Assembly (NCBI GenBank): GCA_945271295.1
Contig: CALYPG010000005.1
Span: 62,001 to 126,000 of the forward strand
Length of the DNA stretch: 64,000 bases
DNA from: an uncultured Gilliamella sp.
GTDB lineage: Bacteria > Pseudomonadota > Gammaproteobacteria > Enterobacterales > Orbaceae
Direction of reading: 5' to 3'
The position numbers were made by a program, and so were the translations under genes. Positions within the stretch are counted from its first letter, which is position 1; each line of letters begins with the position of its first letter. Shown here one piece after another: positions 1 to 64,000 of this stretch. The notes under the pieces are model-generated. The model saw nothing but the letters and a program-made list of their open reading frames with translations. It was not told the origin of the DNA and ran no database searches.

Positions 1-503
1 GGTTTGAAAATAAACCAAAACCAGAATTAGTCAAAAAATTCTATTCTCATCTTATTGCTAGATATAATCCAGAACAAATAATTTGGATTGGTTTTATAAG
101 TAAATTCAAGAAAATACATGCTGATCATATGTTTGATATCAATAATAAATCAATTGAGGAAACACTAAAAAGTTATGCAAATAATTTGATAATTCTCTCT
201 GAAAAGCAATTTGGAATAAAATTTTTAAAAAAAATGAGAATTGGTGCTGATAGATGGAGGGTTATTACTTATATTGATTTCCTCAAAATATACAATAGTT
301 TTTCCAATGGAAGGAAATATTATTTTCCTATAAATTTTCAAAGGTATTCTCTTTTGAAAAATTTCAAAGAGTCTCATAAAAGACTTTATCCGAAATTTAG
401 GAAGTTTGATCAAAGATATATTTATTGGGCAACTGAACTAACATTGATGTTTCCATTGTTGTCTAAATTAGCTATTCCTTTACTTAAGAAGTGGAATAAG
501 TAA
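1..503 (+). CDS. C-terminal part of an unrecognised protein in the glycan cluster (cut by the window edge)
   Basis: The frame is open from the first bases of the window to a TAA at 501-503, so this is the last ~167 codons of a longer gene. An internal ATG at 129 exists but the reading frame continues upstream of it without a stop. The protein is rich in Lys, Tyr and Phe with no clear signal or catalytic motif; near the C-terminus there is a hydrophobic stretch (LMFPLLSKLAIPLL). It is followed 44 bp later by a GT2 glycosyltransferase on the same strand, so a role in surface polysaccharide assembly is likely by context only. I do not recognise the family. Confidence 0.6.
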   Translation, partial: FENKPKPELVKKFYSHLIARYNPEQIIWIGFISKFKKIHADHMFDINNKSIEETLKSYANNLIILSEKQFGIKFLKKMRIGADRWRVITYIDFLKIYNSFSNGRKYYFPINFQRYSLLKNFKESHKRLYPKFRKFDQRYIYWATELTLMFPLLSKLAIPLLKKWNK

Positions 504-547
504 ATTCCAGTGTAATTAGATTTTACATTTCAATAGGTATATATTAA

Positions 548-1603
548 ATGAAAAAAAACATAATTAAACTGTCAGTTGTTGTACCTACACATGGAAGGGT
601 TAATTTATTTGAGGATACATTAAAATCATTATATTATCAGAACTGTAAAGACTTCGAAGTGATAATATCAGATGACTCACCTCTAATTGAGGATAGAGAT
701 AAAATTAAAAAATTAGTTTCTTTATATCAATATAAAGGAATGATTATAAAGTATATTTTTACTAAACCTAATATACTGCAAGCACCTAATACAAATCAAG
801 GGTTAAAGATTGCAAGTGGTTCGTATATTAGGATTCTTCATTCGGATGATCTTATTTCTCCTCAATGTATTGGTAAAGAGATAGAATTTTTCGAAAAAAA
901 TCCTGAAGTTGATTTTTTATATCATTGTAGTATTGCTTTTTCTAAACAATTAGATTTTGTCGCTGAACAAGAAGATGTAAAAATGAATTTATATAAATCG
1001 AAAGTTTGGTTAGATAGAAGTATTTTTACTCATACTGTTTTGCCATCATGTTTATGTTTTCGTAGCTCATTATTGTCTCAAGTAAAAGGAATGGATGAAA
1101 GCTATAAGTTTCTTTGTGATTGGCAATTATTTTTTGATTTCGTTATGGATTCGTATAAAAAAGATAAAAGTTTTTGCTGTTTTAATGCAGGATATGTTGG
1201 ATGGCGTATGCATGAAGAATCTGTATCAAGTACCTTGTTTATTGAACATTTTTTAGAGCACGAAAGATTTATTCGCAACATTATTGAGATTTACAAACAA
1301 GAAAAAATTGTATCAAAACGTAAATTAAAACAAAATATCTACGATGCAACAAAATATAGATATAGTAGATTATTAAATGATTTAAAAAAATATAAAAAGA
1401 ACAATTCAAAATTTATTCCTTATTTACACTATTTAAGTTTTTTGTTAAGCAGAAAATATGGCATAGTTCATTGTTTAGTAAAATTAGTTTTTATTCCTTC
1501 GCAAATTATCCTAATATTGTTCCATTTTATTTATCAAGTGATTTTTGAACCTAAAAATTGCATAGAAAAAATCGAGAAAAAACTTGCCTTTCTTTGGAAG
1601 TAG
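548..1603 (+). CDS. GT2 family glycosyltransferase
   Basis: The 351-residue protein opens with the GT-A fold signature of family 2 transferases (LSVVVPTHGRVNLFEDTLKSL, then a VIISDDSP nucleotide-binding strand). A DxD-like HSDD metal site lies near residue 98. The last ~60 residues are basic and hydrophobic (FIPSQIILILFHFIYQVIF), suggesting membrane association at the inner leaflet. It should transfer a sugar from a nucleotide donor to a growing glycan; donor and acceptor cannot be told from sequence. It shares its strand with the UDP-xylose synthase and UDP-glucose dehydrogenase genes downstream, so a glucuronate or xylose donor is possible. Its stop codon lies inside the first unit of a 23-bp tandem repeat. 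Confidence 0.85.
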   Translation: MKKNIIKLSVVVPTHGRVNLFEDTLKSLYYQNCKDFEVIISDDSPLIEDRDKIKKLVSLYQYKGMIIKYIFTKPNILQAPNTNQGLKIASGSYIRILHSDDLISPQCIGKEIEFFEKNPEVDFLYHCSIAFSKQLDFVAEQEDVKMNLYKSKVWLDRSIFTHTVLPSCLCFRSSLLSQVKGMDESYKFLCDWQLFFDFVMDSYKKDKSFCCFNAGYVGWRMHEESVSSTLFIEHFLEHERFIRNIIEIYKQEKIVSKRKLKQNIYDATKYRYSRLLNDLKKYKKNNSKFIPYLHYLSFLLSRKYGIVHCLVKLVFIPSQIILILFHFIYQVIFEPKNCIEKIEKKLAFLWK

Positions 1604-1665
1604 TATTTTATTCAACCTTGAAGTAGTATTTTATTTAACCTTGAAGTAGTATTTTATTTAACCTT
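1597..1665 (+). repeat. Three tandem copies of a 23-bp unit
   Basis: Units lie at 1597-1619, 1620-1642 and 1643-1665. Each begins GAAGTAGTATTTTATT and ends AACCTT; copy 1 differs from the others by one base (C for T at position 17). The first copy contains the last codon and TAG stop of the upstream glycosyltransferase gene, so the array was probably made by slippage or unequal exchange at the gene end. It fills most of the gap before the next gene. Confidence 0.95.
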
Positions 1666-1685
1666 AATATAAGGAATATACTTTA

Positions 1686-2642
1686 ATGAAAACTATCTTA
1701 GTTACAGGTGGAAGTGGTTTTTTAGGCTCTAATTTATGTATCAGACTCATTAATGAAGGAAATAAAGTTATTTGTATTGATAATAATTATACAGGTCGAA
1801 TAAAAAATTTAGATGAAATAATTAATGATCCTAATTTTCTATTTATTAAACATGATGTTATTTATCCTCTAAGTATAGAATGTCCTATTGATGAAATATA
1901 TCATTTAGCGTGCCCAGCTTCTCCTCCAGCTTATCAAGGAAAAGCTGCTATTATGACGACAAAAACATGTGTATATGGAGCCAACAATTTGTTGGAATTG
2001 GCAAAAAGCAAAAAAGCTAAAATTTTATTAGCATCTACTTCGGAGATCTACGGAGAACCTTTAACTCATCCTCAAGTTGAATGTTATCGGGGGAATGTTA
2101 ATCCTATTGGTATAAGAGCTTGTTATGATGAAGGAAAGAGATGTGCAGAGAGTTTATTTTTTGATTATTATAGGCAAAAAAATGTCATAATAAAAGTAAT
2201 TCGTATTTTTAATACCTACGGTCCGAAAATGGATCCTAATGATGGAAGAGTGATAAGTAATTTTATTTGTCAGGCGCTACGAGGTGAAAATATTACTATT
2301 TATGGTCAAGGAGATCAAACTCGTTCATTTTGTTATGTAGATGAACTTATTGATGCAATGATAAAAATGATGGCAAGTCCTGATGATTTTGTTGGACCAG
2401 TTAATATTGGTAATCCTAGTGAGTTTACAATAAAAGAACTAGCAACGAAAATTATTGCGAAAATAGGAGGTATTTCTAAAATTATTTATTGTGATTTACC
2501 CCAAGATGATCCATCGCAACGAAAACCAGATATATCTTTAGCAAAAGAAAAATTATTATGGGAACCACAAATTGACTTGGACCATGGTTTAGAAGAAACA
2601 ATTAAATATTTTAAATCAGAATTGATTATTAGAGGCAAATAA
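1686..2642 (+). CDS. UDP-glucuronate decarboxylase (UDP-xylose synthase)
   Basis: Extended short-chain dehydrogenase of 318 residues. The N-terminal Rossmann motif TGGSGFLG binds NAD+. Family-defining segments follow in order: [51 protein letters not shown] (catalytic YxxxK), [20 protein letters not shown], and [15 protein letters not shown]. These match the UXS clade, which oxidises, decarboxylates and re-reduces UDP-glucuronate to UDP-xylose in the cytoplasm, rather than galactose epimerases. The next gene, 2 bp downstream, makes its substrate. UDP-apiose or 4-keto-pentose side products are possible in relatives, but the decarboxylase call is firm. Confidence 0.9.
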
Positions 2643-2644
2643 TT

Positions 2645-3961
2645 ATGCAAATAGGCATCATTGGAACCGGTTATGTTGGATTACCTACAGGGGTAGGGTT
2701 GGCAGAGTTAGGGCACAAAGTAAAATGTATAGATAGGGAAATTACGAAAATTGAATATTTAAAAAAAGGAGAAATTACTCTTTTTGAAAGCGGATTAGAA
2801 GAATTATTAAAAAAAAATTTGAAGAACGGAAATATTTCATTTACCACATCTATGCAAGAAGGTATATCAGGTTCGGATATTGTGATTATTGCCGTTGGAA
2901 CACCTCCTCATCCAGTAACAAAAGAAGCTGATATGAAATATGTTCATGCAGCGGCTACCGAACTAGCGCAATACTTAGACGGATATACTATCATAGCAAA
3001 CAAATCAACAGTTCCTGTAGGTACAGGTGATGATATTGAAAATTTAATCTCGAAAAGAAATCCTCAAGCTGATTTTGATGTTGTTTCATTACCTGAGTTT
3101 TTAAGAGAGGGGTTCGCTGTTTATGATTTTTTTAATCCTGATCGTATTGTGATTGGTACAAATTCAGAAAGGGCAAAAGCTAAGTTAAATGAATTGTATA
3201 AGCCATTTAAAGAAAAATCTAAGATTTTATTTGTTAAAAGAAGATCTAGTGAAACAATCAAATATGCTTCTAACGCATTTCTTGCTATGAAAATTCATTA
3301 TATTAATGAAATGGCTGATTTTTGTGAAAAAGTAAATGCAGATATTTATGAGGTGGCTGAAGGAATGGGAATGGATTCTCGTATAGGAAGTAAGTTTCTA
3401 AATCCAGGTCCGGGTTATGGGGGCAGTTGTTTCCCTAAAGATACTCATGCCATGTATTTTATGGCTAAGCAAAATAATGTGGAATTAACTCTTATTGAGG
3501 CTGCCATAAATGGTAATGAGAAACGTAAAAAAGAGATAGCAAAAAAAATCATATTAACAGTGGATCATATTGAAAATCCTAAAGTTGCTATTTTAGGTTT
3601 AACATTCAAAGGAGGGACTGATGATTGTAGAGAAAGTCCTGCGATGGACATTATATTTGAATTATTAAATTATAAATTAAATATTGTTGCTTATGACCCA
3701 AAAGGTATGAAAAACGCTAAATTAATCTTGGGAGATAAAATAAGCTATGCAAAAGATATGTATTCAGTTGCCGATAACGCAGATCTTTTGGTAGTGCTTA
3801 CCGAATGGGATGATTTTAGAAACTATGATTTAAATATTGTAAATAAAAAAATGAGATTGAAAAATATTTTTGATACTAGAAATATGCTAAATAAACAAGA
3901 AGCTTTTAAGTTAGGTTTTTCCTTTAGTTCTCTGGGTATAGGAAACTATTTTGATGAGTAA
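2645..3961 (+). CDS. ugd: UDP-glucose 6-dehydrogenase
   Basis: The protein of 438 residues has the usual length of bacterial Ugd. The N-terminus holds the NAD-binding GTGYVGLPTGVGLAELGH. The central domain has AVGTPP and STVPVGTGD. The catalytic cysteine sits in GPGYGGSCFPKD near residue 260, and the C-terminal UDP-binding domain has LGLTFKGGTDDCRESPA. It oxidises UDP-glucose twice to UDP-glucuronate with NAD+. The ATG follows the UXS stop by 2 bp and its own stop overlaps the next gene by 8 bp, so the three are translated from one transcript. With the upstream decarboxylase it forms a complete UDP-Glc to UDP-GlcA to UDP-Xyl route. Confidence 0.95.
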   Translation: MQIGIIGTGYVGLPTGVGLAELGHKVKCIDREITKIEYLKKGEITLFESGLEELLKKNLKNGNISFTTSMQEGISGSDIVIIAVGTPPHPVTKEADMKYVHAAATELAQYLDGYTIIANKSTVPVGTGDDIENLISKRNPQADFDVVSLPEFLREGFAVYDFFNPDRIVIGTNSERAKAKLNELYKPFKEKSKILFVKRRSSETIKYASNAFLAMKIHYINEMADFCEKVNADIYEVAEGMGMDSRIGSKFLNPGPGYGGSCFPKDTHAMYFMAKQNNVELTLIEAAINGNEKRKKEIAKKIILTVDHIENPKVAILGLTFKGGTDDCRESPAMDIIFELLNYKLNIVAYDPKGMKNAKLILGDKISYAKDMYSVADNADLLVVLTEWDDFRNYDLNIVNKKMRLKNIFDTRNMLNKQEAFKLGFSFSSLGIGNYFDE

Positions 3962-4904
3962 CTCAAAAAGAATTGCAATTCAATTATTTGGACATTTAAG
4001 AACATTTGAGTATACCTTTGAATCATTTAATAAATATTTATTAAAAGAAAATATATTAGATGATTATCAAATTGATATTTTTATTCATACTTGGAATGAA
4101 TTAGATCATGCAACAATAAATTACCGTAATTTAGATGGAAAGGCTTTAACTGATAAATCATTAACAAATGAAGAGCTTTCTTTAGTTAATAAGCTATATC
4201 AACCAAAAAAAATAGTTGTTGAATCACAGTTAGATTGTCAAGACGAAGTTTTAATTGAGAAAATTGGTCGATTTCCTCGAGCTAAAAAGGGATGTTTAAA
4301 TAATTCGTATACCATTTATATAGTAAATAAATTGCGTAATGAATATGAATTAGAGAATAATATTCACTATGATTGGGTTATTGTGACGAGACCTGATATT
4401 TTTTTTAAATCTCCTTTCCGTATTGATAACATTATTAGTTGCTATGTTAACTTTGGGCTAAAAATACCTGATAAGGCTATTTTTCATGGTTTTAATCCTT
4501 TTGGACGAGGTAATTTGATTGAGGATCCACGTTTTTTGGCAGGTTCTGATTTAATTTTTTTCGGTAAGCCTGAAAATATTGATAAGTCTTCGTCATTGTA
4601 TACTGAGTTTAATGACAATATCTTCCCAGAAAATTTTTATTGTATGGAGGTTTGGTGGGCAAATTTTTGGAAGAAAAAAGAGATGACTTTATTTCCTATT
4701 AATTATAGGCACGGTCCTGATTTTGACGTTATTAAAACAGAGATGTTGCAAGATAATAAGCTAAGTAGAAATTCTAAAAGTAGGTATTTCAAAAGGATTA
4801 TATTACGATTTTTATTAAGTTTATTCCCTTATTGTCTCGTTAAAAATAAAATTAATAGATTACAAAAGAAAATTGAAAACATGAAGAAATTTTATAAACA
4901 TTAA
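3954..4904 (+). CDS. Putative glycosyltransferase-like protein of polysaccharide clusters
   Basis: About 316 residues. I chose the ATG at 3954 rather than the in-frame TTG at 3951; both overlap the end of ugd. The N-terminus, RIAIQLFGHLRTFEYTFESF followed by DIFIHTW, resembles a family of uncharacterised proteins that recur in capsule and LPS clusters, and VIVTRPDIFFK later could be a nucleotide-sugar site with a D.F element. A basic tail follows (SRYFKRIILRFLLSLFPYCLVKNKINRL), probably membrane-apposed. Tight coupling to ugd and the UXS gene suggests it uses one of their products, which is inference. I cannot assign a CAZy family with certainty. Confidence 0.55.
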   Translation: MSNSKRIAIQLFGHLRTFEYTFESFNKYLLKENILDDYQIDIFIHTWNELDHATINYRNLDGKALTDKSLTNEELSLVNKLYQPKKIVVESQLDCQDEVLIEKIGRFPRAKKGCLNNSYTIYIVNKLRNEYELENNIHYDWVIVTRPDIFFKSPFRIDNIISCYVNFGLKIPDKAIFHGFNPFGRGNLIEDPRFLAGSDLIFFGKPENIDKSSSLYTEFNDNIFPENFYCMEVWWANFWKKKEMTLFPINYRHGPDFDVIKTEMLQDNKLSRNSKSRYFKRIILRFLLSLFPYCLVKNKINRLQKKIENMKKFYKH

Positions 4905-5032
4905 CTTAAGCATGTTAACTGATAAAAAAATATATTTATTGTTTAAGCAAAGCATTAGATTTTAGATGGATAAAATAAATTTTTATTTATGATTTTATTT
5001 TATTAGCATTGATTTAAGAAGGTTTTATAGTT

Positions 5033-6091
5033 ATGTTTCCTGTTTTGTCTGTTATCATCCCTGTATATAACACCGAAAAATATTTAATTAAATGTTTAGA
5101 TAGTGTTATTAATCAAACTTTTAAAAGTATGGAAGTTATTTGTGTTAATGATGGTTCAACCGATAATTCACTTGATATTTTAAAAAAATATCAAAGAATA
5201 GATGATAGAATTAGAATAATTAATAAAGAAAACGGTGGATTATCTTCTGCAAGAAATATCGGTATTGAACATGCTCAAGGTTCATATATTACTTTTGTTG
5301 ATTCTGATGATTTTATTGAGTCTAATGCTTATCAAGATACACTTTTCTATTTCGATAATCCAAAAGTTGATCTTGTTTATTTCTCTACTCAGTTAGTGAT
5401 AGAAGATAATATTAGCCGTACACAAGATCAACGATATTTTGAACATAAGTATACTGGTTTGGTTGATTTATCCAATGATGTAATAGCAAAAATGGATGTC
5501 TGTGCATGGAATAAAATTTATAAACTTTCAATATTAAAGAAATATGATATTAGATTTCCAAATGGTCTTTGGTACGAAGATAATCCATTTTTCTGGTCTT
5601 ATGCTTTGGTAAGTGATTCCGCATTTTTCGTGAATGATAAACTTTATAATTATCTAATAAGAACAGGATCGATAATGAGTCAACATAATCAACAAGGTAA
5701 AGTCTATCCTAAAACATTACATGAATTAGATTCATTGTTAGGTTTTGAATATTTACTCCATTTTGTGTTTAAATGGGACTTATTTGAAATGTTTAAACCT
5801 GTTTTAATTGACTTATTTCAGCAAAAAATTTATGAGTCGCTCCATTGTCTTCCTAAAAAAGATCGTATGCTTGCTTTAAATAAAGCAACAGAAATTGTTA
5901 ATATATTTAATCTCAAATTTTATTTTCCTGATAATTATTATTTAAATTCATTATATAATAAAAAATATCATAATATTGGCAAAATAAATCATTTATTTTT
6001 GACTAAGAAACAGCGATTATTTGGTATCTGGGATGCTGACAAATATTATATTCTTTGTTTGCTCGGTATTAAAATTAAAATAAAAAAATAA
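5033..6091 (+). CDS. GT2 family glycosyltransferase
   Basis: 352 residues. Textbook GT2 N-terminus: LSVIIPVYNTEKYLIKCLDSVINQTF, then VICVNDGSTDNSLDIL, NGGLSSARNIGIEHAQG and the DSDD metal site near residue 91. A WYEDNPFFW segment (about residue 184) is the acceptor-side acidic motif usual in this subfamily. Soluble or peripheral, cytoplasmic. A weak Shine-Dalgarno (AAGG) precedes the ATG. It sits 128 bp after the preceding gene on the same strand and before the msbA pair, so it probably extends an LPS or LOS core sugar chain. The exact linkage cannot be told. Confidence 0.88.
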   Translation: MFPVLSVIIPVYNTEKYLIKCLDSVINQTFKSMEVICVNDGSTDNSLDILKKYQRIDDRIRIINKENGGLSSARNIGIEHAQGSYITFVDSDDFIESNAYQDTLFYFDNPKVDLVYFSTQLVIEDNISRTQDQRYFEHKYTGLVDLSNDVIAKMDVCAWNKIYKLSILKKYDIRFPNGLWYEDNPFFWSYALVSDSAFFVNDKLYNYLIRTGSIMSQHNQQGKVYPKTLHELDSLLGFEYLLHFVFKWDLFEMFKPVLIDLFQQKIYESLHCLPKKDRMLALNKATEIVNIFNLKFYFPDNYYLNSLYNKKYHNIGKINHLFLTKKQRLFGIWDADKYYILCLLGIKIKIKK

Positions 6092-6216
6092 ATTCACAGT
6101 TTGTTATGTATAGGATTGAAGTATTTACTTATTCTATCTAACTTATAATTAAATTAACGAGCAAGGTTCCATTTATAGTATAATAGTTAATAATTTTATT
6201 ATTTAAATACTTTATT

Positions 6217-7953
6217 ATGTCTCAAAAATTAAATTCAATTACGACGTTAAAAAAACTTTGGCCATTTATCAGACCATATAAAAAAGCATTAATTGTTGCA
6301 GTCTTTGGACTTTTATTAAATGCTACTACCGATGCAACTTTAATTTCCTTGACAAAGCCTTTGCTTGATCATGGTTTAATGGACAAAAATTATTCACTGC
6401 TGATAGCGATTGCTGTAGCAATTATTGGTTTAATTTTACTTAGGGGCATGTCTAATTATATATCAACTTACTGTCTTTCTTGGTTATCTGGCAAAGTAAT
6501 AACAAAATTTAGACAAATGATATTTAATCATCTAGTCAAGAGTCCTATAAGTTTTCATGACAGGCAATCTGTTGGGGAGCTTGTTTCAGTGATTACTTTC
6601 AATGCTCAAATGCTATCAAAAGCCTCTTCTGATGCATTAATTATACTTGTTCGAGAGATAACCTATGCAATAGGATTATGTATAGTTATGCTATATGGAA
6701 GCTGGAAATTAGCTGCCGTCCTTGTTGTTTTAGTTCCCCTGATTATTTTTATCGCTCAATTTATTGCAAAAAAGTTTAGACAAACAATTGCCTCTATGCA
6801 ACAAGGAATGGGACAAATTACAACTGCTAGTGATGAAATGTTAAAAGGACATAAAGAAGTCTTGATCTTTAATGCTAAAGAGTATGAAAAACGTAATTTT
6901 AATTACATAACAGATTGTGTTCGAAAAGGAATGTTGAAAATAGAAATAATTTCTAGGTTATCGACACCAATTATTCAATTAGTTGCTACTTTTGGATTAG
7001 GTTTTATACTATATTTAGTTGCCAGTCAAAATTTAGATATTACCCCAGGATCTTTTACAGTAGTTTTTTCTGCAATGGTTGCCGTAATGCGTCCGTTACG
7101 AGAACTAACAAGTTTGCATGTAGAACTACAAAAAGGTGCGGTGGCATGTGAATCGCTATTTGCTCTTTTGAACTCCCCGTTAGAGGATGATCATGGAACT
7201 ATTATTGCTGACAGAATTAAAGGAGATATTGAGTTTAAAAATGTAACTTATACTTATCCAACTCGAAATACACCAGCACTTAATAATATTTCTCTTAAAA
7301 TAAACGCTGGGCAAACGATCGCACTTGTTGGTCGTTCGGGAGCAGGTAAATCAACAATTGTAAGTTTACTCCCACGTTTTTATGATGTTTCGCAAGGTGA
7401 AATATTATTAGATGCTATAAATATTAAAGAATATACGTTGAGCTCATTACGCAAACAAATTGGTTATGTTTCTCAAAATGTGCATTTATTTAATGGGACT
7501 ATTGCTGAAAATATTGCTTATGGTGAAAAAGGACTTCATAGTCGAGAAGATATAGTAAAGGCCGCTACATTGGCAAATGCTATTGAATTTATTGATAAAT
7601 TGGAAAAAGGCATAGACACTGAAATTGGTGACAATGGTATCTTATTATCCGGTGGACAACGACAACGAATTGCTATAGCTCGTGTGCTGTTACGTAATAA
7701 CCCAGTTTTAATTTTTGATGAAGCAACTTCTGCTCTTGATAATGAGTCCGAACGACTTGTTCAAGATGCTATTGATACTCTGCAAAAAGGTCGAACATCC
7801 ATTATGATTGCTCACCGGTTATCTACGATTGAAAAAGCAGATCGAATCTTAGTCATTGATGATGGAAAAGTTCTTGAAGATGGAAATCATCAGTCATTGA
7901 TCAATTTAGGTGGAATTTATGCTCGAATGCATAAAATGCAATTTAATTCTTAA
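6217..7953 (+). CDS. MsbA-type lipid ABC flippase, divergent paralogue
   Basis: 578 residues with the complete half-transporter layout: a six-helix ABC membrane domain (residues ~20-320) followed by the nucleotide-binding domain with Walker A GRSGAGKST, Q-loop VSQNVHLFN, signature LSGGQRQR, Walker B VLIFDEATSALD and switch His in AHRLST. MsbA-specific stretches are present (MLKGHKEVLIFNAKEYEK; C-terminus YARMHKMQF as in E. coli). The conserved MsbA segment ITYDSEQVASSSS is here ITFNAQMLSKASS, so this copy has diverged more than the next gene. MsbA flips lipid A-core across the inner membrane using ATP. 26 bp separate it from the second copy. Confidence 0.85.
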   Translation: MSQKLNSITTLKKLWPFIRPYKKALIVAVFGLLLNATTDATLISLTKPLLDHGLMDKNYSLLIAIAVAIIGLILLRGMSNYISTYCLSWLSGKVITKFRQMIFNHLVKSPISFHDRQSVGELVSVITFNAQMLSKASSDALIILVREITYAIGLCIVMLYGSWKLAAVLVVLVPLIIFIAQFIAKKFRQTIASMQQGMGQITTASDEMLKGHKEVLIFNAKEYEKRNFNYITDCVRKGMLKIEIISRLSTPIIQLVATFGLGFILYLVASQNLDITPGSFTVVFSAMVAVMRPLRELTSLHVELQKGAVACESLFALLNSPLEDDHGTIIADRIKGDIEFKNVTYTYPTRNTPALNNISLKINAGQTIALVGRSGAGKSTIVSLLPRFYDVSQGEILLDAINIKEYTLSSLRKQIGYVSQNVHLFNGTIAENIAYGEKGLHSREDIVKAATLANAIEFIDKLEKGIDTEIGDNGILLSGGQRQRIAIARVLLRNNPVLIFDEATSALDNESERLVQDAIDTLQKGRTSIMIAHRLSTIEKADRILVIDDGKVLEDGNHQSLINLGGIYARMHKMQFNS

Positions 7954-7979
7954 TATAACTAAAATAGATTATAAATACT

Positions 7980-9752
7980 ATGACTCAACAAAATAACCGA
8001 GAAAATCATAACGATATCGACAAAGATTCATCAACATGGAGAACCTTCTTAAAACTATGGCCATTAATTGCAGAACATAAATTTATTTTATTTTTGGCTG
8101 TTATTTTTCTCATTGCAAGTGCTTTTGCTGATACTTCATTAATTGCCTTACTTCGCCCTTTGCTTGATCGTGGTTTTTCAATGAATGATCAAGATTTTTT
8201 ATTGATGGCTCCTTTTTATATTTTTGGTTTAGTCTTAATAAGAGGTATTGCAAATTATGTTTATTCTCTTCTGCTATCATTAATTTCAGGTAAAATTGTG
8301 ATGAAAGTTCGACAAAGACTATTTGGTCATTTTGTTGATGCTCCGGTTAGTTATTATGATCAAAATTCAACAGGTCGATTATTATCACGTATAACATACG
8401 ATACCGAGCAAGTGGCATCATCTTCGTCCGATGCATTAATTACTATTATTAGAGAATCAGCTTTCATCTGTGGTTTGTTTTATACGATGTTTTATAATAG
8501 TTGGCAGTTGTCTTTATCTTTAATCATTATTACCCCAATAGTAATTGCACTTATCACTTTTATATCAGTTAGATTTCGACGTTTGGCAAAAAATATGCAA
8601 AACTCTATGAGTAATGTCACTATGTCAGTTGAACAAATGTTAAAAGGACATCGAGAAATCATTATATTTGGTGCTCAAGAAGAAGAATCAAAGCATTTTG
8701 AAAAAGTAAGTAATAAGTTTCGTCGTGATAGCATGCGATTGGTCTCTATCTCTGCACTGTCTACACCAATTGTTCAAGTTATTATTTCTTTTGCAATAGC
8801 TTTTGTGTTATTAACCGCCAGTAATCCTGATTTGAATATAACACCGGGTGAATTTACCGTTGTTTTTTCGTCTTTAGTTGCTTTGATGCAACCTATTAAA
8901 AGTCTAACAAGTGTGAATGCAGGATTTCAAAAAGGAATGGCTGCTTGTCAAACATTATTTTCTATTTTAGAACAGCCAATTGAAAACGATAAAGGTTCAT
9001 TAAATATTGAAAAAGTAAAGGGTGATATTGTTTTTGAAGATGTTTCATTTGGTTATGAAACCAGACATGAGCTAGCCTTACAACACGTCAGTTTTTCTGT
9101 ATCGGCAGGTAAAACGGTTGCTTTAGTTGGACGATCTGGTTCAGGAAAAACAACAGTAGCTAGTTTGTTAACTCGTTTTTATGATGTTTCACAAGGTAAA
9201 ATATTAATCGATGGTGTCAATATACAAGATTATACCTTATATTGTTTAAGGAATCAGATTGGATTAGTCTCTCAGCATGTTCATTTATTTAATGATACTA
9301 TTGCTAATAATATTGCTTATGGAAAAATTGGTGAATTTTCGCAATTACAGATTGAAGAAGCAGCCAGAAGAGCTAATGCTTATGAATTTATTATGCAGTT
9401 TGATAAAGGATTTGATACATTGGTAGGTGAAAATGGAGTACTATTGTCCGGTGGACAACGTCAACGGATTGCGATAGCAAGAGCTTTATTACGTGATAAT
9501 CCAATTTTAATCTTAGATGAAGCTACATCTGCTTTAGACACAGAATCTGAACGTGCAATACAAAAAGCTTTGGATGAATTACAAAAGGGGCGAACTTCTA
9601 TCGTTATTGCTCATCGATTATCAACTATTGAAAATGCTGATGAAATATTAGTTATGAATGAAGGAAAAATTATTGAGCAAGGTACTCATGTTGAATTATT
9701 AAATAAAAATGGTATATATAAAAAATTATACAAAAGTAATTTTAATGAATAG
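7980..9752 (+). CDS. msbA: Lipid A export ATP-binding/permease protein MsbA
   Basis: 590 residues, closer than its neighbour to E. coli MsbA (582 residues): the N-terminal DKDSSTWRTFLKLWPLIA, the RITYDTEQVASSSSDALI coupling region and FGAQEEESKHFEKVSNKF all match. ABC motifs are intact: Walker A GRSGSGKTT, Q-loop VSQHVHLFNDTIANNIAYG, LSGGQRQRIAIARALLRD, Walker B ILILDEATSALDTESE. It flips lipid A-core from the inner to the outer leaflet of the inner membrane. In enterobacteria msbA is followed by lpxK; here the next gene is a convergent glycosyltransferase and no lpxK is in view. The pair may act as two homodimers or as a heterodimer. Confidence 0.9.
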   Translation: MTQQNNRENHNDIDKDSSTWRTFLKLWPLIAEHKFILFLAVIFLIASAFADTSLIALLRPLLDRGFSMNDQDFLLMAPFYIFGLVLIRGIANYVYSLLLSLISGKIVMKVRQRLFGHFVDAPVSYYDQNSTGRLLSRITYDTEQVASSSSDALITIIRESAFICGLFYTMFYNSWQLSLSLIIITPIVIALITFISVRFRRLAKNMQNSMSNVTMSVEQMLKGHREIIIFGAQEEESKHFEKVSNKFRRDSMRLVSISALSTPIVQVIISFAIAFVLLTASNPDLNITPGEFTVVFSSLVALMQPIKSLTSVNAGFQKGMAACQTLFSILEQPIENDKGSLNIEKVKGDIVFEDVSFGYETRHELALQHVSFSVSAGKTVALVGRSGSGKTTVASLLTRFYDVSQGKILIDGVNIQDYTLYCLRNQIGLVSQHVHLFNDTIANNIAYGKIGEFSQLQIEEAARRANAYEFIMQFDKGFDTLVGENGVLLSGGQRQRIAIARALLRDNPILILDEATSALDTESERAIQKALDELQKGRTSIVIAHRLSTIENADEILVMNEGKIIEQGTHVELLNKNGIYKKLYKSNFNE

Positions 9753-9778
9753 TATTATTTTTTATTATAAGAATTTTG

Positions 9779-10846
9779 TTATAAATTATGTAATGTTGAA
9801 TATTCAATATAATTGTTTTTGATATTTAATGAAGGGTATTGTTTAGTCAAAGCACATTTTAATAGTGCTTTTTTTGTGCTTATTGAACAAGGATTTTGTT
9901 TTATATATTTTAACAGGTAACAAATGTTTTTAAAAACATTAGGTTTATTGTTTATATAAATTCTAATTAAAATTTTGAGTAGCCCCAGATCTTTTATTAT
10001 GCTTTCTTTTTTTTCCTGGTCAATTATTTGATTCGATTTTAACAATGATTCTAAATATGTTACGTTCATTACTAGTATATAATTGCGTTTAGCGATATTT
10101 GATAAAGGTAACTCATTAATGATTTTTATGCATTCAATCAAAATATTTTTTAATGTATCAACATAAAGATAATCACTCTTTTGTGCTGACAATGATGAAA
10201 CTCGGATACGATGGAAATAGGCTTGTTTAGTCATACAATAACATGCAATTTTTGCTTTTGATATAAGAGAAAGCGAAACAAGGTGGTCTTCATGAAATTT
10301 TCCGGTGAATTTTTTTTGAAATAAATCTCGTTTAAATATATATCTCCATACAACACCCGAATAATTCTTTCTTTCTAATAAATAACTCAATAGCGAAGTA
10401 CCAGATTGAAAAAGTGCGGTATCTATTGATTTAATTTGATTTGATGTAGGGTATTTTTCATCATTTTCAAAAGAAGTATGATCAAAATAAAAGAACTCTA
10501 AATTAGGTTCTGAGTTTAATAATAATTTAAACTTAGAAAATAGATTAGTATTTAATATATCATCAGAATCGAGGAAAAAAATATAATCACCAGTTGCTAT
10601 TTCAAAACCTTTATTTCTAGCTATACTTACGCCATGATTAGCTTGTTGAATAATTTTAATAAAACCGTACGTTGATGCATATTGTTGAAGTATTAATAGT
10701 GTATCATCTGTTGATCCATCATCAATACAAATGATTTCTTTTGGTAAACAGGATTGATTAATAACAGAATCTAGACAATCAATAATATAACTTTGTACGT
10801 TATAACACGGTATTATTACAGATATACAAGCACTTTCACTAATCAT
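9779..10846 (-). CDS. GT2 family glycosyltransferase
   Basis: 355 residues. N-terminal GT-A motifs: ISVIIPCYNVQSYIIDCLDSVINQS, IICIDDGSTDDTL, NHGVSIARNKGFEIATGDY and the metal site LDSDDIL near residue 93. FHEDHLVSLSLISKA near residue 170 is the second acidic motif. The ATG at 10846 is 16 bp downstream of the GT8 gene at 10863-11840 on the same strand, so the two are probably one transcript. It converges on msbA with only 26 bp between stops. Predicted to add a hexose or related sugar to LPS or LOS; specificity unknown. Confidence 0.87.
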   Translation of the reverse strand: MISESACISVIIPCYNVQSYIIDCLDSVINQSCLPKEIICIDDGSTDDTLLILQQYASTYGFIKIIQQANHGVSIARNKGFEIATGDYIFFLDSDDILNTNLFSKFKLLLNSEPNLEFFYFDHTSFENDEKYPTSNQIKSIDTALFQSGTSLLSYLLERKNYSGVVWRYIFKRDLFQKKFTGKFHEDHLVSLSLISKAKIACYCMTKQAYFHRIRVSSLSAQKSDYLYVDTLKNILIECIKIINELPLSNIAKRNYILVMNVTYLESLLKSNQIIDQEKKESIIKDLGLLKILIRIYINNKPNVFKNICYLLKYIKQNPCSISTKKALLKCALTKQYPSLNIKNNYIEYSTLHNL

Positions 10847-10862
10847 AATGTCCCTTTAATGG

Positions 10863-11840
10863 TTATTTTCTAAGTAATATTTTATATTTCAAATATATGC
10901 CATAATAATAAATGGTTTTAACATAACATCCTTTTTTCATTAAATATTTAGCATAATTTCTGATTGATGAGCTATCGCCACTAAGCGGTAATTTTTCATT
11001 TTTCCACGGGGAAAGCTGAAAGTAATTTTTAAATATTTCTGAAAGGTAGACTTTATACCAAGGTTTATTTTGTGAGATATAATGTAAAATGACTGTGTAT
11101 GGTTTTATATCTTTTTCTTGATGCGCATCAATAGAGATTTTTATTTTAGTATTGAATTTGATGGGTAATAACAGGGTATTGTTTTCTAACAAAATATTTA
11201 AGACATCCTGATCTGCAAATTTATATACATTTCCATCATTGATTAATTCTAGAGCTTTTTCAGTAATATTTGCTTCACACCATTTTTTAGTGTTTATCAA
11301 AAGAACGCCAGCATTAAAATATTTAGTTGAATCTATTTTATACATATTACTGATAGTTTGTTGCATATCTTTAGTATCACTGACTACTCCCGCAATATAA
11401 TTTTCAATATCGTACTCGGCTATTTTTGCTAAGGATTTTAAACAAATTACATCACTATCAAGATAAATTAACTTATCTGTTATTGATACAAGTAATTTTG
11501 GCATGATAAAACGAATACAGGTTGATACCGTATTTATGTGTAAGACAAGTGTTTTTGGATTTATAACAAAGTTATTATTTAAATAATAAAGTGTAATTGA
11601 AATGTTATTAGCACTCAGTTGTTTGAATTTTTCTATATTTTGCTCTGAGACATTATCAATAAATAAATGAAAATTAAGGTTATAATCTGGTGTGTTTTTA
11701 ATTACCGATAACATTGCCACACCAGCTGGCATTGCATAATTATCATCAAATCCTAAAGCAATATTTAATGTTGGATAATTCGGATTGTTATTGTTAGTAA
11801 GAGATTTTACTTGATCAATAAAGTTATTAGCGTTAATCAT
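10863..11840 (-). CDS. GT8 family LPS glycosyltransferase (WaaI/WaaJ-like)
   Basis: 325 residues from the ATG at 11840. A longer frame from a TTG at 11873 adds 11 residues (IKYFIIKIIY region), but the paralogue at 12029 begins at the equivalent position, so I prefer the ATG. GT8 signatures in order: ALGFDDNYAMPAGVAMLSVI, SVSTCIRF-like TVSTCIRFIMPKLL, metal site YLDSDVICL (~127), YFNAGVLLINTKKW, FADQDVLNILL, and HYISQNKPW. The last ~50 residues match the small C-terminal extension of bacterial LPS GT8 enzymes. It should transfer galactose or glucose from a UDP donor to the LPS core at the cytoplasmic face. Confidence 0.88.
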   Translation of the reverse strand: MINANNFIDQVKSLTNNNNPNYPTLNIALGFDDNYAMPAGVAMLSVIKNTPDYNLNFHLFIDNVSEQNIEKFKQLSANNISITLYYLNNNFVINPKTLVLHINTVSTCIRFIMPKLLVSITDKLIYLDSDVICLKSLAKIAEYDIENYIAGVVSDTKDMQQTISNMYKIDSTKYFNAGVLLINTKKWCEANITEKALELINDGNVYKFADQDVLNILLENNTLLLPIKFNTKIKISIDAHQEKDIKPYTVILHYISQNKPWYKVYLSEIFKNYFQLSPWKNEKLPLSGDSSSIRNYAKYLMKKGCYVKTIYYYGIYLKYKILLRK

Positions 11841-12028
11841 ATAAATTATTTTAATAATAAAGTATTTAATCAATTATATATTCAATTCTTATCAAAATAT
11901 AGGTTAAATAAATTTTTAATAGCAAAAAAATATGCTTAACCTATTAAAAATTATAAAAAATTAAATACATTTACACTGTGATAGATTTTATTTAAAATGA
12001 TTCAAATCTATTTAAATGAAAACAATAA

Positions 12029-12997
12029 ATGTTTGACTCAGAAAAATATATCAGTAAAGTACAGATCTTTTCACAAAACAATAAGCAATTTTCAGATATA
12101 ATGCATATTGCATTAGCTTTTGATGATAACTATGCAATGCCAGCTGGTGTAACAATTTCCTCCATTATTTATAATAATCCTGACATACATTTATGCTTTC
12201 ATCTTTTTGTTGATCAAATATCATCTAATAATTTACAAAGATTTGAACAGTTAGTAAGTGATTGCATCACAATAAAAATATATTATTTGAATAATAATTT
12301 TCAGATTAATTCAGACACATTGATTTTAGGATATTTATCTGCAATGTCGTGCGTGCGATTTATTATTCCGGATGTCCTGAAGAATGAAACAGATAAAATA
12401 TTGTATATTGATAGTGATATTCTATGTTTAAAATCTATTAGGCCATTGTATAACTATGAACTGACAAACTATATTGTTGGTGTAATATCAGATGATGACA
12501 TAATGAAAAAAGCAGTGAAAGATTTATATCCGATAAATTCCGAAAATTATTTCAATGCAGGTGTATTACTTATAAATACAAAAAAATGGACCGAAAATAA
12601 CATTACTGATCTTTGTATGAAAACCATCAATGATGGCAATATTTATCGTTTTGCAGATCAAGATGTTTTAAATATTCTACTTGAAAATAAAACACTGCAA
12701 TTACCTATTAAATATAATACAAAAATTCAAATTACTACATCTTGCAAAGAAGAAAAAGCTATAGCGCCCTATACGGTATTGTTGCATTATGTCACAGGAT
12801 ACAAGCCTTGGTACCAGACATTTAATTCTCAGTTATTTCCAAAATACTTTAATTTATCACCTTGGAAAAATACAAAACGACCATTTGCATTAAAAAGATC
12901 ATGGCTTCGTCATTATGCTAAATTTTGTTTGAAAAATGGTAAACTTATTACGGCCATGCGATTTTATTGTTTATATTTGTTTAAGAAAAAAATTTGA
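12029..12997 (+). CDS. GT8 family LPS glycosyltransferase (WaaI/WaaJ-like)
   Basis: 322 residues, a clear paralogue of the protein encoded at 10863-11840 on the other strand: ALAFDDNYAMPAGVTISSII, MSCVRFIIPDVLKN, metal site YIDSDILCL (~127), YFNAGVLLINTKKW, FADQDVLNILLENKTLQLPI and HYVTGYKPWYQ align segment by segment. The C-terminal domain (SPWKNTKRP, LRHYAKFCLKNGKLITAMRFY) is shared. Divergent from the copy on the left across a 188-bp AT-rich gap, followed by 377 bp without a gene. UDP-sugar:LPS core glycosyltransferase; donor unknown. Confidence 0.88.
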   Translation: MFDSEKYISKVQIFSQNNKQFSDIMHIALAFDDNYAMPAGVTISSIIYNNPDIHLCFHLFVDQISSNNLQRFEQLVSDCITIKIYYLNNNFQINSDTLILGYLSAMSCVRFIIPDVLKNETDKILYIDSDILCLKSIRPLYNYELTNYIVGVISDDDIMKKAVKDLYPINSENYFNAGVLLINTKKWTENNITDLCMKTINDGNIYRFADQDVLNILLENKTLQLPIKYNTKIQITTSCKEEKAIAPYTVLLHYVTGYKPWYQTFNSQLFPKYFNLSPWKNTKRPFALKRSWLRHYAKFCLKNGKLITAMRFYCLYLFKKKI

Positions 12998-13374
12998 TTT
13001 AGTTTAATAATAATATTTATTATATTTACAATTCTCTTTTGTTATCTATGGTTCAATAAAAATAATATATGTTTAGATAGTATCAAATTATTTTAGATAG
13101 AAAATAGATCAATATTTACTGAAAAGCCCAATAAATAAAATAGGTAACTATAGTCTTTTATTTTTCTTAATGTCTATAATCTATATTAATTATTTCACTG
13201 TGATTTGATATATAGAATGAAACCATTTTATTTTGTTCATAATACTATTATTAATTATTATTCTAATTATATAGAGAATTTTAATGTGTTTATATCTAAT
13301 CTGTGACAGAACAATTCGGTAAATATTATTTAATATATACAGAGTGGTATCCTTTCCTACTTTCTTTAATTTAG
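12998..13374. other. AT-rich intergenic stretch with no recognised gene
   Basis: This 377-bp gap separates two converging GT8 genes. It is almost entirely A and T, has stops in all frames, and I see no hairpin followed by a T-run. Nothing in it resembles a tRNA, insertion-sequence end or the 36-bp repeat found elsewhere in the window. Confidence 0.5.
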
Positions 13375-14313
13375 TTACTTTGTTACTTTTTTTATCAAAT
13401 ATTTAATGTAATGATCAATTCCTTTTAAAATTGAACCTTTTTTAAAAAAATCGATGGCATAGACTCTATAATCAACAGTTCTCATTTTGTCTTTATAAGA
13501 TTTAAGCGGCATATTTGACCAAGGTGTAAAATGTTTATAAAAATCATATAAAGTTTGAGCTAACCCTTCATGTTCTTGGTACCACATTTTTCTTGGCCCA
13601 GTAAAATGAATAAAGTAAGGTAAGTTATGTTTATTATAAAAAAAAGTTTCTTTTTGTTTTGCTGTCATCCAGGTAAATAAGTAATTCCACTTAGAATCAA
13701 TGAGTAATACGCGATTTTGTAGTGTAATATTCAATGCATCTTGATCTGCATATTTTAAAGATTTATTTTCAAATAAAATTTCATTGGTTTGTTCTTCAAT
13801 ATTAAAAGTAACCCAATTAGGTATATTAATATATAGAACACCAGCATTGAAGTAAAACGAAGTGTTTAGTTTCAATCTTGTTAAATTGGGGTTTGGTTTA
13901 TTTGAGTTAGAATCATTCCCCGCTGCACAAATATAATTGTCTATATTAATGTCAAGAATAGAGGATATATTGGCAAAACATAATATATCAGCGTCAAGAT
14001 AAAGAAGTCTATGAACTTTATTTGATAATAATTTAGGTACCATTAAACGAATAAAAGTTGAATTACTGATATGTTTTGTTGAAAAATCATGTTGATATTT
14101 TTCTACATCTGCTTGTTCTATTTTATAAACAGTTATTAATTGGGAAGTTTTTTTAAGCTTTTCAATATCCTTTTCTGGTACATTGTATAAAAATACATGA
14201 AATTGCAGTTTTTCGGCTAAATTATTTAAAATTATTGATTGAATTGATACTGATACATGTTCAAGGTAATTTGAATCAGTACAATATGCGATATTAATTA
14301 TATTGTTGCCCAT
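13375..14313 (-). CDS. GT8 family glycosyltransferase, divergent member
   Basis: 312 residues. GT8 order is kept: IAYCTDSNYLEHVSVSIQSII (the usual FDDNYAMPAG is replaced), SNSTFIRLMVPKLL, metal site YLDADILCF near residue 103, YFNAGVLYINIPNW, YADQDALNITL and HFTGPRKMWYQEH. The C-terminal extension SPWSNMP-like (TPWSNMPL, RVYAIDFFKKGSILKGIDHYIKY) matches the neighbours. It lacks the ~20-residue N-terminal lead-in of the other four copies and is the most distant of the five, so it probably has another donor or acceptor. Cytoplasmic, acting on LPS or LOS core. Confidence 0.86.
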   Translation of the reverse strand: MGNNIINIAYCTDSNYLEHVSVSIQSIILNNLAEKLQFHVFLYNVPEKDIEKLKKTSQLITVYKIEQADVEKYQHDFSTKHISNSTFIRLMVPKLLSNKVHRLLYLDADILCFANISSILDINIDNYICAAGNDSNSNKPNPNLTRLKLNTSFYFNAGVLYINIPNWVTFNIEEQTNEILFENKSLKYADQDALNITLQNRVLLIDSKWNYLFTWMTAKQKETFFYNKHNLPYFIHFTGPRKMWYQEHEGLAQTLYDFYKHFTPWSNMPLKSYKDKMRTVDYRVYAIDFFKKGSILKGIDHYIKYLIKKVTK

Positions 14314-14450
14314 GTGAGATTTTTTTTAAAAAAATTTTGTATTATTTAGTCATTAGATAATAGATATGTCAATATATAATTGATTATCCCTTCTTAGTTG
14401 AATTTTAGTTATGTTACAATAGAAAAATTATTAGCTGTTGGTAAAAGTAT

Positions 14451-15431
14451 ATGGTAGAGCAAAATTTTTTTATTGGTAAAGTTACAACCTTATTTAATAA
14501 TATTGTTGAATCTTATGTAACTACGCATATTGCTTTTTGCTTTGACGATAATTATGCAATGCCAGCGGGTATTGCCATGTCATCTGTTATTATCAATAAT
14601 CCGGATAAAAACCTTGTTTTCCATTTATTTGCTAATAAGGTCTCAAATGAGAAAATCTCGCGCTTCCATGAATTAAAAAAAAATAATACAACTATTATTT
14701 GTTATGAGATTAGTGAAGAGTTTTCGGTAAATCCTGATACTTTAGTTTTACATGTTTCTGCATCGACTTGCTTACGTTTTATTGTTCCTCAAATTTTAAA
14801 TAAAGTTACTTCACGCGTTTTATATTTGGATTGTGATGTATTGTGTACCAATAATCTAAATGAGTTAATCAATGTGGAGTTAGAAAATAAATATTCAGCT
14901 GTTGTTCCTGATATAGAAAAAATGCAGGAAAAACAATGTGATGCTTGTAATATTCCTTATGGTGAATATTTTAATGCTGGTATGATATATATTAACACTG
15001 ATATGTGGGTTGAAAATAATCTGACCGAAAAAGCATTTACTATGATTAATAGTGGCAAAGTATACAAATTTGCCGATCAAGATGTACTCAATATTTTAAT
15101 GCAGGGTAAAACTGTATTTTTACCTCGACGTTTTAATCATCTTACCTCGCTAACTGTTGCTGGTAATGAGGATCATCAGATTGCTCAAGATGCTGTGATT
15201 ATCCATTATGTTACAGGTAATAAACCATGGTACAAATTATATCTAACACCAACTTATGAGGGGTATATTGCTTCTTCACCATGGGCAAAGGATAAATTAC
15301 TTCTAGCTAACGAAAATGCACCTTCAACGACAAGGCGATATGCAAAACTACTAGCTAGCCAACATAAATATTTTGCTGCTTTTAAATATTATTTACTTTA
15401 TTTAAAACATAAAATTAATAAAAAACGTTAG
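14451..15431 (+). CDS. GT8 family LPS glycosyltransferase with a DCD metal motif
   Basis: 326 residues. It has AFCFDDNYAMPAGIAMSSVI, SASTCLRFIVPQIL, YFNAGMIYINTDMW, FADQDVLNILMQGKTVFLP and HYVTGNKPWYKLY. The metal-binding site near residue 127 reads YLDCDVLC, that is D-C-D in place of the D-S-D or D-A-D of the other copies; both aspartates are kept so activity is expected. The ATG at 14451 has a start-proximal AT-rich leader. A GTG-started paralogue follows 11 bp after its stop and is surely cotranscribed. Product: LPS core hexosyltransferase, donor unknown. Confidence 0.88.
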   Translation: MVEQNFFIGKVTTLFNNIVESYVTTHIAFCFDDNYAMPAGIAMSSVIINNPDKNLVFHLFANKVSNEKISRFHELKKNNTTIICYEISEEFSVNPDTLVLHVSASTCLRFIVPQILNKVTSRVLYLDCDVLCTNNLNELINVELENKYSAVVPDIEKMQEKQCDACNIPYGEYFNAGMIYINTDMWVENNLTEKAFTMINSGKVYKFADQDVLNILMQGKTVFLPRRFNHLTSLTVAGNEDHQIAQDAVIIHYVTGNKPWYKLYLTPTYEGYIASSPWAKDKLLLANENAPSTTRRYAKLLASQHKYFAAFKYYLLYLKHKINKKR

Positions 15432-15441
15432 GGATGAATTT

Positions 15442-16416
15442 GTGATAGAAGTTGATAAGTTTATTAGTGAAAAAAATGAGTTGCTCACATTCACTTTTTT
15501 AAATAGTGAACATGTATTACATATTCTCTTATGTTTCGATAATAATTATACTTTGTCTGCTGGTGTAGATATTATTTCTGTTATTGAAAATAATAAAAAT
15601 CAGAATATTCATTTTCATTTATTTACTCATAATATTTCTGATGAAAACAGGCAGAAATTAGCTACCATTAAATCTGAAAATATTGCTATAACAGAATATA
15701 TCATTAATGATAAGTTCCAAATTAATCCTGAAAATACTGTACAATTTCCTATCGTTGCTTGTGTTAGATTAATTGCCCCTATAATTTTGAAAGATATTGC
15801 CAAAAGATTATTATATATTGATAGTGACACCCTTTGTATTAACAGTTTAGCCCCAATTTCTGATCTAAATTTAGATAATATTATTATTGCTGCAGTGGCT
15901 GATGAGCCATATATGCAGCAGTCTCAATGTAGCAAATATGGTGTGGCATTTGGAACTTATTTTAATTCTGGTGTAATGCTAATCAATGTTGAACTTTGGT
16001 GTAAACAAAATATTACTTTAAAGACATTGCAATTACTTAATAGTGGACAGAAGTTTAATTATCCGGATCAAGATGTATTAAATATAGTTGTGGGTACCCA
16101 AAGAAAAATATTAGAAAGAAAATATAATAATTTATTAGGATTATCAGTCAATGGTAATGAAGATTCTAATGTATCAGTAGATACAGTAATAATTCATTAT
16201 GTTACTAAAAATAAACCTTGGCATCAGCCGTATAGAACTAGATTATATGATTCTTATTTAGCTAAATCTCCTTGGAAAAACGATGTTTTACCTTTATATA
16301 ATGGCAAAAAAACTTCATCAATCCGAGCTTATTCGAAATTGATGTATAAAGAAAAAAAATACCTATTATCGATTAAACATTATTTTATTTATCTAAAAAC
16401 CAAATTTATAAAATAA
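15442..16416 (+). CDS. GT8 family LPS glycosyltransferase (GTG start)
   Basis: 324 residues. The start is GTG at 15442, placed 8 nt after an AGGG Shine-Dalgarno; no ATG fits. Motifs: LLCFDNNYTLSAGVDIISVI, IVACVRLIAPIIL, metal site YIDSDTLCI (~127), YFNSGVMLINVELW, YPDQDVLNIVV and HYVTKNKPWHQPY. The C-terminal part SPWKNDVLPLYNGKKTSSIRAYSKLMYKEKKYLLSIKHY matches the GT8 C-terminal domain of LPS enzymes. It is the last gene of the AT-rich glycan block. The alternative residues in the first motif (DNNYTLSAG for DDNYAMPAG) suggest different donor specificity from the copy upstream. Confidence 0.87.
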   Translation: MIEVDKFISEKNELLTFTFLNSEHVLHILLCFDNNYTLSAGVDIISVIENNKNQNIHFHLFTHNISDENRQKLATIKSENIAITEYIINDKFQINPENTVQFPIVACVRLIAPIILKDIAKRLLYIDSDTLCINSLAPISDLNLDNIIIAAVADEPYMQQSQCSKYGVAFGTYFNSGVMLINVELWCKQNITLKTLQLLNSGQKFNYPDQDVLNIVVGTQRKILERKYNNLLGLSVNGNEDSNVSVDTVIIHYVTKNKPWHQPYRTRLYDSYLAKSPWKNDVLPLYNGKKTSSIRAYSKLMYKEKKYLLSIKHYFIYLKTKFIK

Positions 16417-16830
16417 ATATGACTAAATTTAAAGGGTTAACTTTTAATTACAATTTGTCTTGTGTGATGAGTTAATTATATAGAATAATGTTTGAGGTGA
16501 TTTAACTTTCTCTTAATAAACTATTTTCGAACTAGTAAATAAATAAGTTGTTAAGGAAAATATATTTTCCAACAATTATCTATTATAATTATTCAATTGT
16601 AGTAGTCTAAATACTCTGGTTAATATTCTTATATTTCTTTTTTGCTTGGTAATTGTTATAGTACTAACTCGTCATACTATATTAGTTGTTTAATCCTAAA
16701 GTACTTATGTTCGCCTCTTTGAAATGAAGGCTTAGTGTTTTCATGATGTTATTTAATTTATTAAATAGATTTTCTAAAGTTCATTTGAATATTGAATTTA
16801 TCTTTTCTTTGTTTACTGGGTATATTTTAA
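16417..16830. other. Intergenic region at the boundary of the glycan block, with a palindrome
   Basis: The 414-bp gap between the last GT8 gene and yoaA holds no ORF of note. It contains the near-perfect inverted repeat listed at 16548-16575. The rest is AT-rich sequence that must contain the promoter for yoaA; I could not pick -35/-10 boxes with confidence. Confidence 0.5.
16548..16575. repeat. Inverted repeat around a 16-bp perfect palindrome
   Basis: The core GGAAAATATATTTTCC (16555-16570) is its own reverse complement. It is flanked by TTGTT on the left, after a 2-nt offset, and AACAA on the right, extending the dyad. No T-run follows, so it is more like a protein-binding dyad or the scar of a larger element than a canonical terminator, although it could end the GT8 transcript. 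Confidence 0.6.
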
Positions 16831-18735
16831 GTGATTGATGATTTTGCAGAGAATGGTTTGTTGGCTAAAACTATTGATGGCTTTGTGGCTAGAGCACCAC
16901 AACGAAATATGGCAAATAAGATCACACAATCAATACAAAAACAACAACCACTTGTTATTGAGGCTGGAACTGGAACGGGTAAAACATTTGCTTATTTAGT
17001 GCCAGCTTTACGTAGTGATAAGAAAGTTATTATTTCGACTGGCTCTAAAAATCTTCAAGAGCAACTATTTAATAAAGATTTGCCAATTATTAAAAAAGCT
17101 TTGAATTATACAGGTAAAATTTCCTTGCTTAAAGGGCGAGCTAATTATCTTTGTTTAGAAAGGTTGTATCATCAATATGCCGCAGCAGGGGATCTTGATA
17201 AGGATCTACGTGTTGAGTTAGTTCGTGTTAAAAACTGGTCAATCAAAACTAAAGATGGTGACATTAGCAAATGTACCACTGTTACTGAAGATAATGCTAT
17301 TTGGCCAATATTAACCAGCACCAATGATAGTTGTCTTGGTAGTGAATGTGAACATTATAGTGATTGTTATGTTGTAAAAGCTCGAAAACGAGCGTTAAAT
17401 GCTGATATTGTTGTTGTTAATCATCATTTATTTTTAGCTGATGTGGTTGTGAAAGACACTGGTTTTGGGGAGCTTATTCCAAAAGCAGACGTAACAATTT
17501 TTGATGAAGCACATCAACTCCCCGATTTAGCTTGCCACTATTTTGGTCAACAATTAAGTAGTCGACAATTATTTGATCTAGCCAAAGAGATCAATCTCTG
17601 TTATCGCACGGAAGTTAGAGACTTATCACAGTTACAACAATGTGCTGACAAATTGCAAAAAAGCATTCAAGATTTGCGTATTGTTATTAATCAACAAAAT
17701 AGCAAAGGAAATTTAGGTTATTTATTTAATCAACCTTCAGTAAAACAAGAGTTGTCTTTTCTTTGCGATGCTTTAAATTTTTGTCATGAAGTTTTATTAT
17801 TGGCATCAGGGCGTTCTTCAACGCTTGATAACTGTTTTGATCGAGTAAATCAATATAATTCGCTTTTAAAAAAACTACTCGAAACCAATGTTGCGGGTTT
17901 TAGTTATTGGTATGAAAGTAGTTATAATTATTTTGTTTTTGCACTTACTCCTTTATCTGTAGCAGATAAATTTACAGAACTTTTAACCGAACGCAAAGGC
18001 AGTTGGATATTTACTTCAGCTACATTATCGGTTGATAATAAACTAGATTATTTTACCAAGCGATTGGGATTAACCAATGCGGAATCGTTGATATTAGAAA
18101 GTCCATTTGATTATTTACATCAAACTATTCTGTGTGTGCCTCGCTATATTCCATCTCCTAATGAACCCAATAATGCTATAAAACTGGTCGATATTTTACT
18201 TCCAGTTATAGAAGCCAATAAAGGTCGCTGTTTCTTTTTATGTACTTCATACGCGATGATGAATGCCTTAGCTAAACAGTTTCGTGAATTGACTAAATTA
18301 CTTGTTTTAGTACAAGGTGAAACAAGCAAAGTTAAATTACTAGAGCAATTTATTCATAATGGTAATGCATTGTTAATTGCCACAAGTAGCTTTTGGGAAG
18401 GGATTGATGTTAGAGGTGATACTCTTTCTTGTGTTATTATAGACAAATTACCCTTTACCTCACCAGAGGACCCATTAATTAAAGCTCGCATGGAAGATTG
18501 TCAACTGCAAGGTGGGGATCCATTTAATGAGGTACAATTACCCGAGGCGGTTATCACATTAAAACAAGGAGTAGGGCGATTAATTCGTCATCATAATGAT
18601 AGTGGAGCGATTATTATTTGTGATAATCGCTTAGTTATGAAACCTTATGGGGCAACATTTATTAATAGTTTACCACCATCACCTAGAACGCGAGATGTAC
18701 ATAATGTAATAAATTTTTTATTAACAAAAAAATGA
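16831..18735 (+). CDS. yoaA: YoaA, XPD/DinG-family iron-sulfur DNA helicase
   Basis: 634 residues (E. coli YoaA 636) with near end-to-end resemblance. Start is a GTG giving IDDFAENGLLAKTIDGF, as in the E. coli protein; no ATG lies nearby. Walker A is EAGTGTGKT near residue 45 and the DEAH box VTIFDEAHQLPD near residue 224. The Fe-S cysteines are in ANYLCLERL and in SCLGSECEHYSDC. Motifs V/VI appear as TSSFWEGIDVRGDT and LKQGVGRLIRH. It is a 5'-3' superfamily 2 helicase that helps repair replication-stalling lesions with DNA polymerase III chi. tsaB follows 30 bp later, the same order as in E. coli. Confidence 0.95.
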   Translation: MIDDFAENGLLAKTIDGFVARAPQRNMANKITQSIQKQQPLVIEAGTGTGKTFAYLVPALRSDKKVIISTGSKNLQEQLFNKDLPIIKKALNYTGKISLLKGRANYLCLERLYHQYAAAGDLDKDLRVELVRVKNWSIKTKDGDISKCTTVTEDNAIWPILTSTNDSCLGSECEHYSDCYVVKARKRALNADIVVVNHHLFLADVVVKDTGFGELIPKADVTIFDEAHQLPDLACHYFGQQLSSRQLFDLAKEINLCYRTEVRDLSQLQQCADKLQKSIQDLRIVINQQNSKGNLGYLFNQPSVKQELSFLCDALNFCHEVLLLASGRSSTLDNCFDRVNQYNSLLKKLLETNVAGFSYWYESSYNYFVFALTPLSVADKFTELLTERKGSWIFTSATLSVDNKLDYFTKRLGLTNAESLILESPFDYLHQTILCVPRYIPSPNEPNNAIKLVDILLPVIEANKGRCFFLCTSYAMMNALAKQFRELTKLLVLVQGETSKVKLLEQFIHNGNALLIATSSFWEGIDVRGDTLSCVIIDKLPFTSPEDPLIKARMEDCQLQGGDPFNEVQLPEAVITLKQGVGRLIRHHNDSGAIIICDNRLVMKPYGATFINSLPPSPRTRDVHNVINFLLTKK

Positions 18736-18765
18736 CCTATACAGATTAATTATTTTGGAAAAAAA

Positions 18766-19446
18766 ATGAGTACTATTTTAGCCATTGATACCTCAACAGA
18801 AGCTTGTTCAGTCGCATTATTATATCGTAATGAGATCACGCATGATTTTATTATTTCTGCCCGCGATCATACCAAGCAAATTCTACCAATGATTGATAAA
18901 TTACTGAAACAATCAGGCTGTGCTCTTTCACAAGTTAATGCAATTGCCTTTGGGCAAGGTCCAGGTAGTTTCACTGGGGTTAGAATCGGCCTTGGCGTTG
19001 CTCAAGGCCTAGCGCTAGGTATAGATAAACCCATGATAGGTGTATCAACATTAATGACTTTAGCACAAGGTGTATACCGTACTCAAAAAGCGACTAATGT
19101 AATTGCTACAATAGATGCCAGAATGAATGAAGTGTATCTAGGTCAATATCAGTTAATTAATAATCAATGGCAAGCTATCATTCCAGAATGTGTCATTGCT
19201 CCGGAAAAGGTAGTTGAACACGTCAAGCAAGTTTATAAAAATAGTTATACAGCTGGTACTGGTTGGCAAACTTATCCCAATATGCTCAAAGATATACAAC
19301 CAAGTGAAATTTTACTGCCCCATGCACAAGATATGATTGTAATTGCTGAACAAAAATGGCAAAAAAATCAGCTATTAAATGTTGAAGATGTGGAACCAAC
19401 TTATTTACGTAATGAAGTGACTTGGAAAAAATTACCTGGCCGATAA
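18766..19446 (+). CDS. tsaB: tRNA threonylcarbamoyladenosine biosynthesis protein TsaB
   Basis: 226 residues of the ASKHA fold (E. coli TsaB 231). The N-terminus is ILAIDTSTEACSVALLY and the diagnostic INAIAFGQGPGSFTGVRIGLGVAQGLALG segment covers residues ~60-85. The C-terminus ends VEPTYLRNEVTWKKLPGR, as is usual for TsaB. It scaffolds TsaD and TsaE in the complex that puts threonylcarbamoyl on A37 of ANN-decoding tRNAs. It lies 30 bp after yoaA and shares its transcript. A strong hairpin follows at 19466-19498. Confidence 0.95.
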   Translation: MSTILAIDTSTEACSVALLYRNEITHDFIISARDHTKQILPMIDKLLKQSGCALSQVNAIAFGQGPGSFTGVRIGLGVAQGLALGIDKPMIGVSTLMTLAQGVYRTQKATNVIATIDARMNEVYLGQYQLINNQWQAIIPECVIAPEKVVEHVKQVYKNSYTAGTGWQTYPNMLKDIQPSEILLPHAQDMIVIAEQKWQKNQLLNVEDVEPTYLRNEVTWKKLPGR

Positions 19447-19465
19447 CTAACAGTAGGTTACTTAA

Positions 19466-19498
19466 ATTATTCTGCCACCAATATAATGGCAGAATAAT
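19466..19498. terminator. Bidirectional hairpin between tsaB and grxA
   Basis: Perfect 12-bp stem, ATTATTCTGCCA (19466-19477) paired with TGGCAGAATAAT (19487-19498), with a 9-nt loop. It stands between two convergent genes, 20 bp after the tsaB stop and 21 bp from the grxA stop. Flanking A/T-rich sequence on both sides supports intrinsic termination in both directions, although the T-run is imperfect. Confidence 0.75.
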
Positions 19499-19519
19499 TA
19501 TTAATAGATAATTTATTAT

Positions 19520-19786
19520 TTATTCTTTAAATAGCCCTAAATGCTCTTTTGCATACGCTTCAAAATCCGTACAACCACCAATCGGTTTTTCATCAATAAA
19601 TATTTGCGGTACGGTTTCTACCGGCTTACCGACACTTTTGGAAAGATCTTCTTTAGTGATACCTTCGGCATTTATGTCCACATAACGATATGTAAAATCA
19701 TCACGCTCTTGAGATAATTTTTCAGCTAATTCTTTAGCTCTAACACAATAAGGACAGCCTGAACGCCCAAAAATTACAGTATACAT
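19520..19786 (-). CDS. grxA: Glutaredoxin 1
   Basis: 88 residues; E. coli GrxA has 85. The N-terminus YTVIFGRSGCPYCVRAKELAEKL carries the dithiol active site C11-P-Y-C14. The cis-proline motif ETVPQIF is at residues 57-63 and the glutathione-binding GGCTDF at 70-75, with Cys in place of the usual Tyr. It reduces disulfides, notably of ribonucleotide reductase, using glutathione in the cytoplasm. Monocistronic on the minus strand, with 457 bp of non-coding sequence upstream. Confidence 0.95.
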   Translation of the reverse strand: MYTVIFGRSGCPYCVRAKELAEKLSQERDDFTYRYVDINAEGITKEDLSKSVGKPVETVPQIFIDEKPIGGCTDFEAYAKEHLGLFKE

Positions 19787-20243
19787 GTGACACCTCTAAT
19801 TGTTTATTTTAAATTTAAGATTACTATACTTAACTTTTAAAGAAAAAAAAGCAGTTATTCATAGTTGATTAAATAGATTATATCTATTGATTAAACTATT
19901 ATAAAGCGAAGTCGTTATTAAATTTGATAACTTCCGATCAATTGTAATATTTTGGGACATTTTTTATTATTTTTATACTAAAACGTATGCTTCACCTGAA
20001 ACATCTTTACATTTCAATTCATATCGCTAATTTTTGGCAATAAAATTAGCTTGTTAATGTTTAACCTTTAAAAACCTTTATTGATATTGGCTGATTACGC
20101 CGTAGATGATATTGAAAATTGGAATTGACAAATTTGAGTTGCATATAGTTGATTTTTTGACAATATGTAACTATATGTATTGTTATTCCTATTAATTATC
20201 AATAGTGATCATTTTATAAGTATTAAAAAATTCGGATATAAAT
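19787..20243. other. Intergenic region between grxA and the yggN-like gene, holding one 36-bp repeat
   Basis: The 457-bp divergent gap contains copy a of the dispersed repeat (19976-20011). No ORF, tRNA or clear operator was seen. The promoters of grxA (leftward) and the yggN-like gene (rightward) must lie here. Confidence 0.5.
19976..20011 (+). repeat. 36-bp dispersed intergenic repeat, copy a
   Basis: Starts TACTAAAACGTATG and ends CCTGAAACATCTTTACA. It aligns without gaps to the copies at 34118-34153, 57103-57138 and, on the other strand, 59117-59152. Fixed positions include AAACGT near the start and CCTGAAA.AT.TTTACA at the end; the middle six bases vary. CTRAAACGT and CTGAAACAT are direct repeats 18 bp apart within the unit. 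Confidence 0.85.
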
Positions 20244-20933
20244 ATGTTAAAAAAATTGTTAGTCATTTTATTACTATTACCCATGTCATTATTTGCTTCT
20301 CAAAAAAAATGTGAGGTAAAACCAAGCTATGATATTGTCATCAGTAAACAAAATGTACATATTTTTAATAAACAAGATAATCTAATTATTCTGCCTAAAG
20401 GTATAGTTATGTTAAATGGCCAATCAGTTCCTCTTGCTCCGACATTACAAAAAAAGACAGAACAATTGCAACAAAATTTACGCCAGCAATTACCTTTGCT
20501 TGAACATCAAGCATATACGCTGCTAGGTGAAGTTAAAGTCACATTTGAACAGGCGATAAAAACAAAATTAGGTGATGATAGTGATTTATACAATCAATTA
20601 AATAAATTATATAAGAGGTTAGTGAACTTACTGCATCGTTCAATCATTACTGACAATGATGAAACACGATTTTATTACAATAATTTTAATAAAATTAAAC
20701 AAGAAGGTGAAGATATAGGACAACGGGTTTTTTATAATATAGTTGGCAATAGTATTTTACAATTAAACCTATTTAAAAATTATGGTGCAATTAAACAAAT
20801 TTCTAAAAATGAGTGGAAATCACAAAAACCAAAATTAAAAAAATTTGATGCGCATATTTGTTCTGTCATAACGGATATTGATTTGCAATACCAGCAAATA
20901 TTAACTCAACTGCATGAGACTGTAGACAAATAA
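20244..20933 (+). CDS. DUF2884 / YggN-like periplasmic protein
   Basis: 229 residues. The N-terminus is a signal peptide ([17 protein letters not shown], cleavage likely at FAS-QKK). The mature protein starts [22 protein letters not shown], followed by [18 protein letters not shown], which fits the DUF2884 family typified by E. coli YggN. A second Cys ([10 protein letters not shown]) near the C-terminus could pair with the first in a disulfide. The middle is helical with many Gln and Lys. Function of the family is unknown; periplasmic location is predicted. It lies 56 bp before folD. Confidence 0.8.
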
Positions 20934-20995
20934 TAGACATAAGTAAAAACTTTTGCGAAAATAATATTTTAACACAGATTACAAAATGGATGCTC

Positions 20996-21847
20996 ATGAC
21001 GGCAAAAATAATTGATGGTAAAGCATTAGCACAACAAGTTCGAAATCAAATTGCTAGTAAAGTAAAACAAAGGATTTCACAAGGTTTATCTGTTCCAGGG
21101 CTTGCTGTAATACAAGTTGGATCTGATCCGGCTTCAAAAATTTATGTTAAAAATAAGCAAAAGGCTTGTGATGATGTTGGTTTTGCCTCATTTGCTTATG
21201 ACTTCCCTTCTTCAACGACTGAAGAACTATTGGCACTTATTGACATGCTCAATCAACGCAATGATGTCCATGGTATTTTAGTTCAACTACCTTTACCTAA
21301 GAATATTGATAAAACTAAAGTGTTAGAACGTATAGCGCCAAGTAAAGATGTTGATGGTTTTCACCCTTATAATATCGGTCATTTATTGCAACGTGATCCA
21401 ATTTTACGTCCATGCACCCCTTATGGTGTGGTAAAAATGTTGCAGTCAACTGGCGTTGAACTTGCCGGGTTAAATGCAACGGTGGTTGGAGCATCAAGTA
21501 TTGTCGGGCGTCCAATGGCTTTAGAATTGTTATTATTAGGTTGTACAACAACCATTACCCATAGCCGCACAGTAGACTTAGCTAAACATGTTAGTCAGGC
21601 TGATATTGTTGTAGCGGGTGTGGGTATTGCTAATTATGTTAAAGGTGAGTGGATAAAACCTGGTGCTATTGTAATCGATGTTGGGATTAATCGATTACCA
21701 GATGGTAAACTTGCTGGAGATGTTGAATTTGTAAATGCTGTGAAACGAGCCGGTTGGATAACCCCTGTTCCTGGCGGAGTAGGTCCAATGACTGTAGCTA
21801 TGTTAATGAGTAATACACTTGAAGCGTGTGAAAGCTTTAATAAATGA
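20996..21847 (+). CDS. folD: Bifunctional methylenetetrahydrofolate dehydrogenase / cyclohydrolase
   Basis: About 283 residues from the ATG at 20996; an ATG at 20990 adds two residues. The E. coli enzyme starts at the matching AKIIDGK. Motifs: [14 protein letters not shown] with the catalytic Lys (Y.KNKQKA), [42 protein letters not shown] of the Rossmann NADP site and [14 protein letters not shown]. It interconverts methylene-, methenyl- and 10-formyl-tetrahydrofolate for purine and fMet synthesis. A strong terminator follows directly, so it ends its transcript. Confidence 0.95.
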
Positions 21848-21852
21848 GTGAA

Positions 21853-21875
21853 GTGAGTAAAAACTCACATTTTTT
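21853..21875 (+). terminator. Intrinsic terminator after folD
   Basis: GTGAGT (21853-21858), loop AAAA, ACTCAC (21863-21868), then ATTTTTTG. The stem is perfect and the T-run follows directly; it starts 6 bp after the folD stop. Confidence 0.85.
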
Positions 21876-21919
21876 GAGATTTATAGATTTATTTTGGGTA
21901 AAAAAACAAGGAACATTTT

Positions 21920-22411
21920 ATGATAATATTTCACACTACATTAGGTGATATTAAAATCAATACATTTGATGATAAAGCGCCAGAAACAGTCTCTAATTTT
22001 GTTGAATATTGTAAAGAAGGTTTTTACAACAATACCATTTTCCATCGAGTGATTAATAATTTCATGATTCAAGGCGGTGGCTTTGAACCGGAAATGAAAC
22101 AGAAAAAAACTAAAGCGCCAATTCAAAATGAGGCTGATAATGGATTAAAAAATAATCGCGGCACTTTAGCGATGGCACGCACTGCTGATCCACATTCGGC
22201 CACAGCACAGTTTTTCATCAATGTTGTAGACAATGATTATTTAAATTATCGTTCTGCGGATATGAATGGTTACGGCTATTGCGTTTTTGCTGAAGTGGTA
22301 GAGGGATTAGATGTAGTTGATAAAATTAAAGAGGTAAAAACTGGACGTAAAGGCATGCATTCAGATGTTCCGGTCGAAGATGTGGTTATTACGAGCGTAA
22401 CGGTTGAATAA
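21920..22411 (+). CDS. ppiB: Peptidyl-prolyl cis-trans isomerase B (cyclophilin)
   Basis: 163 residues (E. coli PpiB 164) and no signal peptide, so the cytoplasmic enzyme. Cyclophilin motifs: [36 protein letters not shown] with the catalytic Arg in FHRV, then [31 protein letters not shown] and [16 protein letters not shown]. It speeds isomerisation at X-Pro bonds. A Shine-Dalgarno (AAGGA) is 6-8 nt before the ATG. The end overlaps the TTG start of lpxH by 8 bp, the same pair order as in enterobacteria, so the two are translationally coupled. Confidence 0.95.
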
Positions 22412-23141
22412 TCCTAACCGCTATTTTATTGCCGATATTCATTTAACTGACAATCAGCCTGACATAACAGCAGGCTTTTTGTCATTTTTGGATACTTTGC
22501 CTGATCATTGTGAACTTTATATTTTAGGTGATCTATTTGACTATTGGGTTGGTGATGATGTTAATTCTACTTTGCATCAACAAGTTGCTGGGGCATTACA
22601 TTCCTTAACTAATCGACATATCAAAAAATATTTTGTTCATGGTAATCGTGATTTTTTATTGGGTAAACAATTTGCTAAATCGTGTGATATGACATTATTA
22701 ACCGATATAAATTGTTTAACAAAACCAAATAAAAATATTGTTTTTTTACATGGTGATTTATTATGTAGTGATGATCCCCAATATCTAAAATTTCGCAAAA
22801 TCATGCATTGTAAATGGTTACAAAAACTATTTTTATGCTTACCTTTGTTTATCCGCCTAAAAATAGCAGCTAAATTACGCCAAAAAAGTAGTCAACATAA
22901 TCAAATAAAATCTGAAGCTATTATGGATGTTAATCAGCAAAGCGTGATTAATATGATGGTCAAATATAATGCTGATACCATGATTCATGGTCATACCCAT
23001 AAACCGGCAACCCACACATTTTTAATCAATGATGAGCCAGTAAGTAGGATTGTGCTTAGTGCTTGGCATGATGGAATCTCATATATTAAGCAGGAGTGTA
23101 ATAGTTCCGATATAATCCTTTATAACCATTGTTGTAAATAA
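22404..23141 (+). CDS. lpxH: UDP-2,3-diacylglucosamine hydrolase
   Basis: 245 residues. The start must be the TTG at 22404, because a TAA stands in frame at 22398 and no ATG or GTG comes between them and the conserved [18 protein letters not shown]. Metal ligands of the metallophosphoesterase are all present: D.H in [37 protein letters not shown] and IHGHTHKPA. It hydrolyses UDP-2,3-diacylglucosamine to lipid X on the inner membrane, fourth step of lipid A synthesis. It overlaps ppiB at its start; its last 22 bp overlap the end of the convergent modC. Confidence 0.93.
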
Positions 23142-23800
23142 TCACTTTGTAAAATGTTATTAGCCTTGCCATAATCATAAAGTTTGCCTTGATCTAAAAT
23201 TGCTACTTCATCAGCAATTTGTTTTACTTCATTAATATTATGAGTTACATAAATGATCGGAATATCTAGTTCGTTAACCAGCCTATCAATATAAGATAAT
23301 AGTTCTTTTTTTCGAGGCATATCCAGAGCCGATAAGGGTTCGTCCATTAAAAGTAACTTAGGATTAGTTAATATCGCTCGTCCAATCGCAACGCGCTGTT
23401 TTTCACCACCGGACAACATAGCCGGATAACGATTTAATAACGGACGTATATTAAGTACATCAATAATCTCATCAAACCTTGTCGGCATTTTATTATAAGT
23501 ACCATAAGTGAGGTTGTTAATGACCTTAAAGTGTGGAAACAGCAAAGCATCTTGAAAAACGGTACCAATATGCCGTTTTTCCGGAGGAATAAAAATATTC
23601 TGCTTAGTATCAACCAGAGTAACTTCATTAAGGATGATACTACCAGTATCTGGTTTGATTAAACCATTTATAAGGTTGATTAGCGTTGATTTTCCTGAGC
23701 CCGAAACACCTAAAATGGCGGTGATACCCTGGCATGTTATATTCAATTCTAATTGAAACAAAAAAGAAGCAAGCTGCTTGCTTACCTGTAATTTTAACAT
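23120..23800 (-). CDS. modC: Molybdate ABC transporter ATPase ModC lacking the C-terminal TOBE/Mop domain
   Basis: 226 residues. ModC motifs are clear: LNITCQGITAILGVSGSGKSTLINLINGL (Walker A), PPEKRHIGTVFQDALLFPHFKV (Q-loop), LSGGEKQRVAIGRAI (signature), LLLMDEPLSALDMPRKKELL (Walker B) and the switch His in VTHNINEV. E. coli ModC has 352 residues; this one stops just after the ATPase domain (DYLQQWL), so the C-terminal molybdate-binding regulatory domain is missing. The stop overlaps the lpxH end by 22 bp. The ATPase itself looks functional. It energises molybdate import through ModB. Last gene of modABC. Confidence 0.92.
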   Translation of the reverse strand: MLKLQVSKQLASFLFQLELNITCQGITAILGVSGSGKSTLINLINGLIKPDTGSIILNEVTLVDTKQNIFIPPEKRHIGTVFQDALLFPHFKVINNLTYGTYNKMPTRFDEIIDVLNIRPLLNRYPAMLSGGEKQRVAIGRAILTNPKLLLMDEPLSALDMPRKKELLSYIDRLVNELDIPIIYVTHNINEVKQIADEVAILDQGKLYDYGKANNILQSDYLQQWL

Positions 23801-23806
23801 AATTTA

Positions 23807-24496
23807 TTACCCAGCTAGTTTGCGTTTATGCCAACGGTTTAACATTTCAGATAAGAACAATGCCACCAATGATAAAACAATTGAAATAATACATAGTCGC
23901 ATTGCTGCTTGTTCACCGTCTGGCATCTGTAACAACGTATACATTGCTAGTGGTAATGTACGCGTTTCACCTTGAATATTTGAGACAAAAGTAATGGTTG
24001 CACCAAATTCTCCCAAACAACGAGCAAACCCAAGTACCACTCCCATTAAAATACCAGGGAACGCTAATGGTAGCGTTATTGTAATAAACACACGGAATTT
24101 ATGCGCACCGAGGGTACGCGCAACATTTTCAAGGCGCATATCAATTGATTCAATAGCTAAACGAATCGAACGTACCATCAGTGGGAAGGCTACCACAGCT
24201 GAAGCCAGAGCAGCACCTTGCCAATTAAAGCTAAAACTAATATTAAAATACTGATCTAACCATTCCCCAAAAATACCACGTCGGCCCATGGTTAACAGTA
24301 ATAAATAACCTAATACAACCGGTGGTAAAACTAGCGGAAGGTGAACGATACTATCAAATAATGATTTCCCCCAGAATTGGCAACGGGCTAAAATCCATGC
24401 GGTTAAAATGCCAATGGGTAGACTGAATATAATTGCTACTCCAGCGATTTTTAAGCTAAGTAGCAAAGTTTGCCATTCAAATTCGGTAAGAATCAT
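23807..24496 (-). CDS. modB: Molybdate ABC transporter permease ModB
   Basis: 229 residues, the same as E. coli ModB, with about five membrane helices. N-terminus WQTLLLSLKIAGVAIIFSLPIGILTAW; the cytoplasmic EAA loop that docks on ModC reads ARTLGAHKFRVFITITLPLAFPGI; the later GFARCLGEFGATITFVSNI is diagnostic of the ModB subgroup. It forms the inner-membrane channel for molybdate and tungstate. It starts 12 bp after the modA stop and ends 6 bp before modC, so modABC is one operon. Confidence 0.95.
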   Translation of the reverse strand: MILTEFEWQTLLLSLKIAGVAIIFSLPIGILTAWILARCQFWGKSLFDSIVHLPLVLPPVVLGYLLLLTMGRRGIFGEWLDQYFNISFSFNWQGAALASAVVAFPLMVRSIRLAIESIDMRLENVARTLGAHKFRVFITITLPLAFPGILMGVVLGFARCLGEFGATITFVSNIQGETRTLPLAMYTLLQMPDGEQAAMRLCIISIVLSLVALFLSEMLNRWHKRKLAG

Positions 24497-24508
24497 ATTA
24501 TTTAAGTC

Positions 24509-25261
24509 TTACTTGGTTACAAATCCATATTTTTCAAAAATAGCTTTAGCCTGTGCTGATTTTAAATATTGATAAAAATCTTTAGCTTCTGGTTTCAATA
24601 ATGTAATCGGATATTCAATTGATTTAAAAGTATCAGATGGGAAAGTTCCAACAATTTTAACTTTATCACTAATTTTGGCATCAGTACTATAAACAATACC
24701 TAATACTGCTTCATTACGTTCAACTAACATTAATGCATCGCGTACATTACTGGCAGGTGCAAATTGGGGCGTTAATTTATCAAACACGCCTAAATTGGTT
24801 AATGATTCTTTAGCATAAAGTCCCGCTGGAACATGCTCAGGATCGCCAACTGCAATTCTTTCACCTTTAGGTAAAATTGCATCCCAATTAGTGGTCGTAT
24901 TAATTTCTACTTTATCTAGTTTAGATTGTTTTGGTGCAATAAGCACTAGCGCATTTTTTAGCAGATCTTCTTTATTGTTAGCTAATTTACGTTCAATTAA
25001 GTATGTCATCCATTTTTGATCGGCTGACATAAAAATATCAGCAGGTGCTCCTTGTTCAATCTGTTTAGCTAACACTGATGAAGAGGCAAACGAGAATACA
25101 ATATCAGCATCTTTATGTTCCGCTTTATAAGCGGTGCTAATATCTTGCATCGCATTAGTTAATGATGCCGCAGCAAATACCATTACTTTTTCAGTAGCAG
25201 TGGCACAGTACGACGTTGTTATTGCTAAAACAGCAAACAATATTCCAAAAATTCTTTTCAT
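24509..25261 (-). CDS. modA: Molybdate-binding periplasmic protein ModA
   Basis: 250 residues from the ATG at 25261, which has a GAGGAG Shine-Dalgarno 5 nt upstream; a GTG at 25273 would extend it by four residues but has no such site. Signal peptide MKRIFGILFAVLAITTSYCATA, then the mature start KVMVFAAASLTNAMQDISTAY. The oxyanion-contact segments FSFASSSVLAKQIEQGAPADIFMSAD, GDPEHVPAGLYAKESL and LGIVYSTDAKISDKVKIVG are those of ModA. It delivers molybdate to ModBC. First gene of modABC, with a ModE-type operator ~150 bp upstream. Confidence 0.95.
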   Translation of the reverse strand: MKRIFGILFAVLAITTSYCATATEKVMVFAAASLTNAMQDISTAYKAEHKDADIVFSFASSSVLAKQIEQGAPADIFMSADQKWMTYLIERKLANNKEDLLKNALVLIAPKQSKLDKVEINTTTNWDAILPKGERIAVGDPEHVPAGLYAKESLTNLGVFDKLTPQFAPASNVRDALMLVERNEAVLGIVYSTDAKISDKVKIVGTFPSDTFKSIEYPITLLKPEAKDFYQYLKSAQAKAIFEKYGFVTK

Positions 25262-25351
25262 CTTACTCCTCACAACATTAATAAGTTAGTTCAATTGTTG
25301 ACAGATAATCTTCCATAAATATAGTTATAATTGATATTATCTTTCTTTAAA

Positions 25352-25383
25352 AGCATGCCTCGGTTTTCCAACCCTTGGATGCT
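25352..25383 (-). promoter_or_regulatory. Stem-loop in the modA 5' leader
   Basis: On the minus strand AGCATCC (25383-25377) pairs with GGCATGCT (25359-25352) with one bulged C; an inner GGTT...AACC element lies between. TTTTAAAG follows the stem. It stands between the ModE-like site and modA, about 90 nt before the start codon, so it would be in the transcript leader. It may be an attenuator or a stabilising hairpin. It does not look like the known Moco RNA motif. Confidence 0.45.
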
Positions 25384-25407
25384 AATTATAGCTATTTAAT
25401 AATTATT

Positions 25408-25431
25408 CGCTATATAAAATAATATATATCG
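25408..25431. promoter_or_regulatory. Putative ModE-molybdate operator
   Basis: Palindrome with left arm CGCTATATA and right arm TATATATCG separated by AAATAA; ten of twelve half-site positions are symmetric. This matches the known ModE box layout (CGnTATATA, six bases, TATATAnCG). It lies between modABC and modEF, near where the modA promoter should be, so molybdate-bound ModE would repress modABC. The modE gene itself is 259 bp to the right. Confidence 0.75.
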
Positions 25432-25689
25432 ATGCTATCAAAATTAATCGCTAAAGTACAATTAAACTTTATGTTCGGGCGATTTTTATACTTCAACTGG
25501 AGCTCATTCACTTTTAATTCTTATTTCTATTCTGCATTCGCTGTTACCTACTTATCATCCCGATTTTAACAATAACATTATGTTTATTTTATTGAGGATC
25601 CTTACAATTTTTGAAGGATCAATAAAAAGCGTCTACAATGATCATATCTATTGGTACAACAAGGTGTTAGCTCCTAAAGGCGACTAAAT

Positions 25690-26466
25690 ATGTTCAACCC
25701 TGAAATTTTATTAACATTATACTTAAACCAACAACTTTTTACTGATCCAAGACGTTTAGCATTATTAAAAGCTATTGAACAAACAGGATCATTAAGTCAA
25801 GCAGCTAAACAGATTAATATAAGCTACAAAACCGCATGGGATGCGATTAGCGAAATAAATAAGTTAGCACCTAAGCCTTTTCTAATTACGGCAACCGGTG
25901 GTAAAAATGGTGGTGGTACCAAACTCAGTGTTTATGCGATCAGATTTATTCAACTGTATGATTTACTGACCCAATTACAGCATAATGCTTTCAAAATTTT
26001 GAGTGATGATAATGTCCCTCTCGATGATATTTTAAAAACAACGGCCAAATTATCGTTACAAACCAGCGCTCGTAATCAATTATATGGCAGTGTTAAACAG
26101 ATAAAAACCAACAATGTAGCGGGTTTTATTACAGTAAAATTAAGTGATGAGCAAACCGAATTAAACGTTTATGTTACTAAAAAAAGTATTGAACGATTGC
26201 AATTAAGTATAGATAAGACCGTTCTTTTACTTATTAAAGCACCATTGATTAAATTAGATGATAGCAGTGAAAATAGTCTGTCGGTGACGGTTGAAAAAAT
26301 TACTACCGATGGTCAATGGTGTGAAATCACTTTTTTATTAGCATCAGGCATAAAGCTGTATGCTAGCCAACCAGTCGGTGTAGTTGAACAACTAGCCCTA
26401 ACGATAGGTAAACAAACGATTTTGTCTATTCATCCTGAAAATATTATTGTGGCTACATTGGTTTAG
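25690..26466 (+). CDS. modE: Molybdate-responsive transcriptional regulator ModE
   Basis: 258 residues (E. coli ModE 262). Winged helix at the N-terminus: LLKAIEQTGSLSQAAKQINISYKTAWDAISEINKL (~25-60), followed by GGKNGGGTKLSVYAIRFI. The C-terminal half has two Mop-type molybdate-binding domains; SARNQLYGSVKQIKTNNVAGFITVKL opens the first and ISLHPENI-like ILSIHPENIIVATLV closes the second. With molybdate bound it represses modABC. Divergent from modA; modF follows 16 bp downstream and is cotranscribed. Confidence 0.95.
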   Translation: MFNPEILLTLYLNQQLFTDPRRLALLKAIEQTGSLSQAAKQINISYKTAWDAISEINKLAPKPFLITATGGKNGGGTKLSVYAIRFIQLYDLLTQLQHNAFKILSDDNVPLDDILKTTAKLSLQTSARNQLYGSVKQIKTNNVAGFITVKLSDEQTELNVYVTKKSIERLQLSIDKTVLLLIKAPLIKLDDSSENSLSVTVEKITTDGQWCEITFLLASGIKLYASQPVGVVEQLALTIGKQTILSIHPENIIVATLV

Positions 26467-26482
26467 TAAAACGAGGATTTAT

Positions 26483-27943
26483 ATGTTAAAAATAGAAAAT
26501 GCCCACTATAAAATTAGTGATTATAAAGTTTTTTCAATTGAATCATTAACTATCAAACCTGCAACTAGTGTTGCTTTTGTTGGGCGTAATGGTAGTGGTA
26601 AATCAATTTTAGTCAAGATATTAGCGGGTGAACAAACATTATTATCAGGTCATGTCATCAATGAATTTAAATCAATAGCCCATATTTCGTTTGAACAATT
26701 ACAAAAACTCATCGAAGATGAATGGAAACGTAATAATACCGATATGCTTAGTGAAGGGGAAAAAGACACCGGATTAACGACAGCACAAATTATTCAAGCA
26801 AATAGTGTTGATGAAAGGCTTTGTCAGCAGTTAGCTGAACAATTTGGTATTGCACATTTATTATCAAGGCGGTTTAAATACCTTTCCACTGGCGAAACTC
26901 GTAAAACGCTAATTTGTCGTGTTTTAATGACACAACCTGATTTATTGATATTGGATGAACCTTTTGATGGATTAGATGTTTTATCTCGAGAGAATTTAGC
27001 TGAAAGGCTTGCCGATTTAGCCAAGCAAGGAATGACGATAATATTAGTGTTGAATCGTTTTAATGAAATTCCAAATTTTATTGAAAATATCGGTATACTA
27101 GCTGATTGTCAGCTATTGAAAATTGGCGACAAAGGCACAATATTAGATGATGTTATTGTCAAACAGCTAGCTGACATGGAAAACAAACAAAATGTTTTAT
27201 TACCAGAAGCAGACAAACCACCGATTAAATTAGCAAACGAATTAGATCGGATTATTTTAAATAATGGCCATGTTCAATATGATGATAAAGTCATTATCAA
27301 TGGACTAACCTGGCGAGTAAAAGCGAGGCAAAATTGGCAAATAGTTGGTCCAAATGGTGCTGGGAAATCTACGCTATTAAGTTTAATTACAGGTGATCAC
27401 CCTCAAGGTTATAGTAATGATTTAACTTTATTTGGTCACAAGCGAGGATCGGGTGAAACCATTTGGGATATTAAGCAACATATTGGTTATGTCAGCAGTA
27501 GTTTACACTTAGATTACCGTGTCAGTGTTAGTGTCAAAAATGTATTACTTTCTGGATATTTTGATTCGATTGGCATATATCAAGCAACAAGCGATAAGCA
27601 AAATAAATTAGTTGATGAATGGTTACAATTATTAAATCTGCAAACGCAAGCTGACAAACCTTTTCAATCGCTTTCTTGGGGACAGCAGCGACTTGTATTA
27701 ATCGCTAGAGCTTTAGTAAAACATCCAACTTTGCTTATTTTAGATGAACCATTGCAAGGACTTGATCAGCTTAATCGTGAATTAGTTAAACGATGGATAG
27801 ATCAGTTAATTAATGATGGGTATACTCAACTATTATTTGTTTCTCATCATGCAGAAGATGCGCCAAAATGCATCACACATCGATTAACATTTGTACCTGA
27901 TTTAGATCATAACTATCAATATAAGATAGAGCAAATTAATTAG
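26483..27943 (+). CDS. modF: ModF (PhrA), dual ATP-binding-cassette protein
   Basis: 486 residues (E. coli ModF 490). I place the start at the ATG at 26483, which has ACGAGGA 7 nt upstream and begins LKIENAHYKISDYKVF; an in-frame TTG at 26447 inside modE is unlikely. Two ABC domains in one chain: Walker A GRNGSGKSI (~34) and GPNGAGKSTL (~291), signatures YLSTGETRK and SLSWGQQRL, Walker B LLILDEPFDGLD and LLILDEPLQGLD. There is no membrane domain. The family is linked to molybdate metabolism by its position after modE but its exact role is unclear. Confidence 0.93.
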   Translation: MLKIENAHYKISDYKVFSIESLTIKPATSVAFVGRNGSGKSILVKILAGEQTLLSGHVINEFKSIAHISFEQLQKLIEDEWKRNNTDMLSEGEKDTGLTTAQIIQANSVDERLCQQLAEQFGIAHLLSRRFKYLSTGETRKTLICRVLMTQPDLLILDEPFDGLDVLSRENLAERLADLAKQGMTIILVLNRFNEIPNFIENIGILADCQLLKIGDKGTILDDVIVKQLADMENKQNVLLPEADKPPIKLANELDRIILNNGHVQYDDKVIINGLTWRVKARQNWQIVGPNGAGKSTLLSLITGDHPQGYSNDLTLFGHKRGSGETIWDIKQHIGYVSSSLHLDYRVSVSVKNVLLSGYFDSIGIYQATSDKQNKLVDEWLQLLNLQTQADKPFQSLSWGQQRLVLIARALVKHPTLLILDEPLQGLDQLNRELVKRWIDQLINDGYTQLLFVSHHAEDAPKCITHRLTFVPDLDHNYQYKIEQIN

Positions 27944-28064
27944 CATATAAGTTTTAAACTATTAAAATAATATTTAAAAATAGGAATAATCAATTAAAAA
28001 AAATTACTTCGATCATGAAAATTTAGCTTGACGATCGAAAAAGAGAAATAACAATTATACTTAT

Positions 28065-28095
28065 AGAGTTATCCCCGATGCCTGTGGATAACTCT
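28065..28095. promoter_or_regulatory. Inverted DnaA boxes upstream of uvrB
   Basis: AGAGTTATCC (28065-28074) and GGATAACTCT (28086-28095) form a perfect 10-bp dyad around 11 nt. TGTGGATAA at 28083-28091 is an exact DnaA box on the minus strand (TTATCCACA); TTATCCCCG at 28069-28077 is a one- to two-base variant on the plus strand. A DnaA-binding site has also been described in the E. coli uvrB regulatory region, so regulation by DnaA is plausible. Confidence 0.65.
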
Positions 28096-28118
28096 GTGAG
28101 TAGATTCTTGAAAAGAGT

Positions 28119-28144
28119 CCTGACCTCAATTACTGTCAGGTTTT
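28119..28144 (+). terminator. Terminator-like hairpin
   Basis: CCTGAC (28119-28124) pairs with GTCAGG (28135-28140), followed by TTTT. It is 175 bp after modF and 195 bp before uvrB. The stem is short and the T-run brief, so it is a weak candidate for ending the modEF transcript or attenuating uvrB. Confidence 0.45.
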
Positions 28145-28339
28145 AGCTTGATTTGGTTACAACTTAATCGAGTTTATATTTATTTAAATATATCAATAAA
28201 TTAGCATAAATCAAGCTACTAATTTAGTATACAGTTTTTGAGTTTTTATGCTAACTGAACAAAAAATATAAGATTTTTAAAGGTCAAGCCTTTTTGGGGA
28301 TAATTTTTATTAATAGGTAAAATATTAGGTTGCGATATA

Positions 28340-30343
28340 ATGAAAAAATTTAAATTATGTTCCGATTTTAAACCCGCTGGTGATCAACCAGAAGCAATCA
28401 AAAGGATTAACCAAAATCTTGAAGATGGAATAGCACATCAAACACTGTTAGGTGTAACGGGATCGGGTAAAACATTTACCATGGCTAATGTAATTGCTAA
28501 ACATAATCGACCAACAATTATTTTAGCGCCAAATAAAACATTGGCAGCACAACTGTATGGTGAAATGAAGGCCTTTTTCCCGGAAAACGCTGTCGAATAT
28601 TTTGTTTCGTATTATGACTACTATCAACCAGAGTCTTATGTGCCTTCAACTGATACTTTTATTGAAAAAGATGCATCAATTAATGAACACATTGAACAGA
28701 TGCGTTTATCCGCTACTAAATCGTTATTAGAACGCCGTGATGTAGTCATAGTGGCTTCGGTATCCGCTATTTATGGTTTGGGCGCACCAGAAACCTATAT
28801 GTCAATGATTTTGCATTTAACTAAAGGTACCATTACCGATCAGCGTTCGATCTTGACTCGTTTGGCCGAAATGCAATATATCCGCAATGAAATTGGCTTT
28901 AGTCGTGGTACTTTTCGGGTGCGTGGTGATGTAATCGATATTTTCCCCGCCGATTCGGACGAATTGGCCGTGCGAGTTGAATTGTTTGATGATGAAGTCG
29001 AAAGGATAGTGCTGTTTGATCCATTAACTGGAAATAGTGTTAATGACGTGTCACGTATCACCATTTACCCTAAAACACACTATGTTACACCAAGAAACAT
29101 TATGGAAAATGCGATTGCCCAAATTAAGCAAGAGCTTAAAGAACGTCAAAAAGTGTTATTAGACAACAATCGTCTGCTTGAAGAACAACGCCTTACTCAG
29201 CGTACCTTGTTTGATATTGAGATGATGACAGAATTGGGATACTGTTCGGGTATTGAAAACTATTCGCGCTTTTTAGCTCAACGTAATCCAGGCGATCCAC
29301 CGGCGACACTATTTGATTACTTGCCGGCTGATGGGTTATTATTTATTGATGAATCACATGTGGCAATCCCACAATTAGGGGCAATGTATAATGGTGATCG
29401 CTCTCGTAAACTCAATCTAGTTGAATACGGTTTTCGTTTACCATCAGCATTAGATAACCGCCCATTAAAATTTGCCGAATTTGAAAATATTATGCCACAA
29501 ACGATTTATGTCTCGGCCACACCTGCCAAATATGAAATTGAAAAATCAGGCGGTGAAATTATTGAACAAGTGGTTAGGCCAACAGGGTTACTCGATCCAA
29601 TTTTAGAAGTGCGTCCGGTTGCTTCGCAAGTCGATGATCTGCTGTCGGAAATTAAAATTCGTATTGAAAATGAAGAGCGAGTCCTTGTTACTACACTAAC
29701 GAAAAAAATGTCAGAAAACTTAACCGATTATTTATCTGAACATAATATTAATGTCAAATATCTTCACTCGGATATCAATACGGTTGAACGTATGGAAATT
29801 ATTCGCGATTTGCGATTAGGTAAAGTTGATGTATTGGTTGGCATTAACTTATTGCGTGAAGGATTAGATATACCAGAAGTCTCGTTGATAGCGATTTTAG
29901 ATGCTGATCGTGAAGGCTTTTTGCGTTCGGAAAGTTCATTAATTCAAACTGTTGGGCGAGCTGCACGTAATGTAAATGGTAAAGCCATTTTATACGCTGA
30001 TAAAATCACGCCAGCGATGCAAAAAACCATTGATGAAACCGCTCGTCGCCGTAAAAAACAACAATATTTTAATACTGCACACGGCATTACGCCAAAATCG
30101 GTGCGTAAAGAGATCAAAGACATTTTAGATGCCGGCTTGAGTACTAAAAAATCTACCGCTAAAGTTCAGGCATTTGAACCCGGCAAGCCATATCATTACG
30201 TGTCAATAAAAGAGGTGCAAGCTAAAGTCAAAGAACTTGAAGCCATGATGTACGAAGCTGCACAAAATCTTGAGTTTGAAAAAGCCGGTGTGTTACGTGA
30301 TGAGATAAAAAAACTGCGAGCAGATTTTATTAAAGTATCTTAA
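28340..30343 (+). CDS. uvrB: Excinuclease ABC subunit B
   Basis: 667 residues (E. coli UvrB 673). Walker A is [15 protein letters not shown] (~36-50); the beta-hairpin that inserts between strands is [24 protein letters not shown] (~88-112); DESH occurs in [21 protein letters not shown]; helicase motifs V and VI read [19 protein letters not shown] and [13 protein letters not shown]. The UVR coiled-coil that binds UvrC is at the C-terminus ([29 protein letters not shown]). It verifies DNA lesions in nucleotide-excision repair with UvrA and UvrC. yoaB follows 25 bp downstream. Confidence 0.97.
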
Positions 30344-30368
30344 CTAATCGATCTTAAAAGGAAAAAAG

Positions 30369-30719
30369 ATGACAATAACACGAATCGATCCGGCTGATCG
30401 CTGGTCAGAAGCAGTGATCCATGAAAATGTAATTTATTACACTAGCGTACCAACTAATTTGGTCAATGATGCTTATCTGCAAACGCAAAGTGCTTTGGCT
30501 GAAATTGATAAAATTTTGGCGCGCGCCAACAGTGATAAAACACGAATTTTAGATGTGACATTATTTTTGGTGAACAAAAGTGATTTTGCGGCAATGAATA
30601 AAGCATGGGATGAATGGGTTGCTAAAGGTAAGGCTCCGGTTCGTTGTACCGTGCAAGCAGGATTAATGAAAGTAGAATATTTGGTAGAAATTAAAATTGT
30701 TGCTGCTGTAAACCAATAA
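30369..30719 (+). CDS. yoaB: RidA/YjgF-family protein YoaB
   Basis: 116 residues (E. coli YoaB 114). The family core is complete: ITRIDPADRWSEAVIHENVIYYTSVPTNL, LAEIDKILARANSDKTRILDVTLFLVNKSDFAAMNKAWDEWV and the C-terminal APVRCTVQAGLM..EYLVEIKIVAAV with the active-site Arg in PVRC. RidA proteins are trimeric deaminases of reactive enamine or imine intermediates; the substrate of the YoaB branch is not established. An AAAGGAAAA Shine-Dalgarno precedes the ATG. In E. coli yoaB is beside yoaA; here the two are 11.6 kb apart. Confidence 0.92.
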   Translation: MTITRIDPADRWSEAVIHENVIYYTSVPTNLVNDAYLQTQSALAEIDKILARANSDKTRILDVTLFLVNKSDFAAMNKAWDEWVAKGKAPVRCTVQAGLMKVEYLVEIKIVAAVNQ

Positions 30720-30740
30720 ATGCCCACCTATGGTATTATT

Positions 30741-30778
30741 ATTTACTTTCCTTATTTTTAGTGATGAGGAAAGTAAAT
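30741..30778. terminator. Long hairpin after yoaB
   Basis: Perfect 12-bp stem: ATTTACTTTCCT (30741-30752) and AGGAAAGTAAAT (30767-30778), 14-nt loop, starting 21 bp after the yoaB stop. There is no good T-run on either side, so termination is likely weak or Rho-assisted; RNA 3'-end protection is another possibility. Confidence 0.5.
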
Positions 30779-30936
30779 AACTGAGCTAATGAATAAAATT
30801 TTATTAGCATGATCAATTTAATTTCTAACTTTAGCGTAGCCGATTAATCAGTAATCATGCTCCCAGCTATCCTCATCCATTAAAATTTAGTGTATACTCC
30901 TTGCATATCATTTTTGTAAATAGTGATAGCAATCCT

Positions 30937-31437
30937 ATGCATAATCAACCTAAAATTGCCATTGTAATGGGCTCAAAAAGTGATTGGGCCACTATGCAGC
31001 ACGCTGCTGATGTGCTTGACGCATTAACTATTCCTTATCATGTCGAAATTGTTTCGGCGCACCGTACTCCTGATAAACTGTTTTGCTTTGCTCAAGATGC
31101 TAAACCAAGAGGTTTTGAGGTTATTATTGCTGGCGCTGGTGGTGCCGCACATTTACCCGGTATGTTAGCGGCTAAAACATTATTACCAGTGTTGGGTGTG
31201 CCTGTACAAAGTGCAGCCTTAAATGGTGTGGATAGCCTTTATTCGATTGTGCAGATGCCCAAAGGCATTCCGGTAGGTACCTTAGCAATTGGTAAAGCTG
31301 GAGCGGCGAATGCCGCCTTGCTGGCTTCGCAAATATTAGCACTACACGATAATGCTATATATCAACGTTTATCGCTTTGGCGACTTAGTCAGACCGATGA
31401 AGTATTAAATAATGCTGATCCCAGAGTGGAAGCCTAA
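30937..31437 (+). CDS. purE: N5-carboxyaminoimidazole ribonucleotide mutase
   Basis: 166 residues from the ATG at 30937; a longer frame from a TTG at 30901 adds 12 residues not found in homologues (E. coli PurE 169). Motifs: [21 protein letters not shown], the catalytic [10 protein letters not shown] with the conserved His, [20 protein letters not shown] and [34 protein letters not shown]. It converts N5-CAIR to CAIR in de novo purine synthesis. The purK ATG at 31439 lies just after its TAA, so the two form a coupled pair. No PurR operator was seen. Confidence 0.95.
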
Positions 31438-31438
31438 T

Positions 31439-32512
31439 ATGATAACCCCAACTGTTTGTGTACTCGGTAATGGTCAGCTCGGGCGAATGTTAAAGCAAGC
31501 TGGCGAACCACTAGGCATTGATGTTTATCCGGTAGGTGCTGAAGTTGATCCTAATAGTATTCCTTATCAGCATTCGGTGATCACCGCCGAGATTGAACGT
31601 TGGCCTGATACACCATTTACTCAACAACTCGCTCAACACCCGCACTTTATTAACCGCGATATTTTCCCGATTATTGCTGATCGCTTAACTCAAAAACAAT
31701 TACTCGATGAACTTGGTCTGGCTACCGCAAAGTGGTTACCGCTTAATCATCCACAGGATTGGTCGCAACTATTTGATAAGTTGGGTGATTTATTAATTGT
31801 TAAACGTCGCACTGGTGGTTATGATGGGCGTGGGCAGTGGCGCATTGCTAATAGTAGCGATAATATTGATGTGCCTGAAGATGTCTATCAACATTCTATT
31901 GTGGAACAAGCTATTGCTTTTGATAAAGAGGTATCCTTGATTGGCGCACGAAATGCCAAAGGTCAAACGGTTTTTTATCCACTCACCAATAATTTGCATC
32001 AAGATGGCATTTTGAAAATGAGTGTTGTCTTGCCAAACGAAAATCTACAACAACAGCAACAAGCCGAACAAATGCTAGGCGCGATTATGCATAAGCTTAA
32101 TTATGTAGGCGTCATGGCAATGGAGTGTTTTGTGGTGGCTGATAAACTTCTGATAAATGAGTTGGCCCCACGAGTGCATAATAGTGGCCACTGGACTCAA
32201 AATGGGGCGTCAATTAGCCAATTTGAACTTCATTTGCGAGCGATTCTTGACCTGCCATTACCTAAACCAGATGTATTTACACCTTCAATAATGGTCAATT
32301 TAATTGGAACCGAGTTAAATCAGCATTGGTTAGCCATTGATTTAGTGCATCTACATTGGTATGCCAAACAAGTGCGTGCTGGGCGTAAAGTAGGCCATTT
32401 AAATTTAACCCATAATCAGCCTGAAAAATTACGTGGTTCATTAGAGGCGTTAACCCCACTCCTGCCAACTGATTACCAATTAGCCATTACATGGGCGAAG
32501 CAAAAGCTGTAA
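31439..32512 (+). CDS. purK: N5-carboxyaminoimidazole ribonucleotide synthase
   Basis: 357 residues (E. coli PurK 355) from the ATG at 31439; an in-frame ATG at 31412 inside purE is less likely since homologues begin near CVLGNGQLGRMLKQAGEPLGI. ATP-grasp features: FPIIADRLTQKQLLDELGL, IVKRRTGGYDGRGQW, PLTNNLHQDGIL, YVGVMAMECFV and INELAPRVHNSGHWTQNGASISQFE. It makes N5-CAIR from AIR, bicarbonate and ATP for PurE. It is joined to purE and ends 38 bp before dgt. Confidence 0.96.
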   Translation: MITPTVCVLGNGQLGRMLKQAGEPLGIDVYPVGAEVDPNSIPYQHSVITAEIERWPDTPFTQQLAQHPHFINRDIFPIIADRLTQKQLLDELGLATAKWLPLNHPQDWSQLFDKLGDLLIVKRRTGGYDGRGQWRIANSSDNIDVPEDVYQHSIVEQAIAFDKEVSLIGARNAKGQTVFYPLTNNLHQDGILKMSVVLPNENLQQQQQAEQMLGAIMHKLNYVGVMAMECFVVADKLLINELAPRVHNSGHWTQNGASISQFELHLRAILDLPLPKPDVFTPSIMVNLIGTELNQHWLAIDLVHLHWYAKQVRAGRKVGHLNLTHNQPEKLRGSLEALTPLLPTDYQLAITWAKQKL

Positions 32513-32550
32513 CTATTTAGTGAGTGCTTTAAAATTCCAAGGATTGAGTC

Positions 32551-34038
32551 ATGATAAACTTTAGCAACAAAATTAATTATCAACGTTTTGCAAGCAAGCA
32601 ACCTGAGATCTTATCTGACGAATATTCAATAATCCGCCGTTTTGAAAGTGATCGTGGGCGCATTATTAACTCGGCGGCCATCAGACGGTTACAACAAAAA
32701 ACGCAAGTCTTCCCTTTAGAACGTAATTCGGTAGTAAGAACGCGACTTACACATTCAATGGAAGTGCAACAAGTTGGACGTTATATTGTTAAAGAAATTA
32801 TCAACCGTCTTGGCAAATCTGGGCAATTAAAAAGCTATGGGTTAGATAAGTCAATTATGGCGATTGAAAGTCTGGTGGAAATGGCATGTCTAATGCATGA
32901 TATCGGCAATCCGCCTTTTGGTCATTTTGGTGAAGCGGCAATCAATCAATGGTTTGTTAAACGCTTAGCAATTGGTAAACCGACAAATTACCTGGCAATT
33001 GAATGCCAAGCAGATGATAGTAAAGAGTTGCAAGCATTAAAATGTAAAATTCGCCAAGATTTGTCCAATTTTGAAGGTAATGCCCAGGCTATTCGTTTAG
33101 TGCATACCATTTTACGACTTAACTTAACCTATTCACAAATTGCTTCAATCCTCAAATATTCCAAACCAGCCTATTGGTCAGCATCAGTACCGATTGAATT
33201 TGACTATTTAATGAAAAAACCGGGTTATTATTTATCTGAAGAGCCATTTGTTAAAGAGTTATCCAAACAACTTGATATCCAACCATTCCACCGTTACCCG
33301 CTAACATATATTATGGAAGCAGCGGATGATATTTCTTATTGTATTGCAGATTTAGAAGATGCAGTTGAAAAGAAAATCTTAACCATCAAGCAACTTTATA
33401 CCCATTTAAAAAACGCTTGGGGACCGGTTAAAACTGGCGATTTATTCGATGATGTAGTTAATCAACCTTATAATAATTTAAAACAAAGCGATTTTGATGC
33501 CATCGCAGTTGATCAATTCTTTATGTATTTGCGCGTATACACCATAGGTAAACTGGTTCCACATGCGGCCGAACGTTTTATTGAAAATATCGAAGCCATT
33601 TACCATGGTTCGTTCAACCATGCTTTACTTGAAGATCATGATGCTGAATATAAATTACTCAATATTTTTAAAACAGTTGGATTTGAATATGTATTTAATC
33701 ATGAATCAGTTGAAAATATAGAACTACAAGGTTATCGCATTATTAGTGGCTTACTTGATATTTATAGCCCCCTTTTAGATATGTCAACTGATGATTTTTT
33801 AAAATTAAGTAAAACAGGTCATCATGTAGATTATCCAATTGAAACACGCCTTTACCATAAACTCTCAGCTAAATATTGTGATGCTTACCAACAAGCAGTC
33901 AGTAAGCTCCAAACACATGAACCAAGTTTTGCTAGTATGGAGTTTTATTATCGTTGTCGATTACTACAAGATTATATCAGTGGTATGACTGATCATTTTG
34001 CTTATGATGAATATCGTAACCTAATGGTAACCTTCTGA
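32551..34038 (+). CDS. dgt: Deoxyguanosine triphosphate triphosphohydrolase
   Basis: 495 residues (E. coli Dgt 505). The HD-domain metal site is visible: [17 protein letters not shown] supplies the first His and [22 protein letters not shown] the HD pair and following His. The N-terminal [36 protein letters not shown] is almost as in E. coli, and [20 protein letters not shown] supplies the last Asp. It cleaves dGTP to deoxyguanosine and tripolyphosphate, controlling dGTP pools. Start ATG with an AAGGA 9-10 nt upstream. It may be cotranscribed with purEK. Confidence 0.96.
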
Positions 34039-34117
34039 TTTACCATAATTACTAGCAATCAACCTGGCACTAAAAAAAAGCATACGCACCAAGTAAGAGC
34101 GTAAAGATAGGTTTTTT

Positions 34118-34153
34118 TACTGAAACGTATGGTTCTCCTGAAACATTTTTACA
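34118..34153 (+). repeat. 36-bp dispersed intergenic repeat, copy b
   Basis: Starts TACTGAAACGTATGG and ends CCTGAAACATTTTTACA; it matches copy a at 31 of 36 positions with no gaps. Both internal CTGAAAC direct repeats are exact here, 18 bp apart. It lies 80 bp after the dgt stop and ~185 bp before the sigma-54 element of glnK. Confidence 0.85.
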
Positions 34154-34337
34154 AATAGGCTATTGTTACACAACAGGAAATTTAACATAGTCTAAAAGGA
34201 TGAATCGTTAGCTACCAATTGATAATAAATAATAAAACAAACAAAACTTGTTGCTATAGATCTCACAGCTTCTAATCTTACTTCAACCTAACTAAAAATT
34301 TTGTTAGTAATCCGTAAAATCTTAAATTTAAAAAATG

Positions 34338-34353
34338 TGGCATAAGCTTTGCA
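34338..34353 (+). promoter_or_regulatory. Sigma-54 (RpoN) promoter of glnK-amtB
   Basis: TGGCAT, five bases, TTGCA: this is the -24/-12 consensus TGGCAC-N5-TTGCW with one change, keeping the essential GG and GC with correct spacing. Transcription would start about 12 bp downstream, giving a ~25-nt leader before the glnK ATG. glnK-amtB is RpoN/NtrC-dependent in enterobacteria, so the site suits the genes. Confidence 0.82.
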
Positions 34354-34390
34354 TTAACTCCAAAGTATAACAGTAAATGAGGAGATATTG

Positions 34391-34729
34391 ATGAAATTAG
34401 TCGCAGTAGTTATCAAACCCTTTAAATTAGAAGAAGTTAGAGAATCACTATCTAATATTGGCATTACTGGATTAACGGTAACCGAAGTCAAAGGTTTTGG
34501 ACGTCAAAAAGGTCATGCTGAGCTATATCGCGGTGCTGAATATAATGTCAACTTCCTACCAAAAGTAAAAATTGAATTAGCGATAAGCGATGATCTTCTT
34601 GATGAAGTAATTAGTACCATAACTAAAGCTGCCTATACTGGCAAAATTGGTGATGGCAAAATTTTTGTGACGCCTTTAGAACATGTCGTCCGTATTCGTA
34701 CTGGCGAAACCGATGAATCAGCATTGTAA
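34391..34729 (+). CDS. glnK: Nitrogen regulatory PII protein GlnK
   Basis: 112 residues, exactly the family length, from the ATG at 34391 with GAGGAGATATT upstream; an adjacent TTG at 34388 is rejected. MKLVAVVIKPFKLEEVRESL, the T-loop TEVKGFGRQKGHAELYRGAEYNVNFLPKVKI with the uridylylated Tyr51 in GAEY, and the B-loop YTGKIGDGKIFV are all intact. GlnK senses 2-oxoglutarate and ATP/ADP and plugs AmtB when nitrogen is plentiful. Pairing with amtB 20 bp downstream and the sigma-54 promoter identify it as GlnK rather than GlnB. Confidence 0.96.
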   Translation: MKLVAVVIKPFKLEEVRESLSNIGITGLTVTEVKGFGRQKGHAELYRGAEYNVNFLPKVKIELAISDDLLDEVISTITKAAYTGKIGDGKIFVTPLEHVVRIRTGETDESAL

Positions 34730-34749
34730 TGATTATTAAGGATATAATT

Positions 34750-36030
34750 ATGTTAAAAAAATTCACTTTAACTTTGTTTTTTTTGCTGGCGTGCCCTGTG
34801 TTTGCTGATGAAGTTGCGGTTGTGGACAAAGCTGATAATGGATTTATGATGATCTGTACTGCTTTAGTACTATTTATGTCTGTACCGGGTATTGCGCTTT
34901 TTTATGGTGGCTTGTTACGAGCTAAAAACGTGTTATCCATGTTATCTCAAGTGCTAGTCAGCTTTTCCCTTATTGCTATTCTATGGGTGATTTATGGTTA
35001 TTCTCTTGCGTTTGGTGAAGGGAACTGGTTCTTTGGTAATTTCAAGCATATATTATTGGTTGGTGTTGGTATTACCGATGTTTCTGGCACGATTTATGAA
35101 TTAATTTGGATTGCCTTCCAAGGATCGTTTGCTTGCATTACTTGTTGCTTAATCCCCGGCGCTTTTGCCGAACGAATTCGCTTTTCTGCGGTATTAATTT
35201 TTATGGTGATTTGGTTTACTTTTTCATACATTCCCATGGCGCATATGGTTTGGGGAGGAGGGATTTTAGGTGATGAAGGATCATTAGATTTTGCCGGTGG
35301 TACAGTTGTTCATATTAATGCTGCTGTAGCTGGTTTAGTGGGTGCTTATTTACTTAAAAACCGCATTGGTTTTAACCGTGAACCGCTAAAACCTTTTAAC
35401 TTACCACTAGTTTATATTGGCGCGGCAATCCTTTATATTGGCTGGTTTGGTTTTAATGCTGGTTCATCAACTCATGCCGATGAAGTAGCGGGATTAGCTT
35501 TTATTAATACCGTTGTTGCAACAGCTGCTGCCGTATTATCTTGGGCATTAACTGAATGGATACGCCGAGGTAAGCCATCTTGTTTGGGCGCTGCATCAGG
35601 AGTTATCGCTGGATTAGTCGGTATCACACCAGCCGCAGGTTTTGTTGGCGTAGGGGGAGCATTATTAATTGGTCTTATTTGCGGTGCTGCTGGCGTTTGG
35701 GGGGTATCTTCACTCAAACGAATCTTGAAAGTAGATGACACATGCGATGTGTTTGGCGTTCATGGGGTCTGTGGTATGGTGGGTTGTCTACTTACTGGTA
35801 TATTCACCTCAGAAGCTTTAGGTGGAGTTGGCTATCAAGAAGGTATCACCATGGCAACTCAAATTGGTATTCAGGTAATGAGTATAGTGACCTGTGTAAT
35901 TTGGACATCAGTTGTGGCATTTATCGCTTATAAAATTGCCGATTTGTGTGTAGGTTTACGTGTTTGCGAAGAACATGAACGCGAAGGCTTAGATATCAAC
36001 AGTCACGGTGAAAGTGCCTTTAATAATTAA
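34750..36030 (+). CDS. amtB: Ammonium transporter AmtB
   Basis: 426 residues (E. coli AmtB 428) from the ATG at 34750 with TAAGGA 7 nt upstream; an ATG at 34729 overlapping the glnK stop lacks a ribosome site. Signal peptide KKFTLTLFFLLACPVFA, then eleven membrane helices. The twin pore histidines lie in GGTVVHINAAVAGL and FGVHGVCGMVG; the Asp of SLDFAGG is kept. The C-terminal cytoplasmic tail (LRVCEEHEREGLDINSHGE) is the GlnK-docking region. It conducts ammonium across the inner membrane, gated by GlnK. Confidence 0.96.
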   Translation: MLKKFTLTLFFLLACPVFADEVAVVDKADNGFMMICTALVLFMSVPGIALFYGGLLRAKNVLSMLSQVLVSFSLIAILWVIYGYSLAFGEGNWFFGNFKHILLVGVGITDVSGTIYELIWIAFQGSFACITCCLIPGAFAERIRFSAVLIFMVIWFTFSYIPMAHMVWGGGILGDEGSLDFAGGTVVHINAAVAGLVGAYLLKNRIGFNREPLKPFNLPLVYIGAAILYIGWFGFNAGSSTHADEVAGLAFINTVVATAAAVLSWALTEWIRRGKPSCLGAASGVIAGLVGITPAAGFVGVGGALLIGLICGAAGVWGVSSLKRILKVDDTCDVFGVHGVCGMVGCLLTGIFTSEALGGVGYQEGITMATQIGIQVMSIVTCVIWTSVVAFIAYKIADLCVGLRVCEEHEREGLDINSHGESAFNN

Positions 36031-36090
36031 CCATATTTTTAATAATTAAATTGTTATTAATTAAAAAATAACTAAACAGTGTATTAAAGT

Positions 36091-36109
36091 GCAGGGCATT
36101 AAGCCCTGC
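36091..36109. terminator. GC-rich hairpin downstream of amtB
   Basis: GCAGGGC (36091-36097), loop ATTAA, GCCCTGC (36103-36109), then eight A on the plus strand. The stem lies between amtB and the convergent hypothetical gene. The homopolymer is A, not T, after the stem on the plus strand, so neither direction gives the canonical stem-then-U order; still the most stable hairpin in the gap. Confidence 0.5.
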
Positions 36110-36169
36110 AAAAAAAAGATAAGTGACTATTAATTAAGATGAACTGATCAAAATAATTTCTGACACAAC

Positions 36170-36646
36170 TTAATCATCCCATAACATAATGGCATTATCT
36201 TCAACTAAAACTAGAGGTGGAGCAAAAAGATGATCTTTGACTTTAGTGGGTAATTTACTAAAATCATTTAAATCAACTTCTAGCTCTGGATGAGTTTGAG
36301 TAATCTCTTTTAAACGATTACCAAGTAACGCCTTTATTTTATTGGATTCTTTATCCAGTGCTATTTCATCTTTTAACATTCTTATTTGTTTTGCATGATG
36401 TTCTGATTCAAAAATTTCATTGAAAATAAAAGAAAATCCTCGATTAGTATTAACAGAGTGATTTTCCGTATACTCTTTTTCAGTGTACTTTGAATGATGA
36501 AGCTTAAGTTTCTTAATACGTAAAGCAAAAACTTCATTAGCAGGATCAGATAAATCTAATTCTTCATCCCAATAACTTAATTTTTGTTTAAGTACAGCTT
36601 CATTGCTAGGGATTAAGGTAAATAAAGGTTTTTTATATGTTGCCAT
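36170..36646 (-). CDS. Hypothetical protein of 158 residues
   Basis: Start ATG with AAGGAAG as a good Shine-Dalgarno. The protein is charged and helical, with no signal peptide, membrane segment or recognised motif. It begins ATYKKPLFTLIPSNEAVLKQKLSYWDEEL, has a Lys/Glu/His-rich middle (KLKLHHSKYTEKEYTENHS) and a conserved-looking end VKDHLFAPPLVLVEDNAIMLWDD. The layout suggests a small cytoplasmic protein. It stands alone between amtB and dsdA with its own promoter region. Family not recognised. Confidence 0.7.
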   Translation of the reverse strand: MATYKKPLFTLIPSNEAVLKQKLSYWDEELDLSDPANEVFALRIKKLKLHHSKYTEKEYTENHSVNTNRGFSFIFNEIFESEHHAKQIRMLKDEIALDKESNKIKALLGNRLKEITQTHPELEVDLNDFSKLPTKVKDHLFAPPLVLVEDNAIMLWDD

Positions 36647-36888
36647 TCTATAACTTCCTTTTTATTTTTAGGATAAAAATATAACAAAATGTCTGACAAT
36701 GAAAAAAAACAGTTACTACTTGTTTGGTAATGATATTTCTGGTTAATAAGAACTCTATATTATAAAAATTATAACGTTATAAACTTAAGGATATATGTTG
36801 CTTAAAATGTTTTAATAAATGGTTTTTTATTTGTTGCTATATAAAAAACCATTTGTGTTGTAATTAATTTAATGACTATTGGTAAATG

Positions 36889-38223
36889 CTAATCTAACTT
36901 TGCTAAACTAAGGTATTTTTTCATTTCTTCATCAGGTACCATACCGCCACCGGTTGCCCATACAAGATGTGTCGCATTGTTTAATACCTCGTTAGATATA
37001 CCTATGTGATTTAAATATGTTTTATCTCCTTCTATTCGTAAAGGGCCAATCATGCCAGCCAAAGCTGAAGGCTCAAGCTGTATGTGTTCTTGTTGATTGA
37101 GTAAACCAAGTAAGTCATACATATGCTGATCGCTAATGGTATAAAAACCATCTAACAATCTCTCCATTGCTCGACCTACAAAACCTGAAGGTCTACCAAC
37201 AGCTAATCCATCTGCCGCAGTAATATTATCAATACCAATATCTTGCACAGCGATATGATCGTGTAAACCAGTATAAACACCTAATAGCATGCATGGTGAA
37301 TGCGTTGGTTCAGCAAAAAAGCAGTGGACATTGTCTCCAAAGGCTAATTTGAGACCAAATGCCACACCACCGGGGCCGCCACCTACACCACAAGGAAGAT
37401 AAACAAATAGTGGATGTTGTTTATCTACTTTTATGTTCATTTGCTCAAACTGTTTTTTAAGGCGTTCTCCTGCAACCGAATAACCTAAAAATAGTGTTTG
37501 TGAGTTCTCATCATCTATGAAAAAACAGTTAGGATCAGATTGTGCTGCTTGGCGACCTTGTGCTACAGCAACACCATAATCCTGTTCATATTCAACAACA
37601 TTAACGCCATGTGAGCGTAATTTTTGTTTTTTCCATTCACGTGCATCTGCTGACATATGCACACTCACTTTAAAACCAAGTTTGGCACTGATAATACCTA
37701 TAGATAAACCTAAATTGCCAGTTGAACCAACAGCAATACTGTATTGGCTAAAAAACTGTTTAAATTTATCGGAACATAATTGACTATAATCATCTTTTTC
37801 GGTTAATAAACCATGTTTAATAGCCAGTTTCTCTGCATGGGTGAGTACTTCATAAATACCGCCACGCGCTTTAATTGAACCTGAAATAGGTAAATGACTA
37901 TCTTTTTTAAGTAATAAGTTGCCCGCGATTTTAGTGTGATAGCGTGACTCTAATGCGGTTTGCATATTCGGTATTGCAACAATGTCAGATTCAATAATTC
38001 CTTTTGTTATTGCTGTTTCCGGAAATGCCTTACATAAATAAGGGGCAAATCTTACTAATCTTGCACTTGCATCTTGTACATCTTTAACGGTTAACCCAAC
38101 ATAAGGTAAACCTTCTGCTAAGGTAGTGATTTTAGGATTAAACCAAGTTGTTTCTTGTAATTTTATTAAATTATTTACTAAAGGATGTTGTTGAATTAGA
38201 TTTTTAATATCTTTAGATGTCAT
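36889..38223 (-). CDS. dsdA: D-serine ammonia-lyase (dehydratase)
   Basis: 444 residues (E. coli DsdA 442). Fold-type II PLP enzyme: the cofactor lysine is in [16 protein letters not shown] (~117), [14 protein letters not shown] holds the phosphate-side loop, [24 protein letters not shown] is the PLP-phosphate glycine loop, and [12 protein letters not shown] is specific for D-serine dehydratase. It converts D-serine to pyruvate and ammonia in the cytoplasm, detoxifying D-serine and giving carbon and nitrogen. A GAGGAAAGGA Shine-Dalgarno precedes the ATG. It is second in dsdXA; DsdC is encoded divergently. Confidence 0.96.
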
Positions 38224-38244
38224 GATTCCTTTCCTCTCTTTTTA

Positions 38245-39582
38245 TTAAATAATATAAGATAATAAAAATGTTCCAGCTAACGCGATTAATGAAGCAATAA
38301 AGGTCGCGGAAGTATAATATTTAAATATTTCGCTAAGTGTTGCACCACAATATTGTTTAACTAACCAAAATAGTGAATCAGTAACAATAGTACAGCCAAT
38401 GGCGCCAGAGCCTATTGCTAATGTAATAATTTCAGGGCTAACATTTGGATATAAAGCTAACATTGGCGACACTATCGCCGTAGCTCCCATCATTGCGACT
38501 GTAGCAGAACCGACTGCTGCATGTAAGATAATTGCAACTAACCAAGCTAATAAAATAGGGTGCATATCTAAATGAGATAAAATACCCGCCAGACCATCAC
38601 TAAGACCGCTTTCTTTTAAAATTCCATTAAAGGCACCGCCTGCTCCAATGATTAACAAAATATTCGCAATTGATGAAAAACAGTCTTCAGTTTTGGTTAA
38701 TAATGTTGCCATTCCCATATTACGACGAATACCTAAAATATAGTAAGCGACAAAAGCAGCAATAAACATCGCCGTAATTGGATTGCCAATAAATTCCAGT
38801 ATTGAATATAATGGGGACGTTTTATCCATATTCAATTCTGCAGCCGTTTTAATTAACATTAAAACAATCGGGAGTAAGACAGTAAATAATGTTGAACTTA
38901 AAGAAGGCAATTCTTCTTCTGTTCTTACCTTCATATCAGAAAATGCTTCCGGTACGGTTTTGAAAGGTATTTTATTTTTAATTACTTTAAGGAACAGTGG
39001 TCCACCAATTAATGATGCCATCAGTCCTACCGTTAATCCATATACAATTACGGTACCTATGTCGGCGCCTAGTGCATTGGTGACATATAATGCGGCAGGA
39101 TGAGGTGGAACAATACAATGAACAGCCATTAACGCAGTACACAATGGAATAGCTAAAGTTAACAATGAGGTGTTTGTTTTTTTGGCAATGGAAAAAGCTA
39201 ATGGTATAAGTAACACGACACCGACTTCAACAAAAAGCGTAATACCACAAATTAAACCGACTAACACCATAATCACTTCCGGCGATAACCAGCGACATTT
39301 CTGTAATGTTATCCCTATTCGTTCAGCCGCGCCTGAAATTTCCATCATTTTACCAAGAATGGTTCCTAGTCCAATTACTGCCGCTAAAAAACCTAAGGTA
39401 CCACCAACACCGCTTTCTATTGCATTAATCATTTTCAGGGGAGCCATCCCCATCAATCCTCCAACATAAAAACTGGCAAGTAATAAAGCTAAAAAAGGAT
39501 GAAGTTTACATTTTACAATCGAAATTACTATTAAAATAATACTGGTGATTAAAACACAGATAATCCAAAATTGTGAATCCAT
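38245..39582 (-). CDS. dsdX: D-serine transporter DsdX (GntP family)
   Basis: 445 residues, the same length as E. coli DsdX. It is very hydrophobic with about 12 membrane helices. GntP-family segments: HPFLALLLASFYVGGLMGM, GTLGFLAAVIGLGTILGKMMEISGAAERIG, CGITLFVEVGVVLLIPLAFSIAKK, HCIVPPHPAALYVTNALGADIG and AVGSATVAMMGATAIVSPM. Proton-linked D-serine uptake is inferred from position beside dsdA and dsdC; gluconate or another hydroxy acid is the alternative for the family. dsdA begins 21 bp after its stop. Confidence 0.93.
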   Translation of the reverse strand: MDSQFWIICVLITSIILIVISIVKCKLHPFLALLLASFYVGGLMGMAPLKMINAIESGVGGTLGFLAAVIGLGTILGKMMEISGAAERIGITLQKCRWLSPEVIMVLVGLICGITLFVEVGVVLLIPLAFSIAKKTNTSLLTLAIPLCTALMAVHCIVPPHPAALYVTNALGADIGTVIVYGLTVGLMASLIGGPLFLKVIKNKIPFKTVPEAFSDMKVRTEEELPSLSSTLFTVLLPIVLMLIKTAAELNMDKTSPLYSILEFIGNPITAMFIAAFVAYYILGIRRNMGMATLLTKTEDCFSSIANILLIIGAGGAFNGILKESGLSDGLAGILSHLDMHPILLAWLVAIILHAAVGSATVAMMGATAIVSPMLALYPNVSPEIITLAIGSGAIGCTIVTDSLFWLVKQYCGATLSEIFKYYTSATFIASLIALAGTFLLSYII

Positions 39583-39690
39583 AATGCTCCTCTCTTAAGT
39601 TTAAAAAAATTACTCCTATTAAATGTTTTTGGTTAGTATTTGACAAATGATAAATAAACAATTTAACATGAACTAGATTCACGCAAAGAA

Positions 39691-39706
39691 GTGATTTAAA
39701 TCAAAT
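39691..39706. promoter_or_regulatory. CRP/FNR-like dyad in the dsdX-dsdC intergenic region
   Basis: GTGATTTAAATCAA fits the FNR consensus TTGATnnnnATCAA with one change; read one base wider (AGTGA, six bases, TCAAA) it also fits a weak CRP site. It lies 109 bp upstream of dsdX and 126 bp before dsdC. E. coli dsdXA needs CRP with DsdC, which favours CRP, but the sequence alone does not decide. Confidence 0.5.
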
Positions 39707-39816
39707 AAAAGCTCATTTCAATATTTATATTTAAGAAAATTAATTGAATATAATCATTACTATTAGTAAAACTGTTAACCAAAGTTACCAAAAACGAAGT
39801 ACAGGAGAAATGACAG

Positions 39817-40791
39817 ATGTATAAGGAAGAAAACTATCTAGCAACAAATCGCGTCGTTAATCGTTATCAATTAGCAAAGTTACACACTTTTGAATCTGCT
39901 GCCCGACATTTATCCTTCAGTTCTACTGCCGAAGAGCTTTGTATTAGCCCTAGTGCTGTAAGTCATCAGATCAATAAATTAGAGGAAGAGTTAGGCTTTA
40001 AATTATTTGAACGTTTTCATCGACGAATTGAACTGACTCGTGATGGTAGAAATTTATTTAATGTATTTAAAAAATCACTAAATATCTTGAATCAAGAAAT
40101 TTTAGAAATTAAAAATCAAGAAATAATAGGTACATTAACAATTTATTCAAGGCCTTCTTTTGCGCAAAGATGGTTAGTACCTAAACTCGGACAATTCACT
40201 AAGTTATACCCTTATATTACTGTTAACGTTTTGTCTGGAAATGAAATTATCGATTTTAACAAACACAGAATTGATTTAGCTATTTATTATGATGATCTTT
40301 TTTATGAAAAATTAAATGGTGAGTATTTAATGAGTGAAACGATCATTCCAGTTTGTAGCCCATTTTATGCAAAACAAAATAACTTGTATGATAATGTTGA
40401 TAATCTATATCAGTGCACCTTGTTGCATGATAATCAGGCGTGGGGTAGTGACTCCAACTTTGATGAATGGGATACTTGGGCCACGCATTTTTCATTATCA
40501 ATAGCCTTTAATGATATCCATAAAATATTTTTTGATCGTTCCGATTCAGCAATAATTGCTGCCATCAATCATGCCGGGGTTGCAATGGGACGAAAACATT
40601 TAATTGAACAAAGTATTCAATCAGGGCAATTAGTGGCACCGTTTCCGAGAATGCATGCATTATGTAAACAGCGATATCATATATTAACACCTCATGGCAA
40701 GTACAATCCTAAAGTTGATGTATTTATTCAATGGTTAAAAAGTAATGCATCTGCTATTGATAATTCGGATAATTATGAAAATAATGAATAA
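39817..40791 (+). CDS. dsdC: LysR-type activator of D-serine catabolism DsdC
   Basis: 324 residues (E. coli DsdC 311). The LysR winged-helix is at the N-terminus: LAKLHTFESAARHLSFSSTAEELCISPSAVSHQINKLEEELGFKLFERFHRRIELT (~20-75). The effector domain keeps the DsdC pattern, including NQEILEIKNQEIIGTLTIYSRPSFAQRWLVPKLG, IDLAIYYDDLF, CTLLHDNQAWGSDSN and DRSDSAIIAAINHAGVAMGRKHL. It activates dsdXA with D-serine as inducer. It is divergent from dsdX by 234 bp, which must contain the operator. A hairpin terminator follows at 40869. Confidence 0.93.
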   Translation: MYKEENYLATNRVVNRYQLAKLHTFESAARHLSFSSTAEELCISPSAVSHQINKLEEELGFKLFERFHRRIELTRDGRNLFNVFKKSLNILNQEILEIKNQEIIGTLTIYSRPSFAQRWLVPKLGQFTKLYPYITVNVLSGNEIIDFNKHRIDLAIYYDDLFYEKLNGEYLMSETIIPVCSPFYAKQNNLYDNVDNLYQCTLLHDNQAWGSDSNFDEWDTWATHFSLSIAFNDIHKIFFDRSDSAIIAAINHAGVAMGRKHLIEQSIQSGQLVAPFPRMHALCKQRYHILTPHGKYNPKVDVFIQWLKSNASAIDNSDNYENNE

Positions 40792-41136
40792 TCTATATCA
40801 TTACAAATACTAGGATCTGTTGATCTTTCATTTTAATCAACCCACCAAGGTAATAAATATAGCAATATGCGAGTACTAATTGTGCTCGCTTTGTTTTGAT
40901 TAAGCGTTTTTATAGATTTATCCATTGATTATCTGGTAACATGAATCTGGATAATAAGGTTGTTTTTTGTTGTTAAGAATTCAATTATAACAATTAGTTA
41001 TGCCTGTTTTTAATTTTTTATTAAAGATCAGCATCCCCCTAGAATAATTAGTAAAAATAGTTATCAGCTTATTTGTTAAATATAGGATAACAAATCTAGA
41101 AGTGTTATTTAACAAATATAACTGTTAGGAAATATA
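40792..41136. other. dsdC-membrane protein intergenic region
   Basis: 345 bp without a gene. It contains the dsdC terminator (40869-40898). The last ~40 bp (TGTTATTTAACAAATATAAC... ) resemble the leader of the downstream paralogue at 42315, evidence that the duplicated unit included the promoter or leader. Confidence 0.5.
40869..40898 (+). terminator. Intrinsic terminator after dsdC
   Basis: GCGAGTAC pairs with GTGCTCGC (one G-U pair) across the loop TAATT, followed by TTTGTTTT. Stem 40869-40889, about 80 bp downstream of the dsdC stop. Confidence 0.75.
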
Positions 41137-42084
41137 ATGACTACAAGTAACCGTCAATCTTTTTTCAAATTACCGTTTATTTTCATAAGTGTATTTGGTG
41201 TTATTTTTTTTGGATTGATGATGGTTTTTTACTTTGCACAAAATTTACCGGATTTATCCGATCAGTTTCTATACAAACGAATGATTTTTTTATTTATCAA
41301 AGAGTTATTTCCTTTAATTTTATTTTTAATGATAGCCATTTTGTGCTGTTATAAATTTCGATTTCATTATCTTGTTGATTCTAGATTAACAGTTGAGATG
41401 ATTGGCGTTATTTTTGCTCTATTTTATGTTGGGTTCCACATATTAAATATTTTTGCGATAAGAATTATTAATGAACAGTTTATATCATCATCTCGGTCAA
41501 GTTGGATTGGGAAAATAGATCTATTTATGCTATTTAAATGGAGAGATGTGATGACTTATCTAGTATCTCTATTTTTTTTGTATTTATTGTTTTTTTTATT
41601 CGGTCATGAAAATGTCATTAAGCGACAACCTTATAAATTAGAAGGGTTGACTGCCAGTCGGATTTATGCACATACGTTTAGTTTTTTGATGTTACTTTTG
41701 GTCTCGTTATTTTTGATGTACATCGGATATCCTTACCTCCTTTTCCCCGGTATATTGATCGATGAGAGCTACTTAATCTTAATATTTGTTTTTGAATTAT
41801 TGATACTAATGCTTTATTATTTCATTTTTTATTTTGCTACTCGTAACTGTTTTAAAAAATTTAATTCAGTGCTTCAATTTTTGAAAATGCTTGTAATGGT
41901 ACTGATTGTATTTATTTTGCTATTAATTGTTCCTTTATTTAATTTAAAAGATATCCTAATTTTGATATTTGAATACCTTGCACCCGAAAATAGCATTACT
42001 GGCGTAAATAATCTGTTTATTCTGATGCATTTCATATTCTGTTTTTGCAGTAGTCGACTATCAGTAAAAATAATGTATCATTGA
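41137..42084 (+). CDS. Unknown multi-pass membrane protein, tandem copy 1
   Basis: 315 residues, mostly Phe, Leu and Ile, with about six or seven predicted membrane helices: FKLPFIFISVFGVIFFGLMMVFYF, LFPLILFLMIAILCCY, VEMIGVIFALFYVGFHIL, VMTYLVSLFFLYLLFFLFG, FSFLMLLLVSLFLMYIGYPYLL, LILIFVFELLILMLYYFIFYFATR and MLVMVLIVFILLLIVPLF. Short basic N-terminus, no signal peptide. Shared with copy 2: the N-terminal SFFKLPFIFISVF, the internal YKLEGLTASRIYAH (LEGLTxSRIYAH) and an identical last 19 residues. I do not recognise the family; inner-membrane location is the only safe prediction. Confidence 0.75.
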   Translation: MTTSNRQSFFKLPFIFISVFGVIFFGLMMVFYFAQNLPDLSDQFLYKRMIFLFIKELFPLILFLMIAILCCYKFRFHYLVDSRLTVEMIGVIFALFYVGFHILNIFAIRIINEQFISSSRSSWIGKIDLFMLFKWRDVMTYLVSLFFLYLLFFLFGHENVIKRQPYKLEGLTASRIYAHTFSFLMLLLVSLFLMYIGYPYLLFPGILIDESYLILIFVFELLILMLYYFIFYFATRNCFKKFNSVLQFLKMLVMVLIVFILLLIVPLFNLKDILILIFEYLAPENSITGVNNLFILMHFIFCFCSSRLSVKIMYH

Positions 42085-42102
42085 CCTTCTTGATTAAAGT
42101 AG

Positions 42103-42121
42103 GTGTGGTTTTTGCCCACAC
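42103..42121 (+). terminator. Hairpin after membrane-protein copy 1
   Basis: GTGTGG, loop TTTTTGC, CCACAC, then TGAGCTTTAT. The same hairpin recurs after copy 2 (43281-43305), where two more base pairs are intact on each arm, so this one has begun to decay. Confidence 0.65.
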
Positions 42122-42245
42122 TGAGCTTTATAAAATTATATCGATTTTATAATGTATTTTAAGTGGGTAATATTTTAGCAAATAAGATAATTCTCACACC
42201 CAACCATTGGGATAAATATATTGACGATGTTAACTAGAATAGTTA
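42122..42245 (-). pseudogene. Remnant of the 3' end of the EamA transporter gene, left by tandem duplication
   Basis: Read on the minus strand, 42175-42220 gives QWLGVRIILFAKILPT then a stop, which aligns with QWFGVIIILFAIALPN at the C-terminus of the transporter encoded at 43323-44222. Upstream residues F-stop-LTSSIYLS align with FYLKESVYST. At the DNA level GCAAATAAGATAATT and the following ACACC.AACCATTG are shared. The fragment keeps the same order and orientation relative to copy 1 as the intact gene has to copy 2. It has an internal stop and lacks the rest of the gene. Confidence 0.78.
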
Positions 42246-42314
42246 ACAATCTACTTTCAAAATATGGATATATATCAGAATGTTATTCACAAGTTATAAC
42301 TATAAGGACATGTA

Positions 42315-43265
42315 ATGAATACAATCAATCGCCCATCTTTTTTCAAATTACCGTTCATTTTTATCAGTGTTTTTTTTATTATTTTTTTCGGATTGATGTA
42401 TGGTTTTTTATTAATCCAATCTTATGCCAATTCATATTTACCAGATAATTTTTTATCCAAACAAATCATTATGTCTTTAGCCTTTAATTTATCTACCCTA
42501 CTTTTATTTTTTATAGCTACCATTTTTTTCTGTCAGAAATTTCGGCTATATTCAATTGCTGACTTTGGAATAAAAGTAGCGTTGATAGGGCTTATTTTTG
42601 CTCTATGTTATTTTGGAATTAAAATAATATATCAAGTTGTTATTTATTCTCGCATTTTTATACTAATTATATCATCTACCGAATTATTTATGTCTCTATC
42701 TCAAATAGGTTTATGGTTGACATTGATTAGTAAATTAGCAAGTTTGATAATTTTTATAATATCTATATTTTTATTGTATTTGCTGTTTTTGTTATTTGCT
42801 AAAACCAATGTTACTAAGCAGCAATCTTATATATTAGAAGGTTTAACTGGTAGTCGAATTTATGCACATGTCTTTAGTTCTTTGATGTTACTCTTCATTG
42901 CATTATTTTGGACGGATGTCGTATATCCATTATTTTATAGAATTTTGTTTGAATTAAATGATGGAAGTTATTTAATTGTATTATTTGCTTTCCTGTTATT
43001 AATGGTACTTTATTACGCCATATTTTATTTTGCTGCTCGTAACCGTTTTACCAAAATTGATTCAAGCATAAAATTTGGAAAATTGCTTATAACAGTAATT
43101 ATTACAATTATATTTACATTGATTGTTCCTATATTTTATCAAATTATGATCTTCGTGAAGTTGTTTTCTGATAACCTGATAAGCGGGTATATTAGCTTTA
43201 TTCTGATTCATTTCATCTTCTGTTTTTGCAGTAGTCGACTATCAGTAAAAATAATGTATCATTGA
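42315..43265 (+). CDS. Unknown multi-pass membrane protein, tandem copy 2
   Basis: 316 residues, paralogue of the protein encoded at 41137-42084. The N-terminus NRPSFFKLPFIFISVFFIIFFGLMYGF, the block LEGLTGSRIYAHVFSSLMLLFIALFW and the C-terminus HFIFCFCSSRLSVKIMYH match copy 1; the middle helices have diverged strongly. The last ~60 coding bases are nearly identical at DNA level in both copies, far above the rest, which suggests gene conversion. The start ATG has AAGGA 6-8 nt upstream. Function unknown; the membrane topology looks the same as copy 1. Converges on the EamA transporter gene with a shared terminator. Confidence 0.75.
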   Translation: MNTINRPSFFKLPFIFISVFFIIFFGLMYGFLLIQSYANSYLPDNFLSKQIIMSLAFNLSTLLLFFIATIFFCQKFRLYSIADFGIKVALIGLIFALCYFGIKIIYQVVIYSRIFILIISSTELFMSLSQIGLWLTLISKLASLIIFIISIFLLYLLFLLFAKTNVTKQQSYILEGLTGSRIYAHVFSSLMLLFIALFWTDVVYPLFYRILFELNDGSYLIVLFAFLLLMVLYYAIFYFAARNRFTKIDSSIKFGKLLITVIITIIFTLIVPIFYQIMIFVKLFSDNLISGYISFILIHFIFCFCSSRLSVKIMYH

Positions 43266-43280
43266 CTTTCCTGATTAAAG

Positions 43281-43305
43281 TAGGTGTGGTTTTTGCCCAC
43301 ACCTA
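43281..43305. terminator. Terminator between membrane-protein copy 2 and the EamA gene
   Basis: TAGGTGTGG (43281-43289) pairs with CCACACCTA (43297-43305), loop TTTTTGC. Perfect 9-bp stem. It starts 16 bp after the stop of copy 2 and could serve both convergent genes. Confidence 0.75.
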
Positions 43306-43322
43306 GCTTTATAACATTGTGT

Positions 43323-44222
43323 TTATTTTTTGAGGTGTTTCAAATTGGGTAAAGCAATGGCAAATAAGATAATTATTACACCAAACCATTGAGTAGAATA
43401 CACTGATTCCTTTAAATAAAAATAAGATGACATAACAGCAACTGGGAGTTCGGCAGCCGATAATATAGCACTCAAAGAAATTCCTATTTTAGGAATACCA
43501 ACAGAAAATAAAAAAGGTGGTATTACCGTACCAAGAAGTGCTAATAAAAAGCCTAATTGATAAATTTGATCACTAATATTGAGCTTAAAGAAAAACAATG
43601 GCGGAAAAATCAAAAAGGTAATAATACAAGCTCCGCTTATCATTAAGGCACTTTTTTCTAATTTAGGTAACTCATTGCCAATTTTGCTACTAGTACTAAT
43701 AAATAGTGTATACATCAATGCGGCTAAAAATCCGAATGCACAACCTTTTAAATTTAATCGGATTTCATTATTAAAAATCCCGGCAGCTAAACAACTTCCT
43801 ACAATAATTACAAAAACCGCTAACAGTTGTAATTTTGAGGGTTTATTTTTAAACACAACAAAATCAATAATGACACTTATCCATAAATATTGCATTAATA
43901 AAATAATGGCAATCGATGCCGGTACTAACTGGACACATTGGTAATAACATATTCCTACCAAACCAGGAAAAATCCCCACAATAATAACTTTCCATTTTTT
44001 GGTAATTTGTTTATGTTTGTTGGCGTTTGTTTTTTTCTTATTAATCGAACTGAAAATAAGATGAAGTCCCCATAACATTAACATGCCAAAAAAACACTGA
44101 ACACCGGTAACTTGACCGAGGGTATAACCTGCACGATAAGCGGTTTTAACGATAGAAGAGAGAACCCCAAAGCTACAAGCCCCTAAAAAAACTAAAAATC
44201 CACCTAAAAACTGCTCTTTCAT
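43323..44222 (-). CDS. EamA/DMT-family transporter
   Basis: 299 residues with ten predicted membrane helices in two EamA repeats. The first repeat starts FLGGFLVFLGACSFGVLSSIVKTAYRAGYTLGQVTGVQCFFGMLMLW, with VPASIAIILLMQYLWISVIIDFV typical of the end of repeat one; the second starts LNLKGCAFGFLAALMYTLFISTSSKIG and ends LKESVYSTQWFGVIIILFAIALPNLKHLKK. Drug/metabolite transporters mostly export amino acids, nucleotides or similar small molecules; the substrate here cannot be told. Its 3' end is duplicated as a remnant at 42122-42245. Confidence 0.85.
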   Translation of the reverse strand: MKEQFLGGFLVFLGACSFGVLSSIVKTAYRAGYTLGQVTGVQCFFGMLMLWGLHLIFSSINKKKTNANKHKQITKKWKVIIVGIFPGLVGICYYQCVQLVPASIAIILLMQYLWISVIIDFVVFKNKPSKLQLLAVFVIIVGSCLAAGIFNNEIRLNLKGCAFGFLAALMYTLFISTSSKIGNELPKLEKSALMISGACIITFLIFPPLFFFKLNISDQIYQLGFLLALLGTVIPPFLFSVGIPKIGISLSAILSAAELPVAVMSSYFYLKESVYSTQWFGVIIILFAIALPNLKHLKK

Positions 44223-44284
44223 ATTATTTATATCTCATTACTTTAATACTAATTTCATCGATACTTTTCGATGAAATAACAAAG

Positions 44285-44317
44285 AAAAAGTGACAGGATA
44301 AAATCCTGTTACTTTTT
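44285..44317 (-). terminator. Terminator after the nucleoside permease gene
   Basis: AAAAAGTGACAGGAT (44285-44299) pairs with ATCCTGTTACTTTTT (44303-44317), one G-U pair in 15, three-base loop. On the minus strand it ends in CACTTTTTC, a proper U-run, 34 bp after the permease stop; it also insulates the EamA gene downstream. Confidence 0.85.
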
Positions 44318-44350
44318 CATAAATTTTAAACTTTATTTAACTAAGGAATG

Positions 44351-45589
44351 TTAGTTGGTTATTGGTGTTTTATTATGATCATAATTAAAGGTAAAGTAAA
44401 AAATGATGCAGAGTAATAATGCATAAGAAGCAAAAATTAACCAAATTGTATGCCAATCTTTCATACCATCATGAGTACACATATCGACGACTAATCCACT
44501 TAGAATTGAACCAATATAGGCACCAATACCATTTACCATTGTCATAAAAAGACCTTGGGCACTAGCTCTAATATTTGAACTAACTTCTTTTTCGATAAAA
44601 ATAGAACCAGAAATATTAAAGAAATCAAATGCGCAACCATAAACAATCATAGATAACATCAGTAATACAAATCCGAATGGTGATGGATCGCCAAAGGCGA
44701 ATAACCCAAAACGGAGTGTCCACGCTATCATGCTTATTATCATGACCTTTTTTATTCCAAATTTCTTGAGGAAAAATGGGATGGTTAAAATAAAGCCAAC
44801 TTCTGCCATTTGCGAAACGGATAGTAAAATAGCCGCATGGCTTACAACTAAGCTATCTTTATATTGCGGGTAATTAGCAAAATCATGTAAAAAGGCTCCC
44901 CCAAAAACGTTAGTGATTTGTAATATAGCTCCTAGTAACATGGCGAAAAGGAAAAACACCGCCATAATTGGTTTTTTGAATAACACAAATGCATCTAACC
45001 CTAAACGTGAAAACCAAGATTGATGTTGTTGTTTGACAATTGGAATATTAGGTAACGTTGCTGTATACAGCACTAATAAAACTGATGCCGCTGATGCCAC
45101 ATAAAGTTGCATATTACTTAATTCATAACCAAGTAAACTAATTGTCCACATCGCTACAATGAAACCTATAGTTCCAAACACTCGCACTTTAGGGAATACA
45201 GTAACAGTATCTAAATCACCTTTTTCCAAACAATAATAACTAATGGAATTAGATAGTGAGATAGTTGGCATAAACGCAAATGCATTACACGCCATAATCC
45301 AAAACATAATGGTTGAATTATTAATAGGTGCCGCATAAAACAGGGCAATCGCGCCAACTAAATGGCAAAGCATATACAAATATTTAGCCGGTATAAATTT
45401 ATCTGCAATAATACCAAGAACAGCTGGCATAATCAGGGCTGCAAGGCCTTTAGAACTAAAAACAATACCAACTTCAACCCCTGAAAAATGCAAGGTGTTA
45501 TTCATGTAAGCGCCAAATGTTGTTAACCAACTCCCCCATATAAAATATTGCAAAAACAGCATTATTTTTAATCTATTTTTTATATTCAT
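44351..45589 (-). CDS. Nucleoside:H+ symporter (NupG/XapB family)
   Basis: 412 residues, about 12 membrane helices. The N-terminus RLKIMLFLQYFIWGSWLTTFGAYM, GIVFSSKGLAALIMPAVLGIIADKF, FMPTISLSNSISYYCLEKG, FPKVRVFGTIGFIVAMW, SQMAEVGFILTIPFFLKKFGIKKVM and YGCAFDFFNISGSIFIEKEV follow E. coli XapB closely, and NupG somewhat less. It imports nucleosides, perhaps xanthosine, with protons. The purine nucleoside phosphorylase gene is 62 bp upstream on the same strand, so uptake and cleavage of nucleosides are co-expressed. XapB versus NupG cannot be settled here, so I leave the symbol blank. Confidence 0.9.
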   Translation of the reverse strand: MNIKNRLKIMLFLQYFIWGSWLTTFGAYMNNTLHFSGVEVGIVFSSKGLAALIMPAVLGIIADKFIPAKYLYMLCHLVGAIALFYAAPINNSTIMFWIMACNAFAFMPTISLSNSISYYCLEKGDLDTVTVFPKVRVFGTIGFIVAMWTISLLGYELSNMQLYVASAASVLLVLYTATLPNIPIVKQQHQSWFSRLGLDAFVLFKKPIMAVFFLFAMLLGAILQITNVFGGAFLHDFANYPQYKDSLVVSHAAILLSVSQMAEVGFILTIPFFLKKFGIKKVMIISMIAWTLRFGLFAFGDPSPFGFVLLMLSMIVYGCAFDFFNISGSIFIEKEVSSNIRASAQGLFMTMVNGIGAYIGSILSGLVVDMCTHDGMKDWHTIWLIFASYALLLCIIFYFTFNYDHNKTPITN

Positions 45590-45651
45590 TGTTTTATACC
45601 TAATCGAAGGTGAACTTTTATTAAATTATTAAAATATTTAAAAATTACCTA

Positions 45652-46470
45652 TTAAAAACGTGCAATGGTTTGGGTAACTAATTTTAAAAATGTTGCTTTA
45701 ACGCGTTCCGCAGTTTCAATTACTTCTTCATGCCCTAAAGGTTGATCCAAAATACCACAAGCCATATTAGTTAAGCAGGAGATGCCAATTGTTTTAATGC
45801 CAGAATGACGTGCTATGATGGCTTCCGGAACGGTTGACATACCGACCGCATCAGCACCTAACACACGGATCATTCTAATTTCTGCTGGGGTTTCGTAAGT
45901 TGGACCTGTCCACCATGCGTATACACCTTGACGTAAAGTGATATTGAGTTCTTTGGCTACCTCAACGACAGTTGCACGTAATTGTTTATTATAGACTTCA
46001 CTGACATCTAAAAATCTCACCCCTAATTCATTATTATTAGGCCCCATTAACGGATTATTAGCGGTAAGATTGATATGATCGGTAATAAGCATTAAATCAC
46101 CAGGTTGGAAACCAGTATTAACCGCACCACAGGCATTAGTAATTATCAGTTTTTCAACGCCAAGCATTTTCATCACCCGCACCGGGAAAGTAACTTGATC
46201 AAGCGTAAAACCTTCGTAATAATGGAAACGTCCTTTCATAGCAACGACGGTTTTATTGCCACTTTTACCAATCACTAATTCATTAGCATGACCAACAGCA
46301 GCAGATTTAGCAAAGTGAGGAATGTCATCATAAGGGATATGCACAGCATCTTCCAAAGTATCAGCAAAAGGCCCTAGTCCTGAACCAAGAATGATCCCAA
46401 TAGTTGGTTTTTGGCTTGTTAGTTGTTGAATATAATTGACTGCTTGTTGAATATCTGCTGTTTTATGCAT
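45652..46470 (-). CDS. Purine nucleoside phosphorylase, trimeric class (PunA/XapA family)
   Basis: 272 residues of the high-molecular-class PNP/MTAP fold. Phosphate loop IGIILGSGLGPFADTL (~24-39), GHANELVIGK, MKGRFHYYEGFTLDQVTFPVRVMKMLGV, TNACGAVNTGFQPGDLMLITDHIN, GPTYETPAEIRMIRVLGADAVGMSTVPEAI and base-binding SCLTNMACGILDQPLGHEEV. This agrees better with B. subtilis PunA than with E. coli XapA, so inosine/guanosine are likelier than xanthosine as substrates. It splits nucleosides with phosphate to base and ribose-1-phosphate. Start ATG with AAAGGA 8 nt upstream. First gene of a two-gene operon with the permease. Confidence 0.92.
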   Translation of the reverse strand: MHKTADIQQAVNYIQQLTSQKPTIGIILGSGLGPFADTLEDAVHIPYDDIPHFAKSAAVGHANELVIGKSGNKTVVAMKGRFHYYEGFTLDQVTFPVRVMKMLGVEKLIITNACGAVNTGFQPGDLMLITDHINLTANNPLMGPNNNELGVRFLDVSEVYNKQLRATVVEVAKELNITLRQGVYAWWTGPTYETPAEIRMIRVLGADAVGMSTVPEAIIARHSGIKTIGISCLTNMACGILDQPLGHEEVIETAERVKATFLKLVTQTIARF

Positions 46471-46549
46471 AACGGTGTCCTTTGAAATTATTTATAGATT
46501 TGAGCTTTGATATTTGTTGGTAAAGTACCATATTTATCTCTTAAATTGT

Positions 46550-46573
46550 TACTGTTTATATTTGTTAACAGTA
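46550..46573. promoter_or_regulatory. Inverted repeat upstream of the PNP gene
   Basis: TACTGTT (46550-46556) and AACAGTA (46567-46573) form a 7-bp dyad with a 10-bp centre, 80 bp upstream of the PNP start. It is placed like an operator for a local repressor; no regulator gene adjoins it and I cannot name the protein. Confidence 0.4.
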
Positions 46574-46662
46574 CTATATCTTGAATTTATATAAGCTTAG
46601 CTTAATTATGCCGACATAGTATGTCATAAACAAAAAAAATAGTAATTTACTTTTCTCCTTAA

Positions 46663-46678
46663 TGAGAAAAAGATCACA
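46663..46678. promoter_or_regulatory. CRP-like site upstream of the nucleoside operon
   Basis: TGAGA, six bases, TCACA: one change from the CRP consensus TGTGA-N6-TCACA. It is ~193 bp upstream of the PNP start codon. Nucleoside catabolism is under CRP in enterobacteria, which supports the reading. Confidence 0.5.
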
Positions 46679-46872
46679 GAATAAAAATTGTTATTAAATA
46701 ATGTGGTTATTATTTATAAGGTTATATTATGATCGTTTATGCAAAATAAAGAAAGAGGCATGTTAAGTATATTATTGAATAATCGTACAATTAGTATTTT
46801 TTCTTTAATTTCCTATTAAGCGTTACATCGCCAAATTTCGTTATAAAGGGTAGTTAGCATAATCTAATAATA

Positions 46873-47685
46873 TTAGTATTGACTGATGCGATCATGAGCG
46901 GAATAAATCACACCTTTATCACCTCGATAAAATCCAACTAAGGTTAAATTACTCTGTTTTGCCATATTCACTGCCATTGAAGTAGCAGCAGAAACAGCCA
47001 ATAAAATTTCAATGCCACAACAGGTTATTTTTTGTACCATTTCATAACTTGCCCGGCTAGAAATCAGTACCACGCCTTTTGGCATTTGGTTATTATTTTG
47101 GCAGTGTTTGGCACGATAACCCAGTAACTTATCCAACGCAACATGACGACCAATATCTTCAAATCCAGCTATAAAATTACCGTGTAAATCAAGCCATACT
47201 GCAGCATGAGTACAGCCGGTTTGTTGCCCCACTAGTTGTACTTGCTTTAAGTAAGTTAGCGAATGGTCAAAATCAGATAATACAATTTTATCGTTAAAAG
47301 ATAAGATCGGCGCTATTTGACAAACTTGATCAATATGTTCCGTACCACAAATACCACAACCAGTGCGCCCAGTTAAGTTACGACGTCTTTCTTTTAAAGC
47401 AATAAAACGACGAGAAGCCAATTCAATATGGACTTCAATTCCCTTAGCAGTTTCAATAATATCAATACCAAAAATATCGTTAACTGATTCTATAATTTTT
47501 TCAGTTAATGAAAAACCGATAGCAAAATAATCAAGATCTTTTGGTGTTGCCATCATCACGACATGTGAAATACCATTATAAATTAATGCTACAGGCTGCT
47601 CGATAGCCAAATAATCATTTTCTGGCAACTGTAATTGATTCGTCTGGAATTTATTTACTGTAATGGTTTCAATGCCGGTACTCAT
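46873..47685 (-). CDS. fdhD: Formate dehydrogenase accessory sulfurtransferase FdhD
   Basis: 270 residues (E. coli FdhD 277). The two sulfur-carrying cysteines are in RNLTGRTGCGICGTEHID (~110-125). Other family segments: EQPVALIYNGISHVVMMATPKDLDYFAIGFSLTEKII, TGCTHAAVWLD, EDIGRHVALDKLLGYR and VLISSRASYEMVQKITCCGIEILLAVSAATSMAVNMAKQ. It moves sulfur from IscS to the molybdenum cofactor of formate dehydrogenase, so it links with the modABC locus. No formate dehydrogenase gene is in the window. Monocistronic; divergent from the DedA gene. Confidence 0.95.
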   Translation of the reverse strand: MSTGIETITVNKFQTNQLQLPENDYLAIEQPVALIYNGISHVVMMATPKDLDYFAIGFSLTEKIIESVNDIFGIDIIETAKGIEVHIELASRRFIALKERRRNLTGRTGCGICGTEHIDQVCQIAPILSFNDKIVLSDFDHSLTYLKQVQLVGQQTGCTHAAVWLDLHGNFIAGFEDIGRHVALDKLLGYRAKHCQNNNQMPKGVVLISSRASYEMVQKITCCGIEILLAVSAATSMAVNMAKQSNLTLVGFYRGDKGVIYSAHDRISQY

Positions 47686-47864
47686 AGTTCATCTCTTGGC
47701 AACGGTGATTTTTAAAAATAGCGTTAGCAATTGTCATGTTGACTAGGCAAGTAATTATGTAATCAATGCTAATCTTCAAGCATAAGTTAACAACCTAAAC
47801 TGCAATTATATTATTATGGTAAAATAACCTACCTTAATCAATTTATAATTTACATAATCAAAAT

Positions 47865-48395
47865 ATGTCATTATCCGAAATTACACATGCAATAATGCAA
47901 TTTATTGAAAATAACCAAATTTGGGCAGTGCCGATTATTTTTGCTTTGGCTTTTGGGGAATCGCTAGCTGTTATTTCATTGCTAGTACCAGCAACAGCAA
48001 TTTTACTTGGGGCTGGCGCATTAATTGGCGCCGGTGCTATTTCGTTGTTACCTGTTTTGATTGCAGCTTCGCTGGGGGCTGTTGTTGGTGATTGGGTTTC
48101 ATATTGGTTGGGTAAGCATTATCATCAAAAGATTATTACTTCATGGCCACTGAATAAGCATCCCAAATTGGTTTATCGTGCTGAACAGTTTTTTCATCGC
48201 TATGGTACATTGGGCGTTTTTATCGGACGATTTTTTGGTCCGCTGCGAGCGATAGTTCCATTAATTGCTGGTACTATGCATATGCCAACAACCAAGTTTA
48301 ACTTTGCCAATATTGCTTCAGCACCGATCTGGGCATTTGTTCTTCTTGCGCCGGGTGCATATGGTGTACCTTGGTTAGAGACGCTTTTTGGCTAA
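47865..48395 (+). CDS. DedA-family membrane protein
   Basis: 176 residues with about four to five membrane helices. DedA signatures: FALAFGESLAVISLLVPATAILLGAGALIGAG near the N-terminus, then ASLGAVVGDWVSYWLGKHYH and the amphipathic FFHRYGTLGVFIGRFFGPLRAIVPLIAGTMHMP (VFIGRFFGP.RA..P..AG). DedA proteins act in lipid carrier or phospholipid recycling and proton-motive-force homeostasis; several paralogues per genome overlap in function, so no symbol is given. Convergent with psd, with a strong terminator between them. Confidence 0.88.
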   Translation: MSLSEITHAIMQFIENNQIWAVPIIFALAFGESLAVISLLVPATAILLGAGALIGAGAISLLPVLIAASLGAVVGDWVSYWLGKHYHQKIITSWPLNKHPKLVYRAEQFFHRYGTLGVFIGRFFGPLRAIVPLIAGTMHMPTTKFNFANIASAPIWAFVLLAPGAYGVPWLETLFG

Positions 48396-48431
48396 CAGTT
48401 AGCCATCATATGATTGAGTTATAGAAAGATA

Positions 48432-48469
48432 TTATGTTCTCTTTAGTTAAATAACTAAAGAGAACAATA
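48432..48469. terminator. Bidirectional terminator between the DedA gene and psd
   Basis: TGTTCTCTTTAGTTA (48435-48449) and TAACTAAAGAGAACA (48452-48466) pair perfectly around AA, and the stem extends three more A-T pairs outward. It is 36 bp after the DedA gene and 12 bp from the psd stop. Outer A/T runs suit both directions. Confidence 0.8.
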
Positions 48470-48480
48470 ATTAATTTAGG

Positions 48481-49329
48481 TTAAATCCTTTCTGCTAATT
48501 TTTGCCCCACACGCGTTATATCACCCACTTTCAAGTTATTGGCAAATTCTACAGTATTTGAAGCAAATAGCGTGATGACAGTGGAACCTAGTTTGAAGCA
48601 TCCCATGTCTTGCCCTTTGGTTAATTTTACTTCACCAGCGTAAGTCCAACGTTTCATAATACCATCACGTGGCGGGGTAATAACGCCTTCCCATTTAACC
48701 TCGATACTACCAACAATGGTTGCACCGACTAAAATTTGCGCCATCGGCCCAAATTCAGTTTCAAATAAGCAAATTACCCGTTCGTTGCGCGCAAAAATAT
48801 TAGGAATACTTTCAGTAGTGGCTTTATTTACGGAAAATAATGTACCTGGAACATAGATCATTTCCCGCAAGATTCCATCACAAGGCATATGAAAGCGGTG
48901 GTAATTTTTAGGCGATAAATAAGTGGTTGCATAAGCCCCATTTTTAAAAAACTTAATCATATCGGGATGACAAGCAACAAGCGATTCTAATGAATAAAAA
49001 TGACCTTTAGCTTGTATGAGTTGTGTATCTTGAATTGAACCAAATTGACTCATTACTCCATCAGCAGGCATCACTATTACATTGTCTGCCTGATCGATAG
49101 GACGAGCACCATCTTTTAACTCGCGAGCAAAAAAGTCATTAAAAGTTTTATAGTCTTTTACATCGTTCAATTGGGCTTCACTTAAATCTACTTTATACAG
49201 TTTACTAAAACCTGTAATCATCCATGTTGTGACTTTACCTAATTGTTTTTTTGCTAGCCAACCGAATATATTGGTTAACAACTGTTTAGGCAGAAGGTAC
49301 TGAATAATTGCTTTTAGCTGATTTAACAT
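48481..49329 (-). CDS. psd: Phosphatidylserine decarboxylase proenzyme
   Basis: 282 residues (E. coli Psd 322 with a longer tail). The self-cleavage site LGST is present in [14 protein letters not shown] near residue 249, giving the pyruvoyl group on Ser. Other motifs: [65 protein letters not shown] (proton-relay His) and FLFAR-like [32 protein letters not shown]. It makes phosphatidylethanolamine on the inner membrane. AGGGAG precedes the ATG. Divergent from rhaB. Confidence 0.95.
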
Positions 49330-49413
49330 TTATTACTCCCTAATTATGATCGAAGTAAATAATTATAACAAATATTTACAAAGAATGTGTGAATCCCCCA
49401 CTATTTGATTATT

Positions 49414-49429
49414 TGTGGTATGGATCACA
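49414..49429 (+). promoter_or_regulatory. CRP-like site upstream of rhaB
   Basis: TGTGG, six bases, TCACA: one change from TGTGA-N6-TCACA. It lies about 110-125 bp before the rhaB start and 85 bp before psd. Since E. coli rhaBAD needs CRP with RhaS, this is a likely CRP site for the rhamnose operon. RhaS half-sites should lie between it and rhaB but I cannot define them. Confidence 0.6.
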
Positions 49430-49538
49430 CAGATTTTAAATATTTTGCCAATTAGGCTTAAACAATGGCAACCGTTTAAAAGCTATTTTAATCATTCCAC
49501 ATTACATTATATCTATCTTAATAATAGGGATGATGATA

Positions 49539-50960
49539 ATGGCGGATAGATATATTGCAGCTATCGATTTAGGTGCCTCTAGCGGTAGAGTAATGTTGTC
49601 ATGTTATCAACAACAAACACAGCAGTTAACGCTTAAAGAAATATATCGATTTAGTAATACAGTTAAACAACTTGGATCAAATTTTTGTTGGGATCTGGCT
49701 TATATCGAACAACAAATATTGATTGGATTAAATATAATCCTTGATCAAAACATCAAACTTGACAGTATTGGTATTGATACTTGGGGTGTGGATTATGTGC
49801 TACTAGATAAAGATGGCAATCTAGTCGGCCCTACGTATTCTTATCGCGATCATCGAACTGATAATATTATGCATCAAGTCCAACAAGAACTTGGTACAGA
49901 AAATATCTATCAAAAAACCGGTATTCAATTTTTAACATTTAATACTCTTTATCAACTTAAAGCGATGATGTTAGAACAGCCAAATTGGCTATCACAAGTC
50001 ACTAATTTGGTGATGATTCCCGATTACCTCATTTATAGATTAACCGGTAAGCTTAATTGTGAATATACCAATGCTACCACTACCCAATTGGTCAATATTA
50101 CCACTAATGATTGGGATAATGATTTTCTTAGTTATCTTGGTTTACCACGTCAATGGTTTGGCGATATTCAATCACCCGGCAATATAGTCGGGTATTGGCA
50201 AAGCGCCAAAGGTGATCAAATTCCTGTTATTGCTGTTGCGAGTCATGATACTGCAAGTGCAGTTATCGCAGCGCCACTAAGTCATCAAAATTGTGCATAT
50301 TTGTGTTCGGGAACTTGGTCGTTAATGGGTATTGAGTCCAAAACGCCAGTTACTGGATCAGAAGCATTAATAAGCAATATCACTAATGAAGGTGGCGTTA
50401 ATGGTCATTATCGAGTGCTTAAAAATATTATGGGTTTATGGTTATTTCAGCGAGTATGTGCAGAACATAATGTTAAAGAAATCGTACCGTTGATTGAACT
50501 TGCTAAAAAAGAACAGCCATTTTTATACCTTGTCAATCCAAACGATCCAAGATTTTTAAACCCAGAATCAATGACAGAGGCAATCAAACAAATTTGTTTA
50601 GAAAATAGCCATAACGATAGCAATAACATACCTCAAAGCCTCCCCCAATTAGTTCGTTGTATCTTTGATAGTTTAGCGATGCTTTATAAAGATGTCATAG
50701 ACCAACTTTCATCGTTAAGCAAACAACCAATTAAAACGTTACATATTGTTGGTGGTGGTTGCCAAAATGAATTTTTGAATCAGTTATGTGCCGATATTTG
50801 CCACATAAATGTTACTGCTGGCCCTATTGAATCTTCAGCATTAGGCAATATTGGTTATCAACTTATTTCATTAGGGGATATCAAAGATGTTACAACTTTA
50901 CGTCGCATCATAGCCCAAAATTTTAATACAAAATATTATTCCCCCAAAGAGAACAATTAA
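49539..50960 (+). CDS. rhaB: Rhamnulokinase
   Basis: About 473 residues (E. coli RhaB 489). Several ATGs occur together (49530, 49533, 49539). I favour 49539 because an AGGG ribosome site lies ~9 nt before it and the protein then begins [19 protein letters not shown], as homologues do. FGGY-kinase features: phosphate-1 loop [80 protein letters not shown] and the adenosine motif [16 protein letters not shown]. It phosphorylates L-rhamnulose at O1. First gene of rhaBAD-fucO-rhaM. Confidence 0.95.
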
Positions 50961-50997
50961 CTACAAAAAAATTACTTACTTTATCAAGGAGCAACAA

Positions 50998-52248
50998 ATG
51001 AGTGTAATTGACAATGCCTACCAGATCGCCAAAGCAAGATTTGCCGAAATAGGTGTCGATACCGATGCGGCAATTGCTATGATGGTTAAATTACCGATAT
51101 CTGTTCATTGCTGGCAGGGTGATGATGTCGCCGGTTTTGAAAATCAATCAGGTGATTTGACCGGTGGTATACAAGCAACAGGTAATTACCCCGGTAAAGC
51201 TCGCACCGCACAAGAACTCCGTTCTGATTTAGATAAAGCATTTGACCTTATTCCTGGACCGAAAAGATTAAATTTACATGCATGTTATTTAGAATCGGAT
51301 CAAAAAGTGGATCGTAATGAAGTAAAACCTGAACATTTTACTAATTGGGTAAATTGGGCAAAACAGCAAAAAATCGGATTAGACTTTAATCCAACTTATT
51401 TTTCTCACCCTTTAAGTAGTGATGGTACATTAACGCATACCAATAATGAAATTCGTCAATTTTGGATCGATCATGGTAAAGCTTGCCGTAAAGTATCGGA
51501 ATATTTTGGGAGAGAATTAGGTACGGCATCAGTAATGAATATCTGGTTACCAGATGGTATGAAAGATATTACTGTTGATAAATTTGCACCAAGACAACGT
51601 TTATTAGAATCGTTAGATGACATTATTAGTGAAAAAATAGACACAAAATTCCATATCGATGCCGTTGAAAGTAAATTATTTGGTATCGGTTTAGAATCTT
51701 ATACTGCTGGATCGAATGAATTTTACTTAGCTTATGCTACTTCACGTAAAACCGCACTTTGTTTAGATGCCGGTCACTTTCATCCAACTGAAGTTATTTC
51801 GGATAAAATTTCAGCGGTGATGCCATTTGTTGAACATTTGTTATTACACGTTAGCCGCCCAGTACGTTGGGATAGTGATCATGTGGTACTGTTTGATGAT
51901 GAAACTCAAAATATTGCTAGCGAAATCATTCGTAACAATTTATTTAACCGAGTCCATATTGGTTTAGATTTCTTTGATGCCTCAATTAATCGCATTGCCG
52001 CTTGGGTTATTGGTACACGTAATATGAAAAAATGTTTGTTAAAAGCGTTATTGGAGCCTACTGCACAACTTAAAAAAATGGAACATGATCGCGACTTTAC
52101 TTCTCGATTAGCATTATTAGAAGAGCAAAAGTCCCTACCATGGCAAGCTGTTTGGGACAAGTATTGTCAGCTAAATGATGTACCAATTGGTAGTGCATGG
52201 TTGGATGAGGTTCGTCAATACGAAAAAACGGTATTAAGTCAACGATAA
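50998..52248 (+). CDS. rhaA: L-rhamnose isomerase
   Basis: 416 residues (E. coli RhaA 419). The (beta/alpha)8 metalloenzyme signatures are clear: [14 protein letters not shown] near the N-terminus, [82 protein letters not shown] (metal ligands) and [21 protein letters not shown]. It converts L-rhamnose to L-rhamnulose with Mn2+. AAGGAGCAA lies 7-9 nt before the ATG. Second gene of the operon; rhaD begins 13 bp after its stop. Confidence 0.97.
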
Positions 52249-52261
52249 TAAGGTGAATACA

Positions 52262-53086
52262 ATGCAACAAATTCTCTCTTCATGGTTTGTACAAGGCATG
52301 ATTAAAGCTACTTATGATATGTGGTTAAAAGGTTGGGATGAACGTAATGGTGGTAATGTTAGTTTACGATTACTTGACAGTGATGTAACGTCATTTCAAA
52401 GTGATTTTTATGCAAATCCACGCCATGTTTCTTTAACTCAAGATGTGAGCAAGCTTGCTAATCAATACTTTATCGTAACAGGTTCTGGTAAATTTTTCCG
52501 TAATGTCATTCTTGATCCCGCTGATACTTTAGCGGTAGTGAAAATAGATGAACAAGGTAAAGGTTATTACATTATGTGGGGGCTAATAAACGGCGGAACA
52601 CCAACTTCTGAGCTTGCTGCGCATTTACAATCCCATATTGTTCGCATGGAAAAAAGCCAAGGTAAAGATCGCGTTATTATGCATTGCCATGCGACTAACT
52701 TAATTGCTTTAACTTATGTATTAGAACTTGATAGCGCCGTAATAACCAGACTATTATGGGAAATGAGTACTGAGTGTTTGGTGGTTTTCCCCGATGGCGT
52801 TGGCGTGGTACCTTGGATGGTTCCCGGTAAAGATGAAATTGGTTATGCCACCGCCAAACAAATGGCTAAGCATACCTTAGTATTATGGGCTTTTCATGGT
52901 GTATTTGGTACAGGTCCAAGTTTAGATGAAGCATTTGGTTTAATTGATACAGCAGAAAAATCCGCCGAAGTATTAGTAAAAGTCATGTCTATGGGCGGTA
53001 AACGGCAAACTATTTCTGTTGAACAATTTAGACACTTAGCTGAACGTTTTGGCGTTAATCCTATGGAAGATGCTTTAAAAGTATAA
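52262..53086 (+). CDS. rhaD: Rhamnulose-1-phosphate aldolase
   Basis: 274 residues from the ATG at 52262, the exact length of E. coli RhaD; AAGG sits 8 nt upstream. A GTG at 52253 would add three residues. Class II aldolase: [61 protein letters not shown] (catalytic Glu), zinc ligands in [14 protein letters not shown] and the third His in [29 protein letters not shown]. It splits L-rhamnulose-1-phosphate to DHAP and L-lactaldehyde. A ~500-bp stretch holding a decayed gene separates it from fucO. Confidence 0.96.
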
Positions 53087-53204
53087 TATTTTAATGTTTA
53101 TTTAAATGAAAAGGCAAAGAGCAGGGCAATAAGGTAACCTTCCGGAATTTGAGGAGTTTGTTAATGCTACTTAAGTAACATATTTTTTATACCTTAAAAA
53201 AATA
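53087..53204. other. Non-coding stretch after rhaD
   Basis: AT-rich sequence after the rhaD stop, without a hairpin plus T-run or an ORF. It leads into the decayed gene listed at 53205-53600. Confidence 0.4.
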
Positions 53205-53600
53205 AAAAAAATGGGTATTTGGCAATGGTGCAGTTAATAGGTATTTTAAATGGATTGTTTTACGTTGAATGATTGTTTTTTGGATTAACTAATTAACGAA
53301 TTTATTGTGAGATCTTTGTTTGTGTAGCGTAAATATGCTTGTGCTGATATTTCTTATGCGAGTTATATAAAGGACTTTTGCTGTGGTAAGAAGATTGGTT
53401 CATGGCAATCTTATTTACTCTCCTTATATATGTTGGCTAATGTTATACCTGCAACTTTAAATTTCATTGAAGAATTTTGGATTAATCTTAACAAGTAAAA
53501 TAGCATAGGCAAACAAACAGTATGGATACTTAGTATTGGATGATTATTGTTATTGCCAATATTATTGGTCTTAGTTTGGCAAATTAATAAAGAGGAGTAA
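53205..53600 (+). pseudogene. Decayed membrane transporter-like gene between rhaD and fucO
   Basis: One frame from 53331 to the TAA at 53598 reads as a hydrophobic protein broken by only two stops, TAA at 53496 and TGA at 53541. The readable pieces include IGSWQSYLLSLYMLANVIP then ATLNFIEEFW, followed by VWILSIG-stop-LLLLPILLVLVWQINKEE. The TGA is one base from a Trp codon. Another frame upstream gives VQLIGILNGLFYV. The end of the frame overlaps the AGGAG ribosome site of fucO, as a real operon gene would. Given the position, a rhamnose or lactaldehyde-linked permease is the likeliest origin, which is inference. Confidence 0.6.
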
Positions 53601-53603
53601 TGT

Positions 53604-54758
53604 ATGTCTTATCGTATGATTTTAAATGAAACATCTTATTTTGGTGCAGGTTCAATTAGTAATCTTGTGGATGAAGTAAAAAAACGAAGTTTTAAAAAAG
53701 CATTGGTGGTAACCGATAAAGATTTAATCAAATTTAATGTAGCAACCAAAGTTACCAGTTTATTAGATCAAAATGGACTAATGTATCAAATTTTTGATGA
53801 AGTCATGCCTAATCCAACTATCGGTATTGTTCAAAAAGGAGTTGATATATTTAAACAATCTGGCGCTGATTATCTAATAGCAATTGGTGGTGGTTCACCA
53901 CAAGATACCGCAAAAGCGATTGGTATTATTATTAATAACCCTGAATTTGCTGATGTGCGTAGTTTAGAAGGTGTGGCACCCACTAAAAAACCGTCCGTGC
54001 CAATTATAGCTATCCCAACCACAGCGGGCACAGCTGCCGAAGTAACGATTAATTATGTAATCACCGACGAAGAGAAGAAACGCAAATTTGTTTGTGTTGA
54101 TCCGCATGATATTCCGGTGGTTGCAATTGTTGATTCTGAAATGATGGCTAGCATGCCAGCGAGTTTAAAAGCAGCAACAGGAGTGGATGCATTAACGCAT
54201 GCTATTGAAGGTTATATTACCAAAGGTGCCTGGGAATTGTCAGATATGTTCCATCTTAAAGCGATCGAAGTGATTTCTCGTTCATTACGCGATTCAGTTA
54301 AAGGTGTAGCAAAAGGCGTTGAAGATATGGCATTAGGCCAATATATTGCAGGAATGGGATTTTCTAACGTTGGTTTAGGGTTAGTGCATGGTATGGCACA
54401 TCCATTAGGTGCTTTTTATGGTACACCACATGGGGTTGCTAATGCAGTCTTATTGCCACATATAATGGCTTATAATGCTGAATTTACCGCTGATAAATAT
54501 CGGAATATTGCTAAAGCAATGGGCGTAAAAGGTACTGAAGCTATGAGCACACAAGCGGCTAGACAAGCGGCAGTTGAGGCGGTTAAACAACTTAATAAAG
54601 ATGTCGGCATTCCCGCCACATTAAAGGAAATTGGCGTGAAAAAAGAGGATATCGCCGCTTTAGCTCAAGCCGCCTTTGCTGATGTTTGTACCGGTGGCAA
54701 CCCTCGCGATACCAATATTAAAGAAATCGAAGAATTGTATCTTTCAGTGTATCATTAA
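53604..54758 (+). CDS. fucO: Lactaldehyde reductase (1,2-propanediol oxidoreductase)
   Basis: 384 residues (E. coli FucO 382). Group III iron-dependent alcohol dehydrogenase: NAD-binding ADYLIAIGGGSPQDTAKAIGI, AIPTTAGTAAEVTINYVITDEEKKRKFVCVDPHDIP, and iron ligands in ATGVDALTHAIEGYIT (Asp, His) and GLVHGMAHPLGAFYGTPHGVANAVLLPH (His, His). It reduces L-lactaldehyde from RhaD to 1,2-propanediol with NADH under anaerobic conditions. AGAGGAG is 6-8 nt before the ATG. Placement in a rha operon rather than a fuc operon fits a lineage using it for rhamnose fermentation. Confidence 0.95.
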   Translation: MSYRMILNETSYFGAGSISNLVDEVKKRSFKKALVVTDKDLIKFNVATKVTSLLDQNGLMYQIFDEVMPNPTIGIVQKGVDIFKQSGADYLIAIGGGSPQDTAKAIGIIINNPEFADVRSLEGVAPTKKPSVPIIAIPTTAGTAAEVTINYVITDEEKKRKFVCVDPHDIPVVAIVDSEMMASMPASLKAATGVDALTHAIEGYITKGAWELSDMFHLKAIEVISRSLRDSVKGVAKGVEDMALGQYIAGMGFSNVGLGLVHGMAHPLGAFYGTPHGVANAVLLPHIMAYNAEFTADKYRNIAKAMGVKGTEAMSTQAARQAAVEAVKQLNKDVGIPATLKEIGVKKEDIAALAQAAFADVCTGGNPRDTNIKEIEELYLSVYH

Positions 54759-54777
54759 TTGTTTGCAATGCTTACAG

Positions 54778-54818
54778 GGGAATGGCTTATAGAGCAATAT
54801 TAGTGCTATTCCCTTTAG
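54778..54818 (+). terminator. Hairpin between fucO and rhaM
   Basis: GGGAATGGC (54778-54786) pairs with GCTATTCCC (54805-54813), one G-U pair, then TTTAGG. It follows the fucO stop by 19 bp and precedes rhaM by 40 bp; it may cause partial termination or protect an upstream mRNA end. Confidence 0.55.
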
Positions 54819-54852
54819 GCTCAAACTCTAAGCTAATATATAGGGAATAACT

Positions 54853-55167
54853 ATGCTTCGAAAAGCATCTATAATGCAAATTAACCCGGACAAACATGCC
54901 GAATATAAAAAACGCCATGACGAAATATTTCCAGAACTTGTTGAAGTATTAAAAGCCCATGGTGCACATAATTACTCAATTTTTTTAGATGCTAAACGGA
55001 ATCTATTATTTGCATATGTGGAAATTGAATCTGAAGAGCGTTGGAATGCCGTTGCCCAAACTACAGCTTGTCAAAAATGGTGGGCATTTATGCAAGATAT
55101 TATGCCAAGCAATGCTGATAATAGCCCCATAAGTGAAGCGCTTTTACCAGTTTTCTATCTTGAATAA
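54853..55167 (+). CDS. rhaM: L-rhamnose mutarotase
   Basis: 104 residues, identical in length to E. coli Rha[85 protein letters not shown] contains the catalytic His in KKRHDEI, the Tyr in NYSIFL and the WW pair. It interconverts alpha and beta anomers of L-rhamnose, giving RhaA its preferred form. Last gene of the operon; a long hairpin follows, then the convergent rhaR. Confidence 0.95.
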
Positions 55168-55176
55168 AATGTTATA

Positions 55177-55230
55177 ACTCTCTTTACCGCAAACCTAAAT
55201 ATACTTATAAAACAGCGAGTATAAGAGAGT
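55177..55230. terminator. Hairpin between rhaM and rhaR
   Basis: ACTCTCTT (55177-55184) pairs with AAGAGAGT (55223-55230); an inner ATACT...AGTAT arm extends the structure. It fills the gap between two convergent genes, so bidirectional termination is likely, although the T-runs are short. Confidence 0.5.
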
Positions 55231-55232
55231 GA

Positions 55233-56084
55233 TTACTGAACTTTGATATTACGGAATTGTGCTCGATATTGCGAAGGTGTTTGTTCAGTTTCTTTTTTAA
55301 ACACTGCGGAAAAATAATTACTATCCTCATAACCACATTCAGCCGAAATAGTACTAATAGCAAAAGAGGTATTGCGCAATAATGACATGGCTTTACATAA
55401 ACGCAATTTGTGTAAATAACCGTTAATTGTCATACCAGTTTGATGTTTAAATAATCGGCTAAGAGAACGGCTAGCAATATTATAATCTTTGCAAAATATT
55501 TCAAAATTAAATGGGCTTGCAATACTGTTATGTAGCACGGTAAATAATATATCTAATTGATGGGTTGCCGTAGGGGCAATATCATTAGGCTGTTGCTTAA
55601 TTCTATCGAGTAATATAATAAATTGTAAAAATAGTGCTTCAGATAAGTGTACTGACGCTAAATTATTCTTTTTTGATTCTATCGATAATTGTTCAATTAA
55701 AGGTGATAACTGTTTTAAAAATGAAGGATGTATTCGCCATACGCGTTCTGTATGTTTAGCGTTAGTTTTGGGTAAATAGGGTTCAATAATTGAAGATAAA
55801 AACAGAATTTCTCTAATATATAATATATTGTATAGCTTAAGATTGTTCACCGATTCAAAGCCGTGAATATCATCGTGATTAATATACAAAATATCGCCAG
55901 TGGTGATTGGATAGATATAATCATTCCATACATGTACTCCATTACCAGAAGACACAATAACTAACTCATCAAAGTCATGGTCATGTAATGGGAAAGGCTC
56001 TTGGTGTTCTCTTCTTTCAACAGTAACGGTATTTAATTCAGAAATAAAATAATCCTTTTTATATAAATGTAAATATTTATGCAT
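55233..56084 (-). CDS. rhaR: AraC-family activator RhaR
   Basis: 283 residues (E. coli RhaR 282 in its common annotation). N-terminal cupin: LYKKDYFISELNTVTVERREHQEPFPLHDHDFDELVIVSSGNGVHVWNDYIYPITTGDILYINHDDIHGFESVNNLKLYNILY. The C-terminal AraC domain has SIASPFNFEIFCKDYNIASRSLSRLFKHQTGMTINGYLHKLRLCKAMSLL and ISAECGYEDSNYFSAVFKKETEQTPSQYR. The match to E. coli RhaR (TGMTINQYL, ECGFEDSNYFS) is better than to RhaS. It activates rhaSR in response to L-rhamnose. It begins 29 bp after the rhaS stop, so rhaSR is one operon as in E. coli. Confidence 0.88.
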   Translation of the reverse strand: MHKYLHLYKKDYFISELNTVTVERREHQEPFPLHDHDFDELVIVSSGNGVHVWNDYIYPITTGDILYINHDDIHGFESVNNLKLYNILYIREILFLSSIIEPYLPKTNAKHTERVWRIHPSFLKQLSPLIEQLSIESKKNNLASVHLSEALFLQFIILLDRIKQQPNDIAPTATHQLDILFTVLHNSIASPFNFEIFCKDYNIASRSLSRLFKHQTGMTINGYLHKLRLCKAMSLLRNTSFAISTISAECGYEDSNYFSAVFKKETEQTPSQYRAQFRNIKVQ

Positions 56085-56113
56085 AACCGATCCCTGTCAA
56101 TATAACCATAAAA

Positions 56114-56938
56114 TTAATGATATCGTTTATCTGGATTATTGCGTAATGTTTGTGGTGTAAAATTAAATTCTTGTTTAAAACATGTCGAAAAATAAGCACT
56201 ATCATTAAAGCCACACTCTTGGGCAATAGTCGTTATTGTTTTATTAGTATAAATTAATTGAGAATAAGCATCGGCTAGACGTAATTTTATTAAATATTTT
56301 TGTGGTGAAATCCCGATTTCATTTTTTACATGTCGGTGAAAAGATCTTAACGATAATGAAAATTGTTGAGTGGTTTTATCCCAATCAATTGTTTCTTTAA
56401 AATGAACTTGTAGCCAGCGTAATAGTTGTCTAACACGATTATCATTTGATCCAGAACCTGTCTCAACATACTGGTTTTGTTTAAATAAAATTAATAATTG
56501 TAAAAATAAACTTTCCTGATAAGCAGTAGGTTTAATACCGGTACGATTTAATTCAGTCAAAATAGTTTGAATATTTTGGTCACATTTTTTATCAAAAAAA
56601 TAATGAGCTTGAAATGGATCTTGTTGTGGTATTAAATCGCTGACCCCATTGATAAAATTAAATTTGTTAAAGTCTCTAAATAAAATATTGGTCAGGTGTA
56701 AATTATCCACCTCTTCATATAAATGGCAGTCCGAAGCATGAATATAAAACATCATTCCTGGGTATAAATCAAACATCTGACCGTTTAAAATATGTTTACC
56801 ATGACCTCCGGTAACAATCACAATTTCATTAAAGTTATGAGTATGTTCAGGATAAACCGGTTGGGGTGTTCTTGGTTCAATTGTAATATTTTGTTCATTA
56901 CAGGAAAAAAAATCCTTATCAAAAAGCATCATTACCAT
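56114..56938 (-). CDS. rhaS: AraC-family activator RhaS
   Basis: 274 residues (E. coli RhaS 278). Cupin domain: DKDFFSCNEQNITIEPRTPQPVYPEHTHNFNEIVIVTGGHGKHILNGQMFDLYPGMMFYIHASDCHLYEEVDNLHLTNILF. DNA-binding domain: TIDWDKTTQQFSLSLRSFHRHVKNEIGISPQKYLIKLRLADAYSQLI and IAQECGFNDSAYFSTCFKQEFNFTPQTLRN. FSLSLR.FHR and IEPR.PQ are typical of RhaS. It binds L-rhamnose and activates rhaBAD, ~6.6 kb away here because rhaBAD-fucO-rhaM lies upstream of rhaSR rather than back to back. A CRP-like site is 131 bp upstream. Confidence 0.9.
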   Translation of the reverse strand: MVMMLFDKDFFSCNEQNITIEPRTPQPVYPEHTHNFNEIVIVTGGHGKHILNGQMFDLYPGMMFYIHASDCHLYEEVDNLHLTNILFRDFNKFNFINGVSDLIPQQDPFQAHYFFDKKCDQNIQTILTELNRTGIKPTAYQESLFLQLLILFKQNQYVETGSGSNDNRVRQLLRWLQVHFKETIDWDKTTQQFSLSLRSFHRHVKNEIGISPQKYLIKLRLADAYSQLIYTNKTITTIAQECGFNDSAYFSTCFKQEFNFTPQTLRNNPDKRYH

Positions 56939-57068
56939 GAAATAATCCTCGCTTCAATGCTAATAGGAATATTTTAGGTTGGAAATACGAGTCTGACCAT
57001 TAATATTTGGACATCAAAAATATTTTTTTGGCTGTAATTTACAGTAAGTCGAGATTTTTTGTCAAAAG

Positions 57069-57084
57069 TGTGCGAAAACTCACA
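57069..57084 (-). promoter_or_regulatory. CRP-like site upstream of rhaSR
   Basis: TGTGC, six bases, TCACA: one change from the CRP consensus. It lies 131 bp upstream of the rhaS start and just before copy c of the 36-bp repeat. Like the site upstream of rhaB it suggests catabolite control of the rhamnose genes. Confidence 0.6.
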
Positions 57085-57102
57085 GTTTATAGCCACTATT
57101 TT

Positions 57103-57138
57103 GACTGAAACGTGTAGCTAACCTGAAAGATCTTTACA
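57103..57138 (+). repeat. 36-bp dispersed intergenic repeat, copy c
   Basis: Starts GACTGAAACGTGTAGC and ends CCTGAAAGATCTTTACA. It is the most diverged of the four copies yet aligns without gaps. It lies between the CRP-like site of rhaS and the stop codon of the convergent antiporter gene, 12 bp from the latter. Confidence 0.8.
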
Positions 57139-57150
57139 GTTAATTCCACC

Positions 57151-58578
57151 TCAAAACCACATAAAAAACACCAAATTATTAATAATAAAGATCGGAATTA
57201 AAATACCAATTGACCACTTCATATAACCAAAAAAACTAGGCATGTTGATCTGATGTTGTGTTGCAATACTTTTGACCATAAAATTAGGCGCATTACCAAT
57301 ATAACTCAGTGCTCCCATAAATACCGAACCCATCGAAATAGCAAGTAACGTTTGTTCAAAAATCGTCATTAATGTTGTGGCATCGCCAGCGGCTAAGTTA
57401 AAAAATACCAAATAAGTAGGCGCGTTATCTAAAAATCCAGAAAGTAATCCAGAGAGCCAAAAATACATGCTATTAATCGCTTGCCCTTGGTCATCAGTAA
57501 CCAGCGCGACTACTGGCGCTAAAGCTCCATCAGTGCCAGCACGTAAAATAGCAAGGACTGGCACAATCGTAATAAAAATACCCACAAAGAGTTTAGTCAC
57601 TTCGAAAATGGGATCCCAATTAAATTCATTGCCAGCGCGAACTTGTTTTGGGGTAATTAGCAGTGAGACGATAGTAATTATGATAAATATACCATCGCGC
57701 ACCAAATTAGGTAGGCTAATATGTGAACCAAGTATGCTAATACTAAACGGTGATTGCCAAATACCCGATACCAACACACTAATAATAATTGCGAATAATA
57801 AAATAATATTTTTAATTCCATATATTTTAATATGATTAGTGTTTTTTATTGGTGATGGCATTTTTAAGCTACCATATTGTTGTCGGTAATAATGGCAATC
57901 AATAACATAAAAAATCGCTAATAACCAAAACGAGGTTAACAAAACCGGACCTAGCATATGTTTGACAGTCCAAAAAAAATCGACGCCTTTCAAAAAACCA
58001 ATGAATAAAGGCGGGTCGCCTAAAGGTGTCAATCCACCGCCGATATTGGCAACTAAAAAGATAAAAAAGATAATAATATGCACGCGCTGTTGCCTTTCAC
58101 GATTAGCACGAATTAACGGACGAATCATCAACATTGCAGCACCGGTAGTGCCCATAACAGAAGCAAATAATGTACCAATGGCTAACAAACCGACATTGAG
58201 TTTTGGACTACTAATTACATCGCTTTTAATTAAAATACCACCAGAAGTAGTAAATAGTGCCAATAATAATAAAATAAAAGGAATATACTCTTCTAAAATA
58301 GCGTGGCTAGTTAAGGTGATAGTAATTTGCCAACCAAATGACAATAACATAGATATTAAAAATAGCAGCGTCCAAAAAATAATGATTTTGCCATAATGAT
58401 AGTGCCAAAGCCTTGGTAACAATAATGGTAATAATGCAATAGATAGTAAAATACCTATAAATGGTATACCCCATAATAATGAAAGTTCAGAACCGTTAAA
58501 ATCGGCTGCAAATGAGTTAAAAGATATTGATAACAGAGTAACTAACGTTATAAGTGATAAATGGAAATGATTTTTCAT
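57151..58578 (-). CDS. NhaD-like sodium:proton antiporter (CitMHS/ion-transporter superfamily)
   Basis: 475 residues. A cleavable-looking N-terminus (LSLITLVTLLSISFNSFAA) precedes about 11-12 membrane helices. Characteristic segments: IPFILLLLALFTTSGGILI, LFASVMGTTGAAMLMIRPLIRANRERQQRVH, FLVANIGGGLTPLGDPPLFIGFLKGVDFFWT, LSGLLSGFLDNAPTYLVFFNLAAGDA and GSVFMGALSYIGNAPNFMVKSIA. These match the group of ion-transporter proteins annotated as Na+/H+ antiporters near NhaD. Sodium extrusion is therefore likely; an organic anion substrate cannot be excluded. Monocistronic. Confidence 0.8.
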   Translation of the reverse strand: MKNHFHLSLITLVTLLSISFNSFAADFNGSELSLLWGIPFIGILLSIALLPLLLPRLWHYHYGKIIIFWTLLFLISMLLSFGWQITITLTSHAILEEYIPFILLLLALFTTSGGILIKSDVISSPKLNVGLLAIGTLFASVMGTTGAAMLMIRPLIRANRERQQRVHIIIFFIFLVANIGGGLTPLGDPPLFIGFLKGVDFFWTVKHMLGPVLLTSFWLLAIFYVIDCHYYRQQYGSLKMPSPIKNTNHIKIYGIKNIILLFAIIISVLVSGIWQSPFSISILGSHISLPNLVRDGIFIIITIVSLLITPKQVRAGNEFNWDPIFEVTKLFVGIFITIVPVLAILRAGTDGALAPVVALVTDDQGQAINSMYFWLSGLLSGFLDNAPTYLVFFNLAAGDATTLMTIFEQTLLAISMGSVFMGALSYIGNAPNFMVKSIATQHQINMPSFFGYMKWSIGILIPIFIINNLVFFMWF

Positions 58579-58867
58579 GGTACTATCTATCGGCTTAAAG
58601 ATGCAAAATTATAGCAAATCGTCAAATAGTTGGCTAACTGATTATTTACAGGCCTGATAGGAATAATTAACATCAATCCTACTATGTTTTTTATAGCGCA
58701 ATATAGTTTTGGCGATTTTTAGTTTAGAAGTTTAATCATAACGTATTTAGTGGTTAAGTAAAATTTTGAACGTGTTAAATTATTTAATAAAATTAATATA
58801 ATGCATATTATAACACTAGGGAATTTAATGTGAAATCTTGTTCTTTCATTACTTGTACCATCTATGA

Positions 58868-59086
58868 TACTCATTTGCCAACACACTTTCGTTTTGTTCA
58901 ATTATTCAAATTACCCCAAATTTATCCGCTTCAGATTTGTGTAAAGATGGGTCATATTATAATTACTTTGATTGGTTAATTTACATTCTCATACTTGCGT
59001 ATATATTATCTACCTTCATATCCAAAGTTTATTGGACAACAACCGAAAAAGCGATACAAATTACTTTATCTGCAATACTTAAATAA
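58868..59086 (+). pseudogene. Start-less 72-codon open frame, probable gene remnant
   Basis: The frame runs from a TGA at 58865 to a TAA at 59084 with no ATG or GTG start in a useful place. It reads like a real membrane protein end: NLSASDLCKDGSYYNYFDW, then LIYILILAYILSTFIS and VYWTTTEKAIQITLSAILK. A neighbouring frame upstream also lacks stops over ~45 codons. This suggests the 3' end of a degraded gene. I do not recognise a Cas protein in it. Confidence 0.4.
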
Positions 59087-59116
59087 ATGGATAGAAACAA
59101 GTATTGTTGACTATTT

Positions 59117-59152
59117 TGTAAAAATGTTTCAGGAATAATATACGTTTTAGTA
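59117..59152 (-). repeat. 36-bp dispersed intergenic repeat, copy d
   Basis: On the minus strand it starts TACTAAAACGTATATT and ends CCTGAAACATTTTTACA, a gap-free match to copies a-c. It is the only copy in reverse orientation and lies 154 bp before the first CRISPR repeat. Confidence 0.85.
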
Positions 59153-59159
59153 TAAAGTA

Positions 59160-59305
59160 CCAGCTAAGTAGTTTACCCTTTTTTTATTTGTAATTTAAAT
59201 GTTAATAAAATCAATAGATTAAAAACGAGCTTCAAAAAAGGGTTTTAACAGCTAAAATTGTTATTTGTCTTTTGCTGAACAGGCTTTATAGTATATTGGA
59301 TTCTA
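59160..59305 (+). promoter_or_regulatory. Presumed CRISPR leader
   Basis: AT-rich sequence directly upstream of the first intact repeat, on the side opposite the degenerate terminal repeat. This is where a type I-F leader with the crRNA promoter and integration site would be. No individual promoter box or IHF site could be assigned with confidence. Confidence 0.5.
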
Positions 59306-59993
59306 GTTCACCGCTGCATAAGCGGTTTAGAAATGTATAAGCACCAAAACTATTTTTTGAATTGAGTTCACCGCTGCATAAGCGGTTTAGAAATTAATAC
59401 AGTAATCAAAAAAATCATAGCAAGCGTTCACCGCTGCATAAGCGGTTTAGAAATTTCTGCATCCAGCGACATCTGAACAAGTGAAGTTCACCGCTGCATA
59501 AGCGGTTTAGAAAATGGTGGCTCAAAGCCCGGAGAGATGAGAATAGTTCACCGCTGCATAAGCGGTTTAGAAATCCCAGATAATCACACAGCAGGAATTA
59601 GCAACGTTCACCGCTGCATAAGCGGTTTAGAAAATTTAAGCTGGAGGTTGTAGAAAATTATGGACGTTCACCGCTGCATAAGCGGTTTAGAAATCGACGA
59701 GCGTATCATCGCTAACAGTATCTACGTTCACCGCTGCATAAGCGGTTTAGAAAACTCCTGCTTTTGCTAGTTTTCTGCATTCTTTGTTCACCGCTGCATA
59801 AGCGGTTTAGAAAACGTCGCCGTTGCTGACTTGGTAATCGAGAAAGTTCACCGCTGCATAAGCGGTTTAGAAATGAAATTTAGACGGGTCACTCTTATCT
59901 TTTTCGTTCACCGCTGCATAAGCGGTTTAGAAAACTAGTACTCTGACGGTATAATGCAGAAACCCGTTCACCGCTGCATAAGCGGTCTAATTA
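59306..59993 (+). CRISPR. Type I-F CRISPR array, 12 repeats and 11 spacers, without adjacent cas genes
   Basis: The 28-bp repeat begins GTTCACCGCTGC and ends AGCGGTTTAGAAA; repeats start every 60 bp exactly from 59306 to 59966, so all 11 spacers are 32 bp. Repeats 1-11 are identical. The 12th keeps the first 21 bases and then diverges (CTAATTA), marking the leader-distal end, so transcription should be rightward. The CCGCT/AGCGG stem with a GCATA loop, the GTTCAC start and AGAAA end match the repeats processed by Cas6f (Csy4). No cas1, cas2-3 or csy gene is in the flanking 10 kb shown on the left or 4 kb on the right. Confidence 0.97.
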
Positions 59994-60084
59994 TTAGTAA
60001 TGGAGTTTAAGGCTTATTCAATCTTAAAAAGACATACCTGAAAAACCATACTAATTTTTGAAGTTGTGGATAATTTTATTTTAG

Positions 60085-60900
60085 CTAAATATTGTCTGTT
60101 TTCCGTCTTTCTTCACGAGGTGTAACCCCAAAAGCCTTTTTATACAGCGTAGAAAAGTGAGTACTGTTAATAAATCCGCATAATAATGAAATTTCGGTAA
60201 TTGTCATATCACTCTCTCTAATTTTATTTCTAGCCGATAATAATCTTAACCGTTTGATATAATTTTCAGGTGTTAAGCCGGTTGCTTCTTTTATATGTCG
60301 AAACATAGTTCGAAGGGTTAGGTGGAAGCGTTGGGCTATATTATTCCAATCATATTCTTCAAAGCAGTTTTCTTGTAAGTGATTAAGCAGAAGGTGAAGT
60401 TTATAGCGTGTGTTATTTTTTTGTGCTTGCCCATGTGCTTGGCTAATAATAGTAATTAATTTAAAAAATAGATATTCTCGATACTCTAATGGATTTTTTA
60501 AATTAAAAAGCTGATCGATAACCATGTTACACTCTTTTCGTAAACTTGGCGCAAGCCATATGTAAGAGTTTAAATCGCTTGCTGAAATACGGTTTAAAAT
60601 GTTTTCAATCTTATTTAAAAATACAAATTGACGATATGGATTAATAAGAATATTAGTCAGTTTTAACGTACCTAAATCATCGTAAAAATGGTAATCATGA
60701 TCACGAACAAGAAAAACATCACCTTGTTGAATAAACAATGGCTTACCGTTAATCACATGTAACCCATGGCCTTGTTCAACAATGACTAATTCGTCAAATT
60801 CATGGTTATGCTCAATACAATTACTCTCTGGATCACTCTGATATAACGCCAATTTATCTGATTCTGAATTAAAATAAGTAGCTATTTTTAAAGTATTCAT
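60085..60900 (-). CDS. AraC-family regulator, RhaS-like paralogue
   Basis: 271 residues. The cupin half reads NCIEHNHEFDELVIVEQGHGLHVINGKPLFIQQGDVFLVRDHDYHFYDDLGTLKLTNILINPYRQFVFLNKIENIL, and the AraC half EYDWNNIAQRFHLTLRTMFRHIKEATGLTPENYIKRLRLLSARNKI with ISLLCGFINSTHFSTLYKKAFGVTPREER. This resembles E. coli RhaS ([22 protein letters not shown]) more than RhaR. It is divergent from the GH78 rhamnosidase gene across 382 bp and ends ~90 bp after the CRISPR array. It probably senses L-rhamnose or a rhamnoside and activates the rhamnosidase-symporter unit. Confidence 0.85.
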   Translation of the reverse strand: MNTLKIATYFNSESDKLALYQSDPESNCIEHNHEFDELVIVEQGHGLHVINGKPLFIQQGDVFLVRDHDYHFYDDLGTLKLTNILINPYRQFVFLNKIENILNRISASDLNSYIWLAPSLRKECNMVIDQLFNLKNPLEYREYLFFKLITIISQAHGQAQKNNTRYKLHLLLNHLQENCFEEYDWNNIAQRFHLTLRTMFRHIKEATGLTPENYIKRLRLLSARNKIRESDMTITEISLLCGFINSTHFSTLYKKAFGVTPREERRKTDNI

Positions 60901-61282
60901 AATGTCGATCCTAATTTATTATAGTTATTCTTAATTAAGATTATTGAAAATGCTTGGTTTATTAAATGCTAAACTGGCTAATTTAAATTGTAAGTTATTA
61001 GTTTGCGAACAAAGCTTAATATTAATGATTACTTCGACCAAAATTTTAAAATTATAATGACTATTTTGGTTATGAATCATTGCAAGACGCAATTTTCAAT
61101 CATCTCAATAACACAATAAAGTAATTGACTTTTAGATAGAAAATAATAATTCAAAATATGTGAACTTCCTCGTTGTGTTCTTTTCATTACTGCCATTTAT
61201 CACTCTAATCTGGCAGTACTAAAGTAGCTAACCTAAATCCCCCCTGGTTATACTCCTGAATAAGTTAAACAGGAGGAATAAT
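60901..61282. other. Divergent regulatory region between the RhaS-like gene and the rhamnosidase gene
   Basis: 382 bp without a gene. It should hold both promoters and the sites of the RhaS-like activator. I see no exact inverted or direct repeat long enough to name as the operator. A good Shine-Dalgarno (CAGGAGGAAT) closes the region just before the rhamnosidase ATG. Confidence 0.5.
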
Positions 61283-62851
61283 ATGGCACAAGAGATCCAA
61301 AAAAACGATCATGTTGTTATGGTTAGAGATCAAGTTTTCATTTCAAAAGCCGAAAATTTACTACCCACTCTTTATCAAAATAACATATACCCACAAAAAA
61401 TTATAACGTTAGTGAGGAATGCCAATGCTATTGACGGCTATTCAGCCAATATAATCAGTCAAGCACAATGTTATTTAAAACAAAGTTTCCAAACGGGTGA
61501 TAGTTTTATTCTTGATTTTGGTTGTCATGGTGTCGGTTATTTGTCATTTTTATGTCAACCTGTAGGTAGTCCACCCGATGCACCAGCTCACCTTAAATTA
61601 ACATTTGGCGAAACACTATGTGAGATTGCCGAACCATTTAGCCAATACCAAGGCTGGTTAAGTAAAAGTTGGTTACAAGAGCATGATGAATATATCGATG
61701 TTTTACCCGCTCAAGTTAACTTACCAAGGCGTTATTGTTTTCGATACTTAAAGATAGAGGTGGTTTCATTATCTCCTAAATATCAAATCATATTTAAAAA
61801 TATGGTGTTTAAAACCGTCAGTTCAGCACCTAAAAACGGCATTGTTTATCAACCGACTGATACCCAATTAGCGAAGATAGATCAGATTTCAGTCCTTACA
61901 CTTCGAAATTGTATGCAAGAAGTGTTTGAAGACGGCCCAAAACGAGATCGTCGGCTATGGTTAGGGGATTTACGTCTGCAAGCTTTAGTTAATAATGTCA
62001 CATTTCAACAGCATGATCTTGTTCGTCGTTGTTTATATTTGTTTGCAGGTCACCGACGTGAAGATGGAATGGTTTCGGCAAATGTATTTGTTAAACCGGA
62101 TGTGGTGGCGGATGATACTTTTTTATTTGATTATTCGCTTTTTTATGTCGATGTGCTTTATAACTATTTTGTCGCAACCAATGACTCACAAACAGTTAAA
62201 GAGTTATGGCCTATAGCCTTAAAGCAGATCGAACTAGGGTTAAGTCGTTGTGACAAACATGGCATTGTTGCTGATAGTGATGATTGGTGGTCTTTCATTG
62301 ATTGGCATGAAAAGCTTAATAAACAAGGTGCTTCACAAGGGGTATTAATTTATTGTCTTGATAAAGCCCTGCACCTGGCTCAAATCTTCGAACCTAACAT
62401 GGTACCTAAATTACAACAACACTTAGATGCTCTTAAATGCGCGGCTAATAAATTGTGGGACGCCAAGTTAGGTTTTTATGTCAGCGGCGCACAACGGCAA
62501 GTTAGTTACGCTACACAAATTTGGATGATTCTTGCTGATGTTGGTGATTTAGCCCATCAACAAAAACTCATGAATAATCTGTTGTCGTCCCCTCCTGAAA
62601 TTGGCATGAACACACCTTACATGCGACATCATTTTATTTTAGCTCTGTTCAAAATTGGCATGAAAAATAAAGCTATAGAAGAGATCAAAGCCTATTGGGG
62701 AAAAATGATTGAATATGGCGCAGATACTTTTTGGGAGTTATTCGATCCGCAAAATCCAAGTTATTCGCCATATGGCAACAAAATAATCAATAGTTATTGC
62801 CATGCGTGGAGTTGTACGCCGGCATGGTTTATTCGTCACTATGCACTTTAA
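61283..62851 (+). CDS. GH78-type alpha-L-rhamnosidase, cytoplasmic
   Basis: 522 residues with no signal peptide (AQEIQKNDHVVMVRDQVF). An N-terminal beta-sandwich region (~1-200) precedes an (alpha/alpha)6 barrel. GH78 hallmarks: the acidic motif EDGPKRDRRLWLGDLRLQALV (general-acid region), DSDDWWSFIDWHE in the barrel, and the FWELFDPQNPSYSPYG segment near the C-terminus where the base Glu lies, followed by NSYCHAWSCTPAWFIRHYAL. It should release L-rhamnose from an imported rhamnoside. It is short for the family (many are 600-1000 residues) and lacks extra carbohydrate-binding modules. AGGAGG precedes the ATG at the ideal distance. The GPH symporter follows 29 bp later. Confidence 0.88.
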   Translation: MAQEIQKNDHVVMVRDQVFISKAENLLPTLYQNNIYPQKIITLVRNANAIDGYSANIISQAQCYLKQSFQTGDSFILDFGCHGVGYLSFLCQPVGSPPDAPAHLKLTFGETLCEIAEPFSQYQGWLSKSWLQEHDEYIDVLPAQVNLPRRYCFRYLKIEVVSLSPKYQIIFKNMVFKTVSSAPKNGIVYQPTDTQLAKIDQISVLTLRNCMQEVFEDGPKRDRRLWLGDLRLQALVNNVTFQQHDLVRRCLYLFAGHRREDGMVSANVFVKPDVVADDTFLFDYSLFYVDVLYNYFVATNDSQTVKELWPIALKQIELGLSRCDKHGIVADSDDWWSFIDWHEKLNKQGASQGVLIYCLDKALHLAQIFEPNMVPKLQQHLDALKCAANKLWDAKLGFYVSGAQRQVSYATQIWMILADVGDLAHQQKLMNNLLSSPPEIGMNTPYMRHHFILALFKIGMKNKAIEEIKAYWGKMIEYGADTFWELFDPQNPSYSPYGNKIINSYCHAWSCTPAWFIRHYAL

Positions 62852-62880
62852 CTAATTAATTTTTATAAAAGGATGACAAT

Positions 62881-64000
62881 ATGGTGAATTCAATTTTTAA
62901 ACGTTGGCAACAACGAATAGGTTATGGGATAGCAGATTTATCTTGCAATCTTGTGTGGCAATTAATTTCGTTATATCTCATGTATTTTTATACCGATGTT
63001 ATGGGTTTACCTGCTTATTACGTGGGGATTATGTTTTTAGTTACTCGGTTGGTTGATGGGGTTGCCGATGTTTTAATGGGACTGGTTATTGATAACACCA
63101 CCACTCGTTGGGGACGTTGTCGCCCATGGTTACTCATTGGCGCTGTACCATTTGGTTTGCTTTGTGTATTGGTTTTTTATGTGCCGGATTTTGGCATAAC
63201 AGGTAAACTAATCTATGCTTTTGTTACCTATTTATGTCTCTCATTTGTTTATACTATTGTCAATATTCCCTTTAGTGCAATGTTGCCTTTTCTTACCGCT
63301 GACTCTTTAGAACGCACAACGCTATCATCAGTACGTATTTTATTAGGATCATTAGGTTCAACCATCGTGGCGGTTGCGACATTACCACTTGTTGCAACAT
63401 TAGGTCATGGTGATCAAAATCATGGCTTTTTATATACCGCAATTATTTTTGGCATTATTGCTACTTTCTTTTTAATTATCAGTTTTAAAAACGTAGAAGA
63501 AAAAATTCATATCAACCAAGAGAAAATGACATTGACAAGAGCCTGGCAAGGATTAAAAGATAATATGCCATGGAAAGTGTTTGCCTTTAACATTTTCTTA
63601 ATGTGGGGTGCATTTTTCCTCCAAACTGGTTCGTTGGTTTATTTCTTTAATTATTATGTGCAAAGTACCGAATTAACCGCCATTATTGCTGGTATATCTA
63701 CTTTTGTTCCTTTATTAGGCACATTAACGGTCCCATTTTTGGCTAATTATCTAAAAAAACGGCATATCTACCTATTTTCCAGCACCATTAATTTGGTTGG
63801 TATGGGGATTATGATCTTGTCAGGGATTAATCATATTGGTCTTATTTTAGGTGCAGTAGTGCTATCACTTGGTCATGGCCAGCGTTTAGCCATTTATTTT
63901 TCAATGCAAGCTGATCCGGTTGATTATGGGGTTTGGAAAACAGGCATCAATACTGCAGGTATTTTAACGTCAATTAATGGCTTTTTAGGTAAAGTTGCCA
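62881..64000 (+). CDS. GPH-family sugar:cation symporter (cut by the window edge)
   Basis: 373 codons are present before the window ends, with no stop; the usual length is ~450-470. Start ATG with AAAGGAT 7-8 nt upstream. The glycoside-pentoside-hexuronide signature is complete: RIGYGIADLSCNLVWQLISLYLMYFYTDV, LVTRLVDGVADVLMGLVIDNTTTRWGRCRPWLLIG (D...D..MG...D.T.TRWGR.RP), and PFSAMLPFLTADSLERTTLSSVR. Eight or more membrane helices are visible. It likely imports a rhamnose-containing glycoside, or rhamnose itself, with protons or sodium. It is cotranscribed with the GH78 gene; no RhaT is in the window. Confidence 0.92.
   Translation, partial: MVNSIFKRWQQRIGYGIADLSCNLVWQLISLYLMYFYTDVMGLPAYYVGIMFLVTRLVDGVADVLMGLVIDNTTTRWGRCRPWLLIGAVPFGLLCVLVFYVPDFGITGKLIYAFVTYLCLSFVYTIVNIPFSAMLPFLTADSLERTTLSSVRILLGSLGSTIVAVATLPLVATLGHGDQNHGFLYTAIIFGIIATFFLIISFKNVEEKIHINQEKMTLTRAWQGLKDNMPWKVFAFNIFLMWGAFFLQTGSLVYFFNYYVQSTELTAIIAGISTFVPLLGTLTVPFLANYLKKRHIYLFSSTINLVGMGIMILSGINHIGLILGAVVLSLGHGQRLAIYFSMQADPVDYGVWKTGINTAGILTSINGFLGKVA

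Follow-up and report, generated by a model that had tools for sequence, protein, structure and literature searches.

Introduction

To our knowledge, the protein that reads a short dispersed repeat in bacteria is often unknown. REP sequences are dispersed repeats with a dedicated, co-evolved domesticated transposase, TnpA-REP (RAYT), the two forming REPtrons (excerpt of PMC8266576). The InsA protein of insertion sequence IS1 autorepresses its own promoter (excerpt of PMC12428005). The neisserial dRS3, a short dispersed intergenic repeat, is a landing site of filamentous phage (excerpt of PMC3898611), and IS30 has preferred insertion hot spots (excerpt of PMC9333248).

Here we describe E, a dispersed repeat of Gilliamella, whose hosts are bacteria of the bee gut. 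E is probably the operator of a dedicated two-module DNA-binding protein (A protein), a judgement that covers the mechanism proposed below as a whole.

Architecture and genomic placement of E

The window is a stretch of 64,000 nucleotides from an uncultured Gilliamella genome (G000), in which a first-pass annotation had reported four 36-bp copies of an intergenic repeat. All four were recovered with coordinates and strands unchanged (Table 1), and they exceed chance: a 34-base pattern, allowing 3 mismatches at most, gave 4 matches in the window, exactly these, and 0 in 100 shuffles. The two nonamers offset by 18 bp that had been described inside the unit are present in the sequence, and E is an element of about 42 bp with two direct half-sites, CTRAAACRT and CCTGAAAC.T, 18 bp apart. 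The ends are conserved, as had been said, but the conserved columns reach a few bases beyond the 36 bp on both sides (TTTTATACT...TTTACAAA). The reported lack of an inverted repeat also stands: the folds of the four window copies were no stronger than those of shuffled sequences (z -1.33 to 0.99), and no known RNA family or hairpin was found at them.

Table 1. Copies of E in the window and the half-sites of copy 1
Feature	Position	Strand	Location or basis
E copy 1 (type A)	19976..20011	+	between tsaB/glutaredoxin-like genes and PRK10626-like gene
Left half-site of copy 1, CTAAAACGT	19978..19986	+	sequence
Right half-site of copy 1, CTGAAACAT	19996..20004	+	sequence; 18 bp from left half-site
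E copy 2	34118..34153	+	between dgt and P-II (glnK-like)/amtB genes
E copy 3	57103..57138	+	between RhaS-like regulator gene and citrate-transporter-like gene
E copy 4	59117..59152	-	between citrate-transporter-like gene and CRISPR array

Genome-wide, G000 holds 117-127 copies of E (117 at up to 3 mismatches) against 0 for the reversed pattern. The statement that E never lies inside genes holds for the window but not for the genome, where 83 of 85 sampled copies were outside ORFs and 2 overlapped an ORF of at least 80 aa defined by a simple ORF caller; this sample takes in loci chosen for holding an IS30 end. Copies of identical sequence were counted once. Tandem arrays reach up to ten copies. 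The 85 copies showed no preference in orientation relative to genes, which excludes E as a terminator, promoter or UTR element dependent on gene orientation. DNA uptake sequences are short, number roughly a thousand copies or more and also lie in genes, and the number and intergenic placement of E do not fit this pattern. It is also unlikely that the copies serve a global regulon as conventional binding sites of a transcription factor. An operator does precede the regulator's own gene (see below) and 39 of the 85 copies have an ORF start no more than 150 bp away, but the median distances of E to gene ends (57 and 63 bp) are shorter than those to gene starts (110 and 164 bp), and the missing orientation preference and the tandem arrays speak against this reading, as does the observation, made already in the annotation, that no common function is seen among the neighbours of the window copies.

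The comparison of 150-bp right flanks of the 85 G000 copies gave 1 similar pair. Among the left flanks of 82 copies, 20 copies fell into similar pairs, 16 of these with an IS30 end, and similar pairs without such an end numbered only 3, among 3 copies. Since similar pairs are few and mostly IS30 ends, these copies, which belong to type A, do not belong to a single longer homologous segment that was duplicated. No longer homologous unit with ends of its own, as in a MITE, was found for type A in G000; the unrelated flanks and the positions common between species argue against a decayed mobile unit, one of three roles suggested initially. Copies of the sister type B (see below) in G033, unlike type A in G000, lie inside a longer interspersed repeat, the outer flanks being common to 10 of 14 loci. 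A 40-base query found no match to E in plasmid and phage collections.

The second suggested role, a chromosome-organisation site for a nucleoid-associated or segregation protein, appears quite improbable. The spread of E in G001 is even (70 loci over ten deciles, 5 to 10 per decile) and copies held at the same place in different species are constrained (see below). However, the strands by replichore (18+/18- and 16+/18-; strand count for 118 of 120 sites) show no bias of the kind found in Tus/Ter or KOPS-like sites, no ter or ori clustering was found in G001, and the low copy numbers of several congeners and the lack of a dispersed family in 400 kb of G029, described in the next section, count against this role.

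Conservation and dialects of E among genomes

Within the genomes searched, E is restricted to the genus. According to the genus tables, built on a subset of 34 genomes of a larger group, several Gilliamella lineages have from tens up to about 200 intergenic copies (80-133 in G001, G011, G002, G020 and G023), and several congeners have 0-5. Positions of E are kept between species in differing dialects. Identity of same-place copies was 88-98% over 25 core positions, which were chosen from the consensus itself, and 75-86% over all 36, while 51-72% of flank positions were kept; the labels assigning loci to genomes in this comparison and for the dispersed type-B copies omit L323-L326. Among the window copies, copy 2 has its position and orientation in common with G020, G023 and G015. 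At the copy 1 locus E is also present in G015, and the sequences of G020 and G023 there can be read as a decayed E remnant. A positional counterpart of copy 4 is present in both G020 and G023, an assignment that spans a large length difference.

Dialects may differ even within a genome. All 7 dispersed copies in 135 kb of G023 carry CAGG, whereas the promoter copy at the A gene carries CCTG; apart from these 7 unbiased copies, G023 yielded two with CCTG, one being the promoter copy (the control for this sample was a single shuffle of two-base blocks). The promoter copy thus does not match the dispersed dialect, which counts against simple co-evolution. In G029 a diverged operator occurs once in 400 kb, at its own A gene, and no dispersed gapped motif of any other kind was found in that sample, so the prediction that this operator is dispersed failed within the 400 kb. 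As G029 has the gene and the diverged operator with no dispersed family in this sample, the dispersed copies look like the later spread of an operator.

The A protein and the promoter copy of E

The A protein (256-257 aa; in G000 its gene lies at G000:C33:1649-2422) consists of two tandem modules, each a zinc ribbon followed by an HTH, and resembles the DNA-binding part of IS1595/IS1 transposases with the catalytic part absent. The N and C modules are homologous (HHalign E=3.1e-10). At E<=0.1, Zn_ribbon_IS1595 and IS1_IS1595_Zn were each matched by 25/25 members and HTH_23 by 22/25, although the first member scores below the curated cut-offs in both zinc-ribbon/HTH family searches. The AlphaFold model (mean pLDDT 89.7) has two units of a beta-ribbon and three helices. 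Searches of PDB and viral folds with it gave no match at E<=0.001, and the weak matches among those listed were mostly zinc-ribbon or HTH fragments. No catalytic domain was found by family searches in the linked proteins, and the candidate partners (230-262 aa) stop soon after the second HTH.

Besides Gilliamella, two further genera of the same family have the full-length protein. Across the order (394 genomes), full-length matches with both modules were confined to this family (f1), with one partial two-module match outside it (G315, family f19); of eight other matches inspected, 7 came from the front of proteins that have an E.DET core. Most genomes with the A gene have one, and G010 has two. 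The protein found no match in the phage collection and one weak match in the plasmid collection.

E starts 81-85 bp before the start codon (ATG) in 14 of 18 A genes tested by pattern, and by eye 26 upstream regions comprised 18 with a clear E, 6 with a degenerate one and 2 without. This copy is taken to overlap the -35 region. Given the placement of E over the presumed -35 region, we infer that the A protein may repress its own gene, as InsA of IS1 does.

A second paralogous protein and site pair

A paralogue of A, termed B, is bracketed by copies of a sister E (type B) in 16 of 20 genomes and has such a copy on one side only in the other 4; the copies are in direct, not inverted, orientation. 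Copy numbers track the presence of each type's own gene (A p=0.0015, B p=0.0018), the crossed tests giving p 0.025 and 0.14, all without correction for kinship. Gene presence was taken from a protein match table, fragments (A in G027 and G030) being scored absent, and five genomes less than 90% complete were dropped. Nine genomes have the A gene yet 0-8 copies of E, and G028 has 43 type-B sites with no B gene found.

One helix residue of B may also match one base of its site. Helix residue D goes with CCTG in 18/18 flanking copies from 10 genomes, and N with a base other than G at that position in 16/17 copies from 9 genomes, a post hoc match with 1 well-supported independent contrast (3 in all); it does not include G025, which has residue A and a degenerate site. 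Contrary to this match, a dispersed type-B copy of G006, whose protein has N, carries CCTG.

Alternatively, E might belong to a system like REP, in which a transposase that acts in trans would be the catalytic partner and mobilise the copies. E is dispersed, intergenic and genus-restricted within the search, a dedicated transposase-like protein exists, site copies flank the B gene, and a B cassette is shared with another genus (G375/G014). E lacks a palindrome, however, the linked proteins lack a catalytic domain, and neither a target duplication nor an empty site of the E unit itself is in evidence; we regard this alternative as rather unlikely.

IS30-family elements beside E

IS30-family elements insert 10 bp 5' of E at 19 of 20 such ends. 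All 16 G000 loci fetched by an IS30 right-end pattern have E 10-11 bp on, in one orientation, and type-B E is likewise a target. Such an association might suggest that a mobile element has E as its target or its end, and that an IS30-family insertion sequence made or spread E, a very remote prospect. Some IS30 ends have no E (L176 in G000; L179 and two ends of L186 in G015), the transposase was found in 9 of 34 genomes, and the five genomes with 80-133 copies named above have no transposase match. Loci not chosen for an IS30 end had one at 8 of 73 copies of E. An IS30 origin is refuted at window position 57103, a place occupied by E in G020 and G023 too: G000 and G023 share the flanks with a solo E, and in G020 only an IS30 end lies 5' of it, so E was there first. 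The IS30-family element is thus kept as a guest at E, not its origin.

Proposed mechanism and comparison with known systems

Of the three roles suggested initially, a protein-binding site is well supported, with the A protein as the candidate. Each zinc-ribbon and HTH module would read one of the two direct half-sites, and the 18-bp period would follow from this; binding itself and the pairing of modules with halves are predictions from sequence. By binding E before its own gene, the A protein would repress itself. The operator would have spread to many intergenic places in several Gilliamella lineages, being kept at orthologous places in dialects that differ by species, and the type B pair coexists with type A. 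Our guess is that the dispersed copies are neutral to mildly selfish operators that titrate the protein; they might also act on the chromosome or on expression.

A broader view is offered only tentatively. Gilliamella would have at least two paralogous operator-repeat systems, each with a catalytically empty two-module descendant of an IS1595-type transposase and a co-evolving operator. The operator, not the gene, would multiply to one to two hundred copies, perhaps via a transposase in trans, and E would then become a preferred landing strip of IS30. Such systems would be REPtron-like, arisen independently from a DDE-transposase lineage.

Among the literature matches listed for Gilliamella insertion sequences and repeats and for IS30-associated repeats, no published account of E was found. 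Here the site can be named along with its probable reader, across many related species that differ in dialect, and two paralogous pairs exist in one genus, some species being without one or the other. Experiments in bee symbionts can therefore ask directly by what route such repeats multiply and whether they are selfish or of use, which are old questions.

The likeness to InsA of IS1 lies in the zinc-ribbon and HTH module, found here with weak family scores, and in autorepression, which is known for InsA and predicted here. Unlike InsA, the A protein has two modules in one chain and no catalytic part, and over a hundred solo operators exist, with no insertion sequence seen around the A gene. 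The N-terminus of IS1595-family transposases matches the modules at the sequence level, but the catalytic domain is absent here, and there is no DDE transposase gene between inverted repeats as in an IS1595 insertion sequence. With REPtrons E shares dispersed intergenic copies and a cognate gene with copies beside it; the four window copies lack the hairpin-forming palindrome, and the candidate partners match zinc-ribbon and HTH families, with no HUH (Y1) transposase among the matches.

IS1655, of the IS30 family, uses dRS3. The dRS3 repeat is 20 bp long with inverted repeats, whereas the guest of E, an IS30-family element, keeps a constant distance, and, unlike the known hot spots of IS30, the targets here form one non-palindromic repeat family. 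E is also an instance, found in nature, of an insertion sequence whose target is a single dispersed repeat.

Element E in the Window and Along the Chromosome

The four 36-base copies of E, the dispersed intergenic element of about 42 bp, occur in the window where the first-pass annotation had placed them (table below), and the pattern of constant bases has exactly these four matches there and none in 100 shuffles. The paired half-sites (CT.AAAC.T, same direction, 18 bp apart) were recovered, and the reported absence of an inverted repeat agrees with folding of E copies no better than that of shuffles. The genome-wide scan that had been proposed gave 117 copies at up to three mismatches in the home genome (2.80 Mb, 50 contigs), divided 61 to 56 between the strands, against none with the reversed pattern; the count rose to 127 when the pattern was made slightly wider. 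A weight matrix cleanly separated E. It scored 8 sites over 133.7 kb of the home contig, and a shuffled and a reversed control, one of each, gave none at any threshold tried. Across 85 distinct home-genome copies, the conserved positions span about TTTTATACTRAAACGTATASYT.AACCTGAAACWTYTTTACAAA. The statement that copies never lie inside genes holds for the four in the window; of these 85, 83 lie outside ORFs. Relative to the neighbouring genes, the 85 copies revealed no orientation preference (same versus opposite direction, 33/37 for the upstream and 43/40 for the downstream gene). A CRISPR array is located directly beyond the fourth window copy; no cas gene was found among the few array-neighbouring genes examined.

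At least one E match was present in 33 of 60 genomes searched, home included, namely 32 of the 35 genomes of the home genus plus one with a single match outside it. Exact matches on named contigs amounted to 42 stretches, all Gilliamella, and counts within the genus ranged from 0 to 210 per genome. On the single contig of G001, 118 of 120 sites, in 70 loci, are spread evenly over the chromosome. A strand bias relative to the replichores, one of the suggested checks, was not seen in this genome (18 plus and 18 minus before 1.4 Mb, 16 and 18 after), where the GC skew turns near 1.38 Mb. At least two copies occur in 18 of the 70 loci as tandem arrays, and the units differ between the five arrays read, as though E promoted local tandem duplication or profited from it. 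One E per unit, with unit sequences unrelated between arrays, was observed in G001 and at the fetched loci L059, L074 and L082.

Coordinates of E copies, arrays and repeats
Feature	Position	Description
E copies (type A)	window 19976..20011 (+), 34118..34153 (+), 57103..57138 (+), 59117..59152 (-)	36-base copies
CRISPR array	window 59306-59933	eleven 28-bp repeats, 60-bp steps; Rfam CRISPR-DR4
G001 tandem arrays	C1:182429, 469339, 527953, 642901, 982656-984128, 1239075, 1569232 and others	
G033 interspersed repeat	L327-L337, L342	with type-B sites

Conservation at Orthologous Places

Related genomes share E loci with the home contig: G023 has counterparts for 6 of its 8 copies (of the other two, one was read as a decayed remnant and one was not placeable), and G020 has counterparts for 5 of 6 placeable copies; assignments were made from anchors, which at window 59117 are separated by a large length difference. 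In same-place copies of four genomes, G001 contributing one locus only, core positions agree at 88–98% and flanks at 51–72%; the core was chosen from the consensus, and agreement over all 36 positions is 75–86%. Such constraint argues for some use of E, or for ongoing conversion.

Genomes also have dialects: the home genome has CCTG in 83 of its 86 copies, and G001 has TCTG in 100 of 104. All seven copies from 135 kb of G023 sequence have CAGG, and at six of these places the home genome has CCTG. The intergenic gap before a HinT-like gene, identified by the start of its protein, holds type A in the home genome, G020, G023 and G001 and the sister form, type B, in G011, G002 and G006. Type B (AAACGGTATAGA.TCCTGAAT..TTTTTACA) was found in 28 of 34 genomes, with up to 89 copies; in G033 it lies within a longer interspersed repeat, whose units of about 190 bp form tandem arrays of up to ten.

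Insertion Sequences at E

An IS30-family insertion sequence has its ends 5' of E. In all 16 home-genome loci fetched with an IS30 right-end pattern, E follows 10–11 bp past that end in one orientation, and in the 85-copy sample the distance is exactly 10 bp at 19 of 20 ends and 11 at one. Judging by L168, the insertion sequence may also face E by its other end. No E was found at a more diverged home-genome end (L176) or, in G015, at L179, nor in place at two ends in L186; G015 L174 has half an E. At window 57103 the IS30 end is present in G020 and absent from the home genome and G023, which share the flanks, so E is older there than IS30. Remnants truncated at the 5' side and retaining the E-side end were seen at L083, L084, L086 and L090.

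Candidate Reader Genes

In G033, type-B copies stand on either side of a 249-aa ORF, at 11 and 13 bp from its ends; the relatives of this ORF fall into two groups. The B gene is mostly single per genome. With up to five substitutions tolerated, type-B copies bracket it in 16 of 20 genomes, and the remaining four have a copy on a single side. The A proteins are mostly 256–257 aa, and in G000 (home), G021, G012 and G029 their gene adjoins one judged by eye to be NudC-like. By pattern, 14 of 18 A genes are preceded by a type-A site that lies on the opposite strand and begins 81–85 bp upstream of the start codon, with no match before the other four (G022, G010b and the diverged G003 and G010a); by eye, the block is clear upstream of 18 of 26 genes and degenerate in six. 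It is followed by a TGATAATATT-like block, taken for a putative -10 region.

At L363, L356 and L416, the B gene and the sites around it seem to have been transferred horizontally. Its proteins and sites in G014 (L356; assembly 74% complete, 5% contamination) are nearly identical to those of another genus, G375 (L416), so the unit seems to travel. The G006 gene (L363) groups with G026/G031.

Proteins of the A family contain two zinc ribbons and two HTH motifs, and their halves align with each other (E-value 3.1e-10). All 25 members match the IS1/IS1595 zinc ribbon at an E-value of at most 0.1, the first member below curated cut-offs. The structure model (mean pLDDT 89.7, pTM 0.54) contains two confident units of beta-ribbon and three helices, their relative placement being uncertain. 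The B protein has lost the first zinc ribbon and kept the first HTH region. Two tandem reading heads fit the two direct half-sites of E; we infer the assignment of each head to one particular half-site. A search of 394 genomes of the order gave full-length two-module matches in family f1 only (Gilliamella, g27 and g28), and with the patterns used no E was found before the gene in g27 and g28; a partial two-module relative is present in another family (f19; G315, L420). Seven of eight other matches read form the front of larger proteins; these have an E.DET core, and we take them to be IS1595-type transposases. The eighth has a different core. TATACTT precedes IS1595-type transposase genes at L417, L419, L421 and L424 and resembles TATACTTAAAC of E, a weak hint at the element's origin.

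Pairing of Genes and Sites

Among genomes at least 90% complete and with kinship ignored, type-A sites are commoner with the A gene (22 versus 7 genomes, p = 0.0015) and type-B sites with the B gene (16 versus 13, p = 0.0018); crossed tests gave 0.025 and 0.14. Exceptions are many: G003, G010, G012, G022 and G029 have an A gene yet 0–3 sites, and 43 type-B sites occur in G028, for which the relatives found included no B gene. In the second recognition helix of B proteins, D is accompanied by CCTG at all 18 flanking sites (10 genomes) and N by another base at 16 of 17 (9 genomes), a match noticed post hoc that comprises three independent contrasts, one well supported, and leaves out G025 (residue A, degenerate site).

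G029 and G012 retain a diverged operator. The prediction that G029 would carry dispersed copies of this form failed: in 400 kb sampled from its 2.75 Mb, the diverged form occurs once, as the promoter itself. Type A had two poor matches in the same 400 kb and type B had none, and a blind gapped-repeat search returned nothing there and E as the top motif in an equal amount of G001. Gene and operator can thus do without the dispersed sites, and dispersal seems to have been an event of particular lineages.

Possible Role of E

On sequence grounds, E is probably a multiplied operator of the A protein, and the dispersed copies of E may be neutral, titrate the protein or have been taken into use. By analogy, the A protein would repress its own gene in the manner of InsA, a model for autorepression (PMC12428005). 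The pairing of E with its candidate reader resembles REPtrons, in which dispersed repeats are paired with a domesticated transposase (PMC8266576).
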